From NCBI RefSeq assembly GCF_003688895.1, contig NZ_REFV01000010.1:62001-126000 (forward strand): a stretch of 64,000 bases of DNA. The letters are read 5' to 3'. The notes under the pieces are model-generated. The model saw nothing but the letters and a program-made list of their open reading frames with translations. It searched no databases and was not told where the DNA came from. Below, piece after piece: positions 1 through 64,000 of the stretch (position 1 is its first letter; each line of letters begins with the position of its first letter). The stretch is from Dokdonia sinensis (GTDB taxonomy: Bacteria; Bacteroidota; Bacteroidia; Flavobacteriales; Flavobacteriaceae). Both the position numbers and the translations under genes were made by a program.

Positions 1-2
1 TG

Positions 3-2177
3 GAAGATGGTAGCGCTTCTCTCAATACTGAGAATATGCCCATTGTTGTGTATCAAGGACTTTCTATACACGGAAACGAGCCTAGTGGCGCAAATGCTGG
101 ACTCGTAGCCGCCTACTACCTTGCCGCTGCTCAAGGTCAGAAAATAGATGAATTACTTAAAAATACGGTCATCCTTTTTGACCCCTCATTTAATCCTGAT
201 GGCTTACAACGCTTTGCATATTGGGCAAACACTAACAAAAGCATAAACATAAACCCAGATCCTCAGGATAGAGAATATGATGAAGTATGGCCTGGTGGTC
301 GTACAAACCACTATTGGTTTGATATGAATCGTGACTGGTTACCGGTACAGTTGCCAGAATCGCGTGCGCGCATTGCAACATTTCACGATTGGTACCCAAA
401 CATTTTGACAGACCATCACGAGATGGGAAGCAATTCCAGCTTTTTCTTCCAGCCCGGGATACAGTCTCGCACGCACCCACTTACTCCTGCTCTCAATCAA
501 GAACTTACAAAACAAATAGGTAATTATCACGCAAAGGCGCTGGATAAAATAGGAAGCTTTTATTATACGGAGGAAAGCTTTGACGATTTTTACTATGGAA
601 AAGGGTCTACGTTTCCAGATATTAATGGTGGTATCGGGATTTTATTTGAGCAAGGAAGTAGTCGCGGGCACGCTCAAGAGACGGTAAACGGTCTTCTTGA
701 ATTTCCGTTTACCATACGCAATCAGTTTACCGCCATACTCTCTACGCTAGATGCTGCTCAGGGTATGAGAAAGCAATTGCTGGACTATCAACGCGACTTC
801 TTTAAAAATGCTCGTGGTGAAGAAAAAGGTGGTGCATATGTTTTTGGCAATGAAAAAGATGCGGCAACAGCCTATCATCTAGCCGAAGTACTTAAACGTC
901 ATAAAATAAAAGTGCACGATGTAAAAGGCAGCTTTCGCGAAAGCGGTAAAAATTTTAAAAGCGGTTATTCCTACATAGTTCCCAAAAACCAGAGACAAAG
1001 CAGACTCATCAAGGCGATGTTTGAAAAGCGCACAAAGTTTCAGGACAGCTTGTTTTATGATATAAGTGCCTGGTCTTTCCCGCTGGCCTTTGGATTGGAT
1101 TTTTCTGAAAATGCCTCATTAAGCAATGCTGGAAACGAAATTCAAGATTTGAAAATGCGCACGCCTAAAAATGTATCTCAAAGTAACTACGCCTACTTAA
1201 TGGAATGGCACGAATACTATGCCCCAAAGGCGCTGAATATGATTCTGGAAAAAGGACTGCGAGCAAAAGTGGCGATGGAAACATTCTCGCTCGCAGGTAC
1301 TTCCTATGATTATGGGACAATTATGATTCCTGTTCAAAACCAAGAACTCTCGGCTTCAGAAATGGGAGCCTTTCTTAACAAAGTAGCTCAAGAAGCACAT
1401 ATTGATATCACAGCTGTGGCTACTGGACTTACTGAGGGTATCGATTTAGGAAGTAATCAATTTAGACCACTCTCGCCAGCAAAAGTGGCTATTCTCGTAG
1501 GAGAGGGTACAAATAGTTATGATGCTGGAGAAATCTGGCATTTATTTGATACTCGATATCAAATGAAAATTACAAAACTCGACGTGAAGGATTTTAATCG
1601 GGCTGACATAAGTAAGTATACTGATATTATCCTGCCAGCTTCTTACGGAGCTTATGATAAAACTATAGCCGATAAATTAAAGGGCTGGGTGCGCAATGGT
1701 GGAACATTAATAGGCTACCGCAATGTTGCAAACTGGCTGGAGAATAACAAAATGCTCAATATCGACTTTGTCAAAACTGAAAATCCTGCTAAAAATGTAA
1801 CTTTTGAGCAGCGCAGGGATTTTAGCGGTGCGCAGGTTATAGGAGGAGCGATTTTTGAAGCAAATCAGGACAGATCACATCCTATTAATTTTGGGTACAC
1901 TAATGACAAAATTTCTTTATTTAGGAATACCACAATATTTGTAAAAGCCGATTCTACGAGTTATAAAAACCCTATAAGATATACTAAGAACCCATTACAA
2001 GCAGGATATATCTCTACAATCAATCTGGAAGCAATTCCAGAAACCCGCCCTTTTGTACATCAAAGTTCTGGACGAGGAGAGGTCATTTTATTTACAGATA
2101 ATACCAACTTTAGAGCGTTCTGGTATGGTACAAACAAGTTGCTTATGAATGCTATTTTCTTTGGAGATCAAATGTAA
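3..2177 (+). CDS. M14-family zinc carboxypeptidase-like protein, 5' end outside window
   Basis: The open frame runs in from the left edge with no stop, so the N-terminus (signal peptide and start of the catalytic domain) is missing; the first ATG at 36 is internal. The zinc-binding HxxE of the M14 fold is visible in IHGNEPSG, followed by the family-like FDPSFNPDG segment, a DHHE motif that can supply the third zinc ligand, and ILFEQGSSRG, which probably carries the catalytic glutamate. The C-terminal third (about residues 480-700) has a glutamine-amidotransferase-like alpha/beta layout, as in large Bacteroidota M14 proteins. It is probably exported. The palindrome copy at 931-944 encodes SFRES in a variable region. 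A small membrane-protein gene follows after 6 nt, so the two are probably cotranscribed. Confidence 0.85.
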   Translation, partial: EDGSASLNTENMPIVVYQGLSIHGNEPSGANAGLVAAYYLAAAQGQKIDELLKNTVILFDPSFNPDGLQRFAYWANTNKSININPDPQDREYDEVWPGGRTNHYWFDMNRDWLPVQLPESRARIATFHDWYPNILTDHHEMGSNSSFFFQPGIQSRTHPLTPALNQELTKQIGNYHAKALDKIGSFYYTEESFDDFYYGKGSTFPDINGGIGILFEQGSSRGHAQETVNGLLEFPFTIRNQFTAILSTLDAAQGMRKQLLDYQRDFFKNARGEEKGGAYVFGNEKDAATAYHLAEVLKRHKIKVHDVKGSFRESGKNFKSGYSYIVPKNQRQSRLIKAMFEKRTKFQDSLFYDISAWSFPLAFGLDFSENASLSNAGNEIQDLKMRTPKNVSQSNYAYLMEWHEYYAPKALNMILEKGLRAKVAMETFSLAGTSYDYGTIMIPVQNQELSASEMGAFLNKVAQEAHIDITAVATGLTEGIDLGSNQFRPLSPAKVAILVGEGTNSYDAGEIWHLFDTRYQMKITKLDVKDFNRADISKYTDIILPASYGAYDKTIADKLKGWVRNGGTLIGYRNVANWLENNKMLNIDFVKTENPAKNVTFEQRRDFSGAQVIGGAIFEANQDRSHPINFGYTNDKISLFRNTTIFVKADSTSYKNPIRYTKNPLQAGYISTINLEAIPETRPFVHQSSGRGEVILFTDNTNFRAFWYGTNKLLMNAIFFGDQM
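931..944. repeat. GCTTTCGCGAAAGC palindrome copy in M14 gene
   Basis: Exact 14-bp palindrome, read in frame as SFRES. It belongs to the window-wide family described in the findings. Confidence 0.95.
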
Positions 2178-2183
2178 TTACCT

Positions 2184-2606
2184 GTGAGCACAGACTTTAT
2201 CTGGTTATCAAAGCTTCTTGTTGATTTTGGGCTGGTTGTACTTATCCTTATGGTACAGCTCATTGTTTACCCTAGTTTTAAGTTTTATGACCGCGAGTCC
2301 CTGCTGTATTGGCACAAGTTATATAAGACACGATTAGCAGTTATAGTAATTCCTTTAATGTTTGCGCAAGTCATCCTGAGTGTTATTATAGTATGGAACT
2401 TGAGCACATACGCTATAATTAATGGAATTCTCGTCGTAGGTGTTTGGGTTTCTACCTTTATACAGTTTGTGCCTATTCATAACCGTATAACTAACGAGAG
2501 CTATAAGGAACTAGACTTAGAATTACTTGTAAAACGTAATTGGGTGCGTGTTGCAATTTGGGTTGCAATATTCTCAGTTTCACTATTGCAGTACAATACG
2601 ATTTAG
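2184..2606 (+). CDS. small four-helix integral membrane protein, unknown function
   Basis: This 140-residue protein starts at a GTG 6 nt after the stop of the M14 peptidase gene, so translational coupling is likely. Four hydrophobic stretches are visible (about residues 8-27, 48-70, 75-97 and 118-136), with charged loops containing a Tyr-Trp-His-Lys cluster between helices 1 and 2. The layout recalls small DUF1772-like membrane proteins, but I do not recognise a diagnostic motif. Location is the inner membrane; function is unknown. Confidence 0.75.
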   Translation: MSTDFIWLSKLLVDFGLVVLILMVQLIVYPSFKFYDRESLLYWHKLYKTRLAVIVIPLMFAQVILSVIIVWNLSTYAIINGILVVGVWVSTFIQFVPIHNRITNESYKELDLELLVKRNWVRVAIWVAIFSVSLLQYNTI

Positions 2607-2620
2607 GATTGTCGTAAAGA

Positions 2621-3052
2621 CTATTTTAGAGCTTGTTGCGCCACTACTTGCGACAGTACGATTTGCGTTTTACTTTCACCATAACTTATGATCTTATCTA
2701 TAAACTCTTCAAGGTGCTTCTGATTGCGCAGGACGACTTCCATCACGATATTTTCATTTCCGGTAATGCGATAGCAGTTTACAACTTCTTCCCACTTTAC
2801 AACTTCTGAGAGGAAGGGTTTCAGTTTTCCCATAAATGCGCGCAACGTGATAATAGCTTTGAGCTGATAATCTAACTGCAAATGAGAGACTTGAGCCTTA
2901 TAACCCAAGATTACCCCAGTATCCTCCAACTTTCTGATACGCTCTGCTACCGCCGGTGATGAAATCCCTACCTCACGAGCTATCGCTGCATTAGTCATTC
3001 GGGCGTTTTGCTGAAGGCAGCTCAAGACTTTAATATTGATAGAATCTTTCAT
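2621..3052 (-). CDS. Lrp/AsnC-family transcriptional regulator
   Basis: The protein has 143 residues, the usual size for this family. The N-terminal winged helix-turn-helix (about residues 8-55) includes NAAIAREVGISSPAVAERIR, and the C-terminal half is the RAM/AsnC effector-binding domain with the conserved ITGNENIVMEV region. Members form octamers or dimers and respond to amino acids or other small effectors. The gene is divergent from the gene at 3159 and convergent with the membrane-protein gene at 2184. The AT-rich 106-bp divergent gap is the natural place for autoregulation. The specific effector cannot be read from the sequence. Confidence 0.93.
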   Translation of the reverse strand: MKDSINIKVLSCLQQNARMTNAAIAREVGISSPAVAERIRKLEDTGVILGYKAQVSHLQLDYQLKAIITLRAFMGKLKPFLSEVVKWEEVVNCYRITGNENIVMEVVLRNQKHLEEFIDKIISYGESKTQIVLSQVVAQQALK

Positions 3053-3142
3053 TTATTAAGTTTATAACAATAATTCTTTACATTATAAATAAAATTAACG
3101 TATTAACCTTATTTATTAAATTATCAAAACCTTAAAGGTAAT

Positions 3143-3150
3143 TACATTTG
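3143..3150 (+). promoter_or_regulatory. candidate -7 box (TACATTTG) of the gene at 3159
   Basis: Matches the Bacteroidota TAnnTTTG consensus exactly, 8 nt before the ATG, which predicts an extremely short or absent leader. No TTG -33 box is visible at the expected spacing, so the call rests on one box. Confidence 0.4.
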
Positions 3151-3158
3151 CTATAATT

Positions 3159-3566
3159 ATGCGGTCAAATTTGCAACCTTTTACAATTCATAACGAGCCT
3201 TTTTTTAAAAAGGCGTTAGAGATTAATGGACTGGTGAGATCTATCGTAAAGAACCTAGCAAGCTCTGCATCTATATTTGATCTTAGGGATTCTGTACATT
3301 TATCAGAGCGCTGCCTTGACGCCTTACAGATCTCTGCATTACAACTCCCTTCTGCAATTGCTGAAGCAGAAGTCGCAGCAGATTATCACAAAAAAATCAG
3401 ATTTCAGGAGTATATATTTCAGATGACAGAAGATTTAGAAGTTTATTGTAGTGTCATAAAGGGAAATAGAAAAAAGACAAAAGGTCTTAATAAGCTAATT
3501 AAAGCCGTAGGGGACTTTAGAAATCTCCGTCACCATTGGGAATTAAAAATTACTCAACAAAACTAA
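3159..3566 (+). CDS. hypothetical protein, mostly helical
   Basis: 135 residues, no signal peptide and no membrane segment. It appears almost wholly alpha-helical, with a basic stretch GNRKKTKGLN near residues 101-110 and a C-terminal RNLRHHW cluster. I do not recognise the family. It is divergent from the Lrp/AsnC gene, so it could be that regulator's target; this is inferred from position only. Base composition resembles its neighbours. The coding call rests on the uninterrupted frame and a promoter-like box just upstream. Confidence 0.6.
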   Translation: MRSNLQPFTIHNEPFFKKALEINGLVRSIVKNLASSASIFDLRDSVHLSERCLDALQISALQLPSAIAEAEVAADYHKKIRFQEYIFQMTEDLEVYCSVIKGNRKKTKGLNKLIKAVGDFRNLRHHWELKITQQN

Positions 3567-3691
3567 CTTTCCTAAACGTATTGTGTTATTAGAAATCATT
3601 AGCGATAATGTGCTGGGTTAAAGTCTGTTAATTTATACAGTTTTGAAAAATGGGTTCCTATATTTAGTACTCTAATCAAAACTATACTATT

Positions 3692-3850
3692 ATGAGAGAC
3701 ATTATTTCACTCCTTATTGTATTACTTATTATCGGGTGGCTCGTAGGCTTTTTTGGATTTGGGGACGCCGTGGGAAGTTTAATTCACATACTTTTAGTTC
3801 TCGCTGTGATTGGTATACTATACAGACTTGCAACTGGAAAGAAACTATAA
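3692..3850 (+). CDS. Lmo0937-family small membrane protein (52 aa)
   Basis: A 52-residue frame starting ATG-AGA-GAC and ending GKKL-stop. It has two hydrophobic helices (about residues 4-20 and 28-44) separated by a Gly-rich GFFGFGDAVGS turn, the pattern of the Lmo0937-like family of tiny stress-associated membrane proteins. Family assignment is from memory. Another overlapping frame in the region lacks any family resemblance. The gene is followed after 33 nt by a second short gene and then a strong terminator, suggesting a two-gene transcript. Confidence 0.75.
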   Translation: MRDIISLLIVLLIIGWLVGFFGFGDAVGSLIHILLVLAVIGILYRLATGKKL

Positions 3851-3883
3851 TTAACAATAAACGAAATATTAAAACCAATTATT

Positions 3884-4024
3884 ATGACAAAGAAATTTTT
3901 TACACTAGCCGCAGTAGCACTTTTTGCCGTTTCAATTAGCAGTTGTAGAGAAAAAACTGCAGGAGAAAAAGCTGGAGATGCTATAGAAGACGTAGCAGAC
4001 GATGTGGAAGATGCTGTAGATTAA
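3884..4024 (+). CDS. tiny acidic lipoprotein (46 aa)
   Basis: A 46-residue frame. A Lys-rich start is followed by a hydrophobic stretch and a lipobox ending SISSC at residue 21. The mature part is a short acidic helix built on an AGEKAGDAIEDVADD-like heptad pattern, reminiscent of entericidin-like peptides. It is probably anchored in an envelope membrane. It sits between the Lmo0937-like gene and a terminator. Function unknown. Confidence 0.72.
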   Translation: MTKKFFTLAAVALFAVSISSCREKTAGEKAGDAIEDVADDVEDAVD

Positions 4025-4054
4025 CAAATATGAATCACAAAATTATTTCAAAAG

Positions 4055-4076
4055 GCCTCCTTAAGGGAGGCTTTTT
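4055..4076 (+). terminator. Rho-independent terminator
   Basis: Stem GCCTCC / GGAGGC with a 5-nt loop followed by a run of five T. It ends the transcript of the two small envelope genes. Confidence 0.85.
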
Positions 4077-4123
4077 CTGTTTGTAACAGAGTGATGTTCC
4101 ATTTTCATTCTCATTATTCATAG

Positions 4124-4131
4124 TATCTTTG
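4124..4131 (+). promoter_or_regulatory. candidate -7 box (TATCTTTG) for PAP2 gene
   Basis: Exact TAnnTTTG match 24 nt before the ATG at 4155, just after the preceding terminator. No clear -33 TTG at the usual spacing. Confidence 0.5.
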
Positions 4132-4154
4132 ATCGTTTACAAATTTTAAATTCT

Positions 4155-5012
4155 ATGTTATTGAATTACAGAATTCTTTTTATACTCTTTTGCGCATTTT
4201 CAATAAGTAAATCTGTTTATTCGCAAACTGCGATTCCTTCTAATGTACAAGACACATTAAGCATTTGGCAACTTGCAAAATATGATGCTAAAGCAGCAGT
4301 TTTAGGCGTAGGCCACGCCTACTCAAGACCATTATACTGGGATGGAAAAGACTGGACCACGTTTGGAATAGTCGCTGGTGGTACTGCACTACTCTATTTT
4401 GTAGACGATGAAACAAGCTCCTATTTTAGACGACAACGCGATAGACTCCCGAGACCTCTTAGAGAGTTTGGTGATAGATTTGGGAGTCCACAAGTGGCCT
4501 ATGGCTTGACAAGTTCCGTATATCTTTTTGGCCTTTTTACTAAAAATCAAAAGGTAAGAGAAACAGGGGTACTGATGATATCCTCAGCAACAGCGGCCGG
4601 GTTTCTACAAACGGTTCTTAAAGCAAGTGTAGGAAGGTCAAGACCTCAGAATGGTCAAGGTAAATTTGATTTTAAACCATTTAGCGGGCAAGCGGGATGG
4701 CGTTCTTTTCCTTCTGGACATACAATTCTGGCTTTTACAGCTGCATACTCTATTGCAAAACAATTTGATAATCCTTGGGTAAAAGCAGGCATCTACGCCG
4801 TAGGTTTAATCTCACCATTATCTCGCGTTTGGGATGGCGCCCATTATCTTACAGACGTTGCACTCAGTATGGCGATAAGCATCGCAACAGTAGATGCTAT
4901 AGATAATTATCTGAATAAAAATAATCTATATCCAGACGGTCGGAAAAAACCCGGGATTTCTTGGAATCTTCACCTCGGCTTAGGCAGAGTGGGCATTGTC
5001 GGTTCATTTTAA
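4155..5012 (+). CDS. PAP2-superfamily phosphatase
   Basis: A 285-residue protein with an N-terminal signal sequence ending near VYSQT. All three signature motifs of the PAP2/acid phosphatase superfamily are present in order: KASVGRSRP (about residues 155-163), FPSGH (about 189-193) and SRVWDGAHYLTD (about 219-230, with the catalytic His). These enzymes remove phosphate from lipid phosphates such as phosphatidate or undecaprenyl diphosphate at or outside the inner membrane. The substrate cannot be decided here. The next gene begins almost at once. Confidence 0.9.
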   Translation: MLLNYRILFILFCAFSISKSVYSQTAIPSNVQDTLSIWQLAKYDAKAAVLGVGHAYSRPLYWDGKDWTTFGIVAGGTALLYFVDDETSSYFRRQRDRLPRPLREFGDRFGSPQVAYGLTSSVYLFGLFTKNQKVRETGVLMISSATAAGFLQTVLKASVGRSRPQNGQGKFDFKPFSGQAGWRSFPSGHTILAFTAAYSIAKQFDNPWVKAGIYAVGLISPLSRVWDGAHYLTDVALSMAISIATVDAIDNYLNKNNLYPDGRKKPGISWNLHLGLGRVGIVGSF

Positions 5013-5016
5013 AATT

Positions 5017-5373
5017 ATGACCTCTTACGATTTTATCATTGACCTTCTTTATCCCCTCGAGTTACGGCAGCGTAAGATGTTCGGTGTAGATGCATACTAT
5101 ATAGAGGATAAAATGGTGTTTGCCTTGCGCGAAAAAAACCACAATATCATCGATAATGGTATTTGGATAGCTACAACAAAGCAGCATCATCAAAAACTTA
5201 AACATACGTTTAAAACCATAAAACCGATTGAAACTATCGGAATCAAGAGCTGGTTAATGCTCCCCGCCTCTAGCGACATTTTTGAATATGAAGTACAATT
5301 GCTTGTTCATCTGATTCGAATGAGAAGTCCACTCATAGGCATTATACCAAAGTCTCAAATTTCTAAAAAATAA
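5017..5373 (+). CDS. TfoX N-terminal-like domain protein
   Basis: Start chosen at the ATG at 5017 (118 residues), 4 nt after the stop of the PAP2 gene; an in-frame TTG at 4996 would overlap that gene. The LRQRKMFGVDAYYIEDKMVF segment matches the RKMFGG...Y..gkmFAL core of TfoX N-terminal/YjbR-like small domains. It is a lone cytoplasmic domain without the C-terminal helix-hairpin region of TfoX, and its function is unknown. Stress or regulatory roles are only known for longer homologues. Confidence 0.6.
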   Translation: MTSYDFIIDLLYPLELRQRKMFGVDAYYIEDKMVFALREKNHNIIDNGIWIATTKQHHQKLKHTFKTIKPIETIGIKSWLMLPASSDIFEYEVQLLVHLIRMRSPLIGIIPKSQISKK

Positions 5374-5406
5374 CCTTCTTCACTCTTCTTGCTTCTAATA
5401 TTTAAG

Positions 5407-5430
5407 TTTACGCTTTCGCGAAAGCGTAAA
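5407..5430. repeat. extended intergenic palindrome (core GCTTTCGCGAAAGC at 5412-5425)
   Basis: A perfect 24-bp inverted repeat: the 14-bp core extended on each side by TTTAC/GTAAA. It lies 34 bp after a gene stop. As RNA it would form a strong hairpin without a following U-run. Confidence 0.95.
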
Positions 5431-5546
5431 AAGAACCACGCAACATACTGTATTTAAGAATATTAAGTGTTTGGCACGTTCATTGGTTTCTTTAAACCAA
5501 ATCGTACGCCGAAAGTCGGTAACGTAATAACCCTAATATTTTTATT

Positions 5547-6203
5547 ATGAAAAAGCTATTAGCACTCGCCGTAATTCTTCTAGGAGGAATCACCGCACAA
5601 GCAAACCAAGTGACGGATCTCGATCACAACAAAAAACCAGGGATACGTTACAACCACTCACAGCCTATAACTTTTGTACAAAAAGGTATCCGTTTTTTTG
5701 TTTACACAAATGGGACCTTTGACTTTGAACTACCACAGCATTTTAATAGCGGTCGTCGAGGGTATGGAAATTATAATGCTCCGGGCACAACTTATGGTGT
5801 GCGATATCCTTATAGATCTAATAGACTCGTACGCCACGACATTTATGGTAATATCACTCAAGTAGGTAGAAATGTAGTTTTTTACAACCGCCGAGGTGCT
5901 GTTAGGCAGATAGGTAGTGTCGCAATCAGATACCACAAAGGGCGTCTAGATCGTATTGGGAATATGCACGTAAATTATGATAGATGGGGTCGTATAAATG
6001 AGCTTTCTGGACGTATCTATCACGATCATACATCTTGCGGTATATGCGGAATAAATGGGTGTACTGCAAATCATTTTGATTACGGATATAACCAAGGCTC
6101 ATACCAGAACTGGGATTACCACGGGAATCTAGGTGAATGGGGACGAAGAGACGCGCATCACAACGATGATAAAAAGAATAAAAAGAACCGTCGTGGTGAT
6201 TAG
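5547..6203 (+). CDS. secreted His/Gly/Tyr-rich protein, unknown function
   Basis: 218 residues with a classic signal peptide (MKKLLALAVILLGGITAQA). The mature part contains repeated short beta-like units of the type V(R/N)YDRxGRI / xYHKGRLDRIG (about residues 100-155), reminiscent of RHS/MORN-like strands. A cysteine pair CGICGINGC follows near residues 168-176, and the C-terminus is very basic (DDKKNKKNRRGD). The CxxCxxxxC cluster could bind metal or form a disulfide. A terminator follows. I do not recognise a named family, but similar proteins are common in Flavobacteriia. Confidence 0.72.
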   Translation: MKKLLALAVILLGGITAQANQVTDLDHNKKPGIRYNHSQPITFVQKGIRFFVYTNGTFDFELPQHFNSGRRGYGNYNAPGTTYGVRYPYRSNRLVRHDIYGNITQVGRNVVFYNRRGAVRQIGSVAIRYHKGRLDRIGNMHVNYDRWGRINELSGRIYHDHTSCGICGINGCTANHFDYGYNQGSYQNWDYHGNLGEWGRRDAHHNDDKKNKKNRRGD

Positions 6204-6240
6204 GATTATGACGCCTCAGAAGATTAGTTAGTTATTAGAA

Positions 6241-6269
6241 CCCTCAGAAAAAAACGCTGAGGGTTTTTT
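6241..6269 (+). terminator. Rho-independent terminator
   Basis: CCCTCAG / CTGAGGG stem with a 9-nt loop, then six T. It ends the transcript of the secreted protein gene at 5547. Confidence 0.88.
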
Positions 6270-6425
6270 CTGGGATAAAAATGGAGGCTCGTCTTGTACA
6301 ATTTCTAAAATAACTTGTACAATTAAAAATGGTCTTCCATTTATTCTTCTATTTGACCGTTTACAACGTCCAATTATATAACGTACTGATATAGAGTGAT
6401 ATTTGCGTAATACAAACAGTACTAT

Positions 6426-6833
6426 ATGGAGGTTTTACCGAAGAACGCACGCATTTTCCAAGGTATTCTTGGAATCTTAATGATAACTCACGCTGGCTAT
6501 ACAGTCTTACATTATACGCGATTTTTATCAGATGTAAATAAGAGTTTAATAAGTGCGGATTTAGAAAGCTATAATATTTTGGGGATTTTTCTTTCTCTGT
6601 TTCCTTTTATAGAATTTTTCCTTGGAGCACTGCTCATACTAGCACTTTACATAAGAAAAACGTTATGGTGCTCTATATTGCTATTTGGACTGATCGTTGC
6701 TTTTCTTGCTCTTGCAGATGCCTACACGAGCTTAATTATATGTTCAATCTTTTTTCTTTCACTAGTCTACTTACTCGTAAATAGTAAAGGGATCCAGCGG
6801 CCAAGATTTCCTAAAGATACTTTTTACTTATAA
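6426..6833 (+). CDS. four-helix membrane protein, unknown
   Basis: 135 residues with four hydrophobic segments (about 10-28, 47-72, 78-95 and 98-117) and a basic C-terminal tail. Size and topology resemble DoxX/MauE-like small membrane proteins, but no signature residues are evident. It stands alone, with a terminator upstream and a 372-bp non-coding gap downstream. Confidence 0.65.
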   Translation: MEVLPKNARIFQGILGILMITHAGYTVLHYTRFLSDVNKSLISADLESYNILGIFLSLFPFIEFFLGALLILALYIRKTLWCSILLFGLIVAFLALADAYTSLIICSIFFLSLVYLLVNSKGIQRPRFPKDTFYL

Positions 6834-7054
6834 AATGGCATTCAAGGAGATTAGCCTCATTGAAACTTGTTATTAAGATACCTGCTGCTGTATAATTTCT
6901 GAAGTAATCGTTTTTATTTAGTGAAAATGGCTAGAAACTCCGAACAAAATATAAGTATTCCCACTTATACTTGTAAGCATCCGTTTATTACTTGGGATTA
7001 TATAATGTACGATTTGTAACGCACCTTTGTACTATTAAAAAATATTGGTTTTAG

Positions 7055-7111
7055 AGAGGCTCTGAGAATGTCCCCCAATTTATTCCCCCAAGAGTAACAG
7101 AGCCTCTTTTT
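7055..7111 (+). terminator. long-loop hairpin with T-run
   Basis: Perfect 10-bp stem AGAGGCTCTG / CAGAGCCTCT enclosing 33 nt that contain two runs of five C (TCCCCCAA and TTCCCCCAA), then T. The unusually long loop makes it look like the 3' end of a structured small RNA or an anti-termination site as much as a plain terminator. Confidence 0.55.
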
Positions 7112-7165
7112 AATAGAAGAATTTTCATAATAGATTGGTTTTAATAAATAGTTTGATTTTTATCT

Positions 7166-7200
7166 AAAATGCGCGGAGTGGTTACCGCGCATTTTTTTTG
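7166..7200. terminator. terminator hairpin at end of kds/rfb operon
   Basis: Stem AAAATGCGCGG / CCGCGCATTTT with an 8-nt loop, followed on the plus strand by an eight-T run. On the minus strand it directly follows kdsB, so it can serve transcripts from both sides, more strongly on plus. Confidence 0.75.
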
Positions 7201-7205
7201 TCTCA

Positions 7206-7952
7206 CTATTTTAAAAGAGCAAGCGCAGCTTTATAATCTTCCTCGGTATCTATCCCCACGGTAGCTTTATCTGTCTCTACCATCTTAATACGGTCTCCGT
7301 TTTCTAAAAAACGAAGTTGTTCCAGTTTTTCGGCGATTTCTAGGGTGGTTTGGGGCAAGGATGAAAATCGTATCAAAGCTTCCTTATCATAACCATAAAT
7401 GCCCAAGTGACGATACACATTGACTTCTTCCGGTAATTTATCCTCTGCTTGCCACGCTATCATTTCATCTCTGTAATAAGGAATGGGAGCTCTGGAGAAA
7501 TAGAGCGCTTCATTATTTTTGTCGATAACTACCTTTACGGCATTGGGATTCAGTAATTCAGAAACCTCTTTTATACGAAACATACCACTCACTACGGCAA
7601 TTCCCTTCTGATAGCCCGCTATGATGTCCTCAATGAGGTTTGGGTCTATAAAAGGTTCATCGCCCTGTACATTTACAATGAAGTCGGTTTCCATTTGTCT
7701 CGCCACCTCAGCGATCCTATCTGTACCAGATTGGTGACTTTTACTGGTCATCATTACGCTCTCCATAAATTGTTTGCAGTGTGAGAGAACTTTATCATCG
7801 TCTACCGCGATGATTATGGTATTCACTCCACGTACCTTTAGGCATTGTTCATACACACGTTGCACCACACTCTTTCCTTTTAAATCTAAAAGGATTTTAT
7901 TAGGCAATCTAGAGCTATTGAGCCTTGCGGGAATAACAATGGTAGTGTGCAT
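7206..7952 (-). CDS. kdsB: 3-deoxy-manno-octulosonate cytidylyltransferase
   Basis: 248 residues, the standard length. It activates Kdo with CTP to CMP-Kdo, the donor for lipid A/core assembly in the cytoplasm. Visible family signatures are the N-terminal nucleotide-binding IPARLNSSRLPNK, QGDEPFIDP (residues 96-104) and the C-terminal VGIDTEEDY. It is the last gene of the seven-gene minus-strand operon, 3 nt after kdsD, followed by a terminator hairpin. The Kdo genes kdsA, kdsD and kdsB are consecutive here; the phosphatase kdsC is not in the window. Confidence 0.97.
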   Translation of the reverse strand: MHTTIVIPARLNSSRLPNKILLDLKGKSVVQRVYEQCLKVRGVNTIIIAVDDDKVLSHCKQFMESVMMTSKSHQSGTDRIAEVARQMETDFIVNVQGDEPFIDPNLIEDIIAGYQKGIAVVSGMFRIKEVSELLNPNAVKVVIDKNNEALYFSRAPIPYYRDEMIAWQAEDKLPEEVNVYRHLGIYGYDKEALIRFSSLPQTTLEIAEKLEQLRFLENGDRIKMVETDKATVGIDTEEDYKAALALLK

Positions 7953-7955
7953 TTC

Positions 7956-8900
7956 CTAAATTTTTATGTCGTGCAACTGGATGACTCCCTTTAGATCTGT
8001 CGCGGTCCCTACGAGCAATGAGGTTATCTTGCGCTCTACCATCATTTTTTGAGCAGTGTCCAGTCTTTCTGTGTGGTCAATAAACTTCGGCATTTTCGTC
8101 ATTATTTCGGCAGGGTTAAGGTCAAAGAAATGCTTCTGATGTTTCTCCATTGCACGGCGCAGGTCACCGTCAGTAATGATGCCTTCCACATTATCTTGCG
8201 TACCTACAACACATAATCCTATCCTTCCATTATTTATTTTGTAAATACAATCCGTCATCGATGCATTACTTGCAACTAGCGGGACACCTTCGGAAGACAT
8301 AAAGTCGACTACTTTAGAGAGTAAACGTTTTCCTAAACTTCCGCCAGGGTGATATTGTGCATAATGTTCTTCTTTAAAACCACGACCTTCCATTAATGCT
8401 ACTGTAAGTGCATCTCCTAATGCTAGTGTGAGCGTAGTAGATGTAGTAGGTGCTAACCGTAGCGGACAAGCTTCTGTAAGCGGTCCTATATTAAGGTGCA
8501 CGGTACTATTTCGCGCAAGCGTAGAATTAGGATTACTCGTTATGGATACGATATCAATCTCATTGTCAATTAAATAAGGCAATAATCTCAAAATCTCATC
8601 TGTCTCGCCAGAGTTTGCAATGGCGAGGACGCTATCTTCTTTTGTAATCATTCCTAAATCCCCGTGAAATGCTTCTGAAGGATGCACAAAAAAGCTGGAA
8701 GTACCTGTACTGGCAAAAGACGCCGCAATCTTGGTTCCGATGTGTCCCGATTTTCCCATACCCGTGACAATCACTTTCCCAGGCGCTTTTAAGAGAATCT
8801 CTACGGCCTTTGTGAAGCTCTCATCTATGTTATCCTTTAATTGCGCAAGTGCTTTTGCCTCAATATCCAGTACGCTTTGTGCAATCTTAATGTAATCCAT
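7956..8900 (-). CDS. kdsD: D-arabinose-5-phosphate isomerase (SIS + two CBS domains)
   Basis: 314 residues. The SIS domain (about 30-170) has VTGMGKSGHIGTKIA and SGETDEI, and a C-terminal CBS pair (about 205-314) has ITDGDLRRAME. It interconverts ribulose-5-P and arabinose-5-P, the first step of Kdo synthesis. The gap to kdsA is 1 nt. A decayed copy of the window's palindrome (TTTCGCGCAAGCG, near 8510-8522) falls in the part encoding TLARNS. A KpsF/GutQ paralogue role is possible in principle, but the position between kdsA and kdsB argues for the Kdo isomerase. Confidence 0.96.
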   Translation of the reverse strand: MDYIKIAQSVLDIEAKALAQLKDNIDESFTKAVEILLKAPGKVIVTGMGKSGHIGTKIAASFASTGTSSFFVHPSEAFHGDLGMITKEDSVLAIANSGETDEILRLLPYLIDNEIDIVSITSNPNSTLARNSTVHLNIGPLTEACPLRLAPTTSTTLTLALGDALTVALMEGRGFKEEHYAQYHPGGSLGKRLLSKVVDFMSSEGVPLVASNASMTDCIYKINNGRIGLCVVGTQDNVEGIITDGDLRRAMEKHQKHFFDLNPAEIMTKMPKFIDHTERLDTAQKMMVERKITSLLVGTATDLKGVIQLHDIKI

Positions 8901-8901
8901 T

Positions 8902-9696
8902 TTAGGCTTTCAGTTTTGCTATAAGACCTTCTAATTCATCTATTTGTAACATATTGGGGCCATCACTTTTAGCAATATCTGGATTAGGGTGGGTTTCTAT
9001 AAAATAACCATCGGCGCCCCAAGCCTTTGCGGCCATTGCCATATACGGCACAAATTCGCGGTTGCCCCCAGTCTTCCCTCCTGCTCCACCTGGGCGTTGC
9101 ACGGCGTGCGTACAATCCATCACGATAGGCACGTCAAAGGCTTTCATATCCCGAATGTTTCTAAAATCAACCACAAGATTATTGTAGCCGAACATATTGC
9201 CGCGTTCCGTGAGCACTACTTTATCGTTTCCAGACCCACGAACTTTCTCCACAGGGAACTGCATATCTTCTCCAGAAAGGAATTGCGCTTTCTTTATGTT
9301 TACAATCCGACCTGTTTTTGCAGCTTCTACGAGTAAATCTGTCTGACGACAAAGAAATGCCGGAATCTGTAAAATATCAATGACCTCGCCAGCGACTGTA
9401 GCTTGATGTGGTTCGTGTATGTCGGTCGTAACTGGGAGATTGTATTTGTCCTTAATGACTTTAATCATCTCCAGTCCTTTCTCAAGTCCTGGCCCTCTAA
9501 AAGCGCCCAGAGAAGTTCTATTTGCCTTATCAAAAGAAGCTTTAAATATCACCTCAACACCCAAATTCTCTCGTATCTCAACCAATCGTCGTGCAACGGT
9601 ATCCAGCAGTTCTGGAGATTCAATCACGCAAGGTCCAGCGATGAAAAAGGGTTCGGTTTGAAATTTTTTATATAGATCCATAGTATTTATTGCCAT
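8902..9696 (-). CDS. kdsA: 3-deoxy-8-phosphooctulonate synthase (Kdo-8-P synthase)
   Basis: 264 residues. It condenses arabinose-5-P with phosphoenolpyruvate. The signatures FIAGPCVIES, FKASFDKANRTS, GPGLEKGL, TDIHEPHQA and VMDCTHAVQRPGG are all present and diagnostic for KdsA rather than DAHP synthase. The start at 9696 overlaps the end of rfbB by 10 nt; a second ATG at 9681 (MDLYKKF) would remove the overlap and is equally plausible. It links the rhamnose and Kdo halves of the operon. Confidence 0.97.
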   Translation of the reverse strand: MAINTMDLYKKFQTEPFFIAGPCVIESPELLDTVARRLVEIRENLGVEVIFKASFDKANRTSLGAFRGPGLEKGLEMIKVIKDKYNLPVTTDIHEPHQATVAGEVIDILQIPAFLCRQTDLLVEAAKTGRIVNIKKAQFLSGEDMQFPVEKVRGSGNDKVVLTERGNMFGYNNLVVDFRNIRDMKAFDVPIVMDCTHAVQRPGGAGGKTGGNREFVPYMAMAAKAWGADGYFIETHPNPDIAKSDGPNMLQIDELEGLIAKLKA

Positions 9697-10700
9697 TGTT
9701 CGAGGTACCAGTCAATGGTTTTCTCGATACCTGATTCAAAATTTTCGGCGGCTTGCCAGCCTAGACGGCTCTCGATTTTTGATGCGTCTATTGCATACCT
9801 CCTATCGTGCCCCGCTCTGTCTTTTACAAAGGTAATGTATTGTTTATAGCTTGCTCCTTCGGCGAGCGGGTGCTTTTTATCGAGGAGCTCACAGATGTGA
9901 TTTACGATAAAGAGATTATCCTTCTCATTGCGACCGCCTATGTTATAGGTTTCTCCTGAGTCCGCTTTCGCGAAAGCGGTATCTACCCCCACACAATGAT
10001 CCTTTACATACAACCAGTCACGTATATTCTTGCCATCACCATAAATGGGGATAGGTTCCTGCGCCAAAGCTTTGCGCAGTATCGTCGGGATGAGCTTCTC
10101 TTTGTGCTGTTTGGGTCCATAATTGTTTGAGCAATTTGTAATGATCGTATTCATCCCGTAGGTGTGATGGTAACTGCGCACAATCATATCGCTCGCTGCT
10201 TTTGAGGCGCTGTACGGTGAGTTAGGTGCATAAGGGGTTTCTTCGGTAAAAAGCCCTGTTTCCCCTAGTGTACCGTAAACTTCGTCTGTACTCACGTGCA
10301 GGAAACGCGCATTTTCAAAACCATCCTTATATGTAAATGGTGCTTTCATCCAAAATTTATAAGCTACATCCAGCAACGTAAAAGTCCCGTTTACATTAGT
10401 CTGTATAAAAACCTCCGGACCTGTTATGGAATTATCCACGTGTGACTCCGCTGCAAAGTGAATAACGCCAGATATGTTGTGCTTTTTAAATAGATTCTCA
10501 ATGAGTTTTCTATCATTTATGGAACCTTCAATAAATGTGTATCGCTCGTTTTTAGTAATCTCAGAAAGATTTTCCAAGTCGCCCGCATAAGTAAGCGCAT
10601 CTAGATTAATAATGTGCACATCTGGGTGGGCTTCCAGATAATAAGGTATAAAATTAGAACCTATAAAACCAGCACCGCCGGTAACGAGTATATTTTTCAT
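9687..10700 (-). CDS. rfbB: dTDP-glucose 4,6-dehydratase
   Basis: 337 residues of the extended SDR type. N-terminal NAD-binding GGAGFIGSN, active-site STDEVYG and YSASKAASD (Tyr and Lys), plus NNYGPKQHKEKLIPT. It converts dTDP-glucose to the 4-keto-6-deoxy sugar, the second step to dTDP-L-rhamnose. The palindrome copy at 9964-9977 encodes AFAKA in the segment before SGETYNIGG. From memory, the E. coli enzyme has the same number of residues between DH and GETYNIGG, so the palindrome does not lengthen the protein. The start overlaps the end of rfbD by 1 nt. Confidence 0.97.
   Translation of the reverse strand: MKNILVTGGAGFIGSNFIPYYLEAHPDVHIINLDALTYAGDLENLSEITKNERYTFIEGSINDRKLIENLFKKHNISGVIHFAAESHVDNSITGPEVFIQTNVNGTFTLLDVAYKFWMKAPFTYKDGFENARFLHVSTDEVYGTLGETGLFTEETPYAPNSPYSASKAASDMIVRSYHHTYGMNTIITNCSNNYGPKQHKEKLIPTILRKALAQEPIPIYGDGKNIRDWLYVKDHCVGVDTAFAKADSGETYNIGGRNEKDNLFIVNHICELLDKKHPLAEGASYKQYITFVKDRAGHDRRYAIDASKIESRLGWQAAENFESGIEKTIDWYLEQWQ
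9964..9977. repeat. palindrome copy in rfbB
   Basis: Exact 14-mer, extended to CCG...CGG (9962-9979). Reads AFAKA. Confidence 0.95.
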
Positions 10701-11566
10701 TAGGATTGTATTCTAGATAACGCTTCTTGTAACGCAACGTCCCATAGACGTATTGTGATTTTGAAATCGGTTTCGGTTTTAGTGGTGTCTAGCACGCTAT
10801 ATTTTGGTCTTTTGACTTTAGTTGGGTATGCAGAGGATGGAACGGGTTGTACGCTACAGTTGGGGTGGGTTGTTTTAAGTATCGCTTTCGCGAAAGCGTA
10901 CCAACTCACTTCCCCATTATTTGCATAATGATAAATCCCGGTTTTACCGTCCTTCATTTGAGGAATCATTTCCAAAATCGCCATCGCCAAATCCCGTGCA
11001 TAGGTAGGTGATCCTACTTGATCCTCTACCACAGAAATCGAATTTAGTTCCTCACCCAACCTGAGCATTGTTTTTACAAAATTATGTCCAAACTCAGAAT
11101 ACAACCAAGAAGTACGGATGATCAAACTGTTTTCTGGATGTATCTCCATAATTGCCTCCTCACCTTTGCGCTTGCTTCTGCCATAGTTTCCCAACGGTTC
11201 TGTAGGAAAATCTGTTTTGTACGGTTTTTCTCCTTTGCCGTTAAAAACATAGTCTGTAGAAATATGTATGAGACCAATATCTTTCTGAGCACATATACTT
11301 GCTAGGTTTCTTACGGCAACTGTGTTAATCAAATTTGCTTTAGGGCCTTCGTCCTCGGCTTTATCTACATTAGTGTATGCGGCGCAATTAATGATGTAAT
11401 CGCAGTCGTTTACTTTAAAAAACTCTTCTAAAGCTGTAGCATTAACTAGGTCTAACTTTGCTCGCTCAACAAATACAAATTCAAAACTCGTATAAAGTGA
11501 TGCAATCGCCTGAAACTCTTGCCCCAGCTGCCCACCTGCGCCTAGAACTACAATATTTCCTATCAT
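10700..11566 (-). CDS. rfbD: dTDP-4-dehydrorhamnose reductase
   Basis: 288 residues. The N-terminal Rossmann motif GAGGQLGQEF is followed by ISTDYVFNG and the GNYGRSKRKGE active-site Tyr/Lys pair. It performs the last, NADPH-dependent step to dTDP-L-rhamnose. The conserved C-terminal GEVSWYxFA region carries the palindrome at 10884-10897 as WYAFAKAI. In related RmlD proteins this position is typically WYEFAxxI, so the palindrome sits on an existing conserved stretch. It overlaps rfbC by 4 nt (ATGA) and rfbB by 1 nt. Confidence 0.96.
   Translation of the reverse strand: MIGNIVVLGAGGQLGQEFQAIASLYTSFEFVFVERAKLDLVNATALEEFFKVNDCDYIINCAAYTNVDKAEDEGPKANLINTVAVRNLASICAQKDIGLIHISTDYVFNGKGEKPYKTDFPTEPLGNYGRSKRKGEEAIMEIHPENSLIIRTSWLYSEFGHNFVKTMLRLGEELNSISVVEDQVGSPTYARDLAMAILEMIPQMKDGKTGIYHYANNGEVSWYAFAKAILKTTHPNCSVQPVPSSAYPTKVKRPKYSVLDTTKTETDFKITIRLWDVALQEALSRIQS
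10884..10897. repeat. palindrome copy in rfbD
   Basis: Exact 14-mer, read AFAKA within the conserved WYxFA motif. Confidence 0.95.
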
Positions 11567-12120
11567 AAAGTATTGTATTCAAAGACATCTGCATCTTGCA
11601 ATAATGGAAGCATCTTATCTTTTTCTGACAGAATAAAGGTTTCTTGATCTCCCCATTTTAAATGGAGTGCAGGATCGTTAAAAATGATACCTCTTTCACT
11701 CGATGCATCGTAATAATTATCGCATTTGTATGAGAATATGGCTATGTCGCTCAGAACAAGAAAACCGTGTGCAAATCCTCTAGGCACTAGCATTTGGTGC
11801 TTGTTTTCTGATGATAAAACGGCTGTTACGTGCTTGCCGAATGTCGGGCTTCCCTTCCTAATGTCTACTGCAACATCCAGCACTTCGCCCTGAAGAACCT
11901 GAACTAGCTTTGCCTGTGCCCGCTCTCCTATCTGATAATGTAATCCTCGAAGCACGCCTCGAGTTGACTGTGATTGATTATCCTGAACGAAATTATAGTT
12001 TCCTACAAGTTCTGTAAATCGCCTCTTATTAAAAGATTCAAAAAAATAACCACGTTCATCCTTAAATACTCGAGGAGCAATGATCTTTACGTCCGGAATA
12101 GCTGTTTGTATAATTTCCAT
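11563..12120 (-). CDS. rfbC: dTDP-4-dehydrorhamnose 3,5-epimerase
   Basis: 185 residues, the usual length. The cupin fold signatures FFESFNKRRF, QDNQSQSTRGVLRGLHYQ (catalytic His), VLDVAVDIRKGSPTFGKH and VPRGFAHGFLVLSD are all present. It epimerises C3 and C5 of the 4-keto intermediate made by RfbB. It shares one nucleotide with rfbA upstream and overlaps rfbD by 4 nt. Confidence 0.97.
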   Translation of the reverse strand: MEIIQTAIPDVKIIAPRVFKDERGYFFESFNKRRFTELVGNYNFVQDNQSQSTRGVLRGLHYQIGERAQAKLVQVLQGEVLDVAVDIRKGSPTFGKHVTAVLSSENKHQMLVPRGFAHGFLVLSDIAIFSYKCDNYYDASSERGIIFNDPALHLKWGDQETFILSEKDKMLPLLQDADVFEYNTL

Positions 12121-12998
12121 TATTTTACTCCTGCGCGTTTAAGTAAGTAAGTCCCATAACCGCTCTTCTTAAGCTTGTTTCCGTGTTCTATAAGTTTCTC
12201 CTTTGTTATGTAGCCCATTTCGTAAGCTATTTCCTCAAGGCAAGCTACTTTAAGACCTTGGCGTTTTTCGATGGTTTCTATGAACGTTCCTGCTTCTAGC
12301 AGAGACTCAAAGGTTCCAGTATCTAGCCACGCATAACCACGTCCCATTGTGACCACTTTAAGGTCACCTTGTTCTAGGTACACTTGATTTACGCTTGTGA
12401 TTTCGAGTTCACCACGTTTTGAAGGCTTTATATTCTTTGCAATTTGCACCACTTCATTAGTATAGAAATATAAGCCTGTAACAGCATAATTTGATTTTGG
12501 CTTCTCTGGTTTCTCTTCTATCGAAGTAACATTTCCTTTGTCATCGAAACCTGCAACACCGTAGCGCTCAGGGTCTGAGACATAATAGCCAAAAACCGTT
12601 GCCTTCTTCTCCTCTTGTGCATTCTGTCTTGCATTGCGGAGCATCTGTGGGAGTCCGTGACCGTAAAATATGTTGTCTCCTAAGACCAAACATACATCGT
12701 CATTACCGATAAAATCTTCACCTATAATAAACGCCTGTGCTAGTCCGTCTGGACTCGGCTGTGTCTCAAAAGAAAGTGACAGTCCTAAATCCGACCCGTC
12801 ACCTAATAATTTTTTAAAATTTTCTTTATCTTCTGGGGTTGAGATAATAAGCACTTCCCGTATTCCTGACAGCATCAGTACTGACAAGGGGTAATAAATC
12901 ATAGGCTTGTCATACACTGGGAGCAGTTGCTTAGAAACTCCTTTCGTTATGGGATATAATCGTGTGCCGCTGCCTCCAGCAAGGATAATTCCTTTCAT
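12120..12998 (-). CDS. rfbA: glucose-1-phosphate thymidylyltransferase
   Basis: 292 residues. The N-terminal [20 protein letters not shown] signature, [20 protein letters not shown] and the C-terminal [13 protein letters not shown] identify RmlA. It makes dTDP-glucose from dTTP and glucose-1-P and is feedback-regulated by dTDP-rhamnose in known members. It is the first gene of the minus-strand operon. The promoter should lie in the 175-bp gap to the divergent gene at 13174; on the minus strand TTTCTTTG near 13005 resembles a -7 box with one mismatch. Confidence 0.97.
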
Positions 12999-13091
12999 AG
13001 TTATCTTCTATATGCACAAAGAAACGAAAAAACTAAGAGTCTTATCGACTAACTCCCTCTGATTCCCGACGATCGCTAGATTCTAACTAAA

Positions 13092-13103
13092 AACACTAGT
13101 GTT
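13092..13103. promoter_or_regulatory. AACACTAGTGTT palindrome in divergent intergenic region
   Basis: A perfect 12-bp palindrome in the gap between rfbA (minus) and the LysM gene (plus). A dimeric regulator could bind here; no partner is identified. Confidence 0.35.
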
Positions 13104-13173
13104 AGCATAAGTTTATAATCAAATAAATTTCTAGATTGTATATTTAACGTAATAACCTTAAAACAATAAAATT

Positions 13174-13551
13174 ATGGTAAAGTCAAAATATCAGAATGTT
13201 CTCGAACTAGGAGAGCAATTAAACATTCAGAATGGAGATGTTAAAGAGGAGAATGGAAAACTTCACATCACCGGGACTGCAAGCAATCAATATGAGAAAA
13301 ACCAACTTTGGGATGCAATAAAGGCATCTGGAGGTGAAAATCCTCAGGACATTATGGCCGACATTAAAGTTGCAGATACTTCGTATTATGCAAAGCATAC
13401 CGTACAGAGTGGTGAAAGTCTGAGTAGAATTGCAAAGCATTACTATGGAGACCCGATGAAGTATAATGCTATTTTTGAGGCTAACAAAAACATTCTTAAA
13501 AACCCAGATGTCATTCATCCAGATCAGGAATTAGTGATTCCAAATATCTAA
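13174..13551 (+). CDS. BON + LysM protein of Kbp/YgaU type
   Basis: 125 residues without signal peptide. The N-terminal half (about 10-65) resembles a BON domain (GDVKEENGKLHITGTA...YEKNQLWDAIK), and the C-terminal half (about 76-125) is a LysM domain (HTVQSGESLSRIAKHYYG to IHPDQELVIP). The order and size match E. coli Kbp/YgaU, a cytoplasmic potassium-binding, stress-induced protein. Peptidoglycan binding is the alternative role for LysM, but export signals are absent. The gene is followed by a composite palindrome and a terminator. Confidence 0.88.
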   Translation: MVKSKYQNVLELGEQLNIQNGDVKEENGKLHITGTASNQYEKNQLWDAIKASGGENPQDIMADIKVADTSYYAKHTVQSGESLSRIAKHYYGDPMKYNAIFEANKNILKNPDVIHPDQELVIPNI

Positions 13552-13562
13552 AATTAGGTGTT

Positions 13563-13601
13563 CGCTTTCTTGAGTCAAGCTCAGGATGTATCGCGAAAGC
13601 G
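13563..13601. repeat. split palindrome with 23-bp hairpin insert
   Basis: Half-sites CGCTTT (13563-13568) and CGCGAAAGCG (13592-13601) of the common palindrome, separated by a 23-bp segment (13569-13591) containing TTGAG...CTCAGG and ending ATGTAT. The insertion point matches that at 40933, and the insert is a diverged copy of the one there. Confidence 0.85.
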
Positions 13602-13608
13602 CACTATC

Positions 13609-13638
13609 AAAAAAGCCCTCAATTATGAGGGCTTTTTT
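13609..13638. terminator. bidirectional terminator
   Basis: AAAAAAGCCCTC / GAGGGCTTTTTT with a 6-nt loop, between the plus-strand LysM gene and the minus-strand AAA ATPase gene; T-runs in both directions. Confidence 0.92.
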
Positions 13639-13719
13639 ATTTTTAGTTGAATCTAAATATTTAAAATAATTCTATCTAAATCAACTACTTATAATCACAA
13701 ATTAATCCAATAATTTAAA

Positions 13720-15186
13720 TTAACCTAATCCAGAAATATAGCTTCCATAAAGGTCGTTAAATCTCATTCCAGTAGTCAATTTGTACTTGGAAAGCTTCTT
13801 GTACTCCACTAATCCAAACAGCACAAACTCCATTAAAAAGTAACGATCTTCCTCTGGAATTTCTGGTTGATATTTGGCAACTAGATCAACTAATGGCGTG
13901 ATACTATCCAGCATTCTTTTGTACTCATTATCGGTTAGGTTATCCTCTAGTTCAAAACCGCTTTGTTCAAAAAACCAAGCGAGCACATTTTCATAAGGAT
14001 CTTTATCCTCCTCTTTTTTGAGTTTCTCAATTTTTGGGAAGTAATCGTCAAAGAGAGATTTTGTAGCATCGCCTATTAATATTTTGGCAACTTCATCTGC
14101 TCCCTCCTGCTCTCCTTCATATACTAACTCTACTTTTCCTGTAATGGCAGGAATGATTCCCATAAGGTCAGAATAGCGAACAGAAGTCTTCTTATCTCCG
14201 TTAAGCAACATTCTACGCTCAGCCGTACTCATTAAGTTTTCAAAAGCCGTAATGCTCATACGTGCTGAAATTCCACTCTTTTCATCTATAAATTCGCTCT
14301 CACGTGCTACAAAGCTTATTTCTTCAAGTAAATCTCTTACTAAGTTAGGTACATGAACCTTTTCTTTCTGACGTTCGTCTAGTTTTGCTTCTTGCTCTGT
14401 AATTGTTCGAGCTATTTCTATCGTTTCTGGGTAATGTGTAAGTATTTGAGAACCTATTCTATCCTTAAGTGGTGTTACGATGCTTCCACGATTTGTATAA
14501 TCCTCGGGGTTTGCAGTAAACACAAACTGCATATCAAGTGGTAAGCGCAGTTTGAATCCGCGAATTTGGATATCACCTTCCTGAAGGATATTGAACAATG
14601 CCACTTGTATTCTCGCCTGTAAATCTGGAAGCTCATTAATCACAAATATGGATCTATTTGCCCGCGGAATCATTCCGTAATGAATTACACGGTCGTCTGC
14701 GTAGCTCAATTTAAGGTTTGCGGCCTTGATGGGGTCCACATCACCTATAATATCTGCCACAGTAACATCTGGTGTTGCCAGTTTCTCTGCAAAACGTTCT
14801 GAGCGGTGAACCCAAGCAATTGGGGTTTCAGCTCCCTTTTCTTCGATAAGCTCCGTGGCATATCGTGATATGGGATTGAGTGGATCATCATTAATCTCGG
14901 AGCCCTCTATTACGGGCATCCACTCATCTAAAAGATTTACCATCTGACGAGCCAATCTAGTCTTTGCTTGTCCCCTTAAACCTAAGAGGTTGATATTATG
15001 TTTCGATAAAATAGCGCGCTCTAATTCTGGAATAACCGTGTGTTCGTACCCGTGGATTCCAGTAAAAGATGGTTCTTCCTTCTCGAGTTTTGAGATAAGA
15101 TGTTCTCGTAGCTCGTCTTTAATACTTCTAGATTTCCAACCCGAATTTTTGAGTTGGCTTAAGGTGTTTATTTCTTTGTAGTTCAT
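13720..15186 (-). CDS. MoxR/magnesium-chelatase-I-like AAA ATPase
   Basis: 488 residues. The AAA+ core lies at about residues 55-330: a P-loop-like GLRGQAKT, a long insert, a Walker B-like FVINELPDL, a sensor-1-like FTANPEDYTNRGSI, and LKDRIGSQILTHYP. It is unusual in that the P-loop lacks the third glycine (GxxGQAKT) and Walker B reads INE rather than DE. The downstream gene encodes a VWA-domain protein, the standard partner in MoxR-VWA and BchI-BchD chaperone systems that insert metal or remodel protein complexes. The target is unknown. The gap to the VWA gene is 61 bp, same strand. Confidence 0.85.
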   Translation of the reverse strand: MNYKEINTLSQLKNSGWKSRSIKDELREHLISKLEKEEPSFTGIHGYEHTVIPELERAILSKHNINLLGLRGQAKTRLARQMVNLLDEWMPVIEGSEINDDPLNPISRYATELIEEKGAETPIAWVHRSERFAEKLATPDVTVADIIGDVDPIKAANLKLSYADDRVIHYGMIPRANRSIFVINELPDLQARIQVALFNILQEGDIQIRGFKLRLPLDMQFVFTANPEDYTNRGSIVTPLKDRIGSQILTHYPETIEIARTITEQEAKLDERQKEKVHVPNLVRDLLEEISFVARESEFIDEKSGISARMSITAFENLMSTAERRMLLNGDKKTSVRYSDLMGIIPAITGKVELVYEGEQEGADEVAKILIGDATKSLFDDYFPKIEKLKKEEDKDPYENVLAWFFEQSGFELEDNLTDNEYKRMLDSITPLVDLVAKYQPEIPEEDRYFLMEFVLFGLVEYKKLSKYKLTTGMRFNDLYGSYISGLG

Positions 15187-15247
15187 AGTTTTTATTTCGT
15201 TTCCGCCGTGGCGGATTGTTCTGCAATTTCTTTTAGTATATATGCGA

Positions 15248-16369
15248 TTACCTTACCCGTTTCTTTCGATTCACTTCATAATCCTGAAAAATCATTTCGC
15301 CCAGTCCTTTCAGGCCAGTGTAAAAAGCTTTTCCTTGATTTGCTTCGGTAAAATGGTCTACAAACTGCTGTAAATATGGGTCGTTTGCAATCATAAAAGT
15401 GGTAATGGGGATGCGTAGCTTTCGCGCTTGACGCGCCCTACTGTAACATTTATTTACAATGTGCTCGTCTAGACCATTGGGATTCTTATAATATCTTCCA
15501 TCCTTAAGTTTGAGGCAGGATGGTTTTCCATCGGTTATATTAAAAATTTGTTTATTGGTATTGCGCTGGCGTCTTAAAATATCCATTGCGAGATCGAGTC
15601 CCGCGACAGTATTTGTATGATAGGGTCCAACTTGTAAATACGGTAAATCTTTAATTTTTATAGGCCAGGCGTCGTTTCCGTAAACAATAATATCTAGTGT
15701 ATCCTTCGGATAACGGGTAGTAATCAATTGAGCGAGCGCCATTGCAACTTTTTTGGCAGGTGTGATTCGGTCTTCTCCATAAAGAATCATACTGTGAGAG
15801 ATGTCAATCATCAGTACGGTACTCATCTGTGCTTTAAAGTGGGTTTCTTCGATAACCAGGTCACTTTCGCGCAAGCGGAAATCTTCTGCACCATTATTTA
15901 TTTGAGCATTCCTAAGACTCTCCGTCATCGAAATACGTTCCAGCGGATCCCCAAAACGATATTCCCGATAATCGCCCGTATGCTCATCACCACGTCCAGT
16001 TTCCTTAGACCTGTGGTTTCCCTGTGCACTTTTCTTGAGCTTCCCAAAAATCTGATCTAATGCACGCTTACGGATAGCACGTTCTGTTTTCTCTGTAATA
16101 GAAGTACCCTTATTTCCGTCTGGAAGCACTTCCTCACGAATGTATCCCTTATCCTTTAATTCTTGTATAAAATCATCTAAGGTATAGTCCTCATTTGTGA
16201 GTTTATACTCATTATCCAATTGTTTGAGCCAGTCCATAGCCTCATCAAAATCTCCCGAGGTATGGGTTATCAATTCTTGAAAAATATCTAGTAATTGGTC
16301 AAACAGTGATTGTTCTGGAGCGTCGTATGTTTTAAAAACGAAACCACTCCTTTGTTGTTCTCTTCTCAT
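15248..16369 (-). CDS. von Willebrand factor A domain protein, partner of MoxR-like ATPase
   Basis: 373 residues, no signal peptide. The N-terminal half is charged and helical. A VWA domain (about 178-360) carries the MIDAS motif MIDISHSM and a later NITDGKPS with the conserved acidic residue. The gene lies upstream of the AAA ATPase gene in the same transcript direction. Such pairs act as chaperones for metalloenzymes or envelope processes. A decayed palindrome copy (CTTTCGCGCAAGCGG, 15864-15878) encodes the LRES portion of DFRLRESDL. Confidence 0.87.
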   Translation of the reverse strand: MRREQQRSGFVFKTYDAPEQSLFDQLLDIFQELITHTSGDFDEAMDWLKQLDNEYKLTNEDYTLDDFIQELKDKGYIREEVLPDGNKGTSITEKTERAIRKRALDQIFGKLKKSAQGNHRSKETGRGDEHTGDYREYRFGDPLERISMTESLRNAQINNGAEDFRLRESDLVIEETHFKAQMSTVLMIDISHSMILYGEDRITPAKKVAMALAQLITTRYPKDTLDIIVYGNDAWPIKIKDLPYLQVGPYHTNTVAGLDLAMDILRRQRNTNKQIFNITDGKPSCLKLKDGRYYKNPNGLDEHIVNKCYSRARQARKLRIPITTFMIANDPYLQQFVDHFTEANQGKAFYTGLKGLGEMIFQDYEVNRKKRVR

Positions 16370-16403
16370 AGCATTTTAAAAATACGGAGGATATATGCGA
16401 TAA

Positions 16404-16434
16404 CAAAAAAAAAGCCTCCCAAATGGGAGACTTT
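16404..16434 (-). terminator. Rho-independent terminator of FAS1 gene
   Basis: Read on the minus strand: GTCTCCC / GGGAGGC stem (one G-U pair) with a 4-nt loop followed by nine T, 21 bp after the stop of the gene at 16455. Confidence 0.85.
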
Positions 16435-16454
16435 AATATTCTATTATGAAAAAT

Positions 16455-17048
16455 TTATCCTTTCGGCATTATTACAGTATCGATAGCGTGTATCACACCA
16501 TTTGATGCCGCTACATCTGTCATAATAATTACTGATTTTCCACCCTTAGCATCCTGAATCACGACATTCTCTCCATCCATCATTAATGTGATCCCTTCGC
16601 CCATTACTGTGTTTGTCATAAACTTGCCATTATTAGCTTTTATAGCTGCAACAACATCACCAGCCATATATTTTCCAGCTACCACGTGATATGTAAGAAT
16701 ATCTGTAAGCATCGCTTTGTTTTCAGCTTTTAGTAAGGTATCTACTGTTCCCGCTGGCAATTTATCAAAAGCTGCGTTTGTGGGTGCAAATACTGTAAAA
16801 GGTCCAGTACTACTTAATGTGTTTACTAGATCAGCTGCCTTAACAGCGGCTACTAGTGTTGAGAAATTTTCATTCCCTGCCGCTACACCTACAATATTAG
16901 GTGTTTGCACTTCTACTACTTCTGGAGCCTCTACTTCCATTGTAGATTCGGCATATACCTCTTCCGTTGCGTTAGTATCTTTTTTTTCTTGTCCACAAGA
17001 AGCAAGAACTAATCCAGCTCCTGTGATTAACATTAAAATCTTTTTCAT
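16455..17048 (-). CDS. FAS1 (fasciclin) domain lipoprotein
   Basis: 197 residues. The lipoprotein signal ends at the lipobox LVLASC (Cys 17). A short Glu/Thr-rich linker is followed by one FAS1 domain (about 55-197) with the diagnostic [17 protein letters not shown] and the H2 region [16 protein letters not shown]1 domains mediate adhesion or matrix interaction at the cell surface. It has its own promoter-like boxes and terminator, so it is monocistronic. A second FAS1 gene is at 52641. Confidence 0.95.
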
Positions 17049-17076
17049 AGCAATTCTTTTTATTAATTAGTTTGTT

Positions 17077-17103
17077 CAAAAATAATGTCAAATGATTAAA
17101 CAA
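17077..17103 (-). promoter_or_regulatory. promoter of FAS1 lipoprotein gene
   Basis: On the minus strand TTG, 16 nt, then TATTTTTG (17077-17084), about 29 nt upstream of the ATG. The -7 box is an exact TAnnTTTG; the spacer is slightly short for the consensus. Confidence 0.6.
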
Positions 17104-17166
17104 AATGCCAATTGATTGCTAATTCTAAGTTAATTATAATACAATTAGCTTTTTGTAGTATCGGTA

Positions 17167-17188
17167 TTACGCTTTCGCGAAAGCGTAA
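17167..17188. repeat. intergenic palindrome copy (core 17171-17184)
   Basis: A 22-bp perfect inverted repeat, the 14-mer core extended by TTAC/GTAA, in the divergent gap between the FAS1 gene and the BNR-repeat gene. Confidence 0.95.
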
Positions 17189-17310
17189 CATATTTAATTT
17201 CCTACCGCATCCCTTAACACCATTTTAAGAAATCACATTTCACATTTAGTTAACTTTAGCTTTTCCAAAAAATTAAGTCAAATAATCCGCCGAAAGTTAA
17301 ACTGAAACAA

Positions 17311-20300
17311 ATGAAAAAATTTCTCTCCTTATTCCTATTGTGTGCCTGCACCATCGCGAGCGCTCAAAAACTCGATATGTCCTTGCTCAAGGATATGGAA
17401 CCTCGTAACATAGGTCCTGGTGGTATGTCTGGCCGTGTGACGGCTATAGATGTGGTGACAGATAATCCAGATGTAATGTATGTAGGAACAGCTTCTGGAG
17501 GTTTATGGAAATCCACTTCTGGTGGGATAAAATGGGATCCTATTTTTGATAACGAGCTTACCGCTTCCATAGGTGCGGTGGCGATACAGCAGTCTAATCC
17601 GTCTGTAATTTGGGTAGGAACGGGAGAAGGAAATCCTCGTAACTCTTTAAATGGAGGTTTTGGCGTTTATAAATCATTAGACGGCGGGAAAACCTGGAAG
17701 TCTATGGGGCTGGAGAAAACACGCCACATACATCGTGTGATTATAGACCCTACAAATCCAGATGTGGTTTATGTGGGTGCTATAGGTTCGCCTTGGGGAG
17801 AGCATCCAGAACGTGGTTTATATAAAACGACAGATGGTGGAGCCACTTGGAACAAAATCCTATTTGCAAACAATAAAACTGGAGTCGCAGACCTTGTTAT
17901 GGACCCAACAAATCCTAACAAACTCCTCGTCGCAATGTGGGAACATAAGCGTGACCCGTGGTTCTTCAAGTCTGGTGGAGAAGGCTCTAGCCTTCAAATG
18001 ACGCACAACGGCGGGAAAACTTGGAAAAAACTAACCGATAAAGACGGTTTGCCCAAAGGTGACCTAGGCCGTATAGGTCTTGCAATTGCTCCCGGAAGTC
18101 CAAATATCGTTTACGCACTTATAGAATCGAAAAAGAATGCCCTTTACAAATCTGAAGATGGCGGTTTTACTTGGAAAAATATTAACTCAAACGACGACAT
18201 AGGAAACCGTCCATTTTACTACTCAGACATTCACGTAGATCCAGACAATGAAAACCGCGTGTTTTCTGTCTTTACTTATGTAAACGTGTCTGAAGATGGA
18301 GGGAAGAAATTTAACCAACTTATGGGCGCTTACGGTGTCGATAATGGTGTACACCCGGACCACCACGCCTGGTGGATTCATCCTAATAATGGAAAGTTTA
18401 TGATGGATGGAAATGATGGCGGTCTCAACATTACAAAAGATGGTGGAAAAACGTGGCGTTTTATCGGGAATCTTCCCGTGGCGCAGTTCTATCATATTAA
18501 TGTAGATAATGAGTTTCCTTACAATGTGTACGGAGGGATGCAAGATAATGGTTCTTGGAGAGGCCCAGCCTACGTTTGGAGAGCGCAAGGAATACGAAAC
18601 GATTACTGGCAGGAAATCTCTTTTGGAGATGGTTTTGATGTAGTGCCAGATCCGGACGATAGTCAGTACGGTTGGACGATGAGTCAGCAGGGATATGTAA
18701 GTCGTTATGACTGGAAAACTGGGAATAACTATGGCGTGCGTCCTACGCATCCCGACCCAGATGTTTATTTACGATTTAACTGGAATAGTGCAATAAACAT
18801 TGATCCATTTGACAGTAGTACGATTTATTTTGGGAGTCAGTTTGTACACAAGAGTACAGATAAGGGGCTCACTTGGGACGTGATTTCTCCAGATCTCACG
18901 ACTAACGACCCAGAAAAGCAAAAACAAAGTGAATCTGGCGGACTCACAATGGACGCCACAGGAGCCGAAAACCATACGACTATCCTTGTGATTGAACCTT
19001 CGCCCGTAGAGCGCAATATGTTTTGGGTAGGAACAGATGACGGCCGTGTGCATTACACACAAAATGGTGGAGAATCCTATACCGAAGTCTCAAACAACCT
19101 TAAAGGTTTGCCCAAGGGAAGCTGGGTAGCACAAATTAAAGCCAGCAACAAGAATAAAGGAGAAGCGTTGCTTATAGCAAATGACTACAGACGATTTAAC
19201 TACACACCGTATGCTTACCGCACCACAAACTACGGTAAAACGTGGACCCGTATTGTAGATGAGAACGATGTACAGAGCTACACTCTTTCCATTATCGAAG
19301 ATCCAGAGGAGAAAAACCTCCTTTTCTTAGGAACTGATGATGGACTCTACGTTTCTGTGGATGCTGGGGATAACTGGCAAAAATGGACCAAAGGTTTTCC
19401 TACCACTTCGGTTAAGGACCTTGTGATTCACCCTAGAGAGCACGATTTGGTCATTGGTACTTTTGGCCGTGCCGCTTGGGTGCTGGATGACATCAGACCA
19501 TTACGCGCAATTGCAAAGGATAGAAGTACGCTTTCGCGAAAGCTTACCCTCTTCCAACCTCCTACGGCTTACGATGCCGCTTATCAACAACCTACGGGTA
19601 GTCGTTTTGGTGGAGATGCACTTTACAATGGGGATAACCGTAGTGGTGGTGCTCCGATTGCATATTTTTTCACGAAAGTGGAAGAGTCAAAAAAATCAAA
19701 AGGTAGAGACGATGATGAGAGTGCTTCGCAGACTCGCAATAAGGAAGAAGAGACTGAAGATGAAGCTCCAGACGCCGACAATGAAAAAGATGACGACACA
19801 CCGAAATGGGATTCCATACACTTAAAAATTTATGATGGAACACGCCAAATTCGTCATTTAAAATGGAAAACTCCAGACAGTACAGGATTGCACAAAACCA
19901 CATGGTATATGCGCGAGGCTGGTGGAGACCGCCCTTCCAGAAGCACACGAGAACGTAAAAATGAGCCAGGTGGAGTTTCGGTGAAGCCAGGGACTTATAA
20001 ACTGGTGATGGAGTATGGCGACCAGTCTAGTGAATCTTCTATTACGGTAAAAAGTGATCCGAGATTTGAAACTCCGCAGAAAGCTATAAACGATGCTTAC
20101 GACGCTGGAAAGAAACTCGAGGGTTACACACAAACCGCCGCAGATGCCGTAAAACAACTTGTCAAAAGCAAAACCATTGCCGAGGATTATAAGAAAATGA
20201 TCAAAAAGCTAGATGATGATAAAAAATATAAAGATGATTTAAAGGAGATAGGGAAAATGACGAAGAAAATTGATTCTGTCATTGCGCTCTATCTCGGTAC

Positions 20301-20565
20301 CGAAGACAAGCGTCAAGGTATTACTCGTAATCCAGAAATTACTGTAATGAACCGCATAGGCCTTGCAAGTCAGTACGCGCGCAGTCGTCCTAATGGCCTT
20401 ACAGCTACAGAAAACACATTACTTATGCACGCCAAAAATGAGCTTGAGAGTGCGTTAGAAAAAACTAATACTTTCTTTATGGAAGATTGGAAACCTTTTC
20501 AGGCAAAATTGGAAGGAATGGAATTAAGTCCTTTTGACGAGATTAAGACTTTTAAATTAGACTAA
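17311..20565 (+). CDS. secreted BNR/Asp-box beta-propeller protein (sortilin/VPS10-like)
   Basis: 1084 residues with signal peptide MKKFLSLFLLCACTIASAQ. At least seven Asp-box-type motifs (SLDGGKTW, TTDGGATW, THNGGKTW, SEDGGFTW, TKDGGKTW, STDKGLTW, TNYGKTW) run through residues 50-700, giving a large beta-propeller as in sortilin/VPS10 and BNR glycosidase-like proteins. A Glu/Asp/Lys-rich low-complexity linker (about 790-835) separates a C-terminal helical region. No type IX sorting domain is visible. Binding or hydrolysis target unknown; probably periplasmic or surface. The palindrome at 19530-19543 encodes TLSRK. A terminator follows. Confidence 0.88.
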   Translation: MKKFLSLFLLCACTIASAQKLDMSLLKDMEPRNIGPGGMSGRVTAIDVVTDNPDVMYVGTASGGLWKSTSGGIKWDPIFDNELTASIGAVAIQQSNPSVIWVGTGEGNPRNSLNGGFGVYKSLDGGKTWKSMGLEKTRHIHRVIIDPTNPDVVYVGAIGSPWGEHPERGLYKTTDGGATWNKILFANNKTGVADLVMDPTNPNKLLVAMWEHKRDPWFFKSGGEGSSLQMTHNGGKTWKKLTDKDGLPKGDLGRIGLAIAPGSPNIVYALIESKKNALYKSEDGGFTWKNINSNDDIGNRPFYYSDIHVDPDNENRVFSVFTYVNVSEDGGKKFNQLMGAYGVDNGVHPDHHAWWIHPNNGKFMMDGNDGGLNITKDGGKTWRFIGNLPVAQFYHINVDNEFPYNVYGGMQDNGSWRGPAYVWRAQGIRNDYWQEISFGDGFDVVPDPDDSQYGWTMSQQGYVSRYDWKTGNNYGVRPTHPDPDVYLRFNWNSAINIDPFDSSTIYFGSQFVHKSTDKGLTWDVISPDLTTNDPEKQKQSESGGLTMDATGAENHTTILVIEPSPVERNMFWVGTDDGRVHYTQNGGESYTEVSNNLKGLPKGSWVAQIKASNKNKGEALLIANDYRRFNYTPYAYRTTNYGKTWTRIVDENDVQSYTLSIIEDPEEKNLLFLGTDDGLYVSVDAGDNWQKWTKGFPTTSVKDLVIHPREHDLVIGTFGRAAWVLDDIRPLRAIAKDRSTLSRKLTLFQPPTAYDAAYQQPTGSRFGGDALYNGDNRSGGAPIAYFFTKVEESKKSKGRDDDESASQTRNKEEETEDEAPDADNEKDDDTPKWDSIHLKIYDGTRQIRHLKWKTPDSTGLHKTTWYMREAGGDRPSRSTRERKNEPGGVSVKPGTYKLVMEYGDQSSESSITVKSDPRFETPQKAINDAYDAGKKLEGYTQTAADAVKQLVKSKTIAEDYKKMIKKLDDDKKYKDDLKEIGKMTKKIDSVIALYLGTEDKRQGITRNPEITVMNRIGLASQYARSRPNGLTATENTLLMHAKNELESALEKTNTFFMEDWKPFQAKLEGMELSPFDEIKTFKLD
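19530..19543. repeat. palindrome copy in BNR-repeat gene
   Basis: Exact 14-mer, read TLSRK. Confidence 0.95.
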
Positions 20566-20580
20566 GATTTTAAACCCATT

Positions 20581-20607
20581 GCGTCCCATATTTTGGGACG
20601 CTTTTTT
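20581..20607 (+). terminator. Rho-independent terminator
   Basis: GCGTCCC / GGGACGC stem with a 7-nt loop and six T, only 11 bp before the next gene start. Confidence 0.9.
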
Positions 20608-20617
20608 ATAGCCTATT

Positions 20618-21307
20618 ATGAAAAAAATAACACTGCTTATTTCAGTATTTCTAATGACCATTACTATCTCTGCCCAAGAAACAGGAGAAGATAAGTGGGG
20701 TTCGTGGGCAATGATTTTCACAAATAACCGTATTTCAGACAAACTCAGCATACACGCGGAGGCCCAGTATCGAAATTATGAATTTGGAAATAATTTCAAT
20801 CAGCTATTATTGCGTACCGCCCTTAACTACGACATATCGGAGAATGCGATGATTTCCTTTGGGTACGGAAATATAACTACAGACCCAACTTTTATTGATG
20901 AGGACATTGACGGCATTGGCAATTTTAATGAACACCGTATTTATCAGCAGCTCGTGTTGCGCAATTCCGTAGGAAAGTTAAAGTTTAGTCATCGTTACCG
21001 ATTGGAACAGCGATTTATCGAAGATTTAGATACGCAACACAGAGCGCGATATTTTCTGAGAGTCACCTATCCTCTTAACGAGAAGTGGTTTTTAACGGCT
21101 TATGACGAAGTATTTATTAACTTACAAGAACCTTTATTTGGCCAGAACCGTTTGTACGGAGCCGTGGGCTATAATGTAAATGCAAATATTAATTTTCAAG
21201 TGGGTTATCTAAAGAATCACTTTACGGGTGCAAATTTTGACCGTTTTCAAGCGGCTTTGTTTATTAAAACAGATTTGAGGAAGAAAGGCCGTGATGATGT
21301 GAACTAA
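20618..21307 (+). CDS. DUF2490-family outer-membrane beta-barrel-like protein
   Basis: 229 residues with signal peptide MKKITLLISVFLMTITISAQ. The W-x-x-W..N.RisdK start, NQLLLRTALNY, EHRIYQQLVL and the RYRLEQRF segment match the DUF2490 pattern of alternating strands, with a terminal strand ending near RFQAALFIKTDLR. It is presumed to be an outer-membrane barrel. It starts just after a terminator, so it depends on read-through or on a promoter inside that hairpin region. Confidence 0.85.
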   Translation: MKKITLLISVFLMTITISAQETGEDKWGSWAMIFTNNRISDKLSIHAEAQYRNYEFGNNFNQLLLRTALNYDISENAMISFGYGNITTDPTFIDEDIDGIGNFNEHRIYQQLVLRNSVGKLKFSHRYRLEQRFIEDLDTQHRARYFLRVTYPLNEKWFLTAYDEVFINLQEPLFGQNRLYGAVGYNVNANINFQVGYLKNHFTGANFDRFQAALFIKTDLRKKGRDDVN

Positions 21308-21429
21308 GTACTTATTGACCTTTTTAGGACAGTCAAGAGTAAAAGTATGCAATAACAAATATTATAGGTGCGGCATGAATTCCGAGCCTATGATTTGCAT
21401 AAGGCCTACTTTAAAATAAAGTTTCATTT

Positions 21430-21978
21430 ATGGGAAGTATATGTCTAAAATCTGAACGCTTGACTTTACGGCTAATCATTGGCTCAGACCTATACAACAT
21501 CCACAACCTACACTCCTGTCCTGAAGTTGATGCTTACAATACTCTCGGAATCCCTAAAGACATTGACGAAACAAAAGCAATCATTGAGCCTTGGATAGTA
21601 GAGAATGAACAGGAGATTATCAAGAACTATGTATTTGCCATTGAAAGGACGGAAGACGCTCTGTTTTTAGGCTTATTTGGTTTAAAACTCAATCATCCCA
21701 AAACTAAGCGTGGCGAGATTTGGTACAAGATACATCCTGACTTTTGGGGTAAGGGATATGCAACAGAGTCCACAAACCTAGTCTTAGACTATGCGTTTGA
21801 CAAGTTAGAACTGCATAGACTTGAAGCAGGATGTGCCGTTGAAAATACAGGCTCCATAAAAGTGCTCGAAAAAGTAGGAATGACCCAAGAAGGCAGATGC
21901 CGGAAAATCCTCCCTTTAAAAAGTGGCTGGTCAGACAACTTTCAATATGCAATTCTTGAGACTGATAAGCGTATGTGA
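21430..21978 (+). CDS. GNAT N-acetyltransferase (RimJ/RimL-like)
   Basis: 182 residues. It opens with SERLTLRLI and carries the acetyl-CoA-binding WGKGYATESTNLVLDYAF and ENTGSIKVLEKVGMTQEGR signatures typical of the RimJ/RimL-like subgroup. The likely reaction is transfer of an acetyl group to a protein N-terminus or small amine; the substrate is unknown. It stands alone and convergent with the S9 peptidase gene. Confidence 0.92.
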   Translation: MGSICLKSERLTLRLIIGSDLYNIHNLHSCPEVDAYNTLGIPKDIDETKAIIEPWIVENEQEIIKNYVFAIERTEDALFLGLFGLKLNHPKTKRGEIWYKIHPDFWGKGYATESTNLVLDYAFDKLELHRLEAGCAVENTGSIKVLEKVGMTQEGRCRKILPLKSGWSDNFQYAILETDKRM

Positions 21979-22035
21979 TAAGAAAAACAATCTCTTACCC
22001 TTCTCAAATTTTAACCTCTACCTTAACACCAAATA

Positions 22036-24114
22036 CTATTTTCTATATTTCTCAAACCAAGCTAGGGTATGCGCCACCTTTGTAATAAGGTTACTTGGTC
22101 TTGAAGCGATGCCGTGAGAAGCATCTGGAATCTCAACCAACACAGTTTCTATTTTCCTGATTTTTAGAGCGTGATACATTTGCTTTGCTTCAGATGGTGG
22201 GGTTCTTAAATCGTTCATTCCCACCATTACCATCGTAGGAGTTTCAATATTACCAACTAATGAAATCGGGGAAAATTTCCAGTAGGTTTCAAAATTCTCC
22301 CACGGTTGGCCTGGATATCTTGAGTTTGCATAGCCATAATAATTATCTGCGACAAGAGTTTTACTTATCCAGTTCATTACGGGTTTTGCGACTACGGCCG
22401 CTTCAAAGCGATTATTCTTTCCTATCATCCAGGCAGTCATAATACCTCCTGCGCTTCCTCCTGTGACGTAGAGTTGGTCTTCGGAGGTGATACCTTTTGC
22501 TAGGCAGGCATCTACACCGTCCATCACATCATTATAATCTTCTCCGGGATAGTTGTTATATAACAGGTTTCCAAATTCCTCCCCATAACTCGTGCTCCCG
22601 CGCGGATTTGGATAAAAAACCACATAGCCAGCAGAAGCATATAACTGAATCTCAGCACTAAAACGGTCTCCGTAATTCAAAATAGGTCCTCCGTGATTTT
22701 CTACTAAAAGTGGGTATTGCTTTCCTGTTTCATAATTAGGTGGATACACAATCCACCCTTGAATATCACGACCATCTACAGAGGATTTATACCATATCTC
22801 TTCTACTTTTCCTAAGGTGCGATAGTCTAATAAATCGCTATTTAATGCAGTAAGAACTGCCAGTCCCTCTTGCGACTCGGTTTTTCCTTCTATTCTGTTT
22901 TGAAAGGTTCGCTTGGGGATTTTCGTTTTTACTCCTTTTCCTATCACGGTAACTTCGGCGGGGCGGTCGGGTTGTGAGTATGTAAATGCTATGGTCCCAT
23001 CTTTTGATACGCTGTAACTTCCGCTGGCGTATGGACGGCCTAGTGTGGTTCCTCCCATATCATCTGCCAGCTTAGTCACTTTTCCCGAAAGGGAAACCTT
23101 CCCAATTTTTGAATTGCCTTTGTCATCATAAGTAAAATACAAATCATTGCTGTTACTCGCCCACTCGATGTTGTCTATGCTTCGGTCAAGATTTGTAATT
23201 ATTTCTTTTTTATCTGAGCCATCTAGATTCATTACATACAACCTGGTTACTTGGTACGTTTGCACCTTGTCGTCAAAACCTAAATAAGCAATTTTCTTTC
23301 CATCTGGAGAAACTATTGGGTTTCGATCTGGGCCGTTTCTGTCTGTTAATGCGGTAATTGCTCCACTTTTGGTATGAACACTATAGATCTCGCTATTGCG
23401 AAAGTCATACTCCCACGCTTCACTCCTATTTCCAGAAAAATAAATGTGTCGTCCATCTTGCGACCAACTCAAATTCCCACCGTGATTAAAATCACCACTG
23501 GTCATCTTGCGTGGTGAACCGCCATCTGAAGGAATGACATAGATGTGTCTGAAACCTGGTTTTAAGTAGCCCTGGCCGTCTGCTTCGTGTTTAAAGCGGT
23601 CTGTGATTCTAGGTGCGTCTGCCCACTTTGCACCTTTCGGTTTTTTGGGCATTTTGGCGATTACTGGCGGTGCGGTATATTCCATTGCAGAGAATGCAAT
23701 CCACTTTCCGTCGGGCGACCAGCTCAGATTGCTGGGGCTGTTTTCGAGTTGGCTCAACTTTGCCGTCGCTCCCGTATTCATCCAGCGCACAAAGAGTTCG
23801 CTACCCTCTTCTGTGCTTGCCGTATAAGCAATTCTATCACCGCTGGGCGACCAGCGAGCGCTACTTTCATTGCCCTCGTTTACCGTCAACTTTTGGTGCA
23901 AGGAGCCATCTGTTTTTACCATCCAGAGATTGCCTTTGGACTTATCTTCCATAATATCAAAACCCGTTCGGCGATAGATGACGGTGCTTCCATCTGGAGA
24001 AATTTGGGGATCGCTAGCGTATTCTAATTGAAAGACATCTAGCGTTTCAAAATTTCGTTGCGATAGACTAATGAATGTAGTCAGACAGGCTATAACGAGA
24101 GTAAGTAAGCGCAT
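22036..24114 (-). CDS. S9 prolyl-oligopeptidase-family serine peptidase
   Basis: 692 residues with signal peptide MRLLTLVIACLTTFISLSQ. The N-terminal beta-propeller (about 25-400) contains several PD40-type repeats (SPDGSTVIY, SPSGDRIAY, SPDGKWIAF, SPDGKKIAY). The C-terminal alpha/beta hydrolase domain (about 430-692) has catalytic Ser in GGSAGG, Asp in GMNDLRTP and His in DASHGI. It probably acts on peptides in the periplasm. It is divergent from the DUF2254 gene, with a palindrome in the gap. Confidence 0.95.
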   Translation of the reverse strand: MRLLTLVIACLTTFISLSQRNFETLDVFQLEYASDPQISPDGSTVIYRRTGFDIMEDKSKGNLWMVKTDGSLHQKLTVNEGNESSARWSPSGDRIAYTASTEEGSELFVRWMNTGATAKLSQLENSPSNLSWSPDGKWIAFSAMEYTAPPVIAKMPKKPKGAKWADAPRITDRFKHEADGQGYLKPGFRHIYVIPSDGGSPRKMTSGDFNHGGNLSWSQDGRHIYFSGNRSEAWEYDFRNSEIYSVHTKSGAITALTDRNGPDRNPIVSPDGKKIAYLGFDDKVQTYQVTRLYVMNLDGSDKKEIITNLDRSIDNIEWASNSNDLYFTYDDKGNSKIGKVSLSGKVTKLADDMGGTTLGRPYASGSYSVSKDGTIAFTYSQPDRPAEVTVIGKGVKTKIPKRTFQNRIEGKTESQEGLAVLTALNSDLLDYRTLGKVEEIWYKSSVDGRDIQGWIVYPPNYETGKQYPLLVENHGGPILNYGDRFSAEIQLYASAGYVVFYPNPRGSTSYGEEFGNLLYNNYPGEDYNDVMDGVDACLAKGITSEDQLYVTGGSAGGIMTAWMIGKNNRFEAAVVAKPVMNWISKTLVADNYYGYANSRYPGQPWENFETYWKFSPISLVGNIETPTMVMVGMNDLRTPPSEAKQMYHALKIRKIETVLVEIPDASHGIASRPSNLITKVAHTLAWFEKYRK

Positions 24115-24147
24115 AATTCTAGGTTTTACTGTGAAAATAAGGATAAA

Positions 24148-24167
24148 TACGCTTTCGCGAAAGCGTA
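24148..24167. repeat. intergenic palindrome copy (core 24151-24164)
   Basis: A 20-bp perfect palindrome, the core extended by TAC/GTA, in the divergent gap between the S9 peptidase and DUF2254 genes. Confidence 0.95.
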
Positions 24168-24234
24168 AAAATTCCTGTTAACCTAAACCAAAAAAATCCT
24201 TGCATTAAAAACCTTTTCCCGAAATTGTAGGCTT

Positions 24235-25527
24235 ATGAATAAACTTTACACCCAACTGAGATTATTATATAGTCGCATTACTGGCAATATTGCTTTTTAC
24301 CCGAGTGTAATTGCGCTTTTAGGGCTATTCTTTGCGCTATTTATGCTTTATGCAGAGGAGCGTGGTATTTCAAAATACCTCATTGAAAACACGCCGTGGC
24401 TCGTAATAAATGATGCAGATACGGCACGTACGCTTCTCAGTACGTTTATAGGAGGGATTATTTCTCTTATGGTTTTTAGCTTTTCTATGGTGATGCTGTT
24501 GCTTAATCAAGCATCAAGTAATTATTCCCCGCGTATTTTACCAGGATTAATTTCCAATAAAAAACATCAGTACGTACTTGGTTTTTACATCGCTGTTATC
24601 ATTTATTGTATCATCGTTTTATTGAGTATTGAGCCTACGGAAAATAAGTATCAACTTCCTGGATTTGCTGTGTTAATAGGCATTATTCTTGGGATTCACG
24701 TTCTGGGTGCTTTTATTTATTTTATACACTCTATCTCGCAAGCCATACAAATTAATAATATAACAGACCGCATCTTTGAAGTTGCCCGTAAGCGTTTACA
24801 GACACTTATAGAGAAAGAAAAAGAAGTTTCTGGAATTGAAAATTTTGAAGATATAGACGGCTGGCACGGCTATAAAAGTACGGAGTCCGGTCACCTGAAT
24901 GATATTGCCTTTGACTCCCTAGCTAAGCTTGCTACAGATTGCGATGTGAAGGTAAAAATGCTGGTTGCCAAAGGTGAATTTGTCCTTGCAGACGTCCCAA
25001 TAGTGAAAGTGAGCAAGGAGCTTAATGAGGAAAATCAAGAATTGTTGCAGTCGTGTTTTGGCTTTTCTCGTAGTGAGATTGTAAGGCTTAATTATGTTTT
25101 GGGCTTTAAACAACTTACGGAGATTGCCCTAAAAGCAATGAGTCCTGGAATAAATGACCCCGGGACAGCAATCACATGCATAGATTATCTTACTGAACTT
25201 TTTGCACTGAGAATGCTTAAAAGAGACAAGAGTTATATCTTGAATAAAAATAAGGTTGCTTTGGTTTCTCTAGATACAGTAGATTTTGACCAACTGCTCT
25301 ACTTTATTTTTGCCAGCCTCCGTCAGTATTGTAAAGCAGACTTTGTGATGATGCACAAAATGTTGATTTCGCTCTATTATCTTAAAAATGTCGATTGTGT
25401 GGATGATACTTATAAAAAGGAAATCGCTGAGCAGGCCCATCTTATTCTGGATGATGCACGTGCCTACATAAAAAATGAATCTGATTTAAAAAAGTTGGAA
25501 GAATTTACAGATAAGTTTGATGCTTAG
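24235..25527 (+). CDS. DUF2254 membrane protein
   Basis: 430 residues. Four transmembrane segments lie in the first 180 residues (about 20-40, 68-88, 118-136 and 142-165), then a soluble C-terminal region with the family-conserved ALKAMSPGINDPGTAITCID. Family members are predicted inner-membrane proteins of unknown function. Monocistronic by context. Confidence 0.93.
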   Translation: MNKLYTQLRLLYSRITGNIAFYPSVIALLGLFFALFMLYAEERGISKYLIENTPWLVINDADTARTLLSTFIGGIISLMVFSFSMVMLLLNQASSNYSPRILPGLISNKKHQYVLGFYIAVIIYCIIVLLSIEPTENKYQLPGFAVLIGIILGIHVLGAFIYFIHSISQAIQINNITDRIFEVARKRLQTLIEKEKEVSGIENFEDIDGWHGYKSTESGHLNDIAFDSLAKLATDCDVKVKMLVAKGEFVLADVPIVKVSKELNEENQELLQSCFGFSRSEIVRLNYVLGFKQLTEIALKAMSPGINDPGTAITCIDYLTELFALRMLKRDKSYILNKNKVALVSLDTVDFDQLLYFIFASLRQYCKADFVMMHKMLISLYYLKNVDCVDDTYKKEIAEQAHLILDDARAYIKNESDLKKLEEFTDKFDA

Positions 25528-25581
25528 ATTTTAAGTGATTTCAGTTTCCCATTTCTTATTTTTAGAATTCAAACTAGTGGT

Positions 25582-27624
25582 ATGAAAATATTTAAAAAAC
25601 TCTCTGTCTTCCTATTTTTCTTCTGGACAATTATAATCGCAGCTCAAACCGACACTCGCTGGCAAATAGCCGATAACAATTCTATAGAGTGGATTATTGA
25701 AGGTTCTGCCCTTCCCCACTCCGATAATATTGAGATGGCAGGTCGCAAAGTCGCTGGTATCGTACATTACAAAGTAGACAGTCTTGGGATATTAAGCGTT
25801 GAGCGTGAAGTTATCTTCCCACAATTGCATCCATTTATCAAAGAAACCGACCCGTGGTGGCAAAAATATAGAGCCTACCTAAGAGAAACATTTACAGATG
25901 ATATCTTGCCAAAATTCTACATAAACGACAAGCAGTTTGTTCCCGGAAAACTCAAGAAAGTAACCATAGATGGTATGATAACCTTTGAACACGAACCTAG
26001 TTTGAGTGGGATTACGCTTTCGCGAAAGTTTTATCCTTCGACGAGTAACCGTCTATTTGTAGAAGAGTTAATTTTTAAAAATGAAACTCAAAATATAATT
26101 GATATTAGTGAAACTCACAGCGGAGTTGGGATTGAGGCTCTAGGAAAAAAGGGTACTTTTAACATACAAATCATTCCACAGACTGGTTTAAATAAATTTG
26201 ATGGATTTACGTTAAAATCGAACGAAAAACAATCTATTAATGTTTATTTTTTGGCAGGTCTAAATCAGGAAGACCCTTTAGAATATAACACTCAAACTAA
26301 GGTAAGATTAGATCGACAATCCTTCCTCAAAGAAATGTCCTCAAACCTAATCCTAGAAACCCCAAACCCAGTTCTAAATCAGCTCTTTGAATTTTCAAAA
26401 ATCAGGGCGTCCGAAAGTATTTTTGATTCTAAGCTTGGGCCTATTCACTCCCCAGGTGGAGGACGTTACTACGTAGGAACTTGGGCAAATGACCAAGCGG
26501 AATATGTGAGTCCTTTCTTTCCTTATCTTGGTTATGAGCTGGGGAATGAAAGCGCGATGAATACCTACAAAGCCTTTGATAGCGTAAAGTCGCCCGATTA
26601 TGAAAAAATCCAATATGCCTTTGAGGTAGAAGAACTCGCACCGCCTGCTAAACTCGACCGTGGTGACGCCTCAATGATAGCTTATGGAGCCAGCCAGTAC
26701 GCTCTCGCCAGAGGAAATCGTGAGGAAGCCGAAAGAATATGGGAGCTTATAGAATGGTGCCTGGAATACAACCATCGTAATTTAAATGATGAAGGTGTCG
26801 TAAAATCTGAAAGTGACGAGATGGAAGGCCGCATTGAAACCGGAACGGCAAATCTCTCTACTTCATCCTTGTATTACGGAGCCCTCACAAATGCAAGGTA
26901 TCTTGCCAAAACCCTAGGCAAATCAAACAGACTCATCAAGACTTACGAAAAGCGTCAAAAAAACCTTTACAAATCCATCGAGAGCTATTTCGGTACAAAT
27001 GTGGAAGGACTGAATACGTATAAATATTTTAAAGAACATAAAAACTTGCGCCATTGGATCTGTCTCCCGCTCGTAATGGATATTGATGAGCGCAGGGATG
27101 AAACGGTTGAGGCGCTTTTTGACAAACTCTGGGGAGACAATGGAGTATATGTAGAACGCTCGCATCCCGATCCTGCAAACTCAGAAATCTTTTGGGACCG
27201 AGGAACTCTGTATGCCTTGCGAGGAACTTTTAGAACTGGTGCGACAGAAAAATCCTTACAACGCCTAGAAGAATTCTCTAAAACAAGATTATTAGGTGAA
27301 CGCGTTCCCTATGTGGTAGAAGCCTACCCTGAAGGCGCGATGGCACACCTTTCTGCAGAGAGTGGCTTGTATTGCCGTGTTTTTACAGAAGGTCTCTTCG
27401 CTATAACACCCACAAGCTTTAACAGCTTCACAATGCAACCCAGATTACCCAATGATTGGAATGCGATGGCATTGCGCAAGATCAGATTATTTGGGAAGGA
27501 TTTTGATATTGAAGTAAAACGTATCGGAGATAAATATAACATCAAGGTTCTGGATAATACTACGGGAACTCTCCTAATGGATAAGAATGATGATCTGGAG
27601 AAAGCAATTTCTTTTAAATTTTAG
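25582..27624 (+). CDS. secreted six-hairpin glycosidase-like protein
   Basis: 680 residues with a signal peptide ending near IIIAAQ. The N-terminal third is beta-rich. From about residue 260 there is a helical-toroid-like catalytic region with GTWANDQAEYVSPFFPYLGY, ETGTANLSTSSLYYGAL, HLSAESGLYCRVFTEGLFAI and WDRGTLYALRGTF, recalling (alpha/alpha)6 six-hairpin glycosidases. The exact GH family is not recognised; an acidic catalytic residue is plausible at WANDQAE. The palindrome-like site at 26016-26028 encodes TLSRK. It may degrade polysaccharide or glycoprotein in the periplasm. Confidence 0.7.
   Translation: MKIFKKLSVFLFFFWTIIIAAQTDTRWQIADNNSIEWIIEGSALPHSDNIEMAGRKVAGIVHYKVDSLGILSVEREVIFPQLHPFIKETDPWWQKYRAYLRETFTDDILPKFYINDKQFVPGKLKKVTIDGMITFEHEPSLSGITLSRKFYPSTSNRLFVEELIFKNETQNIIDISETHSGVGIEALGKKGTFNIQIIPQTGLNKFDGFTLKSNEKQSINVYFLAGLNQEDPLEYNTQTKVRLDRQSFLKEMSSNLILETPNPVLNQLFEFSKIRASESIFDSKLGPIHSPGGGRYYVGTWANDQAEYVSPFFPYLGYELGNESAMNTYKAFDSVKSPDYEKIQYAFEVEELAPPAKLDRGDASMIAYGASQYALARGNREEAERIWELIEWCLEYNHRNLNDEGVVKSESDEMEGRIETGTANLSTSSLYYGALTNARYLAKTLGKSNRLIKTYEKRQKNLYKSIESYFGTNVEGLNTYKYFKEHKNLRHWICLPLVMDIDERRDETVEALFDKLWGDNGVYVERSHPDPANSEIFWDRGTLYALRGTFRTGATEKSLQRLEEFSKTRLLGERVPYVVEAYPEGAMAHLSAESGLYCRVFTEGLFAITPTSFNSFTMQPRLPNDWNAMALRKIRLFGKDFDIEVKRIGDKYNIKVLDNTTGTLLMDKNDDLEKAISFKF
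26016..26028. repeat. palindrome copy in glycosidase-like gene (13 of 14 bases)
   Basis: GCTTTCGCGAAAG followed by T instead of C; reads TLSRK. Confidence 0.85.
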
Positions 27625-27703
27625 AACGAAATAGAAGAGTCGTACGTGTTAAGATTATGAATAAACAACCTGAATTTGCATATTTAATAACGATTTTTGC
27701 ACA

Positions 27704-28054
27704 ATGGAAAAAAACGAATTTTTAACGCAACATCTATTTACCGATTTAAAGAACCTCAATGAAACGGCAGAAAATGCAGAAGACTACCGTTTTTCTGAAG
27801 AGGACTTCAGTACTATCATTGAGCGGGCAGAGCATTTGGGTATAGGATTTTATACCATCGAAACTAAACTGGACGGGGAAAAATATGCCAGCACCACCCA
27901 CGAAGACCTAAAAAAGAAAGCTACAGATCCGAGCTGGTACAAAAAGGCATTCTTAACCTTTAAATCGGGAAACCCAGAACTTACCTACTCTGGGACGTAC
28001 AAAATTTCTATGAAGCTATTGGCAAAGGATATATTTAAGGATGAGGAAGAGTAG
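27704..28054 (+). CDS. conserved-looking small acidic protein, unknown
   Basis: 116 residues, no signal or membrane segment, acidic at both ends. Mixed helix and strand, with a central GIGFYTIETKLDGEKYAS and FKSGNPELTYSGTYKIS. I do not recognise the family. It is followed by a bidirectional terminator. Confidence 0.6.
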   Translation: MEKNEFLTQHLFTDLKNLNETAENAEDYRFSEEDFSTIIERAEHLGIGFYTIETKLDGEKYASTTHEDLKKKATDPSWYKKAFLTFKSGNPELTYSGTYKISMKLLAKDIFKDEEE

Positions 28055-28085
28055 TTAGTAAATTTTAAAACACATTACAAAAAAT

Positions 28086-28124
28086 AAAAGCCTATTAGAA
28101 TTAAGATTCTAATAGGCTTTTTTT
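28086..28124. terminator. bidirectional terminator
   Basis: A 16-bp perfect stem with left arm AAAAGCCTATTAGAAT and a 4-nt loop, T-runs on both sides, between convergent genes. Confidence 0.92.
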
Positions 28125-28143
28125 GATACTGCTTTCTGAAGCT

Positions 28144-29388
28144 TTAATCCCTACTCATCCAAATTCCCAACGTGCTCTTGTCAAAAGAATAGCCGAGACT
28201 AAAGCTATTCTTATCCATCACAATCGTTTTTCCCGGAGCAGGAATTACACCTTCTTTATGCAATACAGTGTTCCAACGTTTAGTTTCTGCTTCAGATAGT
28301 TTTTTACCATTTTCAACCACAGATGTGCCGTTGATTTGGATAACAAACTTTGATTTTGTGATTTCAATCAAACCTTCATCCTCTAGTTCTTCTAGCAGAT
28401 CCTCGAGGTCATCTGGACCATCTAGGACGACGATGTGGTTTCCTTGTTTGTAAAAACTGATATCCCCTATGCGACCAAAATCATACTTGCGAAAGAGATT
28501 GTTATACTTAGACCACATTGCTGGCCCCATTTTTTCCCCATTTACATAAATTCCATTATCTTCTTTTACAAAGACAATATCCTCCCCTTCACTTACAAGC
28601 CCATTTTTTACAAGCTCCGTAATTAGGGCATTTTGCATAGCGGGCCATTTCCATCCATTGTTACTCGAAGTATTCATATCATACTTTGTAGACGGCTCAC
28701 GCAACACATCGCGCACATACCCATCTATACCGCCACTTCTTTTAGAAACCCGTGAGAGTTTCTCTGCTTCTCGTTCTAGCAATGACGCTTCTCGAGAAAG
28801 ACGCTCTGCGTCCCTTACAGACATTGCTCTTAATCGCTCTGCCTCACGTTGCATACGCTCTGCATCACGACGTGCGCGGTCTGCATCGCGCTCTAATCGC
28901 TGAATCTCCTGACGCTCATTACCTCCAGAAATCAACGTTCTTAAGATATTCCCCATATCCTCAAATTTTGCAATCATATCCGGAGACGCAATGGTTTTGT
29001 CCAGTTCTATGTTTAGTTTACTCTCGCTCAACTCAATTTCATAAACCGTGTCATCGTCTCCCTCAAGGCTCCACGCGATCGATTTTCCGTTTGCCTGCAT
29101 ATGTTTAGTACCCATTTCAGCCATTAAAAAGTCTTTTACCGCAGGGTAGCGGTTATCAGGATAACGCGATTTCACACGATATTCATTGTTAGAATTACTT
29201 ACCGAAAATGAGGTATTTCCCCCTTTCCCATAATTTCCACTCTGTGTAATTACAGACGTATTACTAGAAGTGGAACTCGATGTTGTATTACTAGGAGGTG
29301 CTGGTGGCTTTGGCGGTTTAGTCTGTGCTATTGCTGTTGTAACTCCTGCTAATATCGCTACTTTTAGTATGTTTTTTAGTGTTTTCAT
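28144..29388 (-). CDS. secreted coiled-coil protein downstream of a two-component system
   Basis: Start taken at the ATG ending at 29388 (MKTLKNILKV, 414 residues); the frame extends upstream only through repeat DNA (encoding PPLPAGRQ), so a longer start is unlikely. Order: signal peptide, Pro/Ser/Thr linker (about 23-55), a globular part, then a charged coiled coil (about 155-220) made of (R/E)(D/E)AERLxREA units. Two similar C-terminal modules follow, with IYVNGEKMGPAMWSKYNNLF and VVENGKKLSEAETKRWNTV, suggesting an internal duplication. It follows the kinase/regulator genes on the same strand and may be their target (inference). Confidence 0.72.
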   Translation of the reverse strand: MKTLKNILKVAILAGVTTAIAQTKPPKPPAPPSNTTSSSTSSNTSVITQSGNYGKGGNTSFSVSNSNNEYRVKSRYPDNRYPAVKDFLMAEMGTKHMQANGKSIAWSLEGDDDTVYEIELSESKLNIELDKTIASPDMIAKFEDMGNILRTLISGGNERQEIQRLERDADRARRDAERMQREAERLRAMSVRDAERLSREASLLEREAEKLSRVSKRSGGIDGYVRDVLREPSTKYDMNTSSNNGWKWPAMQNALITELVKNGLVSEGEDIVFVKEDNGIYVNGEKMGPAMWSKYNNLFRKYDFGRIGDISFYKQGNHIVVLDGPDDLEDLLEELEDEGLIEITKSKFVIQINGTSVVENGKKLSEAETKRWNTVLHKEGVIPAPGKTIVMDKNSFSLGYSFDKSTLGIWMSRD

Positions 29389-29408
29389 TTTAATAAAATT
29401 TCCGCGAA

Positions 29409-29428
29409 CCTGCCTGCCGGCAGGCAGG
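29409..29428. repeat. CCTGCCTGCCGGCAGGCAGG palindrome, copy 1
   Basis: A perfect 20-bp palindrome of a type seen widely in Bacteroidota intergenic DNA (from memory), flanked by TCCGC...GCGGA. Confidence 0.9.
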
Positions 29429-29436
29429 GGCGGATC

Positions 29437-29450
29437 CCGATAGCTATCGG
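29437..29450. repeat. CCGATAGCTATCGG palindrome
   Basis: A perfect 14-bp palindrome, 8 bp from the previous repeat; the CCCGATAGCTATCGGG type is another common Bacteroidota intergenic repeat (from memory). Confidence 0.85.
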
Positions 29451-29545
29451 AACATCCAGCCATTCGCAATTGTTAATACTTGATTTTGTCCTCCCGCTTA
29501 CGCAAAAGGTTTTGATTGTTCGTTTTTTGATATTAATGTTGATTC

Positions 29546-29587
29546 TTACGCTCCTGCCTGCCGGCAGGCAGGTTCGCAAAAGCGTAA
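29546..29587. repeat. split palindrome interrupted by copy 2 of the 20-bp repeat
   Basis: TTACGCT (29546-29552), then the 20-bp palindrome CCTGCCTGCCGGCAGGCAGG (29553-29572), then TTCGCAAAAGCGTAA (29573-29587). Removing the insert restores the common extended palindrome with one G-to-A change. Confidence 0.85.
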
Positions 29588-29663
29588 AAAAATTCCTAAT
29601 AATTAGTAGATCTCTCTCAGAAGATTAGACAAATACATAAGTATTTACATTTTTCCGAAGAGA

Positions 29664-29681
29664 TACCTGCCTACGCAGGTA
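29664..29681. repeat. TACCTGC/GCAGGTA hairpin at regulator 3' end
   Basis: 7-bp arms around CTAC. It overlaps the last codons and the stop of the response regulator gene. Confidence 0.7.
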
Positions 29682-30399
29682 GTAATTTAAAAGTCAACCC
29701 CACGCCTCTCGTGCTAGCAATCGAGATGGCTGGATCGTCCTTAAAATATTTCCGAAGCCGACTGATGAAGACGTCCATACTGCGACCTGAGAAAAAGTCG
29801 TCGTTTCCCCAGATTTTAGTAAGTATATCCTCTCTTCGGAGCATTTGATTCTTATTTTCATAGAAAAAATGAATCAGTAACGCTTCCTTTTCTGTGAGGG
29901 ATTGTACGGTCTCTCCCAGGGTAAGCGTATGGTTTTGAGCGTCAAAGTGATAGTTCCCTATCGCATAAACGCTAGTACTTTTATTATTTGCAACAGTGAC
30001 AATCTGCCTGTCACGCTGTGACCTTTTTAAAATATTATTCAACCGCAATACGAGAATATCTGCCTCAAAGGGTTTTACGATATAATCGTCTGCTCCCAGT
30101 TTTAATCCTTGTATTCTGTCCTCCTTCATTTTACGGGCAGTGAGGAAAATAAATGGAACTTCAGGATCAATCTCGATGACTTTTTCGGCGAGGGTAAATC
30201 CGTCCATTTTGGGCATCATTACGTCTAAAACACAGATATCGAATAGGTTTCCGTCTGAGTAAGCTTTCGCGAAAGCGTCCCTTGCCTCCTCCCCATCTTT
30301 ACACCACGTCACATCAAAATTGTGAATCTCCAGATATTGTTTGAGAATGCTCCCAAAATCAAAATCGTCTTCGGCCAGAAGTACCTGATGATTTTTCAT
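29671..30399 (-). CDS. OmpR-family response regulator
   Basis: 242 residues. The receiver domain (about 1-120) has the acidic pair ED, phospho-acceptor Asp in CVLDVMMPKMDGF and the conserved Lys in IVKPF; the C-terminal winged helix (about 145-240) has EDILTKIWG and RSMDVFISRLRKYF. It sits 2 nt after the kinase gene and is surely cotranscribed with it. The palindrome at 30263-30276 encodes AFAKA in the receiver. The last residues (LLPA) and the stop are formed by a repeat hairpin at 29664-29681. Its targets are unknown. Confidence 0.95.
   Translation of the reverse strand: MKNHQVLLAEDDFDFGSILKQYLEIHNFDVTWCKDGEEARDAFAKAYSDGNLFDICVLDVMMPKMDGFTLAEKVIEIDPEVPFIFLTARKMKEDRIQGLKLGADDYIVKPFEADILVLRLNNILKRSQRDRQIVTVANNKSTSVYAIGNYHFDAQNHTLTLGETVQSLTEKEALLIHFFYENKNQMLRREDILTKIWGNDDFFSGRSMDVFISRLRKYFKDDPAISIASTRGVGLTFKLLPA
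30263..30276. repeat. palindrome copy in response regulator gene
   Basis: Exact 14-mer, read AFAKA. Confidence 0.95.
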
Positions 30400-30401
30400 A
30401 A

Positions 30402-31796
30402 TTAAATAGGTAGTTTTATGCTAAATGTTGTGCCCTTTCCTTCTTTGCTCTGTAACCTAATTGTCCCATCGTGAGCTGTGATGATTTGGTGCGTAAAATA
30501 CAACCCCAATCCTAAACCTTTTACATTGTGAACGTTACTATCTCCCGCGCGATAAAATTTATCAAAAATCGCCTTCTGATCTTTCTCTGAAATTCCGATA
30601 CCATTATCTGAAATCGTAATCGTGTACTGACCGTTTTGTACAGCCGTTTCCACCTTTATCTCCACCGATTCTTTTCCGTATTTGACCGCATTTTCTAAGA
30701 TATTAAGCAATGCCGTCGTGAGATGAAAACGGTCTATGCGCAACAAAACCTCTGGTTCATAAACCGCATTTATAACTTTTAAATCCGAATGTTGAGTGGC
30801 AGTTTCAAAGTCAAAAAGTAGATCCTTAAAGAACGTATTATCAGAAACCTGTTCTTTGTTAAGCTGTAACTCCTCTGCACTCAGACTGTTTGTGAGCACT
30901 TGGTCTATGAGTTTTTGCAGTCGACTATTTTGACGCTCTACAATACCCAAAGTGTTGTCAAAGGCTTCTGGATTGTTCTTTATCGCCTCATTCCTTAAGC
31001 TCTTTGTGGCGATTCCCAAGGTTGCGAGCGGAGTTTTAAGTTCGTGAGTCACATTGTTTATAAAATCAGTTTTTACTTCGGCGATTTTCTTTTGGGTGAT
31101 TAGGTTTTTTATGGAATAATAGAGCAGTCCAATCACAAATAGAAACAAGATGATACTCCCCACAATAAGCACCCACATCCTTTTAAGTACGATGGTTTTC
31201 CAGCCAGGCACTTGTATGAGTTGGCGCGAGCGAACCTCAAAGTCGTAGGAGCTGGTTGTGATTTCGTCTCCGTTAGTTTTAATATATTGGTTGGTATCGT
31301 ACGTGCGCGAACTGTTAATCACCCTAGCCTCACCGTTTTCCATACGCTCGCCAAACATTTGTTTACGCTCCCCTTCCCGTCGCGCAAAAATAGTGTCAGT
31401 TTCTGGAAAATCTATGAGTACAATACGCTCTAGGTCATAACTATAATTGAGCTCATAACTTAAATCCAAATCACTTACTAATTCCTTAAATCGCGGTAAG
31501 AATTGCTCATTAAGCGCATCTGCCTTTCTAAAAAAACGTTCTACCGCTTGACGTTTTGTTATTCTGTTATTAAGATAATCTACAAGGTGATTTTCGAGAT
31601 CTTCCTCAATGAGCTCATCATATAAAGAATCCAAAATCCGCTCATTACTTAGCTCAGACACCGCACGGTCTGCCTCTTCCATAAAAGCAGTTTTCTTAAG
31701 CTCGTACGTGTTCCCTATTAAATACGCCTGTATACCACACAGCGCCAGCAACGCAAGTGCTGATATTAAGATTAATAAGGAGAATTTGCTTTTCAT
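30402..31796 (-). CDS. sensor histidine kinase
   Basis: Start taken at ATG 31796 (MKSKFSLLIL, 464 residues), which gives a clean first membrane helix; an in-frame GTG at 31847 would add 17 polar residues. Two transmembrane helices (about 4-26 and 211-233) enclose a roughly 185-residue periplasmic sensor domain. The HisKA box is FINNVTHELKTPLATL with the phospho-His, and the ATPase domain shows LLNILENAVKYG (N box), ISDNGIGIS (G1) and GLGLGLYF (G2). It is paired with the OmpR-type regulator downstream, an RprX/RprY-like arrangement. Confidence 0.95.
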   Translation of the reverse strand: MKSKFSLLILISALALLALCGIQAYLIGNTYELKKTAFMEEADRAVSELSNERILDSLYDELIEEDLENHLVDYLNNRITKRQAVERFFRKADALNEQFLPRFKELVSDLDLSYELNYSYDLERIVLIDFPETDTIFARREGERKQMFGERMENGEARVINSSRTYDTNQYIKTNGDEITTSSYDFEVRSRQLIQVPGWKTIVLKRMWVLIVGSIILFLFVIGLLYYSIKNLITQKKIAEVKTDFINNVTHELKTPLATLGIATKSLRNEAIKNNPEAFDNTLGIVERQNSRLQKLIDQVLTNSLSAEELQLNKEQVSDNTFFKDLLFDFETATQHSDLKVINAVYEPEVLLRIDRFHLTTALLNILENAVKYGKESVEIKVETAVQNGQYTITISDNGIGISEKDQKAIFDKFYRAGDSNVHNVKGLGLGLYFTHQIITAHDGTIRLQSKEGKGTTFSIKLPI

Positions 31797-32167
31797 TTTG
31801 TTGGTTCGTTCGGGTTCGGAGGTTTCGATAAAATTTTCTTTTTTCACTTTCGTGAAAAAGGAAAATCACTCAACCACCTTGGCTTAGGCTTTTGTATTTT
31901 CGTTTTCGATTTCGATTTGTTGAGGGTAAAAGTAATTGTAAAGTCCATTGTCACATAATTTTATGGAATCGTTAACCGAGCATTAACCTTGAGAGCTTCC
32001 GTAGCCTTTGTTATACTTGGTTTTGTGGTTTATGTTAATGAGGGGAGTTTTGTTTGCACGAAAATGACATTAACCTTGATCTAAGGTATTCTTCTTGTGT
32101 ATTGAATCATATTTAAAAGAACGTACACTTTGTAACAAATTCGATATTTCTATCACTAACTAGGTAC
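31797..32167. other. 371-bp divergent intergenic region
   Basis: It separates the kinase operon from the gene at 32168. It includes a decayed, palindrome-like CTTTCGTGAAA within longer arms (about 31837-31860) and AT-rich DNA that should hold both promoters, but I see no exact TAnnTTTG box at good spacing. No credible gene. Confidence 0.5.
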
Positions 32168-32749
32168 ATGTATAAAACCATTTTTAAGAACATTGCAAAT
32201 CAAGAAAACGGTACGTCTTACTTCACAGATAATGATATAAGCATAGGTATGGGTGTACGAAGTCCTCACGTGGTTTATCTTTTAAAGATTCCGCACAAGG
32301 AATTTGAGATTATTGTATACAACACAACGGGAACTCAATTTACAGGCGAAATCTATGTAGTTCTTCCAAAGCAAATACAGAACAACAATTTTAAAATTGA
32401 AACGATTTCCCATTGGAAAAGCTTATTCTTTCCTAAGTCAAAACGTTTTAAAATAGAAACAAAAAATAAGAATTTGGAGTACTTCATTCAAAATGATATT
32501 GGTCTAGAATATCTTTCAAAAATTGCAGATAGAGATAAATTTCAACCTAGAATTACAGGGCTAAACGAAAAAGACCAGTATAGACTAGAAATGAAATATC
32601 ATTTAGAATTTTCTGATTGGACAGACCCAATTTTGCCGGCAATCCAATTCTTTAGGAACCTCATAGATGAATTTGCACAACTCAATGGCAATATTCCTAT
32701 TAAGAGTTACATCAAGCTATTTGATGAATCTAGCGTTGTGAATAAATAG
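32168..32749 (+). CDS. hypothetical protein
   Basis: 193 residues, no signal peptide or membrane helix. Mixed beta and alpha; includes HVVYLLKIPHKEFEIIVYN and a C-terminal helical part. I recognise no family. AT content is a little higher than in the following genes, but codon use looks ordinary. It is separated by 16 nt from the next gene, so cotranscription is possible. Confidence 0.6.
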   Translation: MYKTIFKNIANQENGTSYFTDNDISIGMGVRSPHVVYLLKIPHKEFEIIVYNTTGTQFTGEIYVVLPKQIQNNNFKIETISHWKSLFFPKSKRFKIETKNKNLEYFIQNDIGLEYLSKIADRDKFQPRITGLNEKDQYRLEMKYHLEFSDWTDPILPAIQFFRNLIDEFAQLNGNIPIKSYIKLFDESSVVNK

Positions 32750-32765
32750 ATTTATCTTTAAAAAT

Positions 32766-33176
32766 ATGAAAACACTAGCTACAATAATACTATTCCTCCT
32801 CCCACTCCTTATGACCGCCCAAACGCCATCCCCAAACCCAGAACCCATCGTTCAAGCAAATCTAGACGCATACAACGCCCACGATATCGAGGCGTTTATG
32901 TCCTATTTTTCAGAAGACGTGATGATGTACAATTTTAATGACGGGAAACAAACAGCAAATGGTATAGAAGAAGTTCGCGCTATTTATGAACCTTATTTTG
33001 AGGCATCGCCAGATTTACATTCCAAAATTTTAAAGCGTACCGTGTTTGACAATAAAGTCATAGACCACGAATATATCACAGGTGCTCGTGGTGGTGCACC
33101 CTTTGAAATAGTCCTTATATATGAGGTTGAGGATGAAAAGATCGTCAAGATGACGGCCATAAGAAAACGCTCCTAA
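32766..33176 (+). CDS. exported SnoaL/NTF2-like domain protein
   Basis: 136 residues; signal peptide MKTLATIILFLLPLLMTAQ, then a single cone-shaped NTF2-like domain with the typical LDAYNAHDIEAFMSYFSEDVMMYNF opening and the closing strand VEDEKIVKMTAIR. Such domains bind small ligands or act as isomerase/hydratase-like enzymes; the specific role is unknown. Confidence 0.85.
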   Translation: MKTLATIILFLLPLLMTAQTPSPNPEPIVQANLDAYNAHDIEAFMSYFSEDVMMYNFNDGKQTANGIEEVRAIYEPYFEASPDLHSKILKRTVFDNKVIDHEYITGARGGAPFEIVLIYEVEDEKIVKMTAIRKRS

Positions 33177-33224
33177 TTCTCCCAACACAATCACAAACTC
33201 AGCTATAAACTTAAATAGATACTA

Positions 33225-33232
33225 TAGCTTTG
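33225..33232 (+). promoter_or_regulatory. candidate -7 box (TAGCTTTG)
   Basis: Exact TAnnTTTG ending 4 nt before the ATG at 33237, implying a leaderless or nearly leaderless message. No -33 box is visible. Confidence 0.4.
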
Positions 33233-33236
33233 ATAA

Positions 33237-35045
33237 ATGAACCAACCCACCAAACACCTCGCCATCGTAGGCGGAGGACCGCGCGGACTTTACGCGCTGG
33301 AGAGTCTTTATCTCGCACTCCACAATAGCGATACTCACAAAAAACTTAAAATCACGCTTTTTGAGCCATTCCGCCATCGTGGTTCTGGCTGGGTATGGAG
33401 TCCCTCGCAGGTAGATACAAATTGGCTCAATATTACGGAGCGTGCGCTTCAAAACTTACCTGGTAGACCTGAAATGCGTATAGGGGAAACGATTATCCCG
33501 AGCTTCCCATCTTATACAGAATGGCTTCCTAAAGAAGAACAAAACCCGCCCGCGACGCATCCTGACCAATTTCCGCCACGGGCAAAAATGGGAACTTACC
33601 TCAACGCACGGTTTGAGACGATAGCTCAAACACTTATGGGTTCTGGATGGCTGGAAATAATAGAAGGTGGAGTGACGAAGCTGGATTATGATGGGAGGTT
33701 TTTTACCGCTTGCGCGAAAGCGAACAACACCCCAATCCACAATAACGACAATCAAGATGCCGAACATTTTGAAATATCTCATATAGACGAAGTCGTCTTA
33801 ACCATAGGTCATCAAGACACCGAACTATCCGACCAACTAAAATCGTGGAAAGCACACGTCGCAAAAGCCAAAACCCCACTCCTATTTACGGAAGCCTACC
33901 CAATCGAAAAGATTTTGGAGGCAAAAATAGATGCAGAAAATACCGTTGCTTTCAGAGGGTTTGGACTAGCCATGATTGATCAGATTAGGGCGCTTACCTT
34001 AAAGAAAGGTGGTCGTTTTGAGGTCATAAATGAAGAAACTCAAGAGCTTACATATTATTCTTCGGCTGAGCATCCACAACAATTTGTGGCGTTTTCTCTA
34101 GATGGACTCCCGATGGTTCCCAAACCACTCAATGAAGCAATAGATAATCAATTTATGCCGAGTGATGAAGCATTGAAAACTTTCGCGAAAGCGGTACATC
34201 AAGGCGCCTGTGGAAAGCATTCGGCAGAACATCATTACTTTTTAATGGAAGAGATAGCGACGGTGGTCGTTCCAGTTTTTCAGAAATTGGGAGACAGCGC
34301 TTGGTCCCACGACCTAACTGACGAAGAGTTGTATTACCTCATCATCAATTATCTGAACGATCAAAGTTTAGAACACGAGCTCTTGCTCTTGCACAAAATA
34401 CCCGTCATCGAGATGATGGAAATGCAGGTAGCAATGGCCACGAGCAACGGTAAAATAAGTCTGGATTATTGCGTGGGACAAGTTTGGCGTCATTGCCAGC
34501 CCTCGATTTACAGCGAGTTCTCTTATCCCGATCTTCGCGACAATGTCATCGCCGAGGTCATTGCTCTGGACGAAGCCTCAAAACGCTATTCCTACGGTCC
34601 ACCGGTAGAAAGCATACAGCAATTAATAGCACTTCATAAAGCTGGGTTTTTAAATTTGGATTTTGTGAATAATCCTGATATCACGTTAGTAGATGATGGC
34701 TGGCAATTAGAGAGCAATGGTAAAAAAATCATTGTAGATGTGATGCTAAACGCGGTACTAGATCCGCCAAAATTAGTCACAGTTACCGCTCCTATCATAA
34801 AAAATTTGATGGAAAGTGACGTGATTGAAGCGTTGCACACGGACTTGGGCATACGCACAGATGATTACGGCTATGTGGAAACTCCAGAAGGAAAAAGTTT
34901 TATCCCGCTTGCGGTTTTGGGAAGGCTTTCTAAAGGGAGCGTCATAGGTGTAGATGCTATTTTAGAATGTTTCGGGGAGCGTATTAGGAATTGGGCGGAG
35001 CGGTCTGTTGCTCAAATGATAGATACTAAGAAAACGGATGGATAG
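33237..35045 (+). CDS. FAD/NAD(P)-binding protein (NAD_binding_9 type)
   Basis: 602 residues. N-terminal dinucleotide-binding IVGGGPRGLYALESL and the downstream VLTIGHQD segment are typical of the FAD-NAD(P)-binding family (Pfam NAD_binding_9) of uncharacterised oxidoreductase-like proteins. Two palindrome copies lie inside: a decayed one near 33707-33720 (ACAKA) and a near-exact one at 34180-34192 (TFAKA). No partner genes give a substrate clue; the gene is downstream of, but not obviously fused with, the NTF2-like gene. Confidence 0.85.
   Translation: MNQPTKHLAIVGGGPRGLYALESLYLALHNSDTHKKLKITLFEPFRHRGSGWVWSPSQVDTNWLNITERALQNLPGRPEMRIGETIIPSFPSYTEWLPKEEQNPPATHPDQFPPRAKMGTYLNARFETIAQTLMGSGWLEIIEGGVTKLDYDGRFFTACAKANNTPIHNNDNQDAEHFEISHIDEVVLTIGHQDTELSDQLKSWKAHVAKAKTPLLFTEAYPIEKILEAKIDAENTVAFRGFGLAMIDQIRALTLKKGGRFEVINEETQELTYYSSAEHPQQFVAFSLDGLPMVPKPLNEAIDNQFMPSDEALKTFAKAVHQGACGKHSAEHHYFLMEEIATVVVPVFQKLGDSAWSHDLTDEELYYLIINYLNDQSLEHELLLLHKIPVIEMMEMQVAMATSNGKISLDYCVGQVWRHCQPSIYSEFSYPDLRDNVIAEVIALDEASKRYSYGPPVESIQQLIALHKAGFLNLDFVNNPDITLVDDGWQLESNGKKIIVDVMLNAVLDPPKLVTVTAPIIKNLMESDVIEALHTDLGIRTDDYGYVETPEGKSFIPLAVLGRLSKGSVIGVDAILECFGERIRNWAERSVAQMIDTKKTDG
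34180..34192. repeat. palindrome copy in FAD-protein gene (13 of 14 bases)
   Basis: CTTTCGCGAAAGC preceded by A instead of G; reads TFAKA. Confidence 0.85.
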
Positions 35046-35079
35046 AACGTTTTAAGCTACTGGGATCAACTTGATATAT

Positions 35080-35115
35080 GCTTTCGCGCCTGCCTGCCGG
35101 ACAGGCAGGAAAGCG
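35080..35115. repeat. split palindrome with 21-bp insert
   Basis: GCTTTCGCG (35080-35088), then a 21-bp near-palindrome of the CCTGCCTGCCGG type (35089-35109), then AAAGCG (35110-35115). Lies 35 bp after the FAD-protein gene. Confidence 0.85.
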
Positions 35116-35184
35116 TTAATATAAAATTAAACACGCTAAAATACTGAACTTTAGTTCTTACTTTTAAGACTAAGAATTTATCGT

Positions 35185-35490
35185 ATGAAAACATTAGAAT
35201 CACTCACCTTAAAGAACAATACGGAGAAGAAGCAATTTGAACTTTTGGTTGAAAATAATTTGGCCCGTATAGAATATATTAAAACACAGGATAAGATATA
35301 CCTCACGCATACCGAGGTTCCGTCAGAATTAGAAGGAAAAGGTGTAGGCACCGCTATGGTTCATAAGACATTAGAATGGGTAAAAAATAATGATCTCACA
35401 CTTATACCCTTGTGCCCCTTTGTTGCACTTTATATTAAAAAGAATCCTGAGTACAAATCCCTTGTACTTAAAGGAATAAACATCGCATAA
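35185..35490 (+). CDS. GNAT-like N-acetyltransferase, YjdJ type
   Basis: 101 residues, the small size of this subfamily. The LTHTEVPSELEGKGVGTAMV acetyl-CoA loop and LIPLCPFVALYIKKNPEY match the COG2388/YjdJ (Acetyltransf_CG) family. It is followed after 2 nt by a YjdI/CDGSH protein gene, the same association as yjdJ-yjdI in E. coli. Substrate unknown. Confidence 0.9.
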   Translation: MKTLESLTLKNNTEKKQFELLVENNLARIEYIKTQDKIYLTHTEVPSELEGKGVGTAMVHKTLEWVKNNDLTLIPLCPFVALYIKKNPEYKSLVLKGINIA

Positions 35491-35492
35491 TT

Positions 35493-35930
35493 ATGAGCAA
35501 GATAAAGGACTACAGCAACGGAGAGATTACAGTACATTGGGAGCCCAGTAAATGCTGGCATTTTGGTGCCTGTGTTAGAATGCTTCCTGACGTATATGAC
35601 CCAGAGAAAAAACCGTGGATCACCCCAGAAGACGCGACCACAGAAGCACTTAAAAATCAAATTGCACAATGTCCGTCTGGAGCCCTCTCCTATTCTATGG
35701 ACTCACAAACCATCACCAGCGCAGAAGAAGGAATACGACATTTGAACATCCTTAAGGATGGACCTATACTGAGTAAAAAAGAAGTCCTTGTGACGTATGA
35801 AGACGGTACGAAGGAAACCAAGTTTACCCGCAGGTCTTACTGTCGTTGTGGTGCGTCAGATAATCTGCCCTTCTGCAACGGAAATCATAATAAAAACAAC
35901 TTTAAAGCAGAAGCGCACAATCCAGAATAA
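35493..35930 (+). CDS. YjdI-like (4Fe-4S) domain fused to CDGSH iron-sulfur domain
   Basis: 145 residues. The N-terminal part (about 1-70) matches the Fer4_19/YjdI domain, with KCWHFGACVRMLPDVY and AQCPSGALSY supplying cysteines. The C-terminal part (about 95-140) is a CDGSH domain with YCRCGASDNLPFCNGNH; the usual CDG(S/A/T)H is here CNGNH, with Asn for Asp, while the three Cys and the His ligand remain. The fusion puts two Fe-S modules in one small cytoplasmic protein, likely in redox or Fe-S handling. Gaps of 2 and 3 nt to its neighbours indicate an operon. Confidence 0.9.
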   Translation: MSKIKDYSNGEITVHWEPSKCWHFGACVRMLPDVYDPEKKPWITPEDATTEALKNQIAQCPSGALSYSMDSQTITSAEEGIRHLNILKDGPILSKKEVLVTYEDGTKETKFTRRSYCRCGASDNLPFCNGNHNKNNFKAEAHNPE

Positions 35931-35933
35931 TTT

Positions 35934-36647
35934 ATGAAAACAGAAATCTATAAAGCAGACTCCCGTGGCCACGTAGACCACGGCTGGCTCACGAGTTACC
36001 ACACCTTTAGTTTTGCAAATTACCACAATCCTGAGCGTATGAACTTTGGCGCAATGCGCGTGCTTAATGATGATAGGGTTGCTCCTGGACGGGGTTTTGA
36101 TACCCATCGGCATCTCAATATGGAGATTGTTTCTATCCCGCTTTCGGGAGATCTTGAGCATAAGGATAGTATGGGGAATGAGACCATTATACGAGAGGGT
36201 GATATCCAAGTGATGAGCGCAGGTACTGGGATTAATCACAGCGAGTACAACAAAAATGACGACCAAGAAGTCAAGTTTCTACAGATTTGGATAATGCCTA
36301 ATGCACGTCCCGTAGCACCTCGCTACGACCAGATGCGCATCAATGAGAATGGTGTAAAAAATGAATTTGTTCAAATTTTATCTCCAGATAAAGATGATGA
36401 AGGCGTGTGGATTTATCAAAAAGCGTGGTTTCATATAGGAGAATTTACCGAGGAGACGACTGCAATATACACACTCAAGAATGAAAATGACGGTCTTTTT
36501 GTTTTTGTGCTAGAAGGAACCATACAGATTGCTGGAGAGATACTGCGCAAGCGTGACGCGATAGGTATCTCTGACATTACCGAAGCAGAAATCTCGGCTC
36601 AGTCTGGCTCAAAAGTGTTGCTTATTGAAGTTCCGATGGATTTTTAA
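35934..36647 (+). CDS. pirin-family bicupin protein
   Basis: 237 residues. N-terminal cupin with the GFDTHRHLNMEIVSIPLSG and LEHKDSMGN metal-binding motifs (three His and a Glu), MSAGTGINHSEYN, and a C-terminal cupin. Family members bind iron or other metals; some (YhhW) oxidise quercetin. It is the third gene of the GNAT-YjdI/CDGSH-pirin operon and is followed by a terminator, which suggests a redox or metal-stress cassette. Confidence 0.93.
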   Translation: MKTEIYKADSRGHVDHGWLTSYHTFSFANYHNPERMNFGAMRVLNDDRVAPGRGFDTHRHLNMEIVSIPLSGDLEHKDSMGNETIIREGDIQVMSAGTGINHSEYNKNDDQEVKFLQIWIMPNARPVAPRYDQMRINENGVKNEFVQILSPDKDDEGVWIYQKAWFHIGEFTEETTAIYTLKNENDGLFVFVLEGTIQIAGEILRKRDAIGISDITEAEISAQSGSKVLLIEVPMDF

Positions 36648-36712
36648 TCGTTGGTCGATAGTTTAGGATTCAAATCTTCAAGGCTTGCCTTACAAAAGGC
36701 ATTTCGATTAAT

Positions 36713-36743
36713 ACCTCAATGGTTTCATTGAGGTTTTCTTTTT
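36713..36743 (+). terminator. Rho-independent terminator
   Basis: ACCTCAATG / CATTGAGGT stem with a 4-nt loop, then TTTCTTTTT, after the pirin gene. Confidence 0.9.
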
Positions 36744-36745
36744 CT

Positions 36746-36759
36746 GCTTTCGCGAAAGC
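36746..36759. repeat. intergenic palindrome copy
   Basis: Exact 14-mer immediately after the terminator and 37 bp before the YbjQ-like gene. Confidence 0.95.
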
Positions 36760-36796
36760 GTAATAAACCCTATTTTCACAAGAGAAAAACAAAACA

Positions 36797-37114
36797 ATGA
36801 TTTTATCCACTACTGATACTATTCAAGGAAAGGAGATTCATACCTACTTAGGTTTAGTTTCTGCGACTATCTATACGAGTTCATTTAAGACAAAAGGGCT
36901 CTCGTTTAAAGACCAATTCAATAGCGAAAAGACCTATGAGAATTATGAGAAAGGTCTGGAAGCGGCAAAAGAAGAAGCTTTTATACGCTTAAGAGAGAAT
37001 GCAAAGGCAATGCAAGCAAATGCTATTGTAGGTATTAGTATGGACGTTGAAACGATGGGACAAGTAAATCTAACAACGATATCTGTTATGGGGACGGCAG
37101 TCGCCCTTAAGTAA
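36797..37114 (+). CDS. YbjQ-family (UPF0145) protein
   Basis: 105 residues; the ILSTTDTIQGKEIHTYLGLV opening, the middle AAKEEAFIRLRENAKAMQAN helix and the GISMDVETMG strand are typical of the YbjQ/heavy-metal-binding-like family, which forms pentameric rings. Cytoplasmic, function unclear. The stop codon overlaps the next start (TAATG). Confidence 0.92.
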   Translation: MILSTTDTIQGKEIHTYLGLVSATIYTSSFKTKGLSFKDQFNSEKTYENYEKGLEAAKEEAFIRLRENAKAMQANAIVGISMDVETMGQVNLTTISVMGTAVALK

Positions 37115-37563
37115 TGAAAATAGAACGTACTTCATCTCAAAACCCAGCATTTCAAGGTCTTGTGGAACTGCTGGACAGCTATCTTGCTGAAATAGATGGC
37201 GATGAGAACAAATTTTATGCGCAATTCAATACCACAGCAACTTTAGATAATTGCCTTGTACTATATGATAATGGTGTTGCTGTAGGTTGCGGAGCCATAC
37301 GTGAAATGGATAACCAAGCGTTTGAGATAAAACGAATGTTTGTGCATCCAACGGCACGAGGAAACGGTTTTGGAAAAGCCATCGTAAAAGCGCTAGAAGA
37401 TTGGGCACGCGAGCTGGGCGTCACAAGATGCCTACTGGAAACTGGAAAACGTATGCCAGATGCCGTTGCGCTGTACAAGAAATTAGGATACACCCAGATA
37501 GAAAATTATGAACCTTACGTGGGTGTTGAAAATAGTGTTTGTTTCGAAAAACCCATATGTTAG
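37114..37563 (+). CDS. GNAT N-acetyltransferase
   Basis: 149 residues. The acetyl-CoA-binding loop is VHPTARGNGFGKAIVKALEDWA, preceded by the EIKRMF strand and followed by LETGKRMPDAVALYKKLGY. Translationally coupled to the YbjQ-like gene by a one-base TAATG overlap. Substrate unknown. Confidence 0.93.
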   Translation: MKIERTSSQNPAFQGLVELLDSYLAEIDGDENKFYAQFNTTATLDNCLVLYDNGVAVGCGAIREMDNQAFEIKRMFVHPTARGNGFGKAIVKALEDWARELGVTRCLLETGKRMPDAVALYKKLGYTQIENYEPYVGVENSVCFEKPIC

Positions 37564-37647
37564 AATACTCACATTTGTGAAGGAGTTAAGAAACTGGTCT
37601 TGCGTTAGATTGTATTTTGCAATGAACTAACCAAACCATTTACAACT

Positions 37648-38730
37648 TTGAAACTCAAGCATTTTTTACAAGGTTTTGGCATCCTTGCCGTAATCCTCAC
37701 GCTATTACCACTCATTGCCATAGACTACTGGTGGATTCGGATTTTTGATTTCCCCCACGCACAACTCACTACCCTTACCCTTATAGCCATTGTAACTTAT
37801 TTTATCAAGTTTGACATAAAATACTATAAAGACTACCTGTTTGTGTCTGTGCTTATCGCCTGCTTCGCATTTCAACTCACAAAAATTTACTCCTACACTC
37901 CTTTTTCAGGTAAAGAAGCTTTAGATAGTACTATCACCTCTCAAGATAGTTCCTTGACTATTTATAGCGCTAACGTTCTCCAAAAAAACGAGGAATACCA
38001 GCTAGTTCTCGACCAGATTGAGCAAAGAAACCCGGATATCGTTTTGTTAATGGAGACGGATACAAAGTGGAAAGATGGGGTAAATGGTACGCTTTCGCAA
38101 AAATATCCACACCACCTACTACAGCCATTTGATAATACCTACGGGATGCTACTTTACTCAAAACTCCCAATGACCGATGCAAAAATCAAATTCTTGGTAG
38201 ACAAGGAAATTCCTTCAATGGAAGCGAAGGTCACTTTGCGTAATGGTGATAAATTTCAGCTTTATGCCATTCACCCCACACCGCCTATGCCACAGCATAA
38301 TCCAATGAGTTCTGACAGAGATACAGAAATGATGAAAACAGCTTTTAGTGCAAATGAACGAACAATGCCGGTAATTGTAATAGGCGATTTTAACGATGTA
38401 GCCTGGTCAAACACTACTTCTCTTTTCAGAAAAATAAGTCGCTTACTGGACCCACGCATAGGTCGCGGATTTTATAATACGTTCAATGCAAAAAATATAA
38501 TGTTGCGCTGGCCACTAGATCACTTATTCATATCTGAGGAATTTCGTGTACAAAGTCTGGAGCGTACAGATCATATAAAATCAGACCACTTTCCTGTATT
38601 CACAGAACTAACTTTTGAGCCCGAAAAGGCAAGTGAACAGAAAGCAGATGAGCCAAGTCCTGCACAAATAAAGAATGCAGAAGAACAGCTTAAAGAGCAA
38701 AATCTTTTAGATATGCAAATAAAATACTGA
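37648..38730 (+). CDS. membrane-anchored endonuclease/exonuclease/phosphatase-family protein
   Basis: 360 residues from a TTG start (no better in-frame ATG). Three hydrophobic helices occupy the first 80 residues (about 5-25, 33-52 and 60-78). An EEP domain follows with IYSANVLQKNEE, DIVLLMETD (metal-binding Glu), IHPTPP, VIVIGDFNDV and DHLFIS...SDHFPVF. The catalytic part is predicted outside the inner membrane. Substrate may be nucleic acid, lipid or phosphoester. A decayed palindrome copy near 38090 reads TLSQK. Confidence 0.9.
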   Translation: MKLKHFLQGFGILAVILTLLPLIAIDYWWIRIFDFPHAQLTTLTLIAIVTYFIKFDIKYYKDYLFVSVLIACFAFQLTKIYSYTPFSGKEALDSTITSQDSSLTIYSANVLQKNEEYQLVLDQIEQRNPDIVLLMETDTKWKDGVNGTLSQKYPHHLLQPFDNTYGMLLYSKLPMTDAKIKFLVDKEIPSMEAKVTLRNGDKFQLYAIHPTPPMPQHNPMSSDRDTEMMKTAFSANERTMPVIVIGDFNDVAWSNTTSLFRKISRLLDPRIGRGFYNTFNAKNIMLRWPLDHLFISEEFRVQSLERTDHIKSDHFPVFTELTFEPEKASEQKADEPSPAQIKNAEEQLKEQNLLDMQIKY

Positions 38731-38824
38731 AAATAGACGCTTCCTATGTTACTGCTATTTTATAGATAAATATGTGACATAGCACTCAAATTCTGAATTT
38801 CCTCGGACAACTAATTTTTTTTAT

Positions 38825-38865
38825 GCTTTCGCGATTCATCCTGAGCTTGTCTCAGGAAAGCGTAC
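38825..38865. repeat. split palindrome, left arm of 41-bp inverted repeat
   Basis: GCTTTCGCG (38825-38833), a 23-bp insert (38834-38856) with the CCTGAG / CTCAGG hairpin, then AAAGCGTAC (38857-38865). Its reverse complement is identical over 41 bp to 40932-40972. Confidence 0.92.
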
Positions 38866-38924
38866 CCATTTCTAAAAAATACATCTATTTACATTTAGGT
38901 AACAGTAGTCGTAGTGACAAATAG

Positions 38925-38932
38925 TATTTTTG
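38925..38932 (+). promoter_or_regulatory. candidate -7 box (TATTTTTG) for nuclease gene
   Basis: Exact TAnnTTTG match 18 nt before the ATG at 38951; no clear -33 box. Confidence 0.5.
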
Positions 38933-38950
38933 CAGTATCAATACAGTCTT

Positions 38951-40912
38951 ATGAAAAAGTCCTTAGTTTTTGCTTTCCTATTATTATTTAGTGCCACCCT
39001 TTTTGCACAAGTAACTATAAATGAACTGGATTCAGACACTCCCAGTACAGATAGACTGGAAATCATAGAGCTTCTCACCGAGACCCCAGAAATGTCTTTA
39101 GATGGTTTTGTCCTAGTGCTGTTCAACGGTTCGGACAGCGGCGGGGATAGTAGTTATTTTGTACTGGATCTTGATGGGCTCGTGTCTGACGTAAATGGTA
39201 TTGTACTTATAGGAAATAACGATGTATCTCCTGTTCCTGACTTTATCCTCTTTGACAGTACTATTCAAAATGGAGCAGATGCCGTGGCTATATACGCTGG
39301 CGACGATACTGATTTTCCTGAATTTACGGTGGCTACGACCACAAATCTTATAGACGCCTTAGTCTATGATACTAATGATAGCGACGATACTGATCTTCTG
39401 GCATTACTAGGAGAAACCGAACAAATAAATGAAGGCGGTAACGGTCCTTCTGACACCAATTCTATTCAAGCAGATGGTACCGGAGGATACAATGTGACAT
39501 TACCAACACCAGGCGCGTTAAATGACGGAAGTGGTGTAATTTTTAATCTTGTGGGGTACACCGTTGCTCAGGAGCAATATGACGAAGGGGATGCCATAGA
39601 CATTGTATTTACTACTACAGAAAATGTAACTGAGGATACCACATTTACCTTTACACTAGATAATGAAGGATTTGATACAGATGACTTTACTGGTGCTACG
39701 GAAATTATAATCCTAAGTGGGGAAAATACCGCCACCAGAACGATTACCACTATAGATGATAGTGAAGATGAAGGTGATGAGGTGATGAAAATTACCTTTG
39801 GCGATCTACCTGATGGTTTTAAGCGTGCAAATGATAATCTAGAAGTACGCATTGTAGATAATGACTTTACAATGGCCAGTTGGGGAACACCGCTTAATCC
39901 AACCTTTGATCAAGTAGAAAGCACACAGCCTAACGGATATTATGACCCTATAGACGGTTTAGCAGATGATGCGCTGGTACAAGCCATACAAGACATCATT
40001 GCAGACCCAGATGTGGTCCGTGCTCAAACTTATGCAGACGTTATTGATATTTTAAAGCGTGCAGACCAAAGCCCACTTAATAGTAATCAAGTTTGGCTCG
40101 TTTACACAGAGCAACAAAGACCTAAATTAGATTTTCAAACATCTGGCGGGAGCAATACTGGTTTATGGAATAGAGAACACACCTACCCGCGGTCCCGTGG
40201 TGGTTTTTTTGACATTGAAGCAGATGAGATTGCAGATGGAATTGATATATTCTTCCCGACCAAAGCAGACTCGCTACGTCACGCAAACAGCGATGCACAC
40301 GGATTACGCGCCGCAGACGGTCCAGAAAATAGCTCTCGTGGCAATCAAGATTATGGAGAATATAGCGGTCCTACTGGAAACCAAGGCAGTTTTTACGGAG
40401 ATGTAGCACGGAGTATATTTTTTCTCACGATACGATATAATGGAATTGATGTAGTTTCTGGTAACCCTGCAAATAGTACCGTAGGACAACTGGGCGATCT
40501 GGATGTGCTTTTAGAATGGCACCGCAATGACCCGCCTGATGATTATGAGATGAACCGCAATAACGTGGTTTATGAATGGCAATTTAACCGAAATCCTTTT
40601 ATAGATATGCCCGACCTAGCCGAGTATATTTGGGGTAATAACGTAGGTGATACTTGGACAAATCCGCTACGTGTAGATGAATTTTCGGCGGTAGACGTTC
40701 GGGTTTATCCTAATCCCAGCAATCGCACTTTTACGATTACAGCACCACAACTATCTGGAGAAGCGATCATTTATGACCAGACAGGACGGCGTATACACAG
40801 CTATCCATTTAAGAACATTATGGTTCTCAACCACAATTATCCTTCTGGTGTATATTATGTCACTCTCACATCTGATATAGGCACCGTGACTAAAAGATTG
40901 ATTGTAAGATAG
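38951..40912 (+). CDS. secreted endonuclease I with type IX secretion sorting domain
   Basis: Start placed at ATG 38951 (MKKSLVFAFL), 653 residues with a signal peptide ending TLFAQ; an upstream TTG would break it. Order: lamin-tail-like domain (about 20-180), Calx-beta-like domain (about 190-300), endonuclease I domain (about 310-560) with NREHTYPRSRGG and RHANSDAHGLRA (catalytic His region), then a Por secretion C-terminal domain opening VYPNPSNRTFTI. It is probably exported through the outer membrane by T9SS to degrade extracellular DNA. The gene is bracketed by the 41-bp inverted repeat at 38825 and 40932. Confidence 0.93.
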   Translation: MKKSLVFAFLLLFSATLFAQVTINELDSDTPSTDRLEIIELLTETPEMSLDGFVLVLFNGSDSGGDSSYFVLDLDGLVSDVNGIVLIGNNDVSPVPDFILFDSTIQNGADAVAIYAGDDTDFPEFTVATTTNLIDALVYDTNDSDDTDLLALLGETEQINEGGNGPSDTNSIQADGTGGYNVTLPTPGALNDGSGVIFNLVGYTVAQEQYDEGDAIDIVFTTTENVTEDTTFTFTLDNEGFDTDDFTGATEIIILSGENTATRTITTIDDSEDEGDEVMKITFGDLPDGFKRANDNLEVRIVDNDFTMASWGTPLNPTFDQVESTQPNGYYDPIDGLADDALVQAIQDIIADPDVVRAQTYADVIDILKRADQSPLNSNQVWLVYTEQQRPKLDFQTSGGSNTGLWNREHTYPRSRGGFFDIEADEIADGIDIFFPTKADSLRHANSDAHGLRAADGPENSSRGNQDYGEYSGPTGNQGSFYGDVARSIFFLTIRYNGIDVVSGNPANSTVGQLGDLDVLLEWHRNDPPDDYEMNRNNVVYEWQFNRNPFIDMPDLAEYIWGNNVGDTWTNPLRVDEFSAVDVRVYPNPSNRTFTITAPQLSGEAIIYDQTGRRIHSYPFKNIMVLNHNYPSGVYYVTLTSDIGTVTKRLIVR

Positions 40913-40931
40913 AGGGCTGTTATTTTTAGGA

Positions 40932-40975
40932 GTACGCTTTCCTGAGACAAGCTCAGGATGAATCGCGAAAGCGTA
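40932..40975. repeat. split palindrome, right arm of 41-bp inverted repeat
   Basis: TACGCTTT (40933-40940), a 23-bp insert (40941-40963), then CGCGAAAGCGTA (40964-40975). Inverted and identical to the copy at 38825 over 41 bp. Confidence 0.92.
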
Positions 40976-41028
40976 CCAATAATTACCACCTGTTTCTGTA
41001 CTTTTACGTAAACTAACAACACAAAACA

Positions 41029-41529
41029 ATGGCAAACATAACCTTGGGCGGAACCGCCACTAAAACAGTAGGAGAGCTCCCGAAAGTAGGAAGCACTGCA
41101 CCAGATTTCACACTTTCTAAAAATGATCTTTCCACTTGCAAATTGAGTGATTTTAAAGGTAAACGTGTTGTCCTCAATATTTTTCCGAGCGTAGACACTG
41201 GAGTTTGTGCCCAGTCTGTACGCACTTTTAATGAAAAAATGGCCGGCGCATCAAACACAGAAGTACTTTGTATATCGCGCGACTTACCATTTGCACAAGC
41301 GCGTTTTTGTGCGGCCGAAGGTATCGAAAACGTGCATACTCTTTCTGATTTTAAAACAGGAAAATTTGGTACGGACTATGGCGTTACCATCGAGGACGGA
41401 GGTTTTTCTGGATTACATTCACGCGCAGTGGTTGTGATAAATGAGGACGGAAAAGTAGCTTACACAGAACAAGTTCCAGAGATAGGACAAGAACCTAATT
41501 ATGAGGGTGCGCTAAATGCCTTAAAGTAA
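41029..41529 (+). CDS. tpx: thiol peroxidase
   Basis: 166 residues, the family length. The peroxidatic Cys is in FPSVDTGVCAQSVR and the resolving Cys in ARFCAAEG, the atypical 2-Cys Tpx pattern. It reduces hydrogen and alkyl peroxides with thioredoxin. The dgkA-like gene follows after 3 nt. The start is preceded by TACTTTTA, a one-mismatch -7 box. Confidence 0.96.
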   Translation: MANITLGGTATKTVGELPKVGSTAPDFTLSKNDLSTCKLSDFKGKRVVLNIFPSVDTGVCAQSVRTFNEKMAGASNTEVLCISRDLPFAQARFCAAEGIENVHTLSDFKTGKFGTDYGVTIEDGGFSGLHSRAVVVINEDGKVAYTEQVPEIGQEPNYEGALNALK

Positions 41530-41532
41530 TCT

Positions 41533-41895
41533 ATGGCTCTCAAATTTATAAAAGGACGCCTCAAGGGAATGAAGTATTCATTTCAGGGAGGCATCCATCT
41601 TTTAAAGACTGAGGCAAGTATTCAGGTACAATTTGGGATTTTTGTATTGGTAACGATTGCCGGCTTTTTCTTTAAAATTTCAAACTACGAGTGGATAGCA
41701 CAATTTCTATGCGTAGGACTTGTAATGACCGCAGAAGGTTTAAACACCGCTATAGAGGGCGTTGCAGATTTTATCCATCCGGATTATCACGAGAAAATAG
41801 GTCGCATTAAGGATGTAGCTGCGGGAGCCGTAGGTATTGCCGCACTTGTCTCTGTTATTGTGGCTGGAATTATTTACTTGCCTAAGATTTTTTAG
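41533..41895 (+). CDS. dgkA: diacylglycerol kinase-family protein
   Basis: 120 residues with three transmembrane helices. The family motif region is GLVMTAEGLNTAIEGVADFI followed by KDVAAGAVGIAAL. Prokaryotic DgkA-type enzymes phosphorylate diacylglycerol or undecaprenol in the inner membrane; which one applies here is not decidable. Its 3' end overlaps the convergent DinB gene by 14 bp. Confidence 0.93.
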   Translation: MALKFIKGRLKGMKYSFQGGIHLLKTEASIQVQFGIFVLVTIAGFFFKISNYEWIAQFLCVGLVMTAEGLNTAIEGVADFIHPDYHEKIGRIKDVAAGAVGIAALVSVIVAGIIYLPKIF

Positions 41896-42442
41896 CCCGT
41901 TTTGCTATCAACCTTATTTGTCCCATATGATTTGCTTGGTGTTCCATCACGTGATACCACGCCCAGTGATTGTTCATAGAGGATTGTTCTGGATTTTTTG
42001 TGAGCCACTGATCGTCTGTTGTTTTTAATAATCTTAAAGTTTCGGCTCTTACTTTATCCCATTCTTCGAGATAGTAGGATATCGGTTTTCCTACAAGAGC
42101 GCTTCTACCCTTATCCCCTAGATCCATTGCTGCACCCCATTTCTTAAGTTCCTCTTTATTCATTTCTCGACCTTCAAACGTATATGCTTGGTAATAAATC
42201 TCGGTGGCGGCGAGGTGCATAATCATCGCTCCAATCCTATTTGCATCATCATCCAATAAAAAATCTGTCTCCTCTTGCGATAAGTTTTGCACAGATCTCG
42301 TGACACGACCTTTTAAATCTTCCAGCATAGAAACAAGATTACCCACTTGTGGACTGTATCCTCTAGGAGCTTCAATTTTGTTTTGAGCGTTTGTTGTGAT
42401 AAAGAATAGGCAGAGAGCACCTATAAATAATTGCTTTTTCAT
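41882..42442 (-). CDS. exported DinB-family protein
   Basis: 186 residues with signal peptide MKKQLFIGALCLFFITTNAQ. Four-helix DinB/YfiT-like layout; putative metal ligands are the His in MIMHLAATE and the pair in HVMEHQANHMGQIRLI. DinB-like proteins include metal-dependent transferases; an exported version is less usual. Convergent with, and overlapping, dgkA. Confidence 0.85.
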   Translation of the reverse strand: MKKQLFIGALCLFFITTNAQNKIEAPRGYSPQVGNLVSMLEDLKGRVTRSVQNLSQEETDFLLDDDANRIGAMIMHLAATEIYYQAYTFEGREMNKEELKKWGAAMDLGDKGRSALVGKPISYYLEEWDKVRAETLRLLKTTDDQWLTKNPEQSSMNNHWAWYHVMEHQANHMGQIRLIAKRAKKS

Positions 42443-42609
42443 AATGAAATTTGATTAGATGAATTTACAAGTTACAGCATATCAGCACAAAAGGACAAAG
42501 GGGTAGGTGTTAAAAATTCATTCAAGCTCTGCGCATAAACGGCATTTTTTTCCGTTTCAAAATTGTATTTTTAGCACAAATCCAGACAATCCAATCGCTG
42601 CACGCTTTT

Positions 42610-45054
42610 ATGGCAAAAAAGAAAACTACGACTAAAAAACCGGCAAACAAAAAAACGCCTAGAAAGCCCATTAATTGGAAACTCTCGCGGCAGCAGCAAA
42701 TTATTCTGGGAAGCTTTTTGTTTCTTCTCGGGTTAGTGTTGCTCTTTGCCTTTGGCTCTTATCTTTTTACTTGGAAAGCAGATCAAAGTATCCTCGACGA
42801 TGCCACACGTGACTCTCAAGCCGAAAACTGGATGAGTATTGTGGGCGCTCAGATAAGCCACTTTTTTGTTTATAAAGGATTTGGGATCGCTGCATTTATT
42901 CTCGCAGGCCTCACGACATTATCTGGAATCTATTTCTTCTTTGACTACGCAAAGAAGGCATTGCAACGCTTTTGGTTCTGGGGATTACTTTTAATGCTTT
43001 GGCTCTCTGTATTTTTTGGGTTCTTTAATGAAAAGAGCGACATTATAGGTGGTACGGTGGGTTATGAGGTAAACGATTTCCTTCAAGATTATCTAGGTCT
43101 CACGGGAGCGATCATCGTGATGGTCTTTCTCGCGATTGTTTATTTAGTTTTGCGTTTAAAACTTACCCCAGAAAAAGTGGGTGCATTTTTTAACAGAAAG
43201 AAGGATCAACTTTCAGATGAATTTTCGGCAGAAGGGGCTGCGATTGTGGATAATTCTCTTTCCTATGAGGCAGAAGCAATATTGAAAGATAATGAGGCCG
43301 CTTTCGCGAAAGCGGAAAAAGAAAACGCCCTCGTCCAGAAAGAAGGTAAAACCGCAATGGAACTCAACGTTGAGAACCTAGAACCTACGTTAACCCAAAG
43401 AGAACCGGCAAAATCATTTACCGTAGAAACCCCAACCGAAGAAACAGTGGATGTCCCAAAACACGACGAAGTCATAGTCGAAGTTGAAGAGACCATAGAG
43501 GAAGAGGAAGTAACGGACACTAAAAGTGCAAAGCTTGTAGAAGATTTTGGCGAATTTGACCCTACACTCGAGCTTGCCAAGTTTAAGTTCCCTCCTATTG
43601 ACTTACTCAAGGATTACACAAAAGGGCAAGGAATAACCATAAATCAAGAGGAACTCGAGGAAAATAAAAATCGAATTGTAGATACACTAAACAATTACAA
43701 AATCGGTATCTCAAACATAAAAGCGACCGTAGGTCCTACGGTTACGCTGTATGAGATTGTCCCAGAAGCTGGAATTAGAATTTCAAAAATCAAAAACCTT
43801 GAGGACGATATTGCGCTTTCATTGAGTGCGCTCGGGATTCGTATTATCGCTCCTATTCCTGGACGTGGAACCATAGGTATTGAGGTTCCTAATAAGAATC
43901 CGCGTATTGTGAGTATGCGTTCTGCGGTGGCAAGCAAGAAGTTTCAGGAGGCAGAAATGGAACTCCCGCTTACACTAGGAAAAACCATTTCGAATGAAAC
44001 TTTTGTTGTGGACCTTGCTAAAATGCCTCACCTACTTATGGCTGGAGCCACAGGACAAGGAAAATCCGTAGGACTCAATGCGATCCTCACTTCCCTACTC
44101 TACAAAAAACATCCCGCCGAAGTTAAGTTTGTTCTCGTAGATCCTAAAAAAGTTGAACTGACTTTATTTAATAAAATAGAGCGTCACTATCTGGCAAAAC
44201 TTCCCGATACGGACGAAGCAATCATTACAGACAACTCAAAGGTTATCAATACGCTCAACTCACTTTGTATTGAAATGGACGCACGTTACGACCTGCTCAA
44301 GGATGCGATGTGTCGTAATATCAAAGAATATAACGTCAAGTTTAAGGCCCGTAAACTCAATCCAAACAATGGCCACAAGTTCCTACCATATATAGTACTT
44401 GTGGTAGACGAATTTGCAGATTTAATTATGACTTCTGGAAAAGAGGTAGAAACTCCTATCGCCCGTCTAGCGCAGCTTGCTCGTGCCATCGGTATTCACT
44501 TAATTATCGCAACACAACGCCCGTCTGTAAATGTGATTACGGGTATAATTAAGGCAAATTTCCCGGCCCGCATCGCCTTTAGAGTAACTAGCAAAATTGA
44601 CAGTAGAACTATACTCGACACTTCTGGTGCAGACCAGCTTATAGGTCGTGGCGATATGCTCTACACTCAAGGAAATGATGTAGTTAGGATTCAGTGTGCC
44701 TTTGTAGACACTCCAGAAGTGGAGCGTATTGTAGACTATATAGGAAATCAAAAAGCCTATCCAGATGCCCATTTATTGCCAGAATATGTAGGTGAAGAGA
44801 GTGGCACAAGTCTTGATATAGATGCATCAGATAGAGATGCGCTTTTCCGCGATGCTGCCGAAGTTTTAGTCATTGCACAACAAGGAAGCGCTTCCTTATT
44901 ACAACGTAAACTAAAATTAGGATATAACCGAGCAGGACGTATCATAGACCAGCTAGAAGCCGCCGGTGTTGTAGGACCTTTTGAAGGTAGTAAAGCACGA
45001 CAGGTTTTAGTTCCAGATATTGCTGCTCTTGACCAACTGCTTGATAACGAATAA
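42610..45054 (+). CDS. ftsK: DNA translocase FtsK
   Basis: 814 residues. Lys-rich start, four transmembrane helices (about 29-50, 83-105, 120-140 and 157-180), an acidic linker (about 215-320), the motor (about 330-740) with Walker A GATGQGKSVG and Walker B LVVDEFADLI, and a winged-helix gamma domain at the C-terminus (LLQRKLKLGYNRAGRIIDQL). It pumps DNA at the septum and activates XerCD at dif. The palindrome at 43300-43313 lies in the linker (AFAKA). The next gene starts 5 nt downstream in one reading. Confidence 0.97.
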   Translation: MAKKKTTTKKPANKKTPRKPINWKLSRQQQIILGSFLFLLGLVLLFAFGSYLFTWKADQSILDDATRDSQAENWMSIVGAQISHFFVYKGFGIAAFILAGLTTLSGIYFFFDYAKKALQRFWFWGLLLMLWLSVFFGFFNEKSDIIGGTVGYEVNDFLQDYLGLTGAIIVMVFLAIVYLVLRLKLTPEKVGAFFNRKKDQLSDEFSAEGAAIVDNSLSYEAEAILKDNEAAFAKAEKENALVQKEGKTAMELNVENLEPTLTQREPAKSFTVETPTEETVDVPKHDEVIVEVEETIEEEEVTDTKSAKLVEDFGEFDPTLELAKFKFPPIDLLKDYTKGQGITINQEELEENKNRIVDTLNNYKIGISNIKATVGPTVTLYEIVPEAGIRISKIKNLEDDIALSLSALGIRIIAPIPGRGTIGIEVPNKNPRIVSMRSAVASKKFQEAEMELPLTLGKTISNETFVVDLAKMPHLLMAGATGQGKSVGLNAILTSLLYKKHPAEVKFVLVDPKKVELTLFNKIERHYLAKLPDTDEAIITDNSKVINTLNSLCIEMDARYDLLKDAMCRNIKEYNVKFKARKLNPNNGHKFLPYIVLVVDEFADLIMTSGKEVETPIARLAQLARAIGIHLIIATQRPSVNVITGIIKANFPARIAFRVTSKIDSRTILDTSGADQLIGRGDMLYTQGNDVVRIQCAFVDTPEVERIVDYIGNQKAYPDAHLLPEYVGEESGTSLDIDASDRDALFRDAAEVLVIAQQGSASLLQRKLKLGYNRAGRIIDQLEAAGVVGPFEGSKARQVLVPDIAALDQLLDNE
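43300..43313. repeat. palindrome copy in ftsK linker
   Basis: Exact 14-mer, extended CCG...CGG; reads AFAKA. Confidence 0.95.
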
Positions 45055-45158
45055 AGATTATGAAAAAGAAATTGATTTTTTGGCTCGCACCCATTTTGTT
45101 TAGAAGAGTGCTTGTTCCTGTTGCTAGGAAAGGATACCATAGCTTTGTAAAACGCACA

Positions 45159-45779
45159 ATGCCAGTGGTGGTATTGCTGTTTATGGCCGCTTTCGCGAAA
45201 GCGCAATCCGCACAGACACTACTTAAAGAAGTAGATGCTAAGGTAAAAAGCTACGAGAATATCGCCATAGATTTTAAATACGGACTGAGCAATGATGCCG
45301 AAGGTATTAATCAAGAAACACGCGGAAACGTAGTGTTACAAGGAGATCTTTATAAACTTGATCTTATAGGAACGACGCAATTATTTGATGGAAAAAATGT
45401 GTATAGCATATCTCCAGAAGATGAAGAAGTAACTATAAGTCCTATGAGCGACCAAGATCCTGACGCAATTACACCATCTAAAATGTTATCATTTTTTAAT
45501 GATGGATATAGACAGGAAATGGACATTTCTCAAAATGTACAAGGTCGTACCATACAATTTGTAAAACTCACTCCTATAGATTCTAATAGTGAAATAAAAT
45601 CTACATTACTGGGAATAGATAAGCAAACCAAGCACATTTACAAGCTTATTATTTCTCAAAAAAATGGCTCTAAAATCACAATTACCGTAAACTCATTTAA
45701 AACAAACCAGCCTATGGCTAAAAATATGTTTGTTTTTGATGAGAGTAAATACAGTAACTACTACATCAACAAACTCTAG
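45159..45779 (+). CDS. lolA: LolA-like outer-membrane lipoprotein carrier protein
   Basis: Start taken at ATG 45159 (206 residues) because it gives a normal signal peptide, MPVVVLLFMAAFAKA before QSAQ; an in-frame ATG at 45060 would add 33 basic and hydrophobic residues. The mature part has the LolA-type KVKSYENIAIDFKYGL, VVLQGDLYKLDLIGTQLF-like strands and LLGIDKQTKHIYKLIISQKNG. It carries lipoproteins across the periplasm. The palindrome at 45189-45202 encodes the AFAKA at the cleavage site. It sits between ftsK and an LptF/G-like gene. Confidence 0.9.
   Translation: MPVVVLLFMAAFAKAQSAQTLLKEVDAKVKSYENIAIDFKYGLSNDAEGINQETRGNVVLQGDLYKLDLIGTTQLFDGKNVYSISPEDEEVTISPMSDQDPDAITPSKMLSFFNDGYRQEMDISQNVQGRTIQFVKLTPIDSNSEIKSTLLGIDKQTKHIYKLIISQKNGSKITITVNSFKTNQPMAKNMFVFDESKYSNYYINKL
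45189..45202. repeat. palindrome copy in lolA signal peptide
   Basis: Exact 14-mer; reads AFAKA, ending in the A-x-A expected by signal peptidase I. Confidence 0.95.
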
Positions 45780-45857
45780 TTAATAGGGAAAAATATAATG
45801 AAATTGTTCTCAAGCATTCCTTAGTTTTGCGTGAGAACAATTTTTGTTTTGATACGT

Positions 45858-47507
45858 ATGAAAATACTGGACAGGTATATTCTTTTTACATTCATAAAGA
45901 CTTTTTTGAGCATCTTTATCATTTTGATGTTCATATTGATCTTGCAATCCTTATGGCTTTACATAAAGGAGCTTGCGGGTAGAGAATTGCCTATTTCTGT
46001 TATCCTAAAATTTCTTGTTTTTGTAATGCCTCGCCTTACGGTTATTGTATTGCCGCTAGCCATACTACTTTCTAGTATTATGGTGTTCGGTAATTTTGCA
46101 GAGAACTATGAGTTTGCGGCGATGAAGTCTACAGGTATCTCGTTACAAAGGGCAATGAAGAGCTTGATTATCTTTATTATCGGATTGGGCATTACCGCTT
46201 TTTTCTTTTCCAACTCCATCATTCCCAGAGCCGAGATAGAGTTTATAAATTTACGCAGAAATATTGCAAAGGTTAAACCAGCTCTTGCGATAACAACCGG
46301 ACAGTTCAATGCTTTGGGCGAAACTATAAACATTAAGGTAGACGAAAAATTTGGTGAGAACGATGAATTTCTTAAAGGAGTTGTTATCCATAAAAAAGAC
46401 CCGAATCGCATAGGAAATTATACCGTTATTATAGCCGAAGAAGGAGAGCTCATAAGTACAGAGGATGAGCCAGTATTGTCCTTAAAGCTTAAGAATGGAA
46501 ATTACTATGATGAACTCTTACAGCGAGATTTAAAAAAGAAAAAACGTAAGCCGTTTGCAAAAAGTTATTTTGAGACCTATACCTTAAATATAGATATTAG
46601 TCTCCTAGACGATGTAGATTTTGAAGATAAACAAATAGACAACGCCTACACCATGCTTAATGTAGTCGAACTTGCCGAAGAAATAGATAAACAATCTGTC
46701 GAGATGACAGAGGACTATAAAAGCTTTAGCGATTCATTTATGAATAAAAGTGGTTTTACCCCTATTGAAGGTGCTTCTGGTGTTACCGTAAAAGATACGA
46801 TTCAACCCGAATTATTAGATAATTATAGGTTAAAAGATCAGGTAGCGATTATAGAAATGGCTCGTTCTAATATCAAGAATTCTATGGTCACTCTCGATAA
46901 CAGAAAGATTGCTTTTAAGCGTAAGGTTAAGACCATAAATAAGTATGAAATTGCGGTACATGACAAATATGTATTAGCTTTTAGCTGCATTATTCTCTTT
47001 TTTGTAGGTGCTCCTCTAGGCGCAATCATAAAAAAAGGAGGATTAGGCCTTCCCATTGTTATAGGTGTTGTGACATTCTTGACATTTCATTTTGTAGGTA
47101 TTTTTGCAAAGAATAGTGCAGAGGATAATACGATTACTCCGTTTATTGCTTCTTGGCTGAGTTCGTTTATAATGCTGCCTATCGGTATTTATTTTACCTA
47201 TCGCGCAACAACAGATCAAGGGATTTTGGGCTCAGGAGATTTTTTTGCCCCCCTCAAGAGAATGTTTGCTAAAAAGCAAAAGATTACCGCTGTTCCTGAT
47301 ATAAAAGACATCTCTTATACACTTACAGATCAAGAATCTGAAATGCTGGACAAATTTTCGTCCAATCAACTTAAAGATGTTGTAAAAAACTATAAGCAGT
47401 ATGAATATTCTGAGGATGTGCGATTTGCTGCGATAGATCGATTGGGGCAACTTGGTATAACCTTAGAAAATCTTAAAGTTCAAGGGTATTATACTGATCC
47501 AGTCTAG
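45858..47507 (+). CDS. LptF/LptG-family permease
   Basis: Start at ATG 45858 (MKILDRYILFTFIKTF, 549 residues), preferred over an upstream GTG because LptF/G proteins begin with this KxLDRY motif. Three N-terminal helices, a large periplasmic beta-jellyroll-like region (about 130-340), three further helices (about 375-455, with FFVGAPLGAIIKKGGLG) and an added cytoplasmic C-terminal tail of about 75 residues. It is part of the LptBFG ABC transporter that extracts LPS from the inner membrane. Whether it is F or G is not decidable. Confidence 0.93.
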   Translation: MKILDRYILFTFIKTFLSIFIILMFILILQSLWLYIKELAGRELPISVILKFLVFVMPRLTVIVLPLAILLSSIMVFGNFAENYEFAAMKSTGISLQRAMKSLIIFIIGLGITAFFFSNSIIPRAEIEFINLRRNIAKVKPALAITTGQFNALGETINIKVDEKFGENDEFLKGVVIHKKDPNRIGNYTVIIAEEGELISTEDEPVLSLKLKNGNYYDELLQRDLKKKKRKPFAKSYFETYTLNIDISLLDDVDFEDKQIDNAYTMLNVVELAEEIDKQSVEMTEDYKSFSDSFMNKSGFTPIEGASGVTVKDTIQPELLDNYRLKDQVAIIEMARSNIKNSMVTLDNRKIAFKRKVKTINKYEIAVHDKYVLAFSCIILFFVGAPLGAIIKKGGLGLPIVIGVVTFLTFHFVGIFAKNSAEDNTITPFIASWLSSFIMLPIGIYFTYRATTDQGILGSGDFFAPLKRMFAKKQKITAVPDIKDISYTLTDQESEMLDKFSSNQLKDVVKNYKQYEYSEDVRFAAIDRLGQLGITLENLKVQGYYTDPV

Positions 47508-47540
47508 GACTTAATCCATTTATTCTAAAGCGCCATTTTG

Positions 47541-47548
47541 TATCTTTG
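47541..47548 (+). promoter_or_regulatory. candidate -7 box (TATCTTTG) for ribB
   Basis: Exact TAnnTTTG match, 17 nt before the ATG at 47566; the -33 position holds TTTA rather than TTTG. Confidence 0.55.
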
Positions 47549-47565
47549 TACTATAAGCCTGAACT

Positions 47566-48708
47566 ATGGATACAACGACTGCAAAGACCACAAAACTCAA
47601 TACAATAGCTGAGGCTATTGAAGATATCAGAAATGGTAAGGTCATAATTGTAGTAGATGATGAAGATCGCGAAAATGAAGGGGATTTTGTAGCTGCCGCA
47701 GAGACTGTTACACCCGCAATGATCAATTTTATGGCAACGCACGGTAAAGGACTTATCTGTGCACCTATAACTGAAGAACGTTGTGAGGATCTGCATCTTA
47801 ATATGATGGTAACCAGCAATACTGATCCTATGGAAACTGCTTTTACCATTTCTGTAGATTTAAAGGGTAAGGGTGTCACAACAGGTATTTCTGCCTCAGA
47901 TCGTGCTCAAACTATTAAAGCACTCATCGATCCAGCTACTAAGCCCTACGACTTAAGCAGACCAGGTCACATTTTTCCGCTTAAGGCGAAAGAAGGAGGC
48001 GTCTTACGACGTGTGGGACATACAGAAGCAGCTATAGACTTTGCTAGGCTTGCAGGTTTTAAGCCCGCTGGTGTCATTGTTGAAATAATGAATGAAGATG
48101 GCTCAATGGCTCGTCTTCCTCAATTACTAGAAGTTGCAAAAAAATTTGATCTCAAAATTGTTTCTATAGAAGACCTTGTCGCCTATAGAATGAATCACGA
48201 TAGTCTTATTGTAAAAAAGGAGGATTTTGAGGTGCAAACCCGATTTGGAGACTTTAGACTACGCGCTTATGAACAGACAACAAACGAACAAGTTCATATA
48301 GCACTAACCAAGGGAAGCTGGACTGTAGAAGAACCCGTTTTGGTAAGAGTTAATTCCACACAAATAAATAATGATATATTAGGAACGCTTACTAACAATG
48401 TGGACCAGAAACTGGATGACATGTTTAAGGCGATTAATGACGAAGGTAAAGGTGCGATTGTCTTTATAAATCAAGATAATGCGTCTCAAAATCTACTGGG
48501 ACGCCTAAGCGAACTTAAAGAACGTCAAAAGGATGGTCTAATGAAAGCCCCCAATATCGTTATGGATGTTAAAGATTTTGGGATAGGCGCCCAAATCTTA
48601 CACGATATCAATATTTCTAAAATTAAACTACTAAGCAATACCGAAGGCACCAAACGCATCGGTATTATTGGGTATGGACTGGAAATTGTAGATAGAGTTG
48701 GCTATTAA
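47566..48708 (+). CDS. ribB: 3,4-dihydroxy-2-butanone-4-phosphate synthase with degenerate GTP cyclohydrolase II-like domain
   Basis: 380 residues. The N-terminal DHBP synthase domain (about 10-210) has [30 protein letters not shown] and [14 protein letters not shown], so RibB activity (ribulose-5-P to DHBP for riboflavin) is expected. The C-terminal 170 residues align with GTP cyclohydrolase II, but the zinc site (normally C...C-D-C-G) reads STQINND...TNNVDQKL with no Cys, and RQEGRGIGL is replaced by [11 protein letters not shown]. The second domain is therefore predicted inactive. Confidence 0.93.
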
Positions 48709-48777
48709 AATAAAATTGACTTAGACTCATTATGGTCGCCTGAGACTTTACTTTGAGAATTTTCTGTTTTATTTTAT

Positions 48778-48791
48778 GCTTTCGCGAAAGC
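48778..48791. repeat. intergenic palindrome copy
   Basis: Exact 14-mer, 70 bp after ribB. Confidence 0.95.
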
Positions 48792-48876
48792 GGACTTTAA
48801 GAAGTTTTATATCTTAAGTCCATAATTAACAGTATATTACATAAATAATCATACTTGAATTTTGGGCACAAAAAAA

Positions 48877-48970
48877 GGCAAGCTACCTACATCACACTGC
48901 TACGACCGTCTACCCTTGCTGCGTTCCCACCCTGGGGGATTCAACAGGAGCTAGTTGTGTAGGACTTGCC
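48877..48970 (-). ncRNA. ffs: signal recognition particle RNA (small bacterial type)
   Basis: Read on the minus strand, the ends GGCAAG / CTTGCC pair, and the apical part holds the SRP hallmark GGGTGGGAACGCAGCAAGGG with the GGGAAC...AGCAAGG Ffh-binding internal loop and the AGACGG turn. Length is about 94 nt. A T-run (48871-48876 as A on plus) follows the closing stem and acts as terminator. Its strong promoter is listed separately. The gene lies alone between ribB and the cyclase gene. Confidence 0.95.
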
Positions 48971-48974
48971 GCTG

Positions 48975-49004
48975 CAAAAATACAGTTTTTCTATCTTCCT
49001 GCAA
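48975..49004 (-). promoter_or_regulatory. promoter of SRP RNA gene
   Basis: On the minus strand TTG, exactly 19 nt, then TATTTTTG, an ideal Bacteroidota promoter; the -7 box ends 4 nt before the predicted RNA 5' end. Confidence 0.88.
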
Positions 49005-49057
49005 TGTTTTATACCCCAATTTTTTCTCCTAAATTGTACCTCTAAATGATACTAAAG

Positions 49058-50116
49058 ATGAATTTCTACAAGCAACTCGCATTCACATTATTAGGAACAA
49101 TAGCTATCTCTTGTGGAGATAAAAAAAATCTGGATACTAATTATACGCTAACAACTTCGGCAGAGAAAAATAGCGTGATTAATGGTGGTGAACTGATGCT
49201 CTCAATACAGGAAAAAAAGAATTATATCATAGATTCTATCGTTTACACCTTAGACGGAAACCGACTGGCAAGTACTAAAAAAATAAACGGATTTAAGACA
49301 AAATTATCTTCGCCTACCTTAGGTCATAAAACGTTACAGGCCACTATTTATACAGAAGAAGGTAATGCTACGGTTACAGAGGACGTAGTGCTCCTTAATG
49401 ACAAAGCACCAAAGGTGTATACATATAGTATAATAAACCGTTTTCCGCATCAAACAGACGCCTATACGCAAGGCTTGGAATTTGTAGGTGATACGCTTTA
49501 CGAAAGTAACGGACAATATGGAGAGTCTACCTTACGTAAACTAGATTACAAGACGGGAGAAGTAATAAATGAAGTGGTTCTTGACAATCAATACTTTGCA
49601 GAGGGACTCACCATACATAACGGAAATCTATACCAACTTACTTGGAAAGAGGATATTGGTTTTAAATATGACCCAACAACTCTAGAGTTAAAAGGTACCT
49701 TTGACTACGGTAAAAGCAGACAGGGCTGGGGACTTACAAACGATGGAAACACTATTTACAAGTCTGATGGGACTAGTAAAATCTGGAAACTATCGCCCAA
49801 TGCGCTAAAGGAACAATCCTACATTGAGCCTACTGATAATAGAAAGGTATACCAGAAATTTAACGAATTGGAGTTTATAAACGGTAAGATTTATGCAAAT
49901 ACCTATCAAAAACCAAGTATCGCTATTATTGACCCTGTTACGGGTGCTCTAGAGGGCATCATAGATCTAAGCTCGCTACCTAGTGAAGTTCAAGAAGGTC
50001 TAGATGAACAAAATGAAGTCCTTAACGGGATAGCCTTTAAAGCAAATGAAAATCGCTTGTTTGTCACTGGAAAACATTGGAACACGCTTTTTGAGATAGA
50101 GATTAAGGAGAAGTAG
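49058..50116 (+). CDS. glutaminyl-peptide cyclotransferase (plant/bacterial type) lipoprotein
   Basis: Start at ATG 49058 (MNFYKQLAFT, 352 residues) chosen over ATG 49046 because it gives a short lipoprotein signal with lipobox IAISC. An approximately 100-residue Ig-like N-terminal part is followed by a five-bladed propeller domain with FPHQTDAYTQGLEF, LYESNGQYGESTLRKL and WGLTNDG, characteristic of the glutamine cyclotransferase family. It cyclises N-terminal Gln to pyroglutamate; in Bacteroidota many exported proteins carry Gln at the mature N-terminus. Confidence 0.93.
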   Translation: MNFYKQLAFTLLGTIAISCGDKKNLDTNYTLTTSAEKNSVINGGELMLSIQEKKNYIIDSIVYTLDGNRLASTKKINGFKTKLSSPTLGHKTLQATIYTEEGNATVTEDVVLLNDKAPKVYTYSIINRFPHQTDAYTQGLEFVGDTLYESNGQYGESTLRKLDYKTGEVINEVVLDNQYFAEGLTIHNGNLYQLTWKEDIGFKYDPTTLELKGTFDYGKSRQGWGLTNDGNTIYKSDGTSKIWKLSPNALKEQSYIEPTDNRKVYQKFNELEFINGKIYANTYQKPSIAIIDPVTGALEGIIDLSSLPSEVQEGLDEQNEVLNGIAFKANENRLFVTGKHWNTLFEIEIKEK

Positions 50117-50207
50117 ACCGTTTACTCAATGAGAAGTAGTGTTCCCTCAATGTAGCTTTTCTTTACAGCGTAATCGCTATAGATTTGATTTATCAAAACT
50201 CAAAGCG

Positions 50208-50894
50208 ATGAAAAATTCAATAAAAATTACGATAGCAGATCCGTGTCACGAGGATTGGACACAAATGACCCCTCAAGAAAAAGGGAGACATTGCGATTCT
50301 TGTGACAAACTTGTCATAGATTTTTCTCAAACTACTGATGAACAATTGTACAAACGCGTACAACGAGGTGGCAAAATATGTGGTCGCTTTAAGCCAGAGC
50401 AATTAGATAGGGAAATTACGCTTTCGCGAAAGCGTAAAAATCCATTTTTAGACTATGCCGCTACCCTACTCATACCAGCAGCAATTTTTTCTACACAGAA
50501 CATTAATGCTTCTAACGTATCTAAATCGCCACAAATCGAGACCTCGTCATATAAAAGTCTTAACATTTCGTCTTTAAATAGAACCCAAAAAAATGTTGTT
50601 GCCGAAAGTAATTCGGAAACACTTCTCACGATAAAAGGAACGGTTTCTGATAGTCACGGTCCCTTATCTGGAGCTATAGTTACAGTTAAGGGTACTGACA
50701 GATTTGTTAAGACCGATGAAAATGGCAATTACAAAATTGACATCAGAAAAGGGGATACACTAATTTTTGACCACATTGCTTACAATCGACGCGAAGTAAT
50801 TATTGAAAAATGCCAAAAATATAATGTAGTCTTAGAGCAACATATGATCATGGGAGAGATTGGAATTATGGGCAGAGTTTCTATAAACAAATAA
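50208..50894 (+). CDS. Cys-rich N-domain + single helix + carboxypeptidase-like regulatory domain protein
   Basis: Start at ATG 50208 (MKNSIKITIA, 228 residues). The N-terminal 60 residues carry four Cys in PCHEDW, GRHCDSCDK and GGKICGRF, a pattern common in Flavobacteriia that may bind metal. Then comes a basic stretch TLSRKRKN encoded by the palindrome at 50420-50433, one hydrophobic helix (about 83-98), a linker, and a CarboxypepD_reg-like beta sandwich (about 142-220; GTVSDSHGPLSGAIVTVKGT). The topology is likely inside-N, outside-C. Confidence 0.8.
   Translation: MKNSIKITIADPCHEDWTQMTPQEKGRHCDSCDKLVIDFSQTTDEQLYKRVQRGGKICGRFKPEQLDREITLSRKRKNPFLDYAATLLIPAAIFSTQNINASNVSKSPQIETSSYKSLNISSLNRTQKNVVAESNSETLLTIKGTVSDSHGPLSGAIVTVKGTDRFVKTDENGNYKIDIRKGDTLIFDHIAYNRREVIIEKCQKYNVVLEQHMIMGEIGIMGRVSINK
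50420..50433. repeat. palindrome copy before membrane helix
   Basis: Exact 14-mer, extended TTAC...GTAA; reads TLSRK. Confidence 0.95.
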
Positions 50895-50968
50895 CTGCTA
50901 AATCAAGTTAGACAGATAATCACTATAAAAAACCAAGTCCAACGACAATAATGCAAGATGCAAAAAGT

Positions 50969-50976
50969 TATATTTG
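50969..50976 (+). promoter_or_regulatory. candidate -7 box (TATATTTG)
   Basis: Exact TAnnTTTG, 20 nt before the ATG at 50997; -33 box not evident. Confidence 0.5.
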
Positions 50977-50996
50977 TTATATAAAAATATGACTTT

Positions 50997-52553
50997 ATGC
51001 GTTATTTATACACACTAGCTCTTCTCACTATTATAGTAGTTGTAAGCTCGTGCCGTAATGATTTTGAAACATCGACCAGTACTGGAGAATTAAGATTCTC
51101 TAGGGACACGATATACCTGGATACTGTTTTTACAAACATCGGGTCTAGCACCTACAATCTAAAAGTTTATAATCGAAGTGACGATGCGATAAATATTCCC
51201 ACGGTACGATTATCGCGCGGTGAGGCGTCTGACTATAGATTAAATGTAGATGGTGTTGCTGGTCGCGAATTTAATGATGTAGAAATCCTAGCTAAGGATA
51301 GTATCTTCATTTTTGTCGAGACTACAATAGACATAAATGACTATACTAGTGATGATGTAGACTTTCTATACACCGACGCTATCGAATTTGATACAGGCAG
51401 CAATGCACAAAAAGTAGAACTGGTTACTTTAGTAAAAGATGCAACGTTTATTTTTCCTGATCGTGAGGATGCTACTGGAATTATAGAGACGCTCACAGTA
51501 AACGGAACGGAGACACAAATTCAAGGGAGATATCTTATGGATGATGAGCTTACGTTTACATCTGATAAACCATATGTTGTTTACGGCTATATGGCGGTAG
51601 GAGACCCTAACGGCGGAACTGCAAAGACACTCAATATTAATCCTGGGGCCAGAATACATTTCCATCAAAATAGTGGGATTATAGTTGCAAATAATGCTTC
51701 TTTAAAGATAAATGGAACACTAAGCGCTAGTCAGGAGGAGTTAGAAAATGAGGTAATCCTAGAAGGTGACCGCCTAGAGCCTGGATTCTCGGATATTCCA
51801 GGACAATGGGGAGCAATTCTTCTAACCACAGGGAGTGTGGATAATGAAATGCGTTACACCACTATAAAAAATGCCACCGTGGGTATTCTAAATGAATCTA
51901 ATACCACGACTGGCAGCCCTAATTTAACTCTTGCGAATACTCAAATATACAATAGCGGTGCTGTAGGTTTACTCAACCGATTCTCTACCGTAGAAGCTTC
52001 GAATACTGTAATAAATAATGCTGGACAATTTGCAATGCTTGTTCAACTGGGAGGAAATTATAGCTTTGACCATTGTACGTTTACAAACTATTTTACTAGT
52101 GGTTCTCGCACCACCCCTGCTGTTTTTCTGGACAATACGCTTGCGGCTGGCGACCAGTTGTTTGTAGGGAGTCTAGAGAAAGCTACATTTAGAAATAGCA
52201 TCATATATGGTAATCAAGGTGAAGAGCTTCTATTTAACCGTCACGAGAATGCAGATTTTAATTTTAAGTTTGAGAATACGTTAATTCGTTTTGACGATTC
52301 TTTTGGAAGTTTTGAAGAGTCAGAATTTCATCAGTTTGATGATGCTACTAGATATGAAAATATCATCATCAGTATAGAACCAGATTTTAAGGCACCCAAC
52401 GATAATAAGCTTCAAATAGGAGATGCCTCTGCTGCAAATGGTCAAGGCAATCCTGCTGTATCGCAGTTATTTCCACTAGACTTAATTGGTACAAATCGCA
52501 CCGTAAATCCAGATTTAGGAGCATATGAAAGTATCATCTTTAATGAAGATTAA
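50997..52553 (+). CDS. right-handed beta-helix lipoprotein
   Basis: 518 residues with lipobox VVVSSC at residues 14-19. An N-terminal beta-sandwich-like part is followed by a parallel beta-helix (about 195-420) with repeated short strands such as INPGARIHFHQNSGIIVANN, LTLANTQIYNSGAVGLLNR and NTVINNAGQFAML. The C-terminus carries LDLIGTNRTVNPDLGAYE, typical of choice-of-anchor Q-type beta-helix proteins. Likely surface exposed; polysaccharide binding or lyase activity is possible but no catalytic motif is seen. Confidence 0.85.
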   Translation: MRYLYTLALLTIIVVVSSCRNDFETSTSTGELRFSRDTIYLDTVFTNIGSSTYNLKVYNRSDDAINIPTVRLSRGEASDYRLNVDGVAGREFNDVEILAKDSIFIFVETTIDINDYTSDDVDFLYTDAIEFDTGSNAQKVELVTLVKDATFIFPDREDATGIIETLTVNGTETQIQGRYLMDDELTFTSDKPYVVYGYMAVGDPNGGTAKTLNINPGARIHFHQNSGIIVANNASLKINGTLSASQEELENEVILEGDRLEPGFSDIPGQWGAILLTTGSVDNEMRYTTIKNATVGILNESNTTTGSPNLTLANTQIYNSGAVGLLNRFSTVEASNTVINNAGQFAMLVQLGGNYSFDHCTFTNYFTSGSRTTPAVFLDNTLAAGDQLFVGSLEKATFRNSIIYGNQGEELLFNRHENADFNFKFENTLIRFDDSFGSFEESEFHQFDDATRYENIIISIEPDFKAPNDNKLQIGDASAANGQGNPAVSQLFPLDLIGTNRTVNPDLGAYESIIFNED

Positions 52554-52588
52554 AGACTCAAAAGGTTTAAAAACTATATTAAAAACGA

Positions 52589-52620
52589 GAAAGCCATCAC
52601 AAATGTGATGGCTTTCTTAT
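52589..52620. terminator. bidirectional terminator
   Basis: A 12-bp perfect stem GAAAGCCATCAC / GTGATGGCTTTC with a 4-nt loop between convergent genes. Confidence 0.9.
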
Positions 52621-52640
52621 TTTAAGAATAGATGTTCAAT

Positions 52641-53294
52641 TTATTTTTTTTGAAGTACTGCACTAATATCGTGTATTACCCCGTTTCTACTCAAAAAGTC
52701 CTTAGCAAGGATGTAACTCTTATTTCCTTGCGCATCTACAATAGCGTAGCGATTACCTCTTTTGAGAATAAGAATTTTTAGACCGCTAAGGGTCTTAAAC
52801 TCAGCTCTTCCATTTCCTCCGTTAATGAGGCTTATAATTTTTTCTAAAGTATACTCTCCCTTTACAACGTGGTTTTTTATTAAATCATCGAGTTCTTCTT
52901 CATTTCCTTTTGAAGTAAGTTCACCTAACCTTCCATCAGGTAACTGTCTAAATGACTCATCACGAGGTGCAAAAATGGTGTACTTCTCACTATCTATGTT
53001 TAATAATTCCTCTTTCAAATCTGAGGCAACTAATCCCTCAGAAATAATTACGTGTAATTTTGATTTAGTAATGTTCTCTAATAAAGGATCATTTCTATCT
53101 ACTCTAGCAGAACCTAATGTGTTTAAATTGAGTGTCCCTGTCTCTTTATCAAATATATTAAAAGAGCCTTTTTTTTCTTTTGCCGCCTCCTTCCTTTTTC
53201 TAATTTCCTTATCTGTAAGTTGTCCAAATCCTACAAAAGTGATGCATACTGAAAGTAGTATGGTAAATACGTATTTCTTTTTTAATGTATTCAT
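52641..53294 (-). CDS. secreted FAS1 (fasciclin) domain protein
   Basis: Start at the ATG ending 53294 (MNTLKKKYVF, 217 residues), which gives a proper signal peptide ending FVGFGQ; an earlier in-frame ATG would add 17 residues with two Cys. One FAS1 domain (about 85-217) has KYTIFAPRDESFRQLP and the closing NGVIHDISAVLQ. It is more diverged and more basic than the FAS1 lipoprotein at 16455 and lacks a lipobox. Role in adhesion or matrix inferred from the family. Confidence 0.9.
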   Translation of the reverse strand: MNTLKKKYVFTILLSVCITFVGFGQLTDKEIRKRKEAAKEKKGSFNIFDKETGTLNLNTLGSARVDRNDPLLENITKSKLHVIISEGLVASDLKEELLNIDSEKYTIFAPRDESFRQLPDGRLGELTSKGNEEELDDLIKNHVVKGEYTLEKIISLINGGNGRAEFKTLSGLKILILKRGNRYAIVDAQGNKSYILAKDFLSRNGVIHDISAVLQKK

Positions 53295-53495
53295 AGTGTT
53301 ATTTAATTGGCTGCAAAGAAAACATTTTTTTTCTAGAATATGCACCCGTGGTTAATAATATGTAAAACGCTTATTAAGCTTCTACATTGTTCAATATTTT
53401 ACAATTATCATACCAATTTATTTAAAAGAACAATATGTTAAGAATCAAGGTCTGATTGGCATTTTTAAGCAATATGCATTATCTTTATTGAAAAA

Positions 53496-54214
53496 ATGCT
53501 AGTTAAAAGGACAAACATCGAAAATAGATTGCGTAGACAACGCGATTTGGATCTTAAAGGTGATGACATTTTAAGACAGGTTGAAAGGGTTTTTGAAGAA
53601 GACCGCTTTCGCGAAAGCGCTATTATAAACAAACTATCAGGCAAGGACCTCTCTGTTGCCAATAATTTTAAATTTGACTTATTAGAGTCTAATAGGATTT
53701 TTCACATAGACCAAATTAGGGAAACTTGTATAAGGTATCGACTACGATTTCTGGACACAAAATACTTTAAGGGCAAATATCCACAGGCCGCTGTTGCTGA
53801 AATTAAGTATCTAGAGAATGTGCACGAGACGGCTCTGGACGGCTTTAAAATTATAGCTCCATCAAAAATGTTTGTACTTGAAAAGTCAGATGATCCTCTA
53901 CTTTTTGCTCCTATGGGCAATGATTATTATTATTTAGTACACAAATGGGGCAACGACCTACACCCTTTAAGAAGGTGGTTAATGTGGCCATACAAAAGTT
54001 TTGAAAATTTAATATTTGCTGTTTTTTTAGTTAGCATGGTAGCAACCTTTCTAATACCTGACGGTTTGTTTGCAAAAGAGCAATCTTTTTCTCAAGATGT
54101 GATGGTATTTTTCTTTATGTTTAAATCTATTGCTGCTGTTGTCATTTACTATGGTTTTGCAGCAGGCAAAAACTTTAATCCAGCAATTTGGAATAATAAA
54201 TTTGATAAAACTTA

Positions 54215-54215
<1 letters not shown>
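53496..54215 (+). CDS. membrane protein, unknown, cotranscribed with DUF2007 gene
   Basis: 239 residues. The N-terminal 160 residues are charged and soluble, with two C-terminal hydrophobic helices (about 168-188 and 200-222). The palindrome at 53605-53618 encodes RFRES. WPYKSFENLIFAVF and the closing GFAAGKNFNPAIWNNKF look conserved, but I cannot name the family. The stop overlaps the next start (TAATG). Confidence 0.72.
53605..53618. repeat. palindrome copy in membrane protein gene
   Basis: Exact 14-mer; reads RFRES. Confidence 0.95.
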
Positions 54216-56355
<2,140 letters not shown>

Positions 56356-56468
56356 TTATATCATTAAATTTAAGCGTGCAAAAATATTGATATTTAATGA
56401 CTTTATGAAGCTCTGATCTCTTGAAATTAGTTTAACTAGGTATTAACATCTCATTTAGGTATAACCTT

Positions 56469-56476
56469 TATTTTTG
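56469..56476 (+). promoter_or_regulatory. candidate -7 box (TATTTTTG)
   Basis: Exact TAnnTTTG, 26 nt before the ATG at 56503; -33 box not evident. Confidence 0.5.
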
Positions 56477-56502
56477 GTTTGAATAATCCCTATGTACGAT
56501 AA

Positions 56503-57936
56503 ATGTTAGAGACACTTACACCTCCCGTTTTTAAGCTTCGGAATTATATAGTAATTGCGCTTTTATCCTTTCTAAGCTGTAATAATAATGCGAAGGAAAA
56601 GGCGGCTCATACCTACCTTGGTGGAGAAATTGTAAATCCAAAAGGTAAAAGTGTAAGTATATTTAAAAATGGAATTAAAATAGGTAGTACCCCTTTAGAT
56701 AGTAATAACAGGTTTCTATACAAGTTTGGTGAGAATTTTAAACCTGGACTTTATCGCTTCTATCACGGAGAAAATCAAGTGGCTTTTATTGAGGAAGGAG
56801 ATAGTCTATTATTAAGATTGAATACGCTCCAATTTGACGAGTCTGTCAGTTTTTCTGGATATGGGGAGGCAAAAAATAATCTCTTGATTGATTTTTTCCT
56901 GATGTACGAAAATGAAAACAAGATTCTACCAGAGATTTTTCAAAGAGATCCTGAACAATTTATTGCTGCACTAGATTCTATGCTCGCTATTAGGCAAGCG
57001 AGGATAGATTTGTACTATTTAAAAAATGACCCTTCAGAAAGTTTTGACAAACTCGCACAAAACACATTGCAATTAGATAACTATCAGCGTAGGGAGAGTT
57101 ATCCCTTTTCTCATTATGGAAGGGATAAAATAAAATTTATTGAGTCTTTGCCAGAGGGTTTCTATGATTTTCGCGAAAGCGTATCCTTAAATGATGAAGA
57201 ATTATATGGCTCATACTCATACCAACGTTATTTAAATTACCATCTGGATCATCTGGCATATATGAAATATGCAGCTGAAAAACCTTATAATACTATCTCA
57301 TACATTCACAACTTTTATGAACTTGAGATTATTGACAGTCTAATTACATCTCCCATAATAAAAGATAATATGTTACATCGTGTGGCACGTAACTTTCTGG
57401 CAAATAGTAACAATACGGAAGAGGTGGATAAATTATATAATAAGTTTAATGACTATGTAGTAAGTGATAAAACAAGGAAGGAAGTAAAAACGCTGTATGA
57501 TAATTATGCCTATACTGCTGCGGGCACAGAGATTCCTGACTATATGGTTGTAGATCCGGAAGGAAGAATAACAACGCTTAAAGGAATTCTTACAAAACCA
57601 ACAGTATTGTTTTTTTGGTCTTTATCTAATATGCAGCAGATGGATCACATCCACCTTAAGGTAAAAGAGCTTAAAAGTAAGTACCCCGAGTATAATTTTA
57701 TAGGGATAAATACGAGTAGCGATACCGAAAAATGGCGTAAGGTTGTAAAACAGAGAAAATTTCAAGTAAATCAGGAATTTCAACTCAAAAATAGAGCCGA
57801 AGCATTAAGACAATTAAGTGTAAATAATTCTAACAAGGCAATAATTATTGCTGGAGATGGCAAGGTCCTTAACAGCCACGCCAACCTTTACAGCGCTAGC
57901 TTTGAAAATGATTTATTAGGTTATTTGAATAAATAA
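56503..57936 (+). CDS. TlpA/thioredoxin-like lipoprotein lacking the redox CxxC
   Basis: 477 residues; the signal segment ends at a lipobox-like SFLSC (Cys 26). An N-terminal beta domain (about 35-120, DUF4369-like) is followed by a helical middle and a C-terminal thioredoxin-like fold (about 345-477: IPDYMVVDPEGRITTLKGIL, TVLFFWSLSNMQQM). The active-site position that is WCxxC in TlpA reads WSLSNMQ, so no thiol chemistry is expected. A partial palindrome at 57169-57183 encodes DFRES. Confidence 0.83.
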   Translation: MLETLTPPVFKLRNYIVIALLSFLSCNNNAKEKAAHTYLGGEIVNPKGKSVSIFKNGIKIGSTPLDSNNRFLYKFGENFKPGLYRFYHGENQVAFIEEGDSLLLRLNTLQFDESVSFSGYGEAKNNLLIDFFLMYENENKILPEIFQRDPEQFIAALDSMLAIRQARIDLYYLKNDPSESFDKLAQNTLQLDNYQRRESYPFSHYGRDKIKFIESLPEGFYDFRESVSLNDEELYGSYSYQRYLNYHLDHLAYMKYAAEKPYNTISYIHNFYELEIIDSLITSPIIKDNMLHRVARNFLANSNNTEEVDKLYNKFNDYVVSDKTRKEVKTLYDNYAYTAAGTEIPDYMVVDPEGRITTLKGILTKPTVLFFWSLSNMQQMDHIHLKVKELKSKYPEYNFIGINTSSDTEKWRKVVKQRKFQVNQEFQLKNRAEALRQLSVNNSNKAIIIAGDGKVLNSHANLYSASFENDLLGYLNK

Positions 57937-57957
57937 CTAGGAGGATATGAAAAATAA

Positions 57958-57994
57958 AAAGCGCCATTTCAAAATTGAAATGGCGCTTTGTTTT
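57958..57994. terminator. bidirectional terminator
   Basis: A 13-15-bp stem AAAGCGCCATTTC / GAAATGGCGCTTT between convergent genes, with T-runs. Confidence 0.92.
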
Positions 57995-58008
57995 AAGGTG
58001 TGTATCTG

Positions 58009-58665
58009 TTATTTATTTCCTTTTTCATAATCTGCAAGGAATTTTGCAAGACCGCTGTCTGTAAGCGGATGCTTTAGTAACCCTTCTATAGATGATAATG
58101 GTCCTGTCATTACATCTGCTCCTATTTTTGCACAGTCTATAATATGCATCGTATGACGCACAGATGCTGCAAGGATTTCTGTCGGAAAACCGTAGTTGTC
58201 GTATATGTGCCTTATCTCAGCAATGAGATTAAGGCCATCTGTAGAAATATCGTCTAGTCTTCCTATAAATGGAGAAACGTATGTTGCTCCTGCTTTTGCT
58301 GCTAGTAAAGCTTGACCACAAGAGAAAACAAGTGTACAGTTGGTCCGGATACCTTTTTCAGAAAAATAACGTATCGCTTTAATACCATCCTTTATCATAG
58401 GCACCTTCACAACAATTTGCTCGTGAAGATCGGCTAGCTCCTCCCCTTCCTTAATCATTTCATCCAGCGTAGTGCTTATAACCTCTGCGCTCACATCTCC
58501 ATCTACAATATTACATATATCAACATAATGTTTGAGGATGTTATCCCGTCCAGTAATGCCCTCTTTAGCCATTAAAGATGGGTTTGTTGTAACACCATCT
58601 AGCACTCCCAATGCTTGGGCTTCTTTAATTTGATCGAGGTTTGCAGTATCTATAAAAAATTTCAT
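58009..58665 (-). CDS. transaldolase / fructose-6-phosphate aldolase family (TalC-like)
   Basis: 218 residues, the short FSA/TalC type. Signatures [29 protein letters not shown], Schiff-base Lys in VVKVPM, and SPFIGRLDD. In this short family the activity may be transaldolase (pentose phosphate pathway) or fructose-6-P aldolase; in organisms lacking the long Tal it is usually transaldolase. Monocistronic, ending at a terminator. Confidence 0.95.
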
Positions 58666-58741
58666 AGCGATATATCTTTATGTGTGAATTTCAAATTTAA
58701 GTAATGTACTTTATAACCTAATCAACTTGTTATTAAAGTTA

Positions 58742-59545
58742 CTATAAATTATAATGATTGAGCAAGAGCTTTTCATACCAAGTGTCAGGCAGCGCACGCT
58801 TTAAGAATATACTGAAACGTTGCATAAAGTATCCTACTCTGTAATGAACCTTAGGTTTTTTAGTATTCATGATTTTATAAATGACCTTTGCCATTACCAT
58901 CGTATCCATTCCAGCCTCTACGTGTTCATCCATAAGTGCTAGCGTGTTACCATAATTATCTTTGTAGGGAGAGTTGTCTAAAATGGGTGCATGATACCTT
59001 CCAGCCGCTATGTTTGTCGCAAAGTCCCCAGGAGCTACCGTTGTCATCTTAACGTTAAACTCTTTAAGTTCCATACGATATGCTTCTGTAACGATGCCTA
59101 ATGCACCTTTTGTCGCACTATAGAGACCTCGGTACGGTAGTCCCATATAACCTGCTATGGAGGTAATATTTATGATCATACCTTCTTGTTGCTTTCGCAT
59201 AGTGGGAAGTACCGCTTTTATTACTTCCAGCGCGCCAAAAAAATTAGTCTCAAAAACTTTTCTCGTTTCATCATCTGGAGTCTCTTCTAACGGTCCCGTT
59301 ATCCCCATTCCCGCATTATTAATAAGATAATCCAGCCTGCCTTCTTTTGTGATGATCGTGTTTACAGCATTAGTAATCGTTTCTGGTTTAGTGACATCTA
59401 GTGCTATCATACGGACACCAGAATAAAATGCTTCTTTAGGATTTCTACTGGTACCGTAAACTTTAAATCCTTTATGAACTAGATATTGAGCTACGGTAGC
59501 TCCTATTCCAGAAGAAGCACCTGTGATTAAAACTACTTTTGACAT
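58742..59545 (-). CDS. short-chain dehydrogenase/reductase
   Basis: Start at the ATG ending 59545 (MSKVVLITGASSGIG, 267 residues); an earlier ATG adds 8 residues. NAD(P)-binding TGASSGIG, NNAG, catalytic Ser in INITSIAGYMG and the YSATK Tyr/Lys. The C-terminal extension resembles lipid- or retinol-type SDRs. Substrate unknown. Confidence 0.94.
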   Translation of the reverse strand: MSKVVLITGASSGIGATVAQYLVHKGFKVYGTSRNPKEAFYSGVRMIALDVTKPETITNAVNTIITKEGRLDYLINNAGMGITGPLEETPDDETRKVFETNFFGALEVIKAVLPTMRKQQEGMIINITSIAGYMGLPYRGLYSATKGALGIVTEAYRMELKEFNVKMTTVAPGDFATNIAAGRYHAPILDNSPYKDNYGNTLALMDEHVEAGMDTMVMAKVIYKIMNTKKPKVHYRVGYFMQRFSIFLKRALPDTWYEKLLLNHYNL

Positions 59546-59604
59546 ATTATGATTTAAGGTATTGGGCAAATATCACGGTAATAGCGCTAGCGTGCAAATG
59601 GAAA

Positions 59605-60987
59605 TTATTTTTTCAGATCTGCAAAATATAGTTTTGCCCTTTTCATCACTCTTGGCGCCATCCATATCGTAGCAATCATGGTGGGAATCGCCATTAACGC
59701 AAAAAAACCATCTATGAGGTTAATCATCATACTAAGGCTCATCGTCGCACCCATAAAGATGCTTAGAATGTAAAAGTAATTGTAATACTTTTTATTTTTT
59801 GCCCCTAGGATAAAGCTTAAACATTTGGTTCCATAATAAGAATATGAGAATAAGGATGAAATACTGAATACTGCGATGCACAGCATTAAGATATACTTTC
59901 CTGTAGTAGGTAACGCTTTCGCGAAAGCGGAAGCCGTAAGACTCACTCCATTTGCATCAGAACTTTGCCAAACACCTGTGACTAAAATTGCCAGAGCCGT
60001 AAGCGTACAAACCACTAATGTATCAATGGCTGGACCCAGCATTGCGACTAAACCTTCTCTTACCGGTTGCGAAGTTTTTGCAGCTCCGTGAGCCATAGGT
60101 GCGGTACCGATACCCGCTTCATTAGAGAATGCCCCTCGCCGAATTCCTAAAACAATTAAAGCTCCTACAACCCCACCCAGAAATGGCTCTCCCGTATAAT
60201 TATTTGCAAAAAAAGCATCTGTAAATATTAGTTTTAAATATCCCGGAAGCACCTCTATGTTTACAACTAGAATATAAAGTACCGCCACAAAATATAACCC
60301 GACCATAAAAGGCACAAGCTTTGACGTCGTGGCGCCTATTCTTTTTATTCCACCCAAAATCACAACCGAAGTGATGGCTACAAGAACTGTCCCAATCCCA
60401 AGATTTGTATAAAGGGAGACCTCGATTCCTTGTGGTCTTAAAATAATGTCATTTATTGCCTGTGTAAGTTGGTTTACATTAAATACGGGAAGAGCTCCCA
60501 CAAGACCTGCCACACTAAAAAAAATTGCGAGCGGTTTCCAAGACCTGCCAAGACCTTCTACTATAAAATACATCGGACCGCCCTGTACCTCTCCCGCCGT
60601 GTCTCTGCCGCGATACATTATGGCTAGCGTACCCGTAAAAAATTTTGTTGCCATACCGACAATTGCGCTTATCCACATCCAGAAAACCGCACCTGGACCG
60701 CCTATAGCAATAGCTACAGCAACACCAGCAATATTCCCCATACCCACAGTGGCGCTTAAAGCCGTAGTAAGTGCCTGAAAGTGAGAAATATCACCTGGAT
60801 CACTGGGGTCGTCATATTTTCCACGTAACACCTGTAAGGCGTGTCCTAGATACCGAAAAGGCAAAAATCGCGAATACACCAAAAGAAAAAATCCGCCTCC
60901 AATGAGAAGAAACAATAATGGCAATCCCCATATCGCAGATGAGAAATCTGCAATAATAGATTCTAGAGAGTTTTGCTGTATATCCAT
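59605..60987 (-). CDS. sodium:alanine symporter (AGCS family)
   Basis: Start at the ATG ending 60987 (MDIQQNSLES, 460 residues). About ten membrane helices; the family signatures HFQALTTALSATVGMGNIAG, GPGAVFWMW and GAFSNEAGIGTAPMAHG are clear. It imports alanine or glycine with Na+. The palindrome at 59915-59928 encodes AFAKA in an extramembrane loop. Confidence 0.96.
   Translation of the reverse strand: MDIQQNSLESIIADFSSAIWGLPLLFLLIGGGFFLLVYSRFLPFRYLGHALQVLRGKYDDPSDPGDISHFQALTTALSATVGMGNIAGVAVAIAIGGPGAVFWMWISAIVGMATKFFTGTLAIMYRGRDTAGEVQGGPMYFIVEGLGRSWKPLAIFFSVAGLVGALPVFNVNQLTQAINDIILRPQGIEVSLYTNLGIGTVLVAITSVVILGGIKRIGATTSKLVPFMVGLYFVAVLYILVVNIEVLPGYLKLIFTDAFFANNYTGEPFLGGVVGALIVLGIRRGAFSNEAGIGTAPMAHGAAKTSQPVREGLVAMLGPAIDTLVVCTLTALAILVTGVWQSSDANGVSLTASAFAKALPTTGKYILMLCIAVFSISSLFSYSYYGTKCLSFILGAKNKKYYNYFYILSIFMGATMSLSMMINLIDGFFALMAIPTMIATIWMAPRVMKRAKLYFADLKK
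59915..59928. repeat. palindrome copy in symporter gene
   Basis: Exact 14-mer; reads AFAKA. Confidence 0.95.
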
Positions 60988-61057
60988 AAGTAATAATAAC
61001 ATCCTCAAGTAACAAAAAATAAAATTAAACTATATTAGAGCCTCTTAATAATTTCAT

Positions 61058-62266
61058 TTGAATTCTTTTAAACGATTTATATTCTTACTCTTTCTTTTAG
61101 GTACAGGTACTATCATTGCCCAAAGTGATGGTAGTTATTATCTATTGCCAGAACTCCTTGTGGGCAAAACAAGTCCCGCAAACAAGTTATTTCCAGAAAC
61201 AGGACTCCATACATCTTTGTTTTTTTCAATAGGGAATACGAATGAAGATAAGCCTCATGAGTGGGTCAGAAGGCTCAATAAACCAAGTACGGGAATATCC
61301 ATAGGTTTTTCAGATTTTGGTAATCGCGGTAATATAGGAAACGCTTTTACTGTGATGCCCTTTGCAGAATTTGATATTCTGCCCAGCAGAACCCGACTTA
61401 AGCTCAATATGGGATTAGGCATTTCGAGATTTAGTAACACGTTTGACTTAAGAAGCAATCGCTTTAATCGCGGTATATCTACTCAATATAACTGGTCGTT
61501 CAGATCATACATTATTTATGATTTACTCAAAAATCACCCTAATAAATTACGCTTAGGCATAGGCTACTTTCATCAGTCTAATGGTCATACAAAATTACCC
61601 AACCAAGGCCTTAATACCTTCACACTAAGTGTTTCTTCTAAAATCTTTCCATATTCCAAACCAGAAGAAGAAATTCAAAACGCACCGTTAGCACCTGAAA
61701 AGTTTAAACAATATTATTTCAGTATCCGTACAGGAATAGGCCAGAATATCTTAACCTATGATGATTTCCTGCTTACAGATATAGAAGATTATAATGAGCC
61801 TAAAGAAGTATATACAATTGCCATAGGCGGTGGGGTGGTAATAAATAAATTTTTAAAACTTGGCGCCGGTTTGAACTACCGTTTTTATGAGCATTATTAC
61901 GATTATATACAACGCAATGAGACTGAACCTTACATAAATTCTCCCTTTAAAAATGCAACAAATTTTAGTATCTTTTTGGGTGGCGAACTACTCTTGAGTC
62001 ACGTAGGATTAGAATTCCAAATGGGAGTAAATGTTTATAAACCTTTTTATGAGGAGGAGTGGTTGCTCAATGAAGAGGAACTCAACTGGTATTATGAACT
62101 TAAAAAACATACTCCCGTTCGGATGGGTGTAAAATTATATGCTCTAAATACAAGTAAGCAACCCAAACACAATGTCTATTTGGGAGCAACAATAAATGCA
62201 AATTTAGGTCAAGCAGATTTTTCTGAATTAAGTATAGGTTACGTTCGAAGATTTGATGTGAATTAA
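61058..62266 (+). CDS. acyloxyacyl hydrolase / PagL-like outer-membrane protein
   Basis: 402 residues from a TTG start (MNSFKRFIFL..., signal peptide ending TIIAQ). The N-terminal half is a PagL/lipid A 3-O-deacylase-like barrel with YFHQSNGHTKLPNQGLN, matching the His-x-Ser-Asn catalytic signature. The second half (about 225-402) looks like further beta strands, so the protein is roughly twice the length of PagL. It probably trims an acyl chain from lipid A in the outer membrane. Confidence 0.85.
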   Translation: MNSFKRFIFLLFLLGTGTIIAQSDGSYYLLPELLVGKTSPANKLFPETGLHTSLFFSIGNTNEDKPHEWVRRLNKPSTGISIGFSDFGNRGNIGNAFTVMPFAEFDILPSRTRLKLNMGLGISRFSNTFDLRSNRFNRGISTQYNWSFRSYIIYDLLKNHPNKLRLGIGYFHQSNGHTKLPNQGLNTFTLSVSSKIFPYSKPEEEIQNAPLAPEKFKQYYFSIRTGIGQNILTYDDFLLTDIEDYNEPKEVYTIAIGGGVVINKFLKLGAGLNYRFYEHYYDYIQRNETEPYINSPFKNATNFSIFLGGELLLSHVGLEFQMGVNVYKPFYEEEWLLNEEELNWYYELKKHTPVRMGVKLYALNTSKQPKHNVYLGATINANLGQADFSELSIGYVRRFDVN

Positions 62267-62451
62267 CGTTATTATCTGATGTTTGTATAGTTTTCAGAGT
62301 CATCGGTTAGGACAAAATGAGATTTAATATCTCAATACATTAAAAAGGCTCGAATTAAAGTTATAGTCCAAAAGATTATCATACTTATAACAGCGCATTA
62401 CAGATTCCTTAAGATTTCGGTATCTTATTACTTGGTAACTTCGTAATCGCT

Positions 62452-63534
62452 ATGAAACTATCTACTAAGGACATACAAAAGATTATCAAAAACCCTGAAC
62501 ATACTGCTATAATGGCAGATTTAATATATGTGGGGAAGGAACATTTTACGCTTTCGCGAAAGCGGAATAAAGAAGATTTTGAATACTATCACCGTGATAA
62601 ACCCCTCACTAAAGAGGAACAGCTTAACCGTATTAAAAATCTTGTAATCCCTCCAGCGTGGAATAACGTAAAAATTGCAGAACCCCTAAATGGTCATCTT
62701 CAGGTTGTAGGAAGAGATGCTAAAAACCGAAAAGTATATCGCTACCACCCTTTATGGTCAAAACTCAGAAATCAGACCAAGTTTTTTAAACTAGCAGCTT
62801 TTGGTAATATACTTCCTCAAATAAGAGCAGCCGTAGATAAGGATCTTGATCTAAAAGGAATGCCTAAACGTAAGGTGCTTGCCCTAGTGCTGAGAATAAT
62901 GGAAGAAACGCATATTAGAATAGGTAACGATTACTACGCGAAGAAAAACAAGACCTATGGATTATCTACATTACGTACACGTCATGTTGAGACATACAAA
63001 GACAAAACCAAGTTTGAGTTTGTAGGTAAAAAAGGGAAAGAACACAGCATTACCTTGCGCAACAAGAAGCTTGCGCGCTTAGTAAATAGATGTGAAGAGA
63101 TCCCCGGGTGGGAACTCTTCCAGTATGTAGATGACCGTGGAGATAAACATAGTATAGATAGTGGTCTTATAAATGACTATATACACGAGGTAAGTGGAGA
63201 TATGTTTTCGGCAAAGGACTTTAGGACTTGGGGAGCGACCAAAACATTCTTCGAGACTTTACACGATATAGGATATACACCTGACTCAAAGGAGAATAAA
63301 TCAAATATCCTCAAAGGTTACGACGCCGCTGCAGAAGCTCTGGGTAACACGAGAACCGTTTGTCGCAAGTACTACGTTCATCCTCAAGTAGTAGAGGCCT
63401 ACGAAACAGGCACTATAGTTGAGAGTTTTGAGAGATTAGACAAATTAAAAAACACAAAAAAACACTTCTCCCAGTCTGAAGAAGTGCTTCTTGATATGAT
63501 ATCCAATTTCAAAATTAACTTAACTACTGATTGA
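62452..63534 (+). CDS. DNA topoisomerase IB
   Basis: 360 residues. N-terminal [10 protein letters not shown] and [16 protein letters not shown], then catalytic-domain motifs [32 protein letters not shown] and the active-site Tyr in [14 protein letters not shown]. It belongs to the bacterial/poxvirus-type IB enzymes that relax supercoils. The palindrome at 62550-62563 encodes TLSRKR at the place where homologues usually have a basic RxRxG motif. It overlaps the convergent purC by 11 bp. Confidence 0.96.
62550..62563. repeat. palindrome copy in topoisomerase IB gene
   Basis: Exact 14-mer; reads TLSRK. Confidence 0.95.
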
Positions 63535-64000
63535 GATAGTTAAGTACGTTTTTCTCTATACGTTTGTTTATATTAGAAACATCTGCTTTAATAAATGGCT
63601 CACCCGTGATATTTTCATAGAGCTCTATGTATCTGTCTGAAACTGTCGTGATATATTCATCTGACATCTCAGGAACTTTTTGTCCCTCCAGGCCTTGAAA
63701 ATCATTCTGGATTAACCATTGGCGTACAAATTCTTTAGAGAGCTGTTTCTGAGGTTCTCCGGTAAGTTGTCGTTCTTGATAACCATCCATATAGAAATAA
63801 CGAGAGGAGTCTGGTGTGTGAATCTCGTCTATGAGCACAATTCTCCCATCTGAGGTTTTGCCAAATTCATATTTAGTATCCACAAGTATTAATCCTCTTT
63901 TCTTTGCGATTGCTGTACCGCGCTGAAATAGTTTTCTGGTGTAATCTTCCAGAATTAAATAGTCTGCTTCTGCTACGATTCCTTTGGCAATAATGTCTTC
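63524..64000 (-). CDS. purC: SAICAR synthase, C-terminal part
   Basis: The frame is open to the right edge, so the N-terminal half lies outside the window; 158 codons are visible. Seen are [34 protein letters not shown] and a C-terminal [20 protein letters not shown], typical of PurC (purine synthesis, ligating aspartate to CAIR). An internal ATG at 63883 is not the start. It overlaps the topoisomerase gene by 11 bp. Confidence 0.95.

Follow-up and report, generated by a model that had tools for sequence, protein, structure and literature searches.

A palindrome iterated across the genomes of Dokdonia sinensis and some related flavobacteria looks like a genome-wide recognition tag

Copies in the window, the genome and the family

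What reads a perfect 14-bp palindrome that recurs every few kb in a flavobacterial genome, and what is it for? The window studied here, a 64-kb stretch of the Dokdonia sinensis genome, contains 16 exact copies of GCTTTCGCGAAAGC, all of which had been listed in a preliminary description made from the sequence alone and were confirmed in place. Copies within open reading frames are found at 931..944 (ORF 36-2177, plus strand), 9964..9977 (ORF 9687-10700, minus), 10884..10897 (ORF 10700-11566, minus), 19530..19543 (ORF 17311-20565, plus), 30263..30276 (ORF 29671-30399, minus, with a product that appears, by reading of its sequence, to be response-regulator-like), 50420..50433 (ORF 50139-50894, plus), 53605..53618 (ORF 53496-54215, plus), 59915..59928 (ORF 59605-61008, minus), and 62550..62563 (ORF 62452-63534, plus). 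Intergenic copies are found at 5412..5425, as part of a longer palindrome TTTACGCTTTCGCGAAAGCGTAAA, at 17171..17184, 24151..24164, and 36746..36759, and at 48778..48791, 80 bp away from a small SRP RNA gene. One mismatch is present in the copies at 26016..26029, 33708..33721, and 34179..34192, and two in the decayed copies at 15863..15876 and 57167..57180. The 13-of-14 copy described at 26016 therefore stands, the one placed at 34180 begins at 34179, and 33708, described as decayed, is a third; 15863 and 57167 match at 12 of 14 bases as decayed copies, and the sequences near 8510 and 38090 have more than two mismatches.

The copy at 43300..43313 encodes AFAKA in the variable linker of a gene termed FtsK-like, whose match to the FtsK model is below the curated cut-off. 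An exact copy is located at the corresponding place in G397, and G404 retains AFAKA with a copy having one mismatch; the exact copy is absent from this linker in G371, G412, G241, G010, G394, and G190. The next ORF contains the copy at 45189..45202, and an exact copy after the FtsK-like gene is also found in G371, G412, and G404, with similar letters following it, and in G190, where the following letters are less alike.

Up to two mismatches allowed, 21 copies were seen in the window against 0.27 in dinucleotide shuffles, and the whole 3.65-Mb genome contains 857 exact copies, whereas its reversed-letter control gave none. In a 464-kb sample of the genome, whose GC content of 39.4% agrees with the earlier figure of about 40%, 106 exact copies were counted where an order-2 Markov model predicts 0.0018, so that the excess over chance claimed at first is borne out and the motif is neither near its Markov expectation nor confined to the window. 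The TACG...CGTA extension noticed in many copies is present on both sides in 22 of these 106. Mismatched forms are also enriched: G000 and G397 together (1.664 Mb) contain 438, 46, 75, and 89 copies with zero, one, two, and three mismatches, compared with 0, 0, 2-4, and 35-42 in three order-3 simulations.

The strong over-representation, as is typical of DUS and USS, is limited to some genera of the Flavobacteriaceae; a window protein has its closest named relatives in this family, and proteorhodopsins matched PDB 9jou/9jov. All 18 genomes searched from the genus of the source genome contain 369-905 copies each, and two other genera contain 408-664; the remaining family members sampled have 0-19, and the phylum sample beyond the family has at most one. 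Average density varies among genomes, from one site in 3.7 kb to one in 8 kb. In other genera, some copies seem to flag DNA acquired by transfer. Small samples of relatives' loci yielded, as other repeated 12- or 14-mer palindromes, just a few two-copy A/T-rich words, and 51 motif-poor FtsK loci (a small sample, 272 kb) held no 12-mer palindrome above four copies in total. As in the preliminary description, no published description or function of GCTTTCGCGAAAGC was found; the literature matches held just the 10-mer TTTCGCGAAA and, judged by title, none is about such a palindrome.

Architecture, spacing and turnover of the sites

The palindrome is the core of a site of ~56 bp that is constrained far above its surroundings, with base preferences extending ~21 bp on each side; the 14-bp motif first described thus holds as the core, not as the extent of the site. 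Each flank carries ~5.5-7 bits of preference, and these preferences are genus-specific, i.e., they form dialects. As a separate observation, one intergenic pair in G010 and G241 has matching changes on both flanks. On both strands the 5' flank is C-poor and G/T-rich for ~20 nt. Deamination of an exposed single strand was considered as a cause of the C-poor flanks, but in intergenic DNA from -15 to -6 C goes down while G goes up, and C-to-T change alone does not fit because G rises as well.

Flank positions -k and +k do not covary above composition in G000. In g1 and g11, where coding and intergenic copies were treated separately, the positions do not covary as sets either, although single ones reached z of up to 2.4 and -3.1 among 80 tests; this lack of covariation speaks against an extended hairpin. 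The wide footprint, the dialects, and the lack of general flank covariation suggest that the reader is a twofold-symmetric DNA-binding protein or complex on duplex DNA rather than an RNA hairpin. The hexamer TCGCGA, named earlier as the core, is indeed inside the motif (136 of its 190 occurrences in 464 kb are within TTTCGCGAAA), but is not the unit, because outside TTTCGCGAAA it occurs 54 times against 60 expected.

Copies avoid one another, with 17 pairs less than 1 kb apart against 105 expected, and this exclusion, which reaches 1-2 kb, persists when coding and intergenic classes are preserved in the randomisation. Along the closed chromosome G397, counts in 60 samples were more even than random and showed no gradient of the ori-ter type (P 0.47 in a first-harmonic permutation test), while the largest of 89 gaps in 400 kb, 17.7 kb, is about the value for random placement. 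Intergenic DNA is preferred, yet half of the sites are in genes, in all three frames. Convergent intergenic regions are the richest (35 copies in 14.1 kb), and divergent (35 in 32.8 kb) and tandem gaps (101 in 76.2 kb) are about equally rich. Motif density is not linked to codon typicality in G000 (rho 0.01) and is weakly negatively linked to it in G397 (rho -0.15, P 0.02), so that no preference for core-like DNA is seen; in G397 it also correlates weakly and positively with GC (0.16, P 0.01) and with noncoding share (0.19, P 0.004).

Between close genomes, sites change by point substitutions. For example, G010 and G241, which are 10% divergent, have 24 of 29 alignable sites in common, and each of the other five has a same-length counterpart in place, with one to three mismatches and no gap; 8 of 33 and 22 of 50 sites (30 of 83 together) are not alignable and are silent on insertion. 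At this close distance the sites thus behave like DUS and USS, with copies both in and between genes changing by point substitution, and the empty sites of REP- or MITE-type insertion were not seen at the aligned positions. Between G000 and G397, the partners of non-shared coding sites mostly have at least four mismatches (14 of 16) or gaps in the aligned stretch (8 of 16), so that stepwise change is invisible at such a distance.

The palindrome is also present on some temperate phages, one of which has six regularly spaced copies, including two that deviate at a single base. Neither a relevant phage nor a relevant plasmid was recovered with a 32-base consensus as query. The phage copies, the exclusion zone, and the dialects go beyond the preliminary description.

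Possible functions of the sites

Our first choice, by a narrow margin and at a probability of roughly 0.37, is that the site may be a tag by which cells recognise their own DNA for homologous exchange, an uptake sequence of natural transformation. In this scenario, site-bearing DNA would be favoured during uptake or recombination, biased transfer would spread sites, intact donors would repair them, and the reader would have evolved together with its dialects. A second site within ~1 kb would add nothing since the same fragment carries both, which we propose as the origin of the exclusion zone. The high copy number with an empty reversed-letter control, the even counts without an ori-ter gradient along G397, the exclusion of close pairs, and the intergenic preference combined with a genic half of the sites that uses all three frames are all consistent with such a tag, as are the constraint, the turnover by point substitution, the dialects, and the enriched mismatched forms. 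ComEC and DprA were detected in all 29 genomes, 16 of them motif-rich, but do not discriminate, because the 13 motif-poor genomes have both. Natural transformation has been described in Flavobacteriaceae, with Riemerella columbina favouring DNA of its own; in the part of the k-mer table used here, which covers short k-mers only, A/T-rich repeats predominate (PMC7965970).

Known uptake sequences, in the portion of the comparison cited here (PMC1939737), have high copy number with many copies inside ORFs, do not change via insertion or deletion of the whole sequence, and show graded enrichment of mismatched forms. Like DUS of Neisseriaceae and USS of Pasteurellaceae as outlined there, the palindrome is abundant in coding and intergenic DNA, is not inserted as a whole, has enriched mismatched forms, is clade-limited, and differs between species groups. 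Unlike them, it has a perfect 14-bp palindromic core and a symmetric ~56-bp footprint, excludes close pairs, and occurs on temperate phages. The same source portion gives known uptake sequences as non-palindromes, ~10% of which occur as inverted repeats; in the present genomes, by contrast, close pairs are almost absent. Also unfavourable to an uptake tag are the excess of exact over one-mismatch copies (438 to 46), the lack of a positive link to codon typicality although core-like DNA is expected to be richer, and the invisibility of stepwise change between G000 and G397. The phage copies would make more sense if DNA already in the cell benefited from the site as well.

A possibility that we hold about as tentatively, marginally behind the first choice, is that the sites form a regularly spaced array of long symmetric addresses, read by a symmetric complex that acts on any resident DNA, so that temperate phages evolved correctly spaced copies; the sequence would then be of a kind distinct from uptake sequences, Chi, HIP1, and partition sites alike.

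It is doubtful that the sites organise the chromosome through a symmetric protein of the nucleoid or partition type, akin to ParB, Noc, SlmA, or MatP, that would bind every few kb along the whole chromosome and shape or space the nucleoid. The sites of ParB (parS), Noc, SlmA, and MatP are palindromes of 12-16 bp to which symmetric proteins bind, but are tens in number and zoned, whereas the present sites number hundreds without an ori-ter gradient, and zoning of that style near ori or ter was not seen in G397. The palindromic core and ~56-bp footprint without general flank covariation, the regular spacing and exclusion, the equal richness of divergent and tandem gaps, and the regularly spaced copies on a temperate phage would suit such a protein, but gaps of up to 17.7 kb (89 gaps, 400 kb) persist at about the random value, and relatives with 0-9 copies would have to do without a core function. 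An additional ParB is an unlikely reader, for among nine motif-rich genomes ParB_N matched once in eight and twice only in G371, with no shared extra copy; the parS and Noc core strings tried were absent from the 1.66 Mb sampled.

Less likely, the site is an entry site for recombination or repair, a two-way counterpart of Chi, where a helicase-nuclease would stop at the palindrome and the incoming G/T-rich strand would be a good 3' end for RecA loading. Chi, too, recurs throughout the chromosome, every few kb in E. coli, and RecA favours GT-rich DNA, so the C-poor, G/T-rich 5' flank of ~20 nt on both strands, the exclusion under 1 kb, and the carriage by phages speak for this idea. However, Chi is short, oriented, and not palindromic, and a palindrome cannot be oriented; moreover, a near-invariant 14-bp core, contacts to 21 bp, and position-specific dialects resemble protein binding, not the signal of a translocating enzyme.

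We consider it quite improbable that the palindrome resembles HIP1 in being coupled to an orphan DNA methyltransferase and to mismatch repair or restriction. The part of the HIP1 study consulted (PMC4390886) presents HIP1 of cyanobacteria (GCGATCGC) as a highly iterated palindrome, with conserved extensions past the core in some genomes, that is linked to methyltransferases of internal sites. The likeness to HIP1 or uptake sequences drawn at first holds in that our motif is an iterated, near-exact, chromosome-wide palindrome of many copies, but it differs from GCGATCGC in sequence, length (it is longer), and phylum, and the suggested co-distributed methyltransferase found no support among C5 enzymes, which do not track the motif and are absent from four of nine motif-rich genomes (G371, G412, G241, and G190). 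In addition, the inner hexamer is not enriched outside the long motif, and the recognised length is far above that of usual methyltransferase sites.

An RNA-level element, either an intrinsic terminator or an mRNA hairpin, is very improbable even though RNA of an extended consensus copy has a stable fold (-12.7 kcal/mol) and convergent regions are richest, because none of 129 tandem intergenic copies has the four-T run in the first nine downstream bases that a terminator of hairpin plus U run would have, the copy density of divergent regions comes close to that of tandem ones, the flanks, taken as sets, show no covariation, and half of the copies are in genes. A REP- or MITE-like mobile palindrome or neutral repeat spreading by insertion, which the many near-identical copies and the alignment gaps at 8 of the 16 sites not shared by G000 and G397 might suggest, is equally improbable in view of the same-length substitutions at all five non-shared aligned sites of G010 and G241 and of in-frame copies inside genes.

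Meaning for flavobacteria

The overall picture looks like a genome-wide recognition tag kept intact by selection, and to our knowledge no earlier genome-wide recognition sequence of this sort is known in Bacteroidota. Whatever process reads the sites now has a measured length scale, the exclusion zone. If the palindrome organises the chromosome, hundreds of mapped sites are available; if it serves in uptake, it would reveal how some flavobacteria distinguish their own DNA from foreign DNA.

Distribution among genomes, shared DNA and phages

We found that all sixteen exact copies of the 14-bp palindrome (TCGCGA at its core) reported in the preliminary description lie where it had placed them, 11 inside ORFs of the ORF list and five (5412, 17171, 24151, 36746 and 48778) between ORFs. 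With three near-copies at one mismatch and two at two mismatches, the window holds 21 matches at up to two mismatches, versus 0.27 in shuffled windows. The genome-wide count that the same description had proposed gave 857 exact copies in 3.65 Mb (43 contigs), and a control with the motif letters reversed gave 0 copies in the same genome. A Bacteroidales small SRP RNA gene (Rfam RF04183, 48872-48978) lies 80 bp from one copy. Searches of open-access PMC full text with the 14-mer, shorter forms and topic terms found no description of the motif.

In the window's own genus (g1), all 18 genomes searched, five of them 76-89% complete, carry 369-905 copies. Among the 397 genomes of the family sample, 80 have any match; the counts are 578, 664 and 609 in a second genus (g11), 408 in one genome of a third (g191), and 0-19 in the remaining genera. 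Counts of 16-19 in two genomes of g77 (G076, G286) and 17 in one of g52 (G051) are intermediate, above background and below the motif-rich genera. In the phylum sample, any match was found in 22 of 395 genomes, with a maximum of 6 besides the window's own genome and at most one copy per genome outside the family. An FtsK tree (60 rows), built from one gene by a quick method that does not distinguish gain from loss, supports a group of g1, g191 and g145, the last with 6-9 copies, and places g11 separately; its starred branches require at least two state changes of motif richness. The FtsK-like protein of g191 (G190:C1:2127457-2129808) is 88% identical to that of the window over residues 275-814 and 61% over residues 1-214.

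In seven low-copy genomes (G078, G087, G336, G012, G101, G214 and G350), some or all copies lie within related DNA (loci L229-L237 and L248) with genes of copper/heavy-metal resistance type, encoding efflux, multicopper oxidase and P-type ATPase functions as read from translations of L229. The main aligned pieces are 72-95% identical between genera, and two copies are 933 bp apart in G078, G087, G101 and G214, a spacing also found, from coordinates alone, in G160. G101 has four of its six copies outside this DNA, and a stretch of G349 has no match to it. The copies in the shared DNA can be read as passengers of DNA whose source would be a motif-rich lineage.

A pattern scan of viral contigs, which selects phages for having the motif, yielded at least 120 stretches. 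Among the matches listed, 27 of 133 exact copies passed a filter that required GC below 46% and flanks poor in C, and several of the 27 come from the same phage in different contigs. Some motif-bearing contigs encode portal, capsid, tape measure and terminase proteins, and three have an integrase or Mu-type transposase match. A 30.6-kb integrase-encoding contig (IMG/VR 3300038696_000259; L453, L061) carries exact copies at 4111, 10256, 14736 and 22721 and one-mismatch copies at 19657 and 26694, and these six are spaced more regularly than random (P 0.006). The apparent counterpart of 19657 in a related contig (L451) also has one mismatch, but not the same one, so this site was probably once intact. 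No copy within two mismatches was found in Nonlabens phage P12024S (35,000 of 35,700 bases), whose host genus may not be motif-rich, or in Cellulophaga phage phi39:1 (27,544 of 28,760 bases), the capsid protein of which is 45% identical.

Anatomy and turnover of the site

The unit is the whole 14-mer: TTTCGCGAAA occurs 136 times in 464 kb of the window's genome, 106 of these inside the full 14-mer. C adjoins the core at 87% of sites in g1 and 94% in g11, and constraint reaches about -21. From about -20 to -6, C on the 5' side falls to roughly 5-10%, as does G on the 3' side, versus 15-20% farther out, in both coding and intergenic copies. Each flank holds 5.5 bits in g1 (437 sites) and 7.1 bits in g11 (83 sites, counting close relatives separately), with 0.2 and 0.75 bits, respectively, at -45 to -23; the g191 sample comprises 11 sites. 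The genera also have their own dialects: at -2, A is favoured in g1 (59%) and C or T in g11 (76%), and T is favoured at -7 in g1 (58%) and at -10 in g11 (83%). Flank positions -k/+k, tested as a set, showed no covariation. Flank constraint, dialects and this lack of covariation suggest a symmetric protein that would contact duplex DNA over about 56 bp. In a lone case, a 34-bp near-palindrome (G010:C1, about 164679), changes between the two genomes of a closer pair, G010 and G241, match on both flanks.

These two genomes diverge by 10.1% over aligned DNA, at which about a quarter of sites would be expected intact without constraint (0.9 to the 14th power). Among alignable sites (25 of 33 in G010 and 28 of 50 in G241, the others being dropped), the two genomes have 24 in common, and the remaining 5 differ by 1-3 mismatches at unchanged length. 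In gap-free 34-column alignments of 23 sites picked for exactness in G010, substitutions number 1 in 322 core positions and 39 in 460 positions of the ten-base flanks on each side. The window's genome was compared with a closed chromosome (G397) through reciprocal best pairs, from a set of 132 that excluded, in the end, those with under 50% identity. Shared coding sites number 11 of 20 and 11 of 18; at the non-shared ones, the partner has at least four mismatches in 14 of 16 and gaps in the aligned stretch in 8 of 16. In the FtsK-like gene, the site lies within a variable linker in both genomes and at another place in g11; the linker of genome G404 retains AFAKA with a one-mismatch motif.

Placement and spacing

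In 1.2 Mb spaced evenly along the G397 chromosome, with our own gene calls, 177 of 332 copies are intergenic, 154 coding and 1 overlapping, where the noncoding share is 10.9%, N stretches included. Intergenic copies number 35 in 14.1 kb of convergent, 101 in 76.2 kb of tandem and 35 in 32.8 kb of divergent context; coding copies have codon offsets of 0 (87), 1 (27) and 2 (40). In 464 kb of the window's genome, 66 copies are coding and 40 intergenic. In coding copies the palindrome translates, according to its reading frame, as AFAKA, LSRK or FRES, so that these peptides recur in copy-bearing proteins of both genomes.

No gradient was found around the G397 chromosome (first-harmonic permutation P 0.47), and the number of copies in each 20 kb varies less than at random (variance/mean 0.52, P 0.0005). 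In 400 kb of the window's genome, the spacing CV is 0.65 versus 0.98 at random, the lower value being reached in 0 of 5000 random draws, and the longest gap is 17.7 kb, so the right tail is uncut. Both genomes together have 17 pairs closer than 1 kb versus 105 expected and 35 at 1-1.5 kb versus 51, with ratios of 0.8-1.3 farther out; g11 has 0 versus 21 below 1.25 kb and 4 versus 12.5 at 1.25-2 kb. The close-pair exclusion persists in g1 under a control preserving coding and intergenic classes.

Candidate readers and putative function

The methyltransferase link raised in the preliminary description was not supported for the C5 family (PF00145), which four of nine motif-rich genomes lack and 8 of 19 motif-poor ones have. 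ParB_N is single in eight of the nine motif-rich genomes and double in G371, with extra copies in motif-poor genomes as well, and ComEC and DprA occur in all 29. Comparisons of these four families revealed no reader, that is, no protein or complex recognising the motif. The phage copies, along with the steep fall from exact to one-mismatch copies (438 to 46), speak for a reader that would act inside the cell.

Judging by the exclusion zone, one site may serve about 1 kb around it, a second would add nothing, and distant DNA need not carry one. Under biased uptake or recombination of fragments, sites would increase where the same fragment carries no other site, and intact donors would supply replacements for broken ones. 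An organising protein would also yield such a zone, as would a repair entry site. Considering the dialects, the turnover by point substitution, the patchy occurrence among genomes and a resemblance to uptake sequences already described (PMC1939737), a tag for uptake or recombination may be placed narrowly first among the possible functions of the motif.
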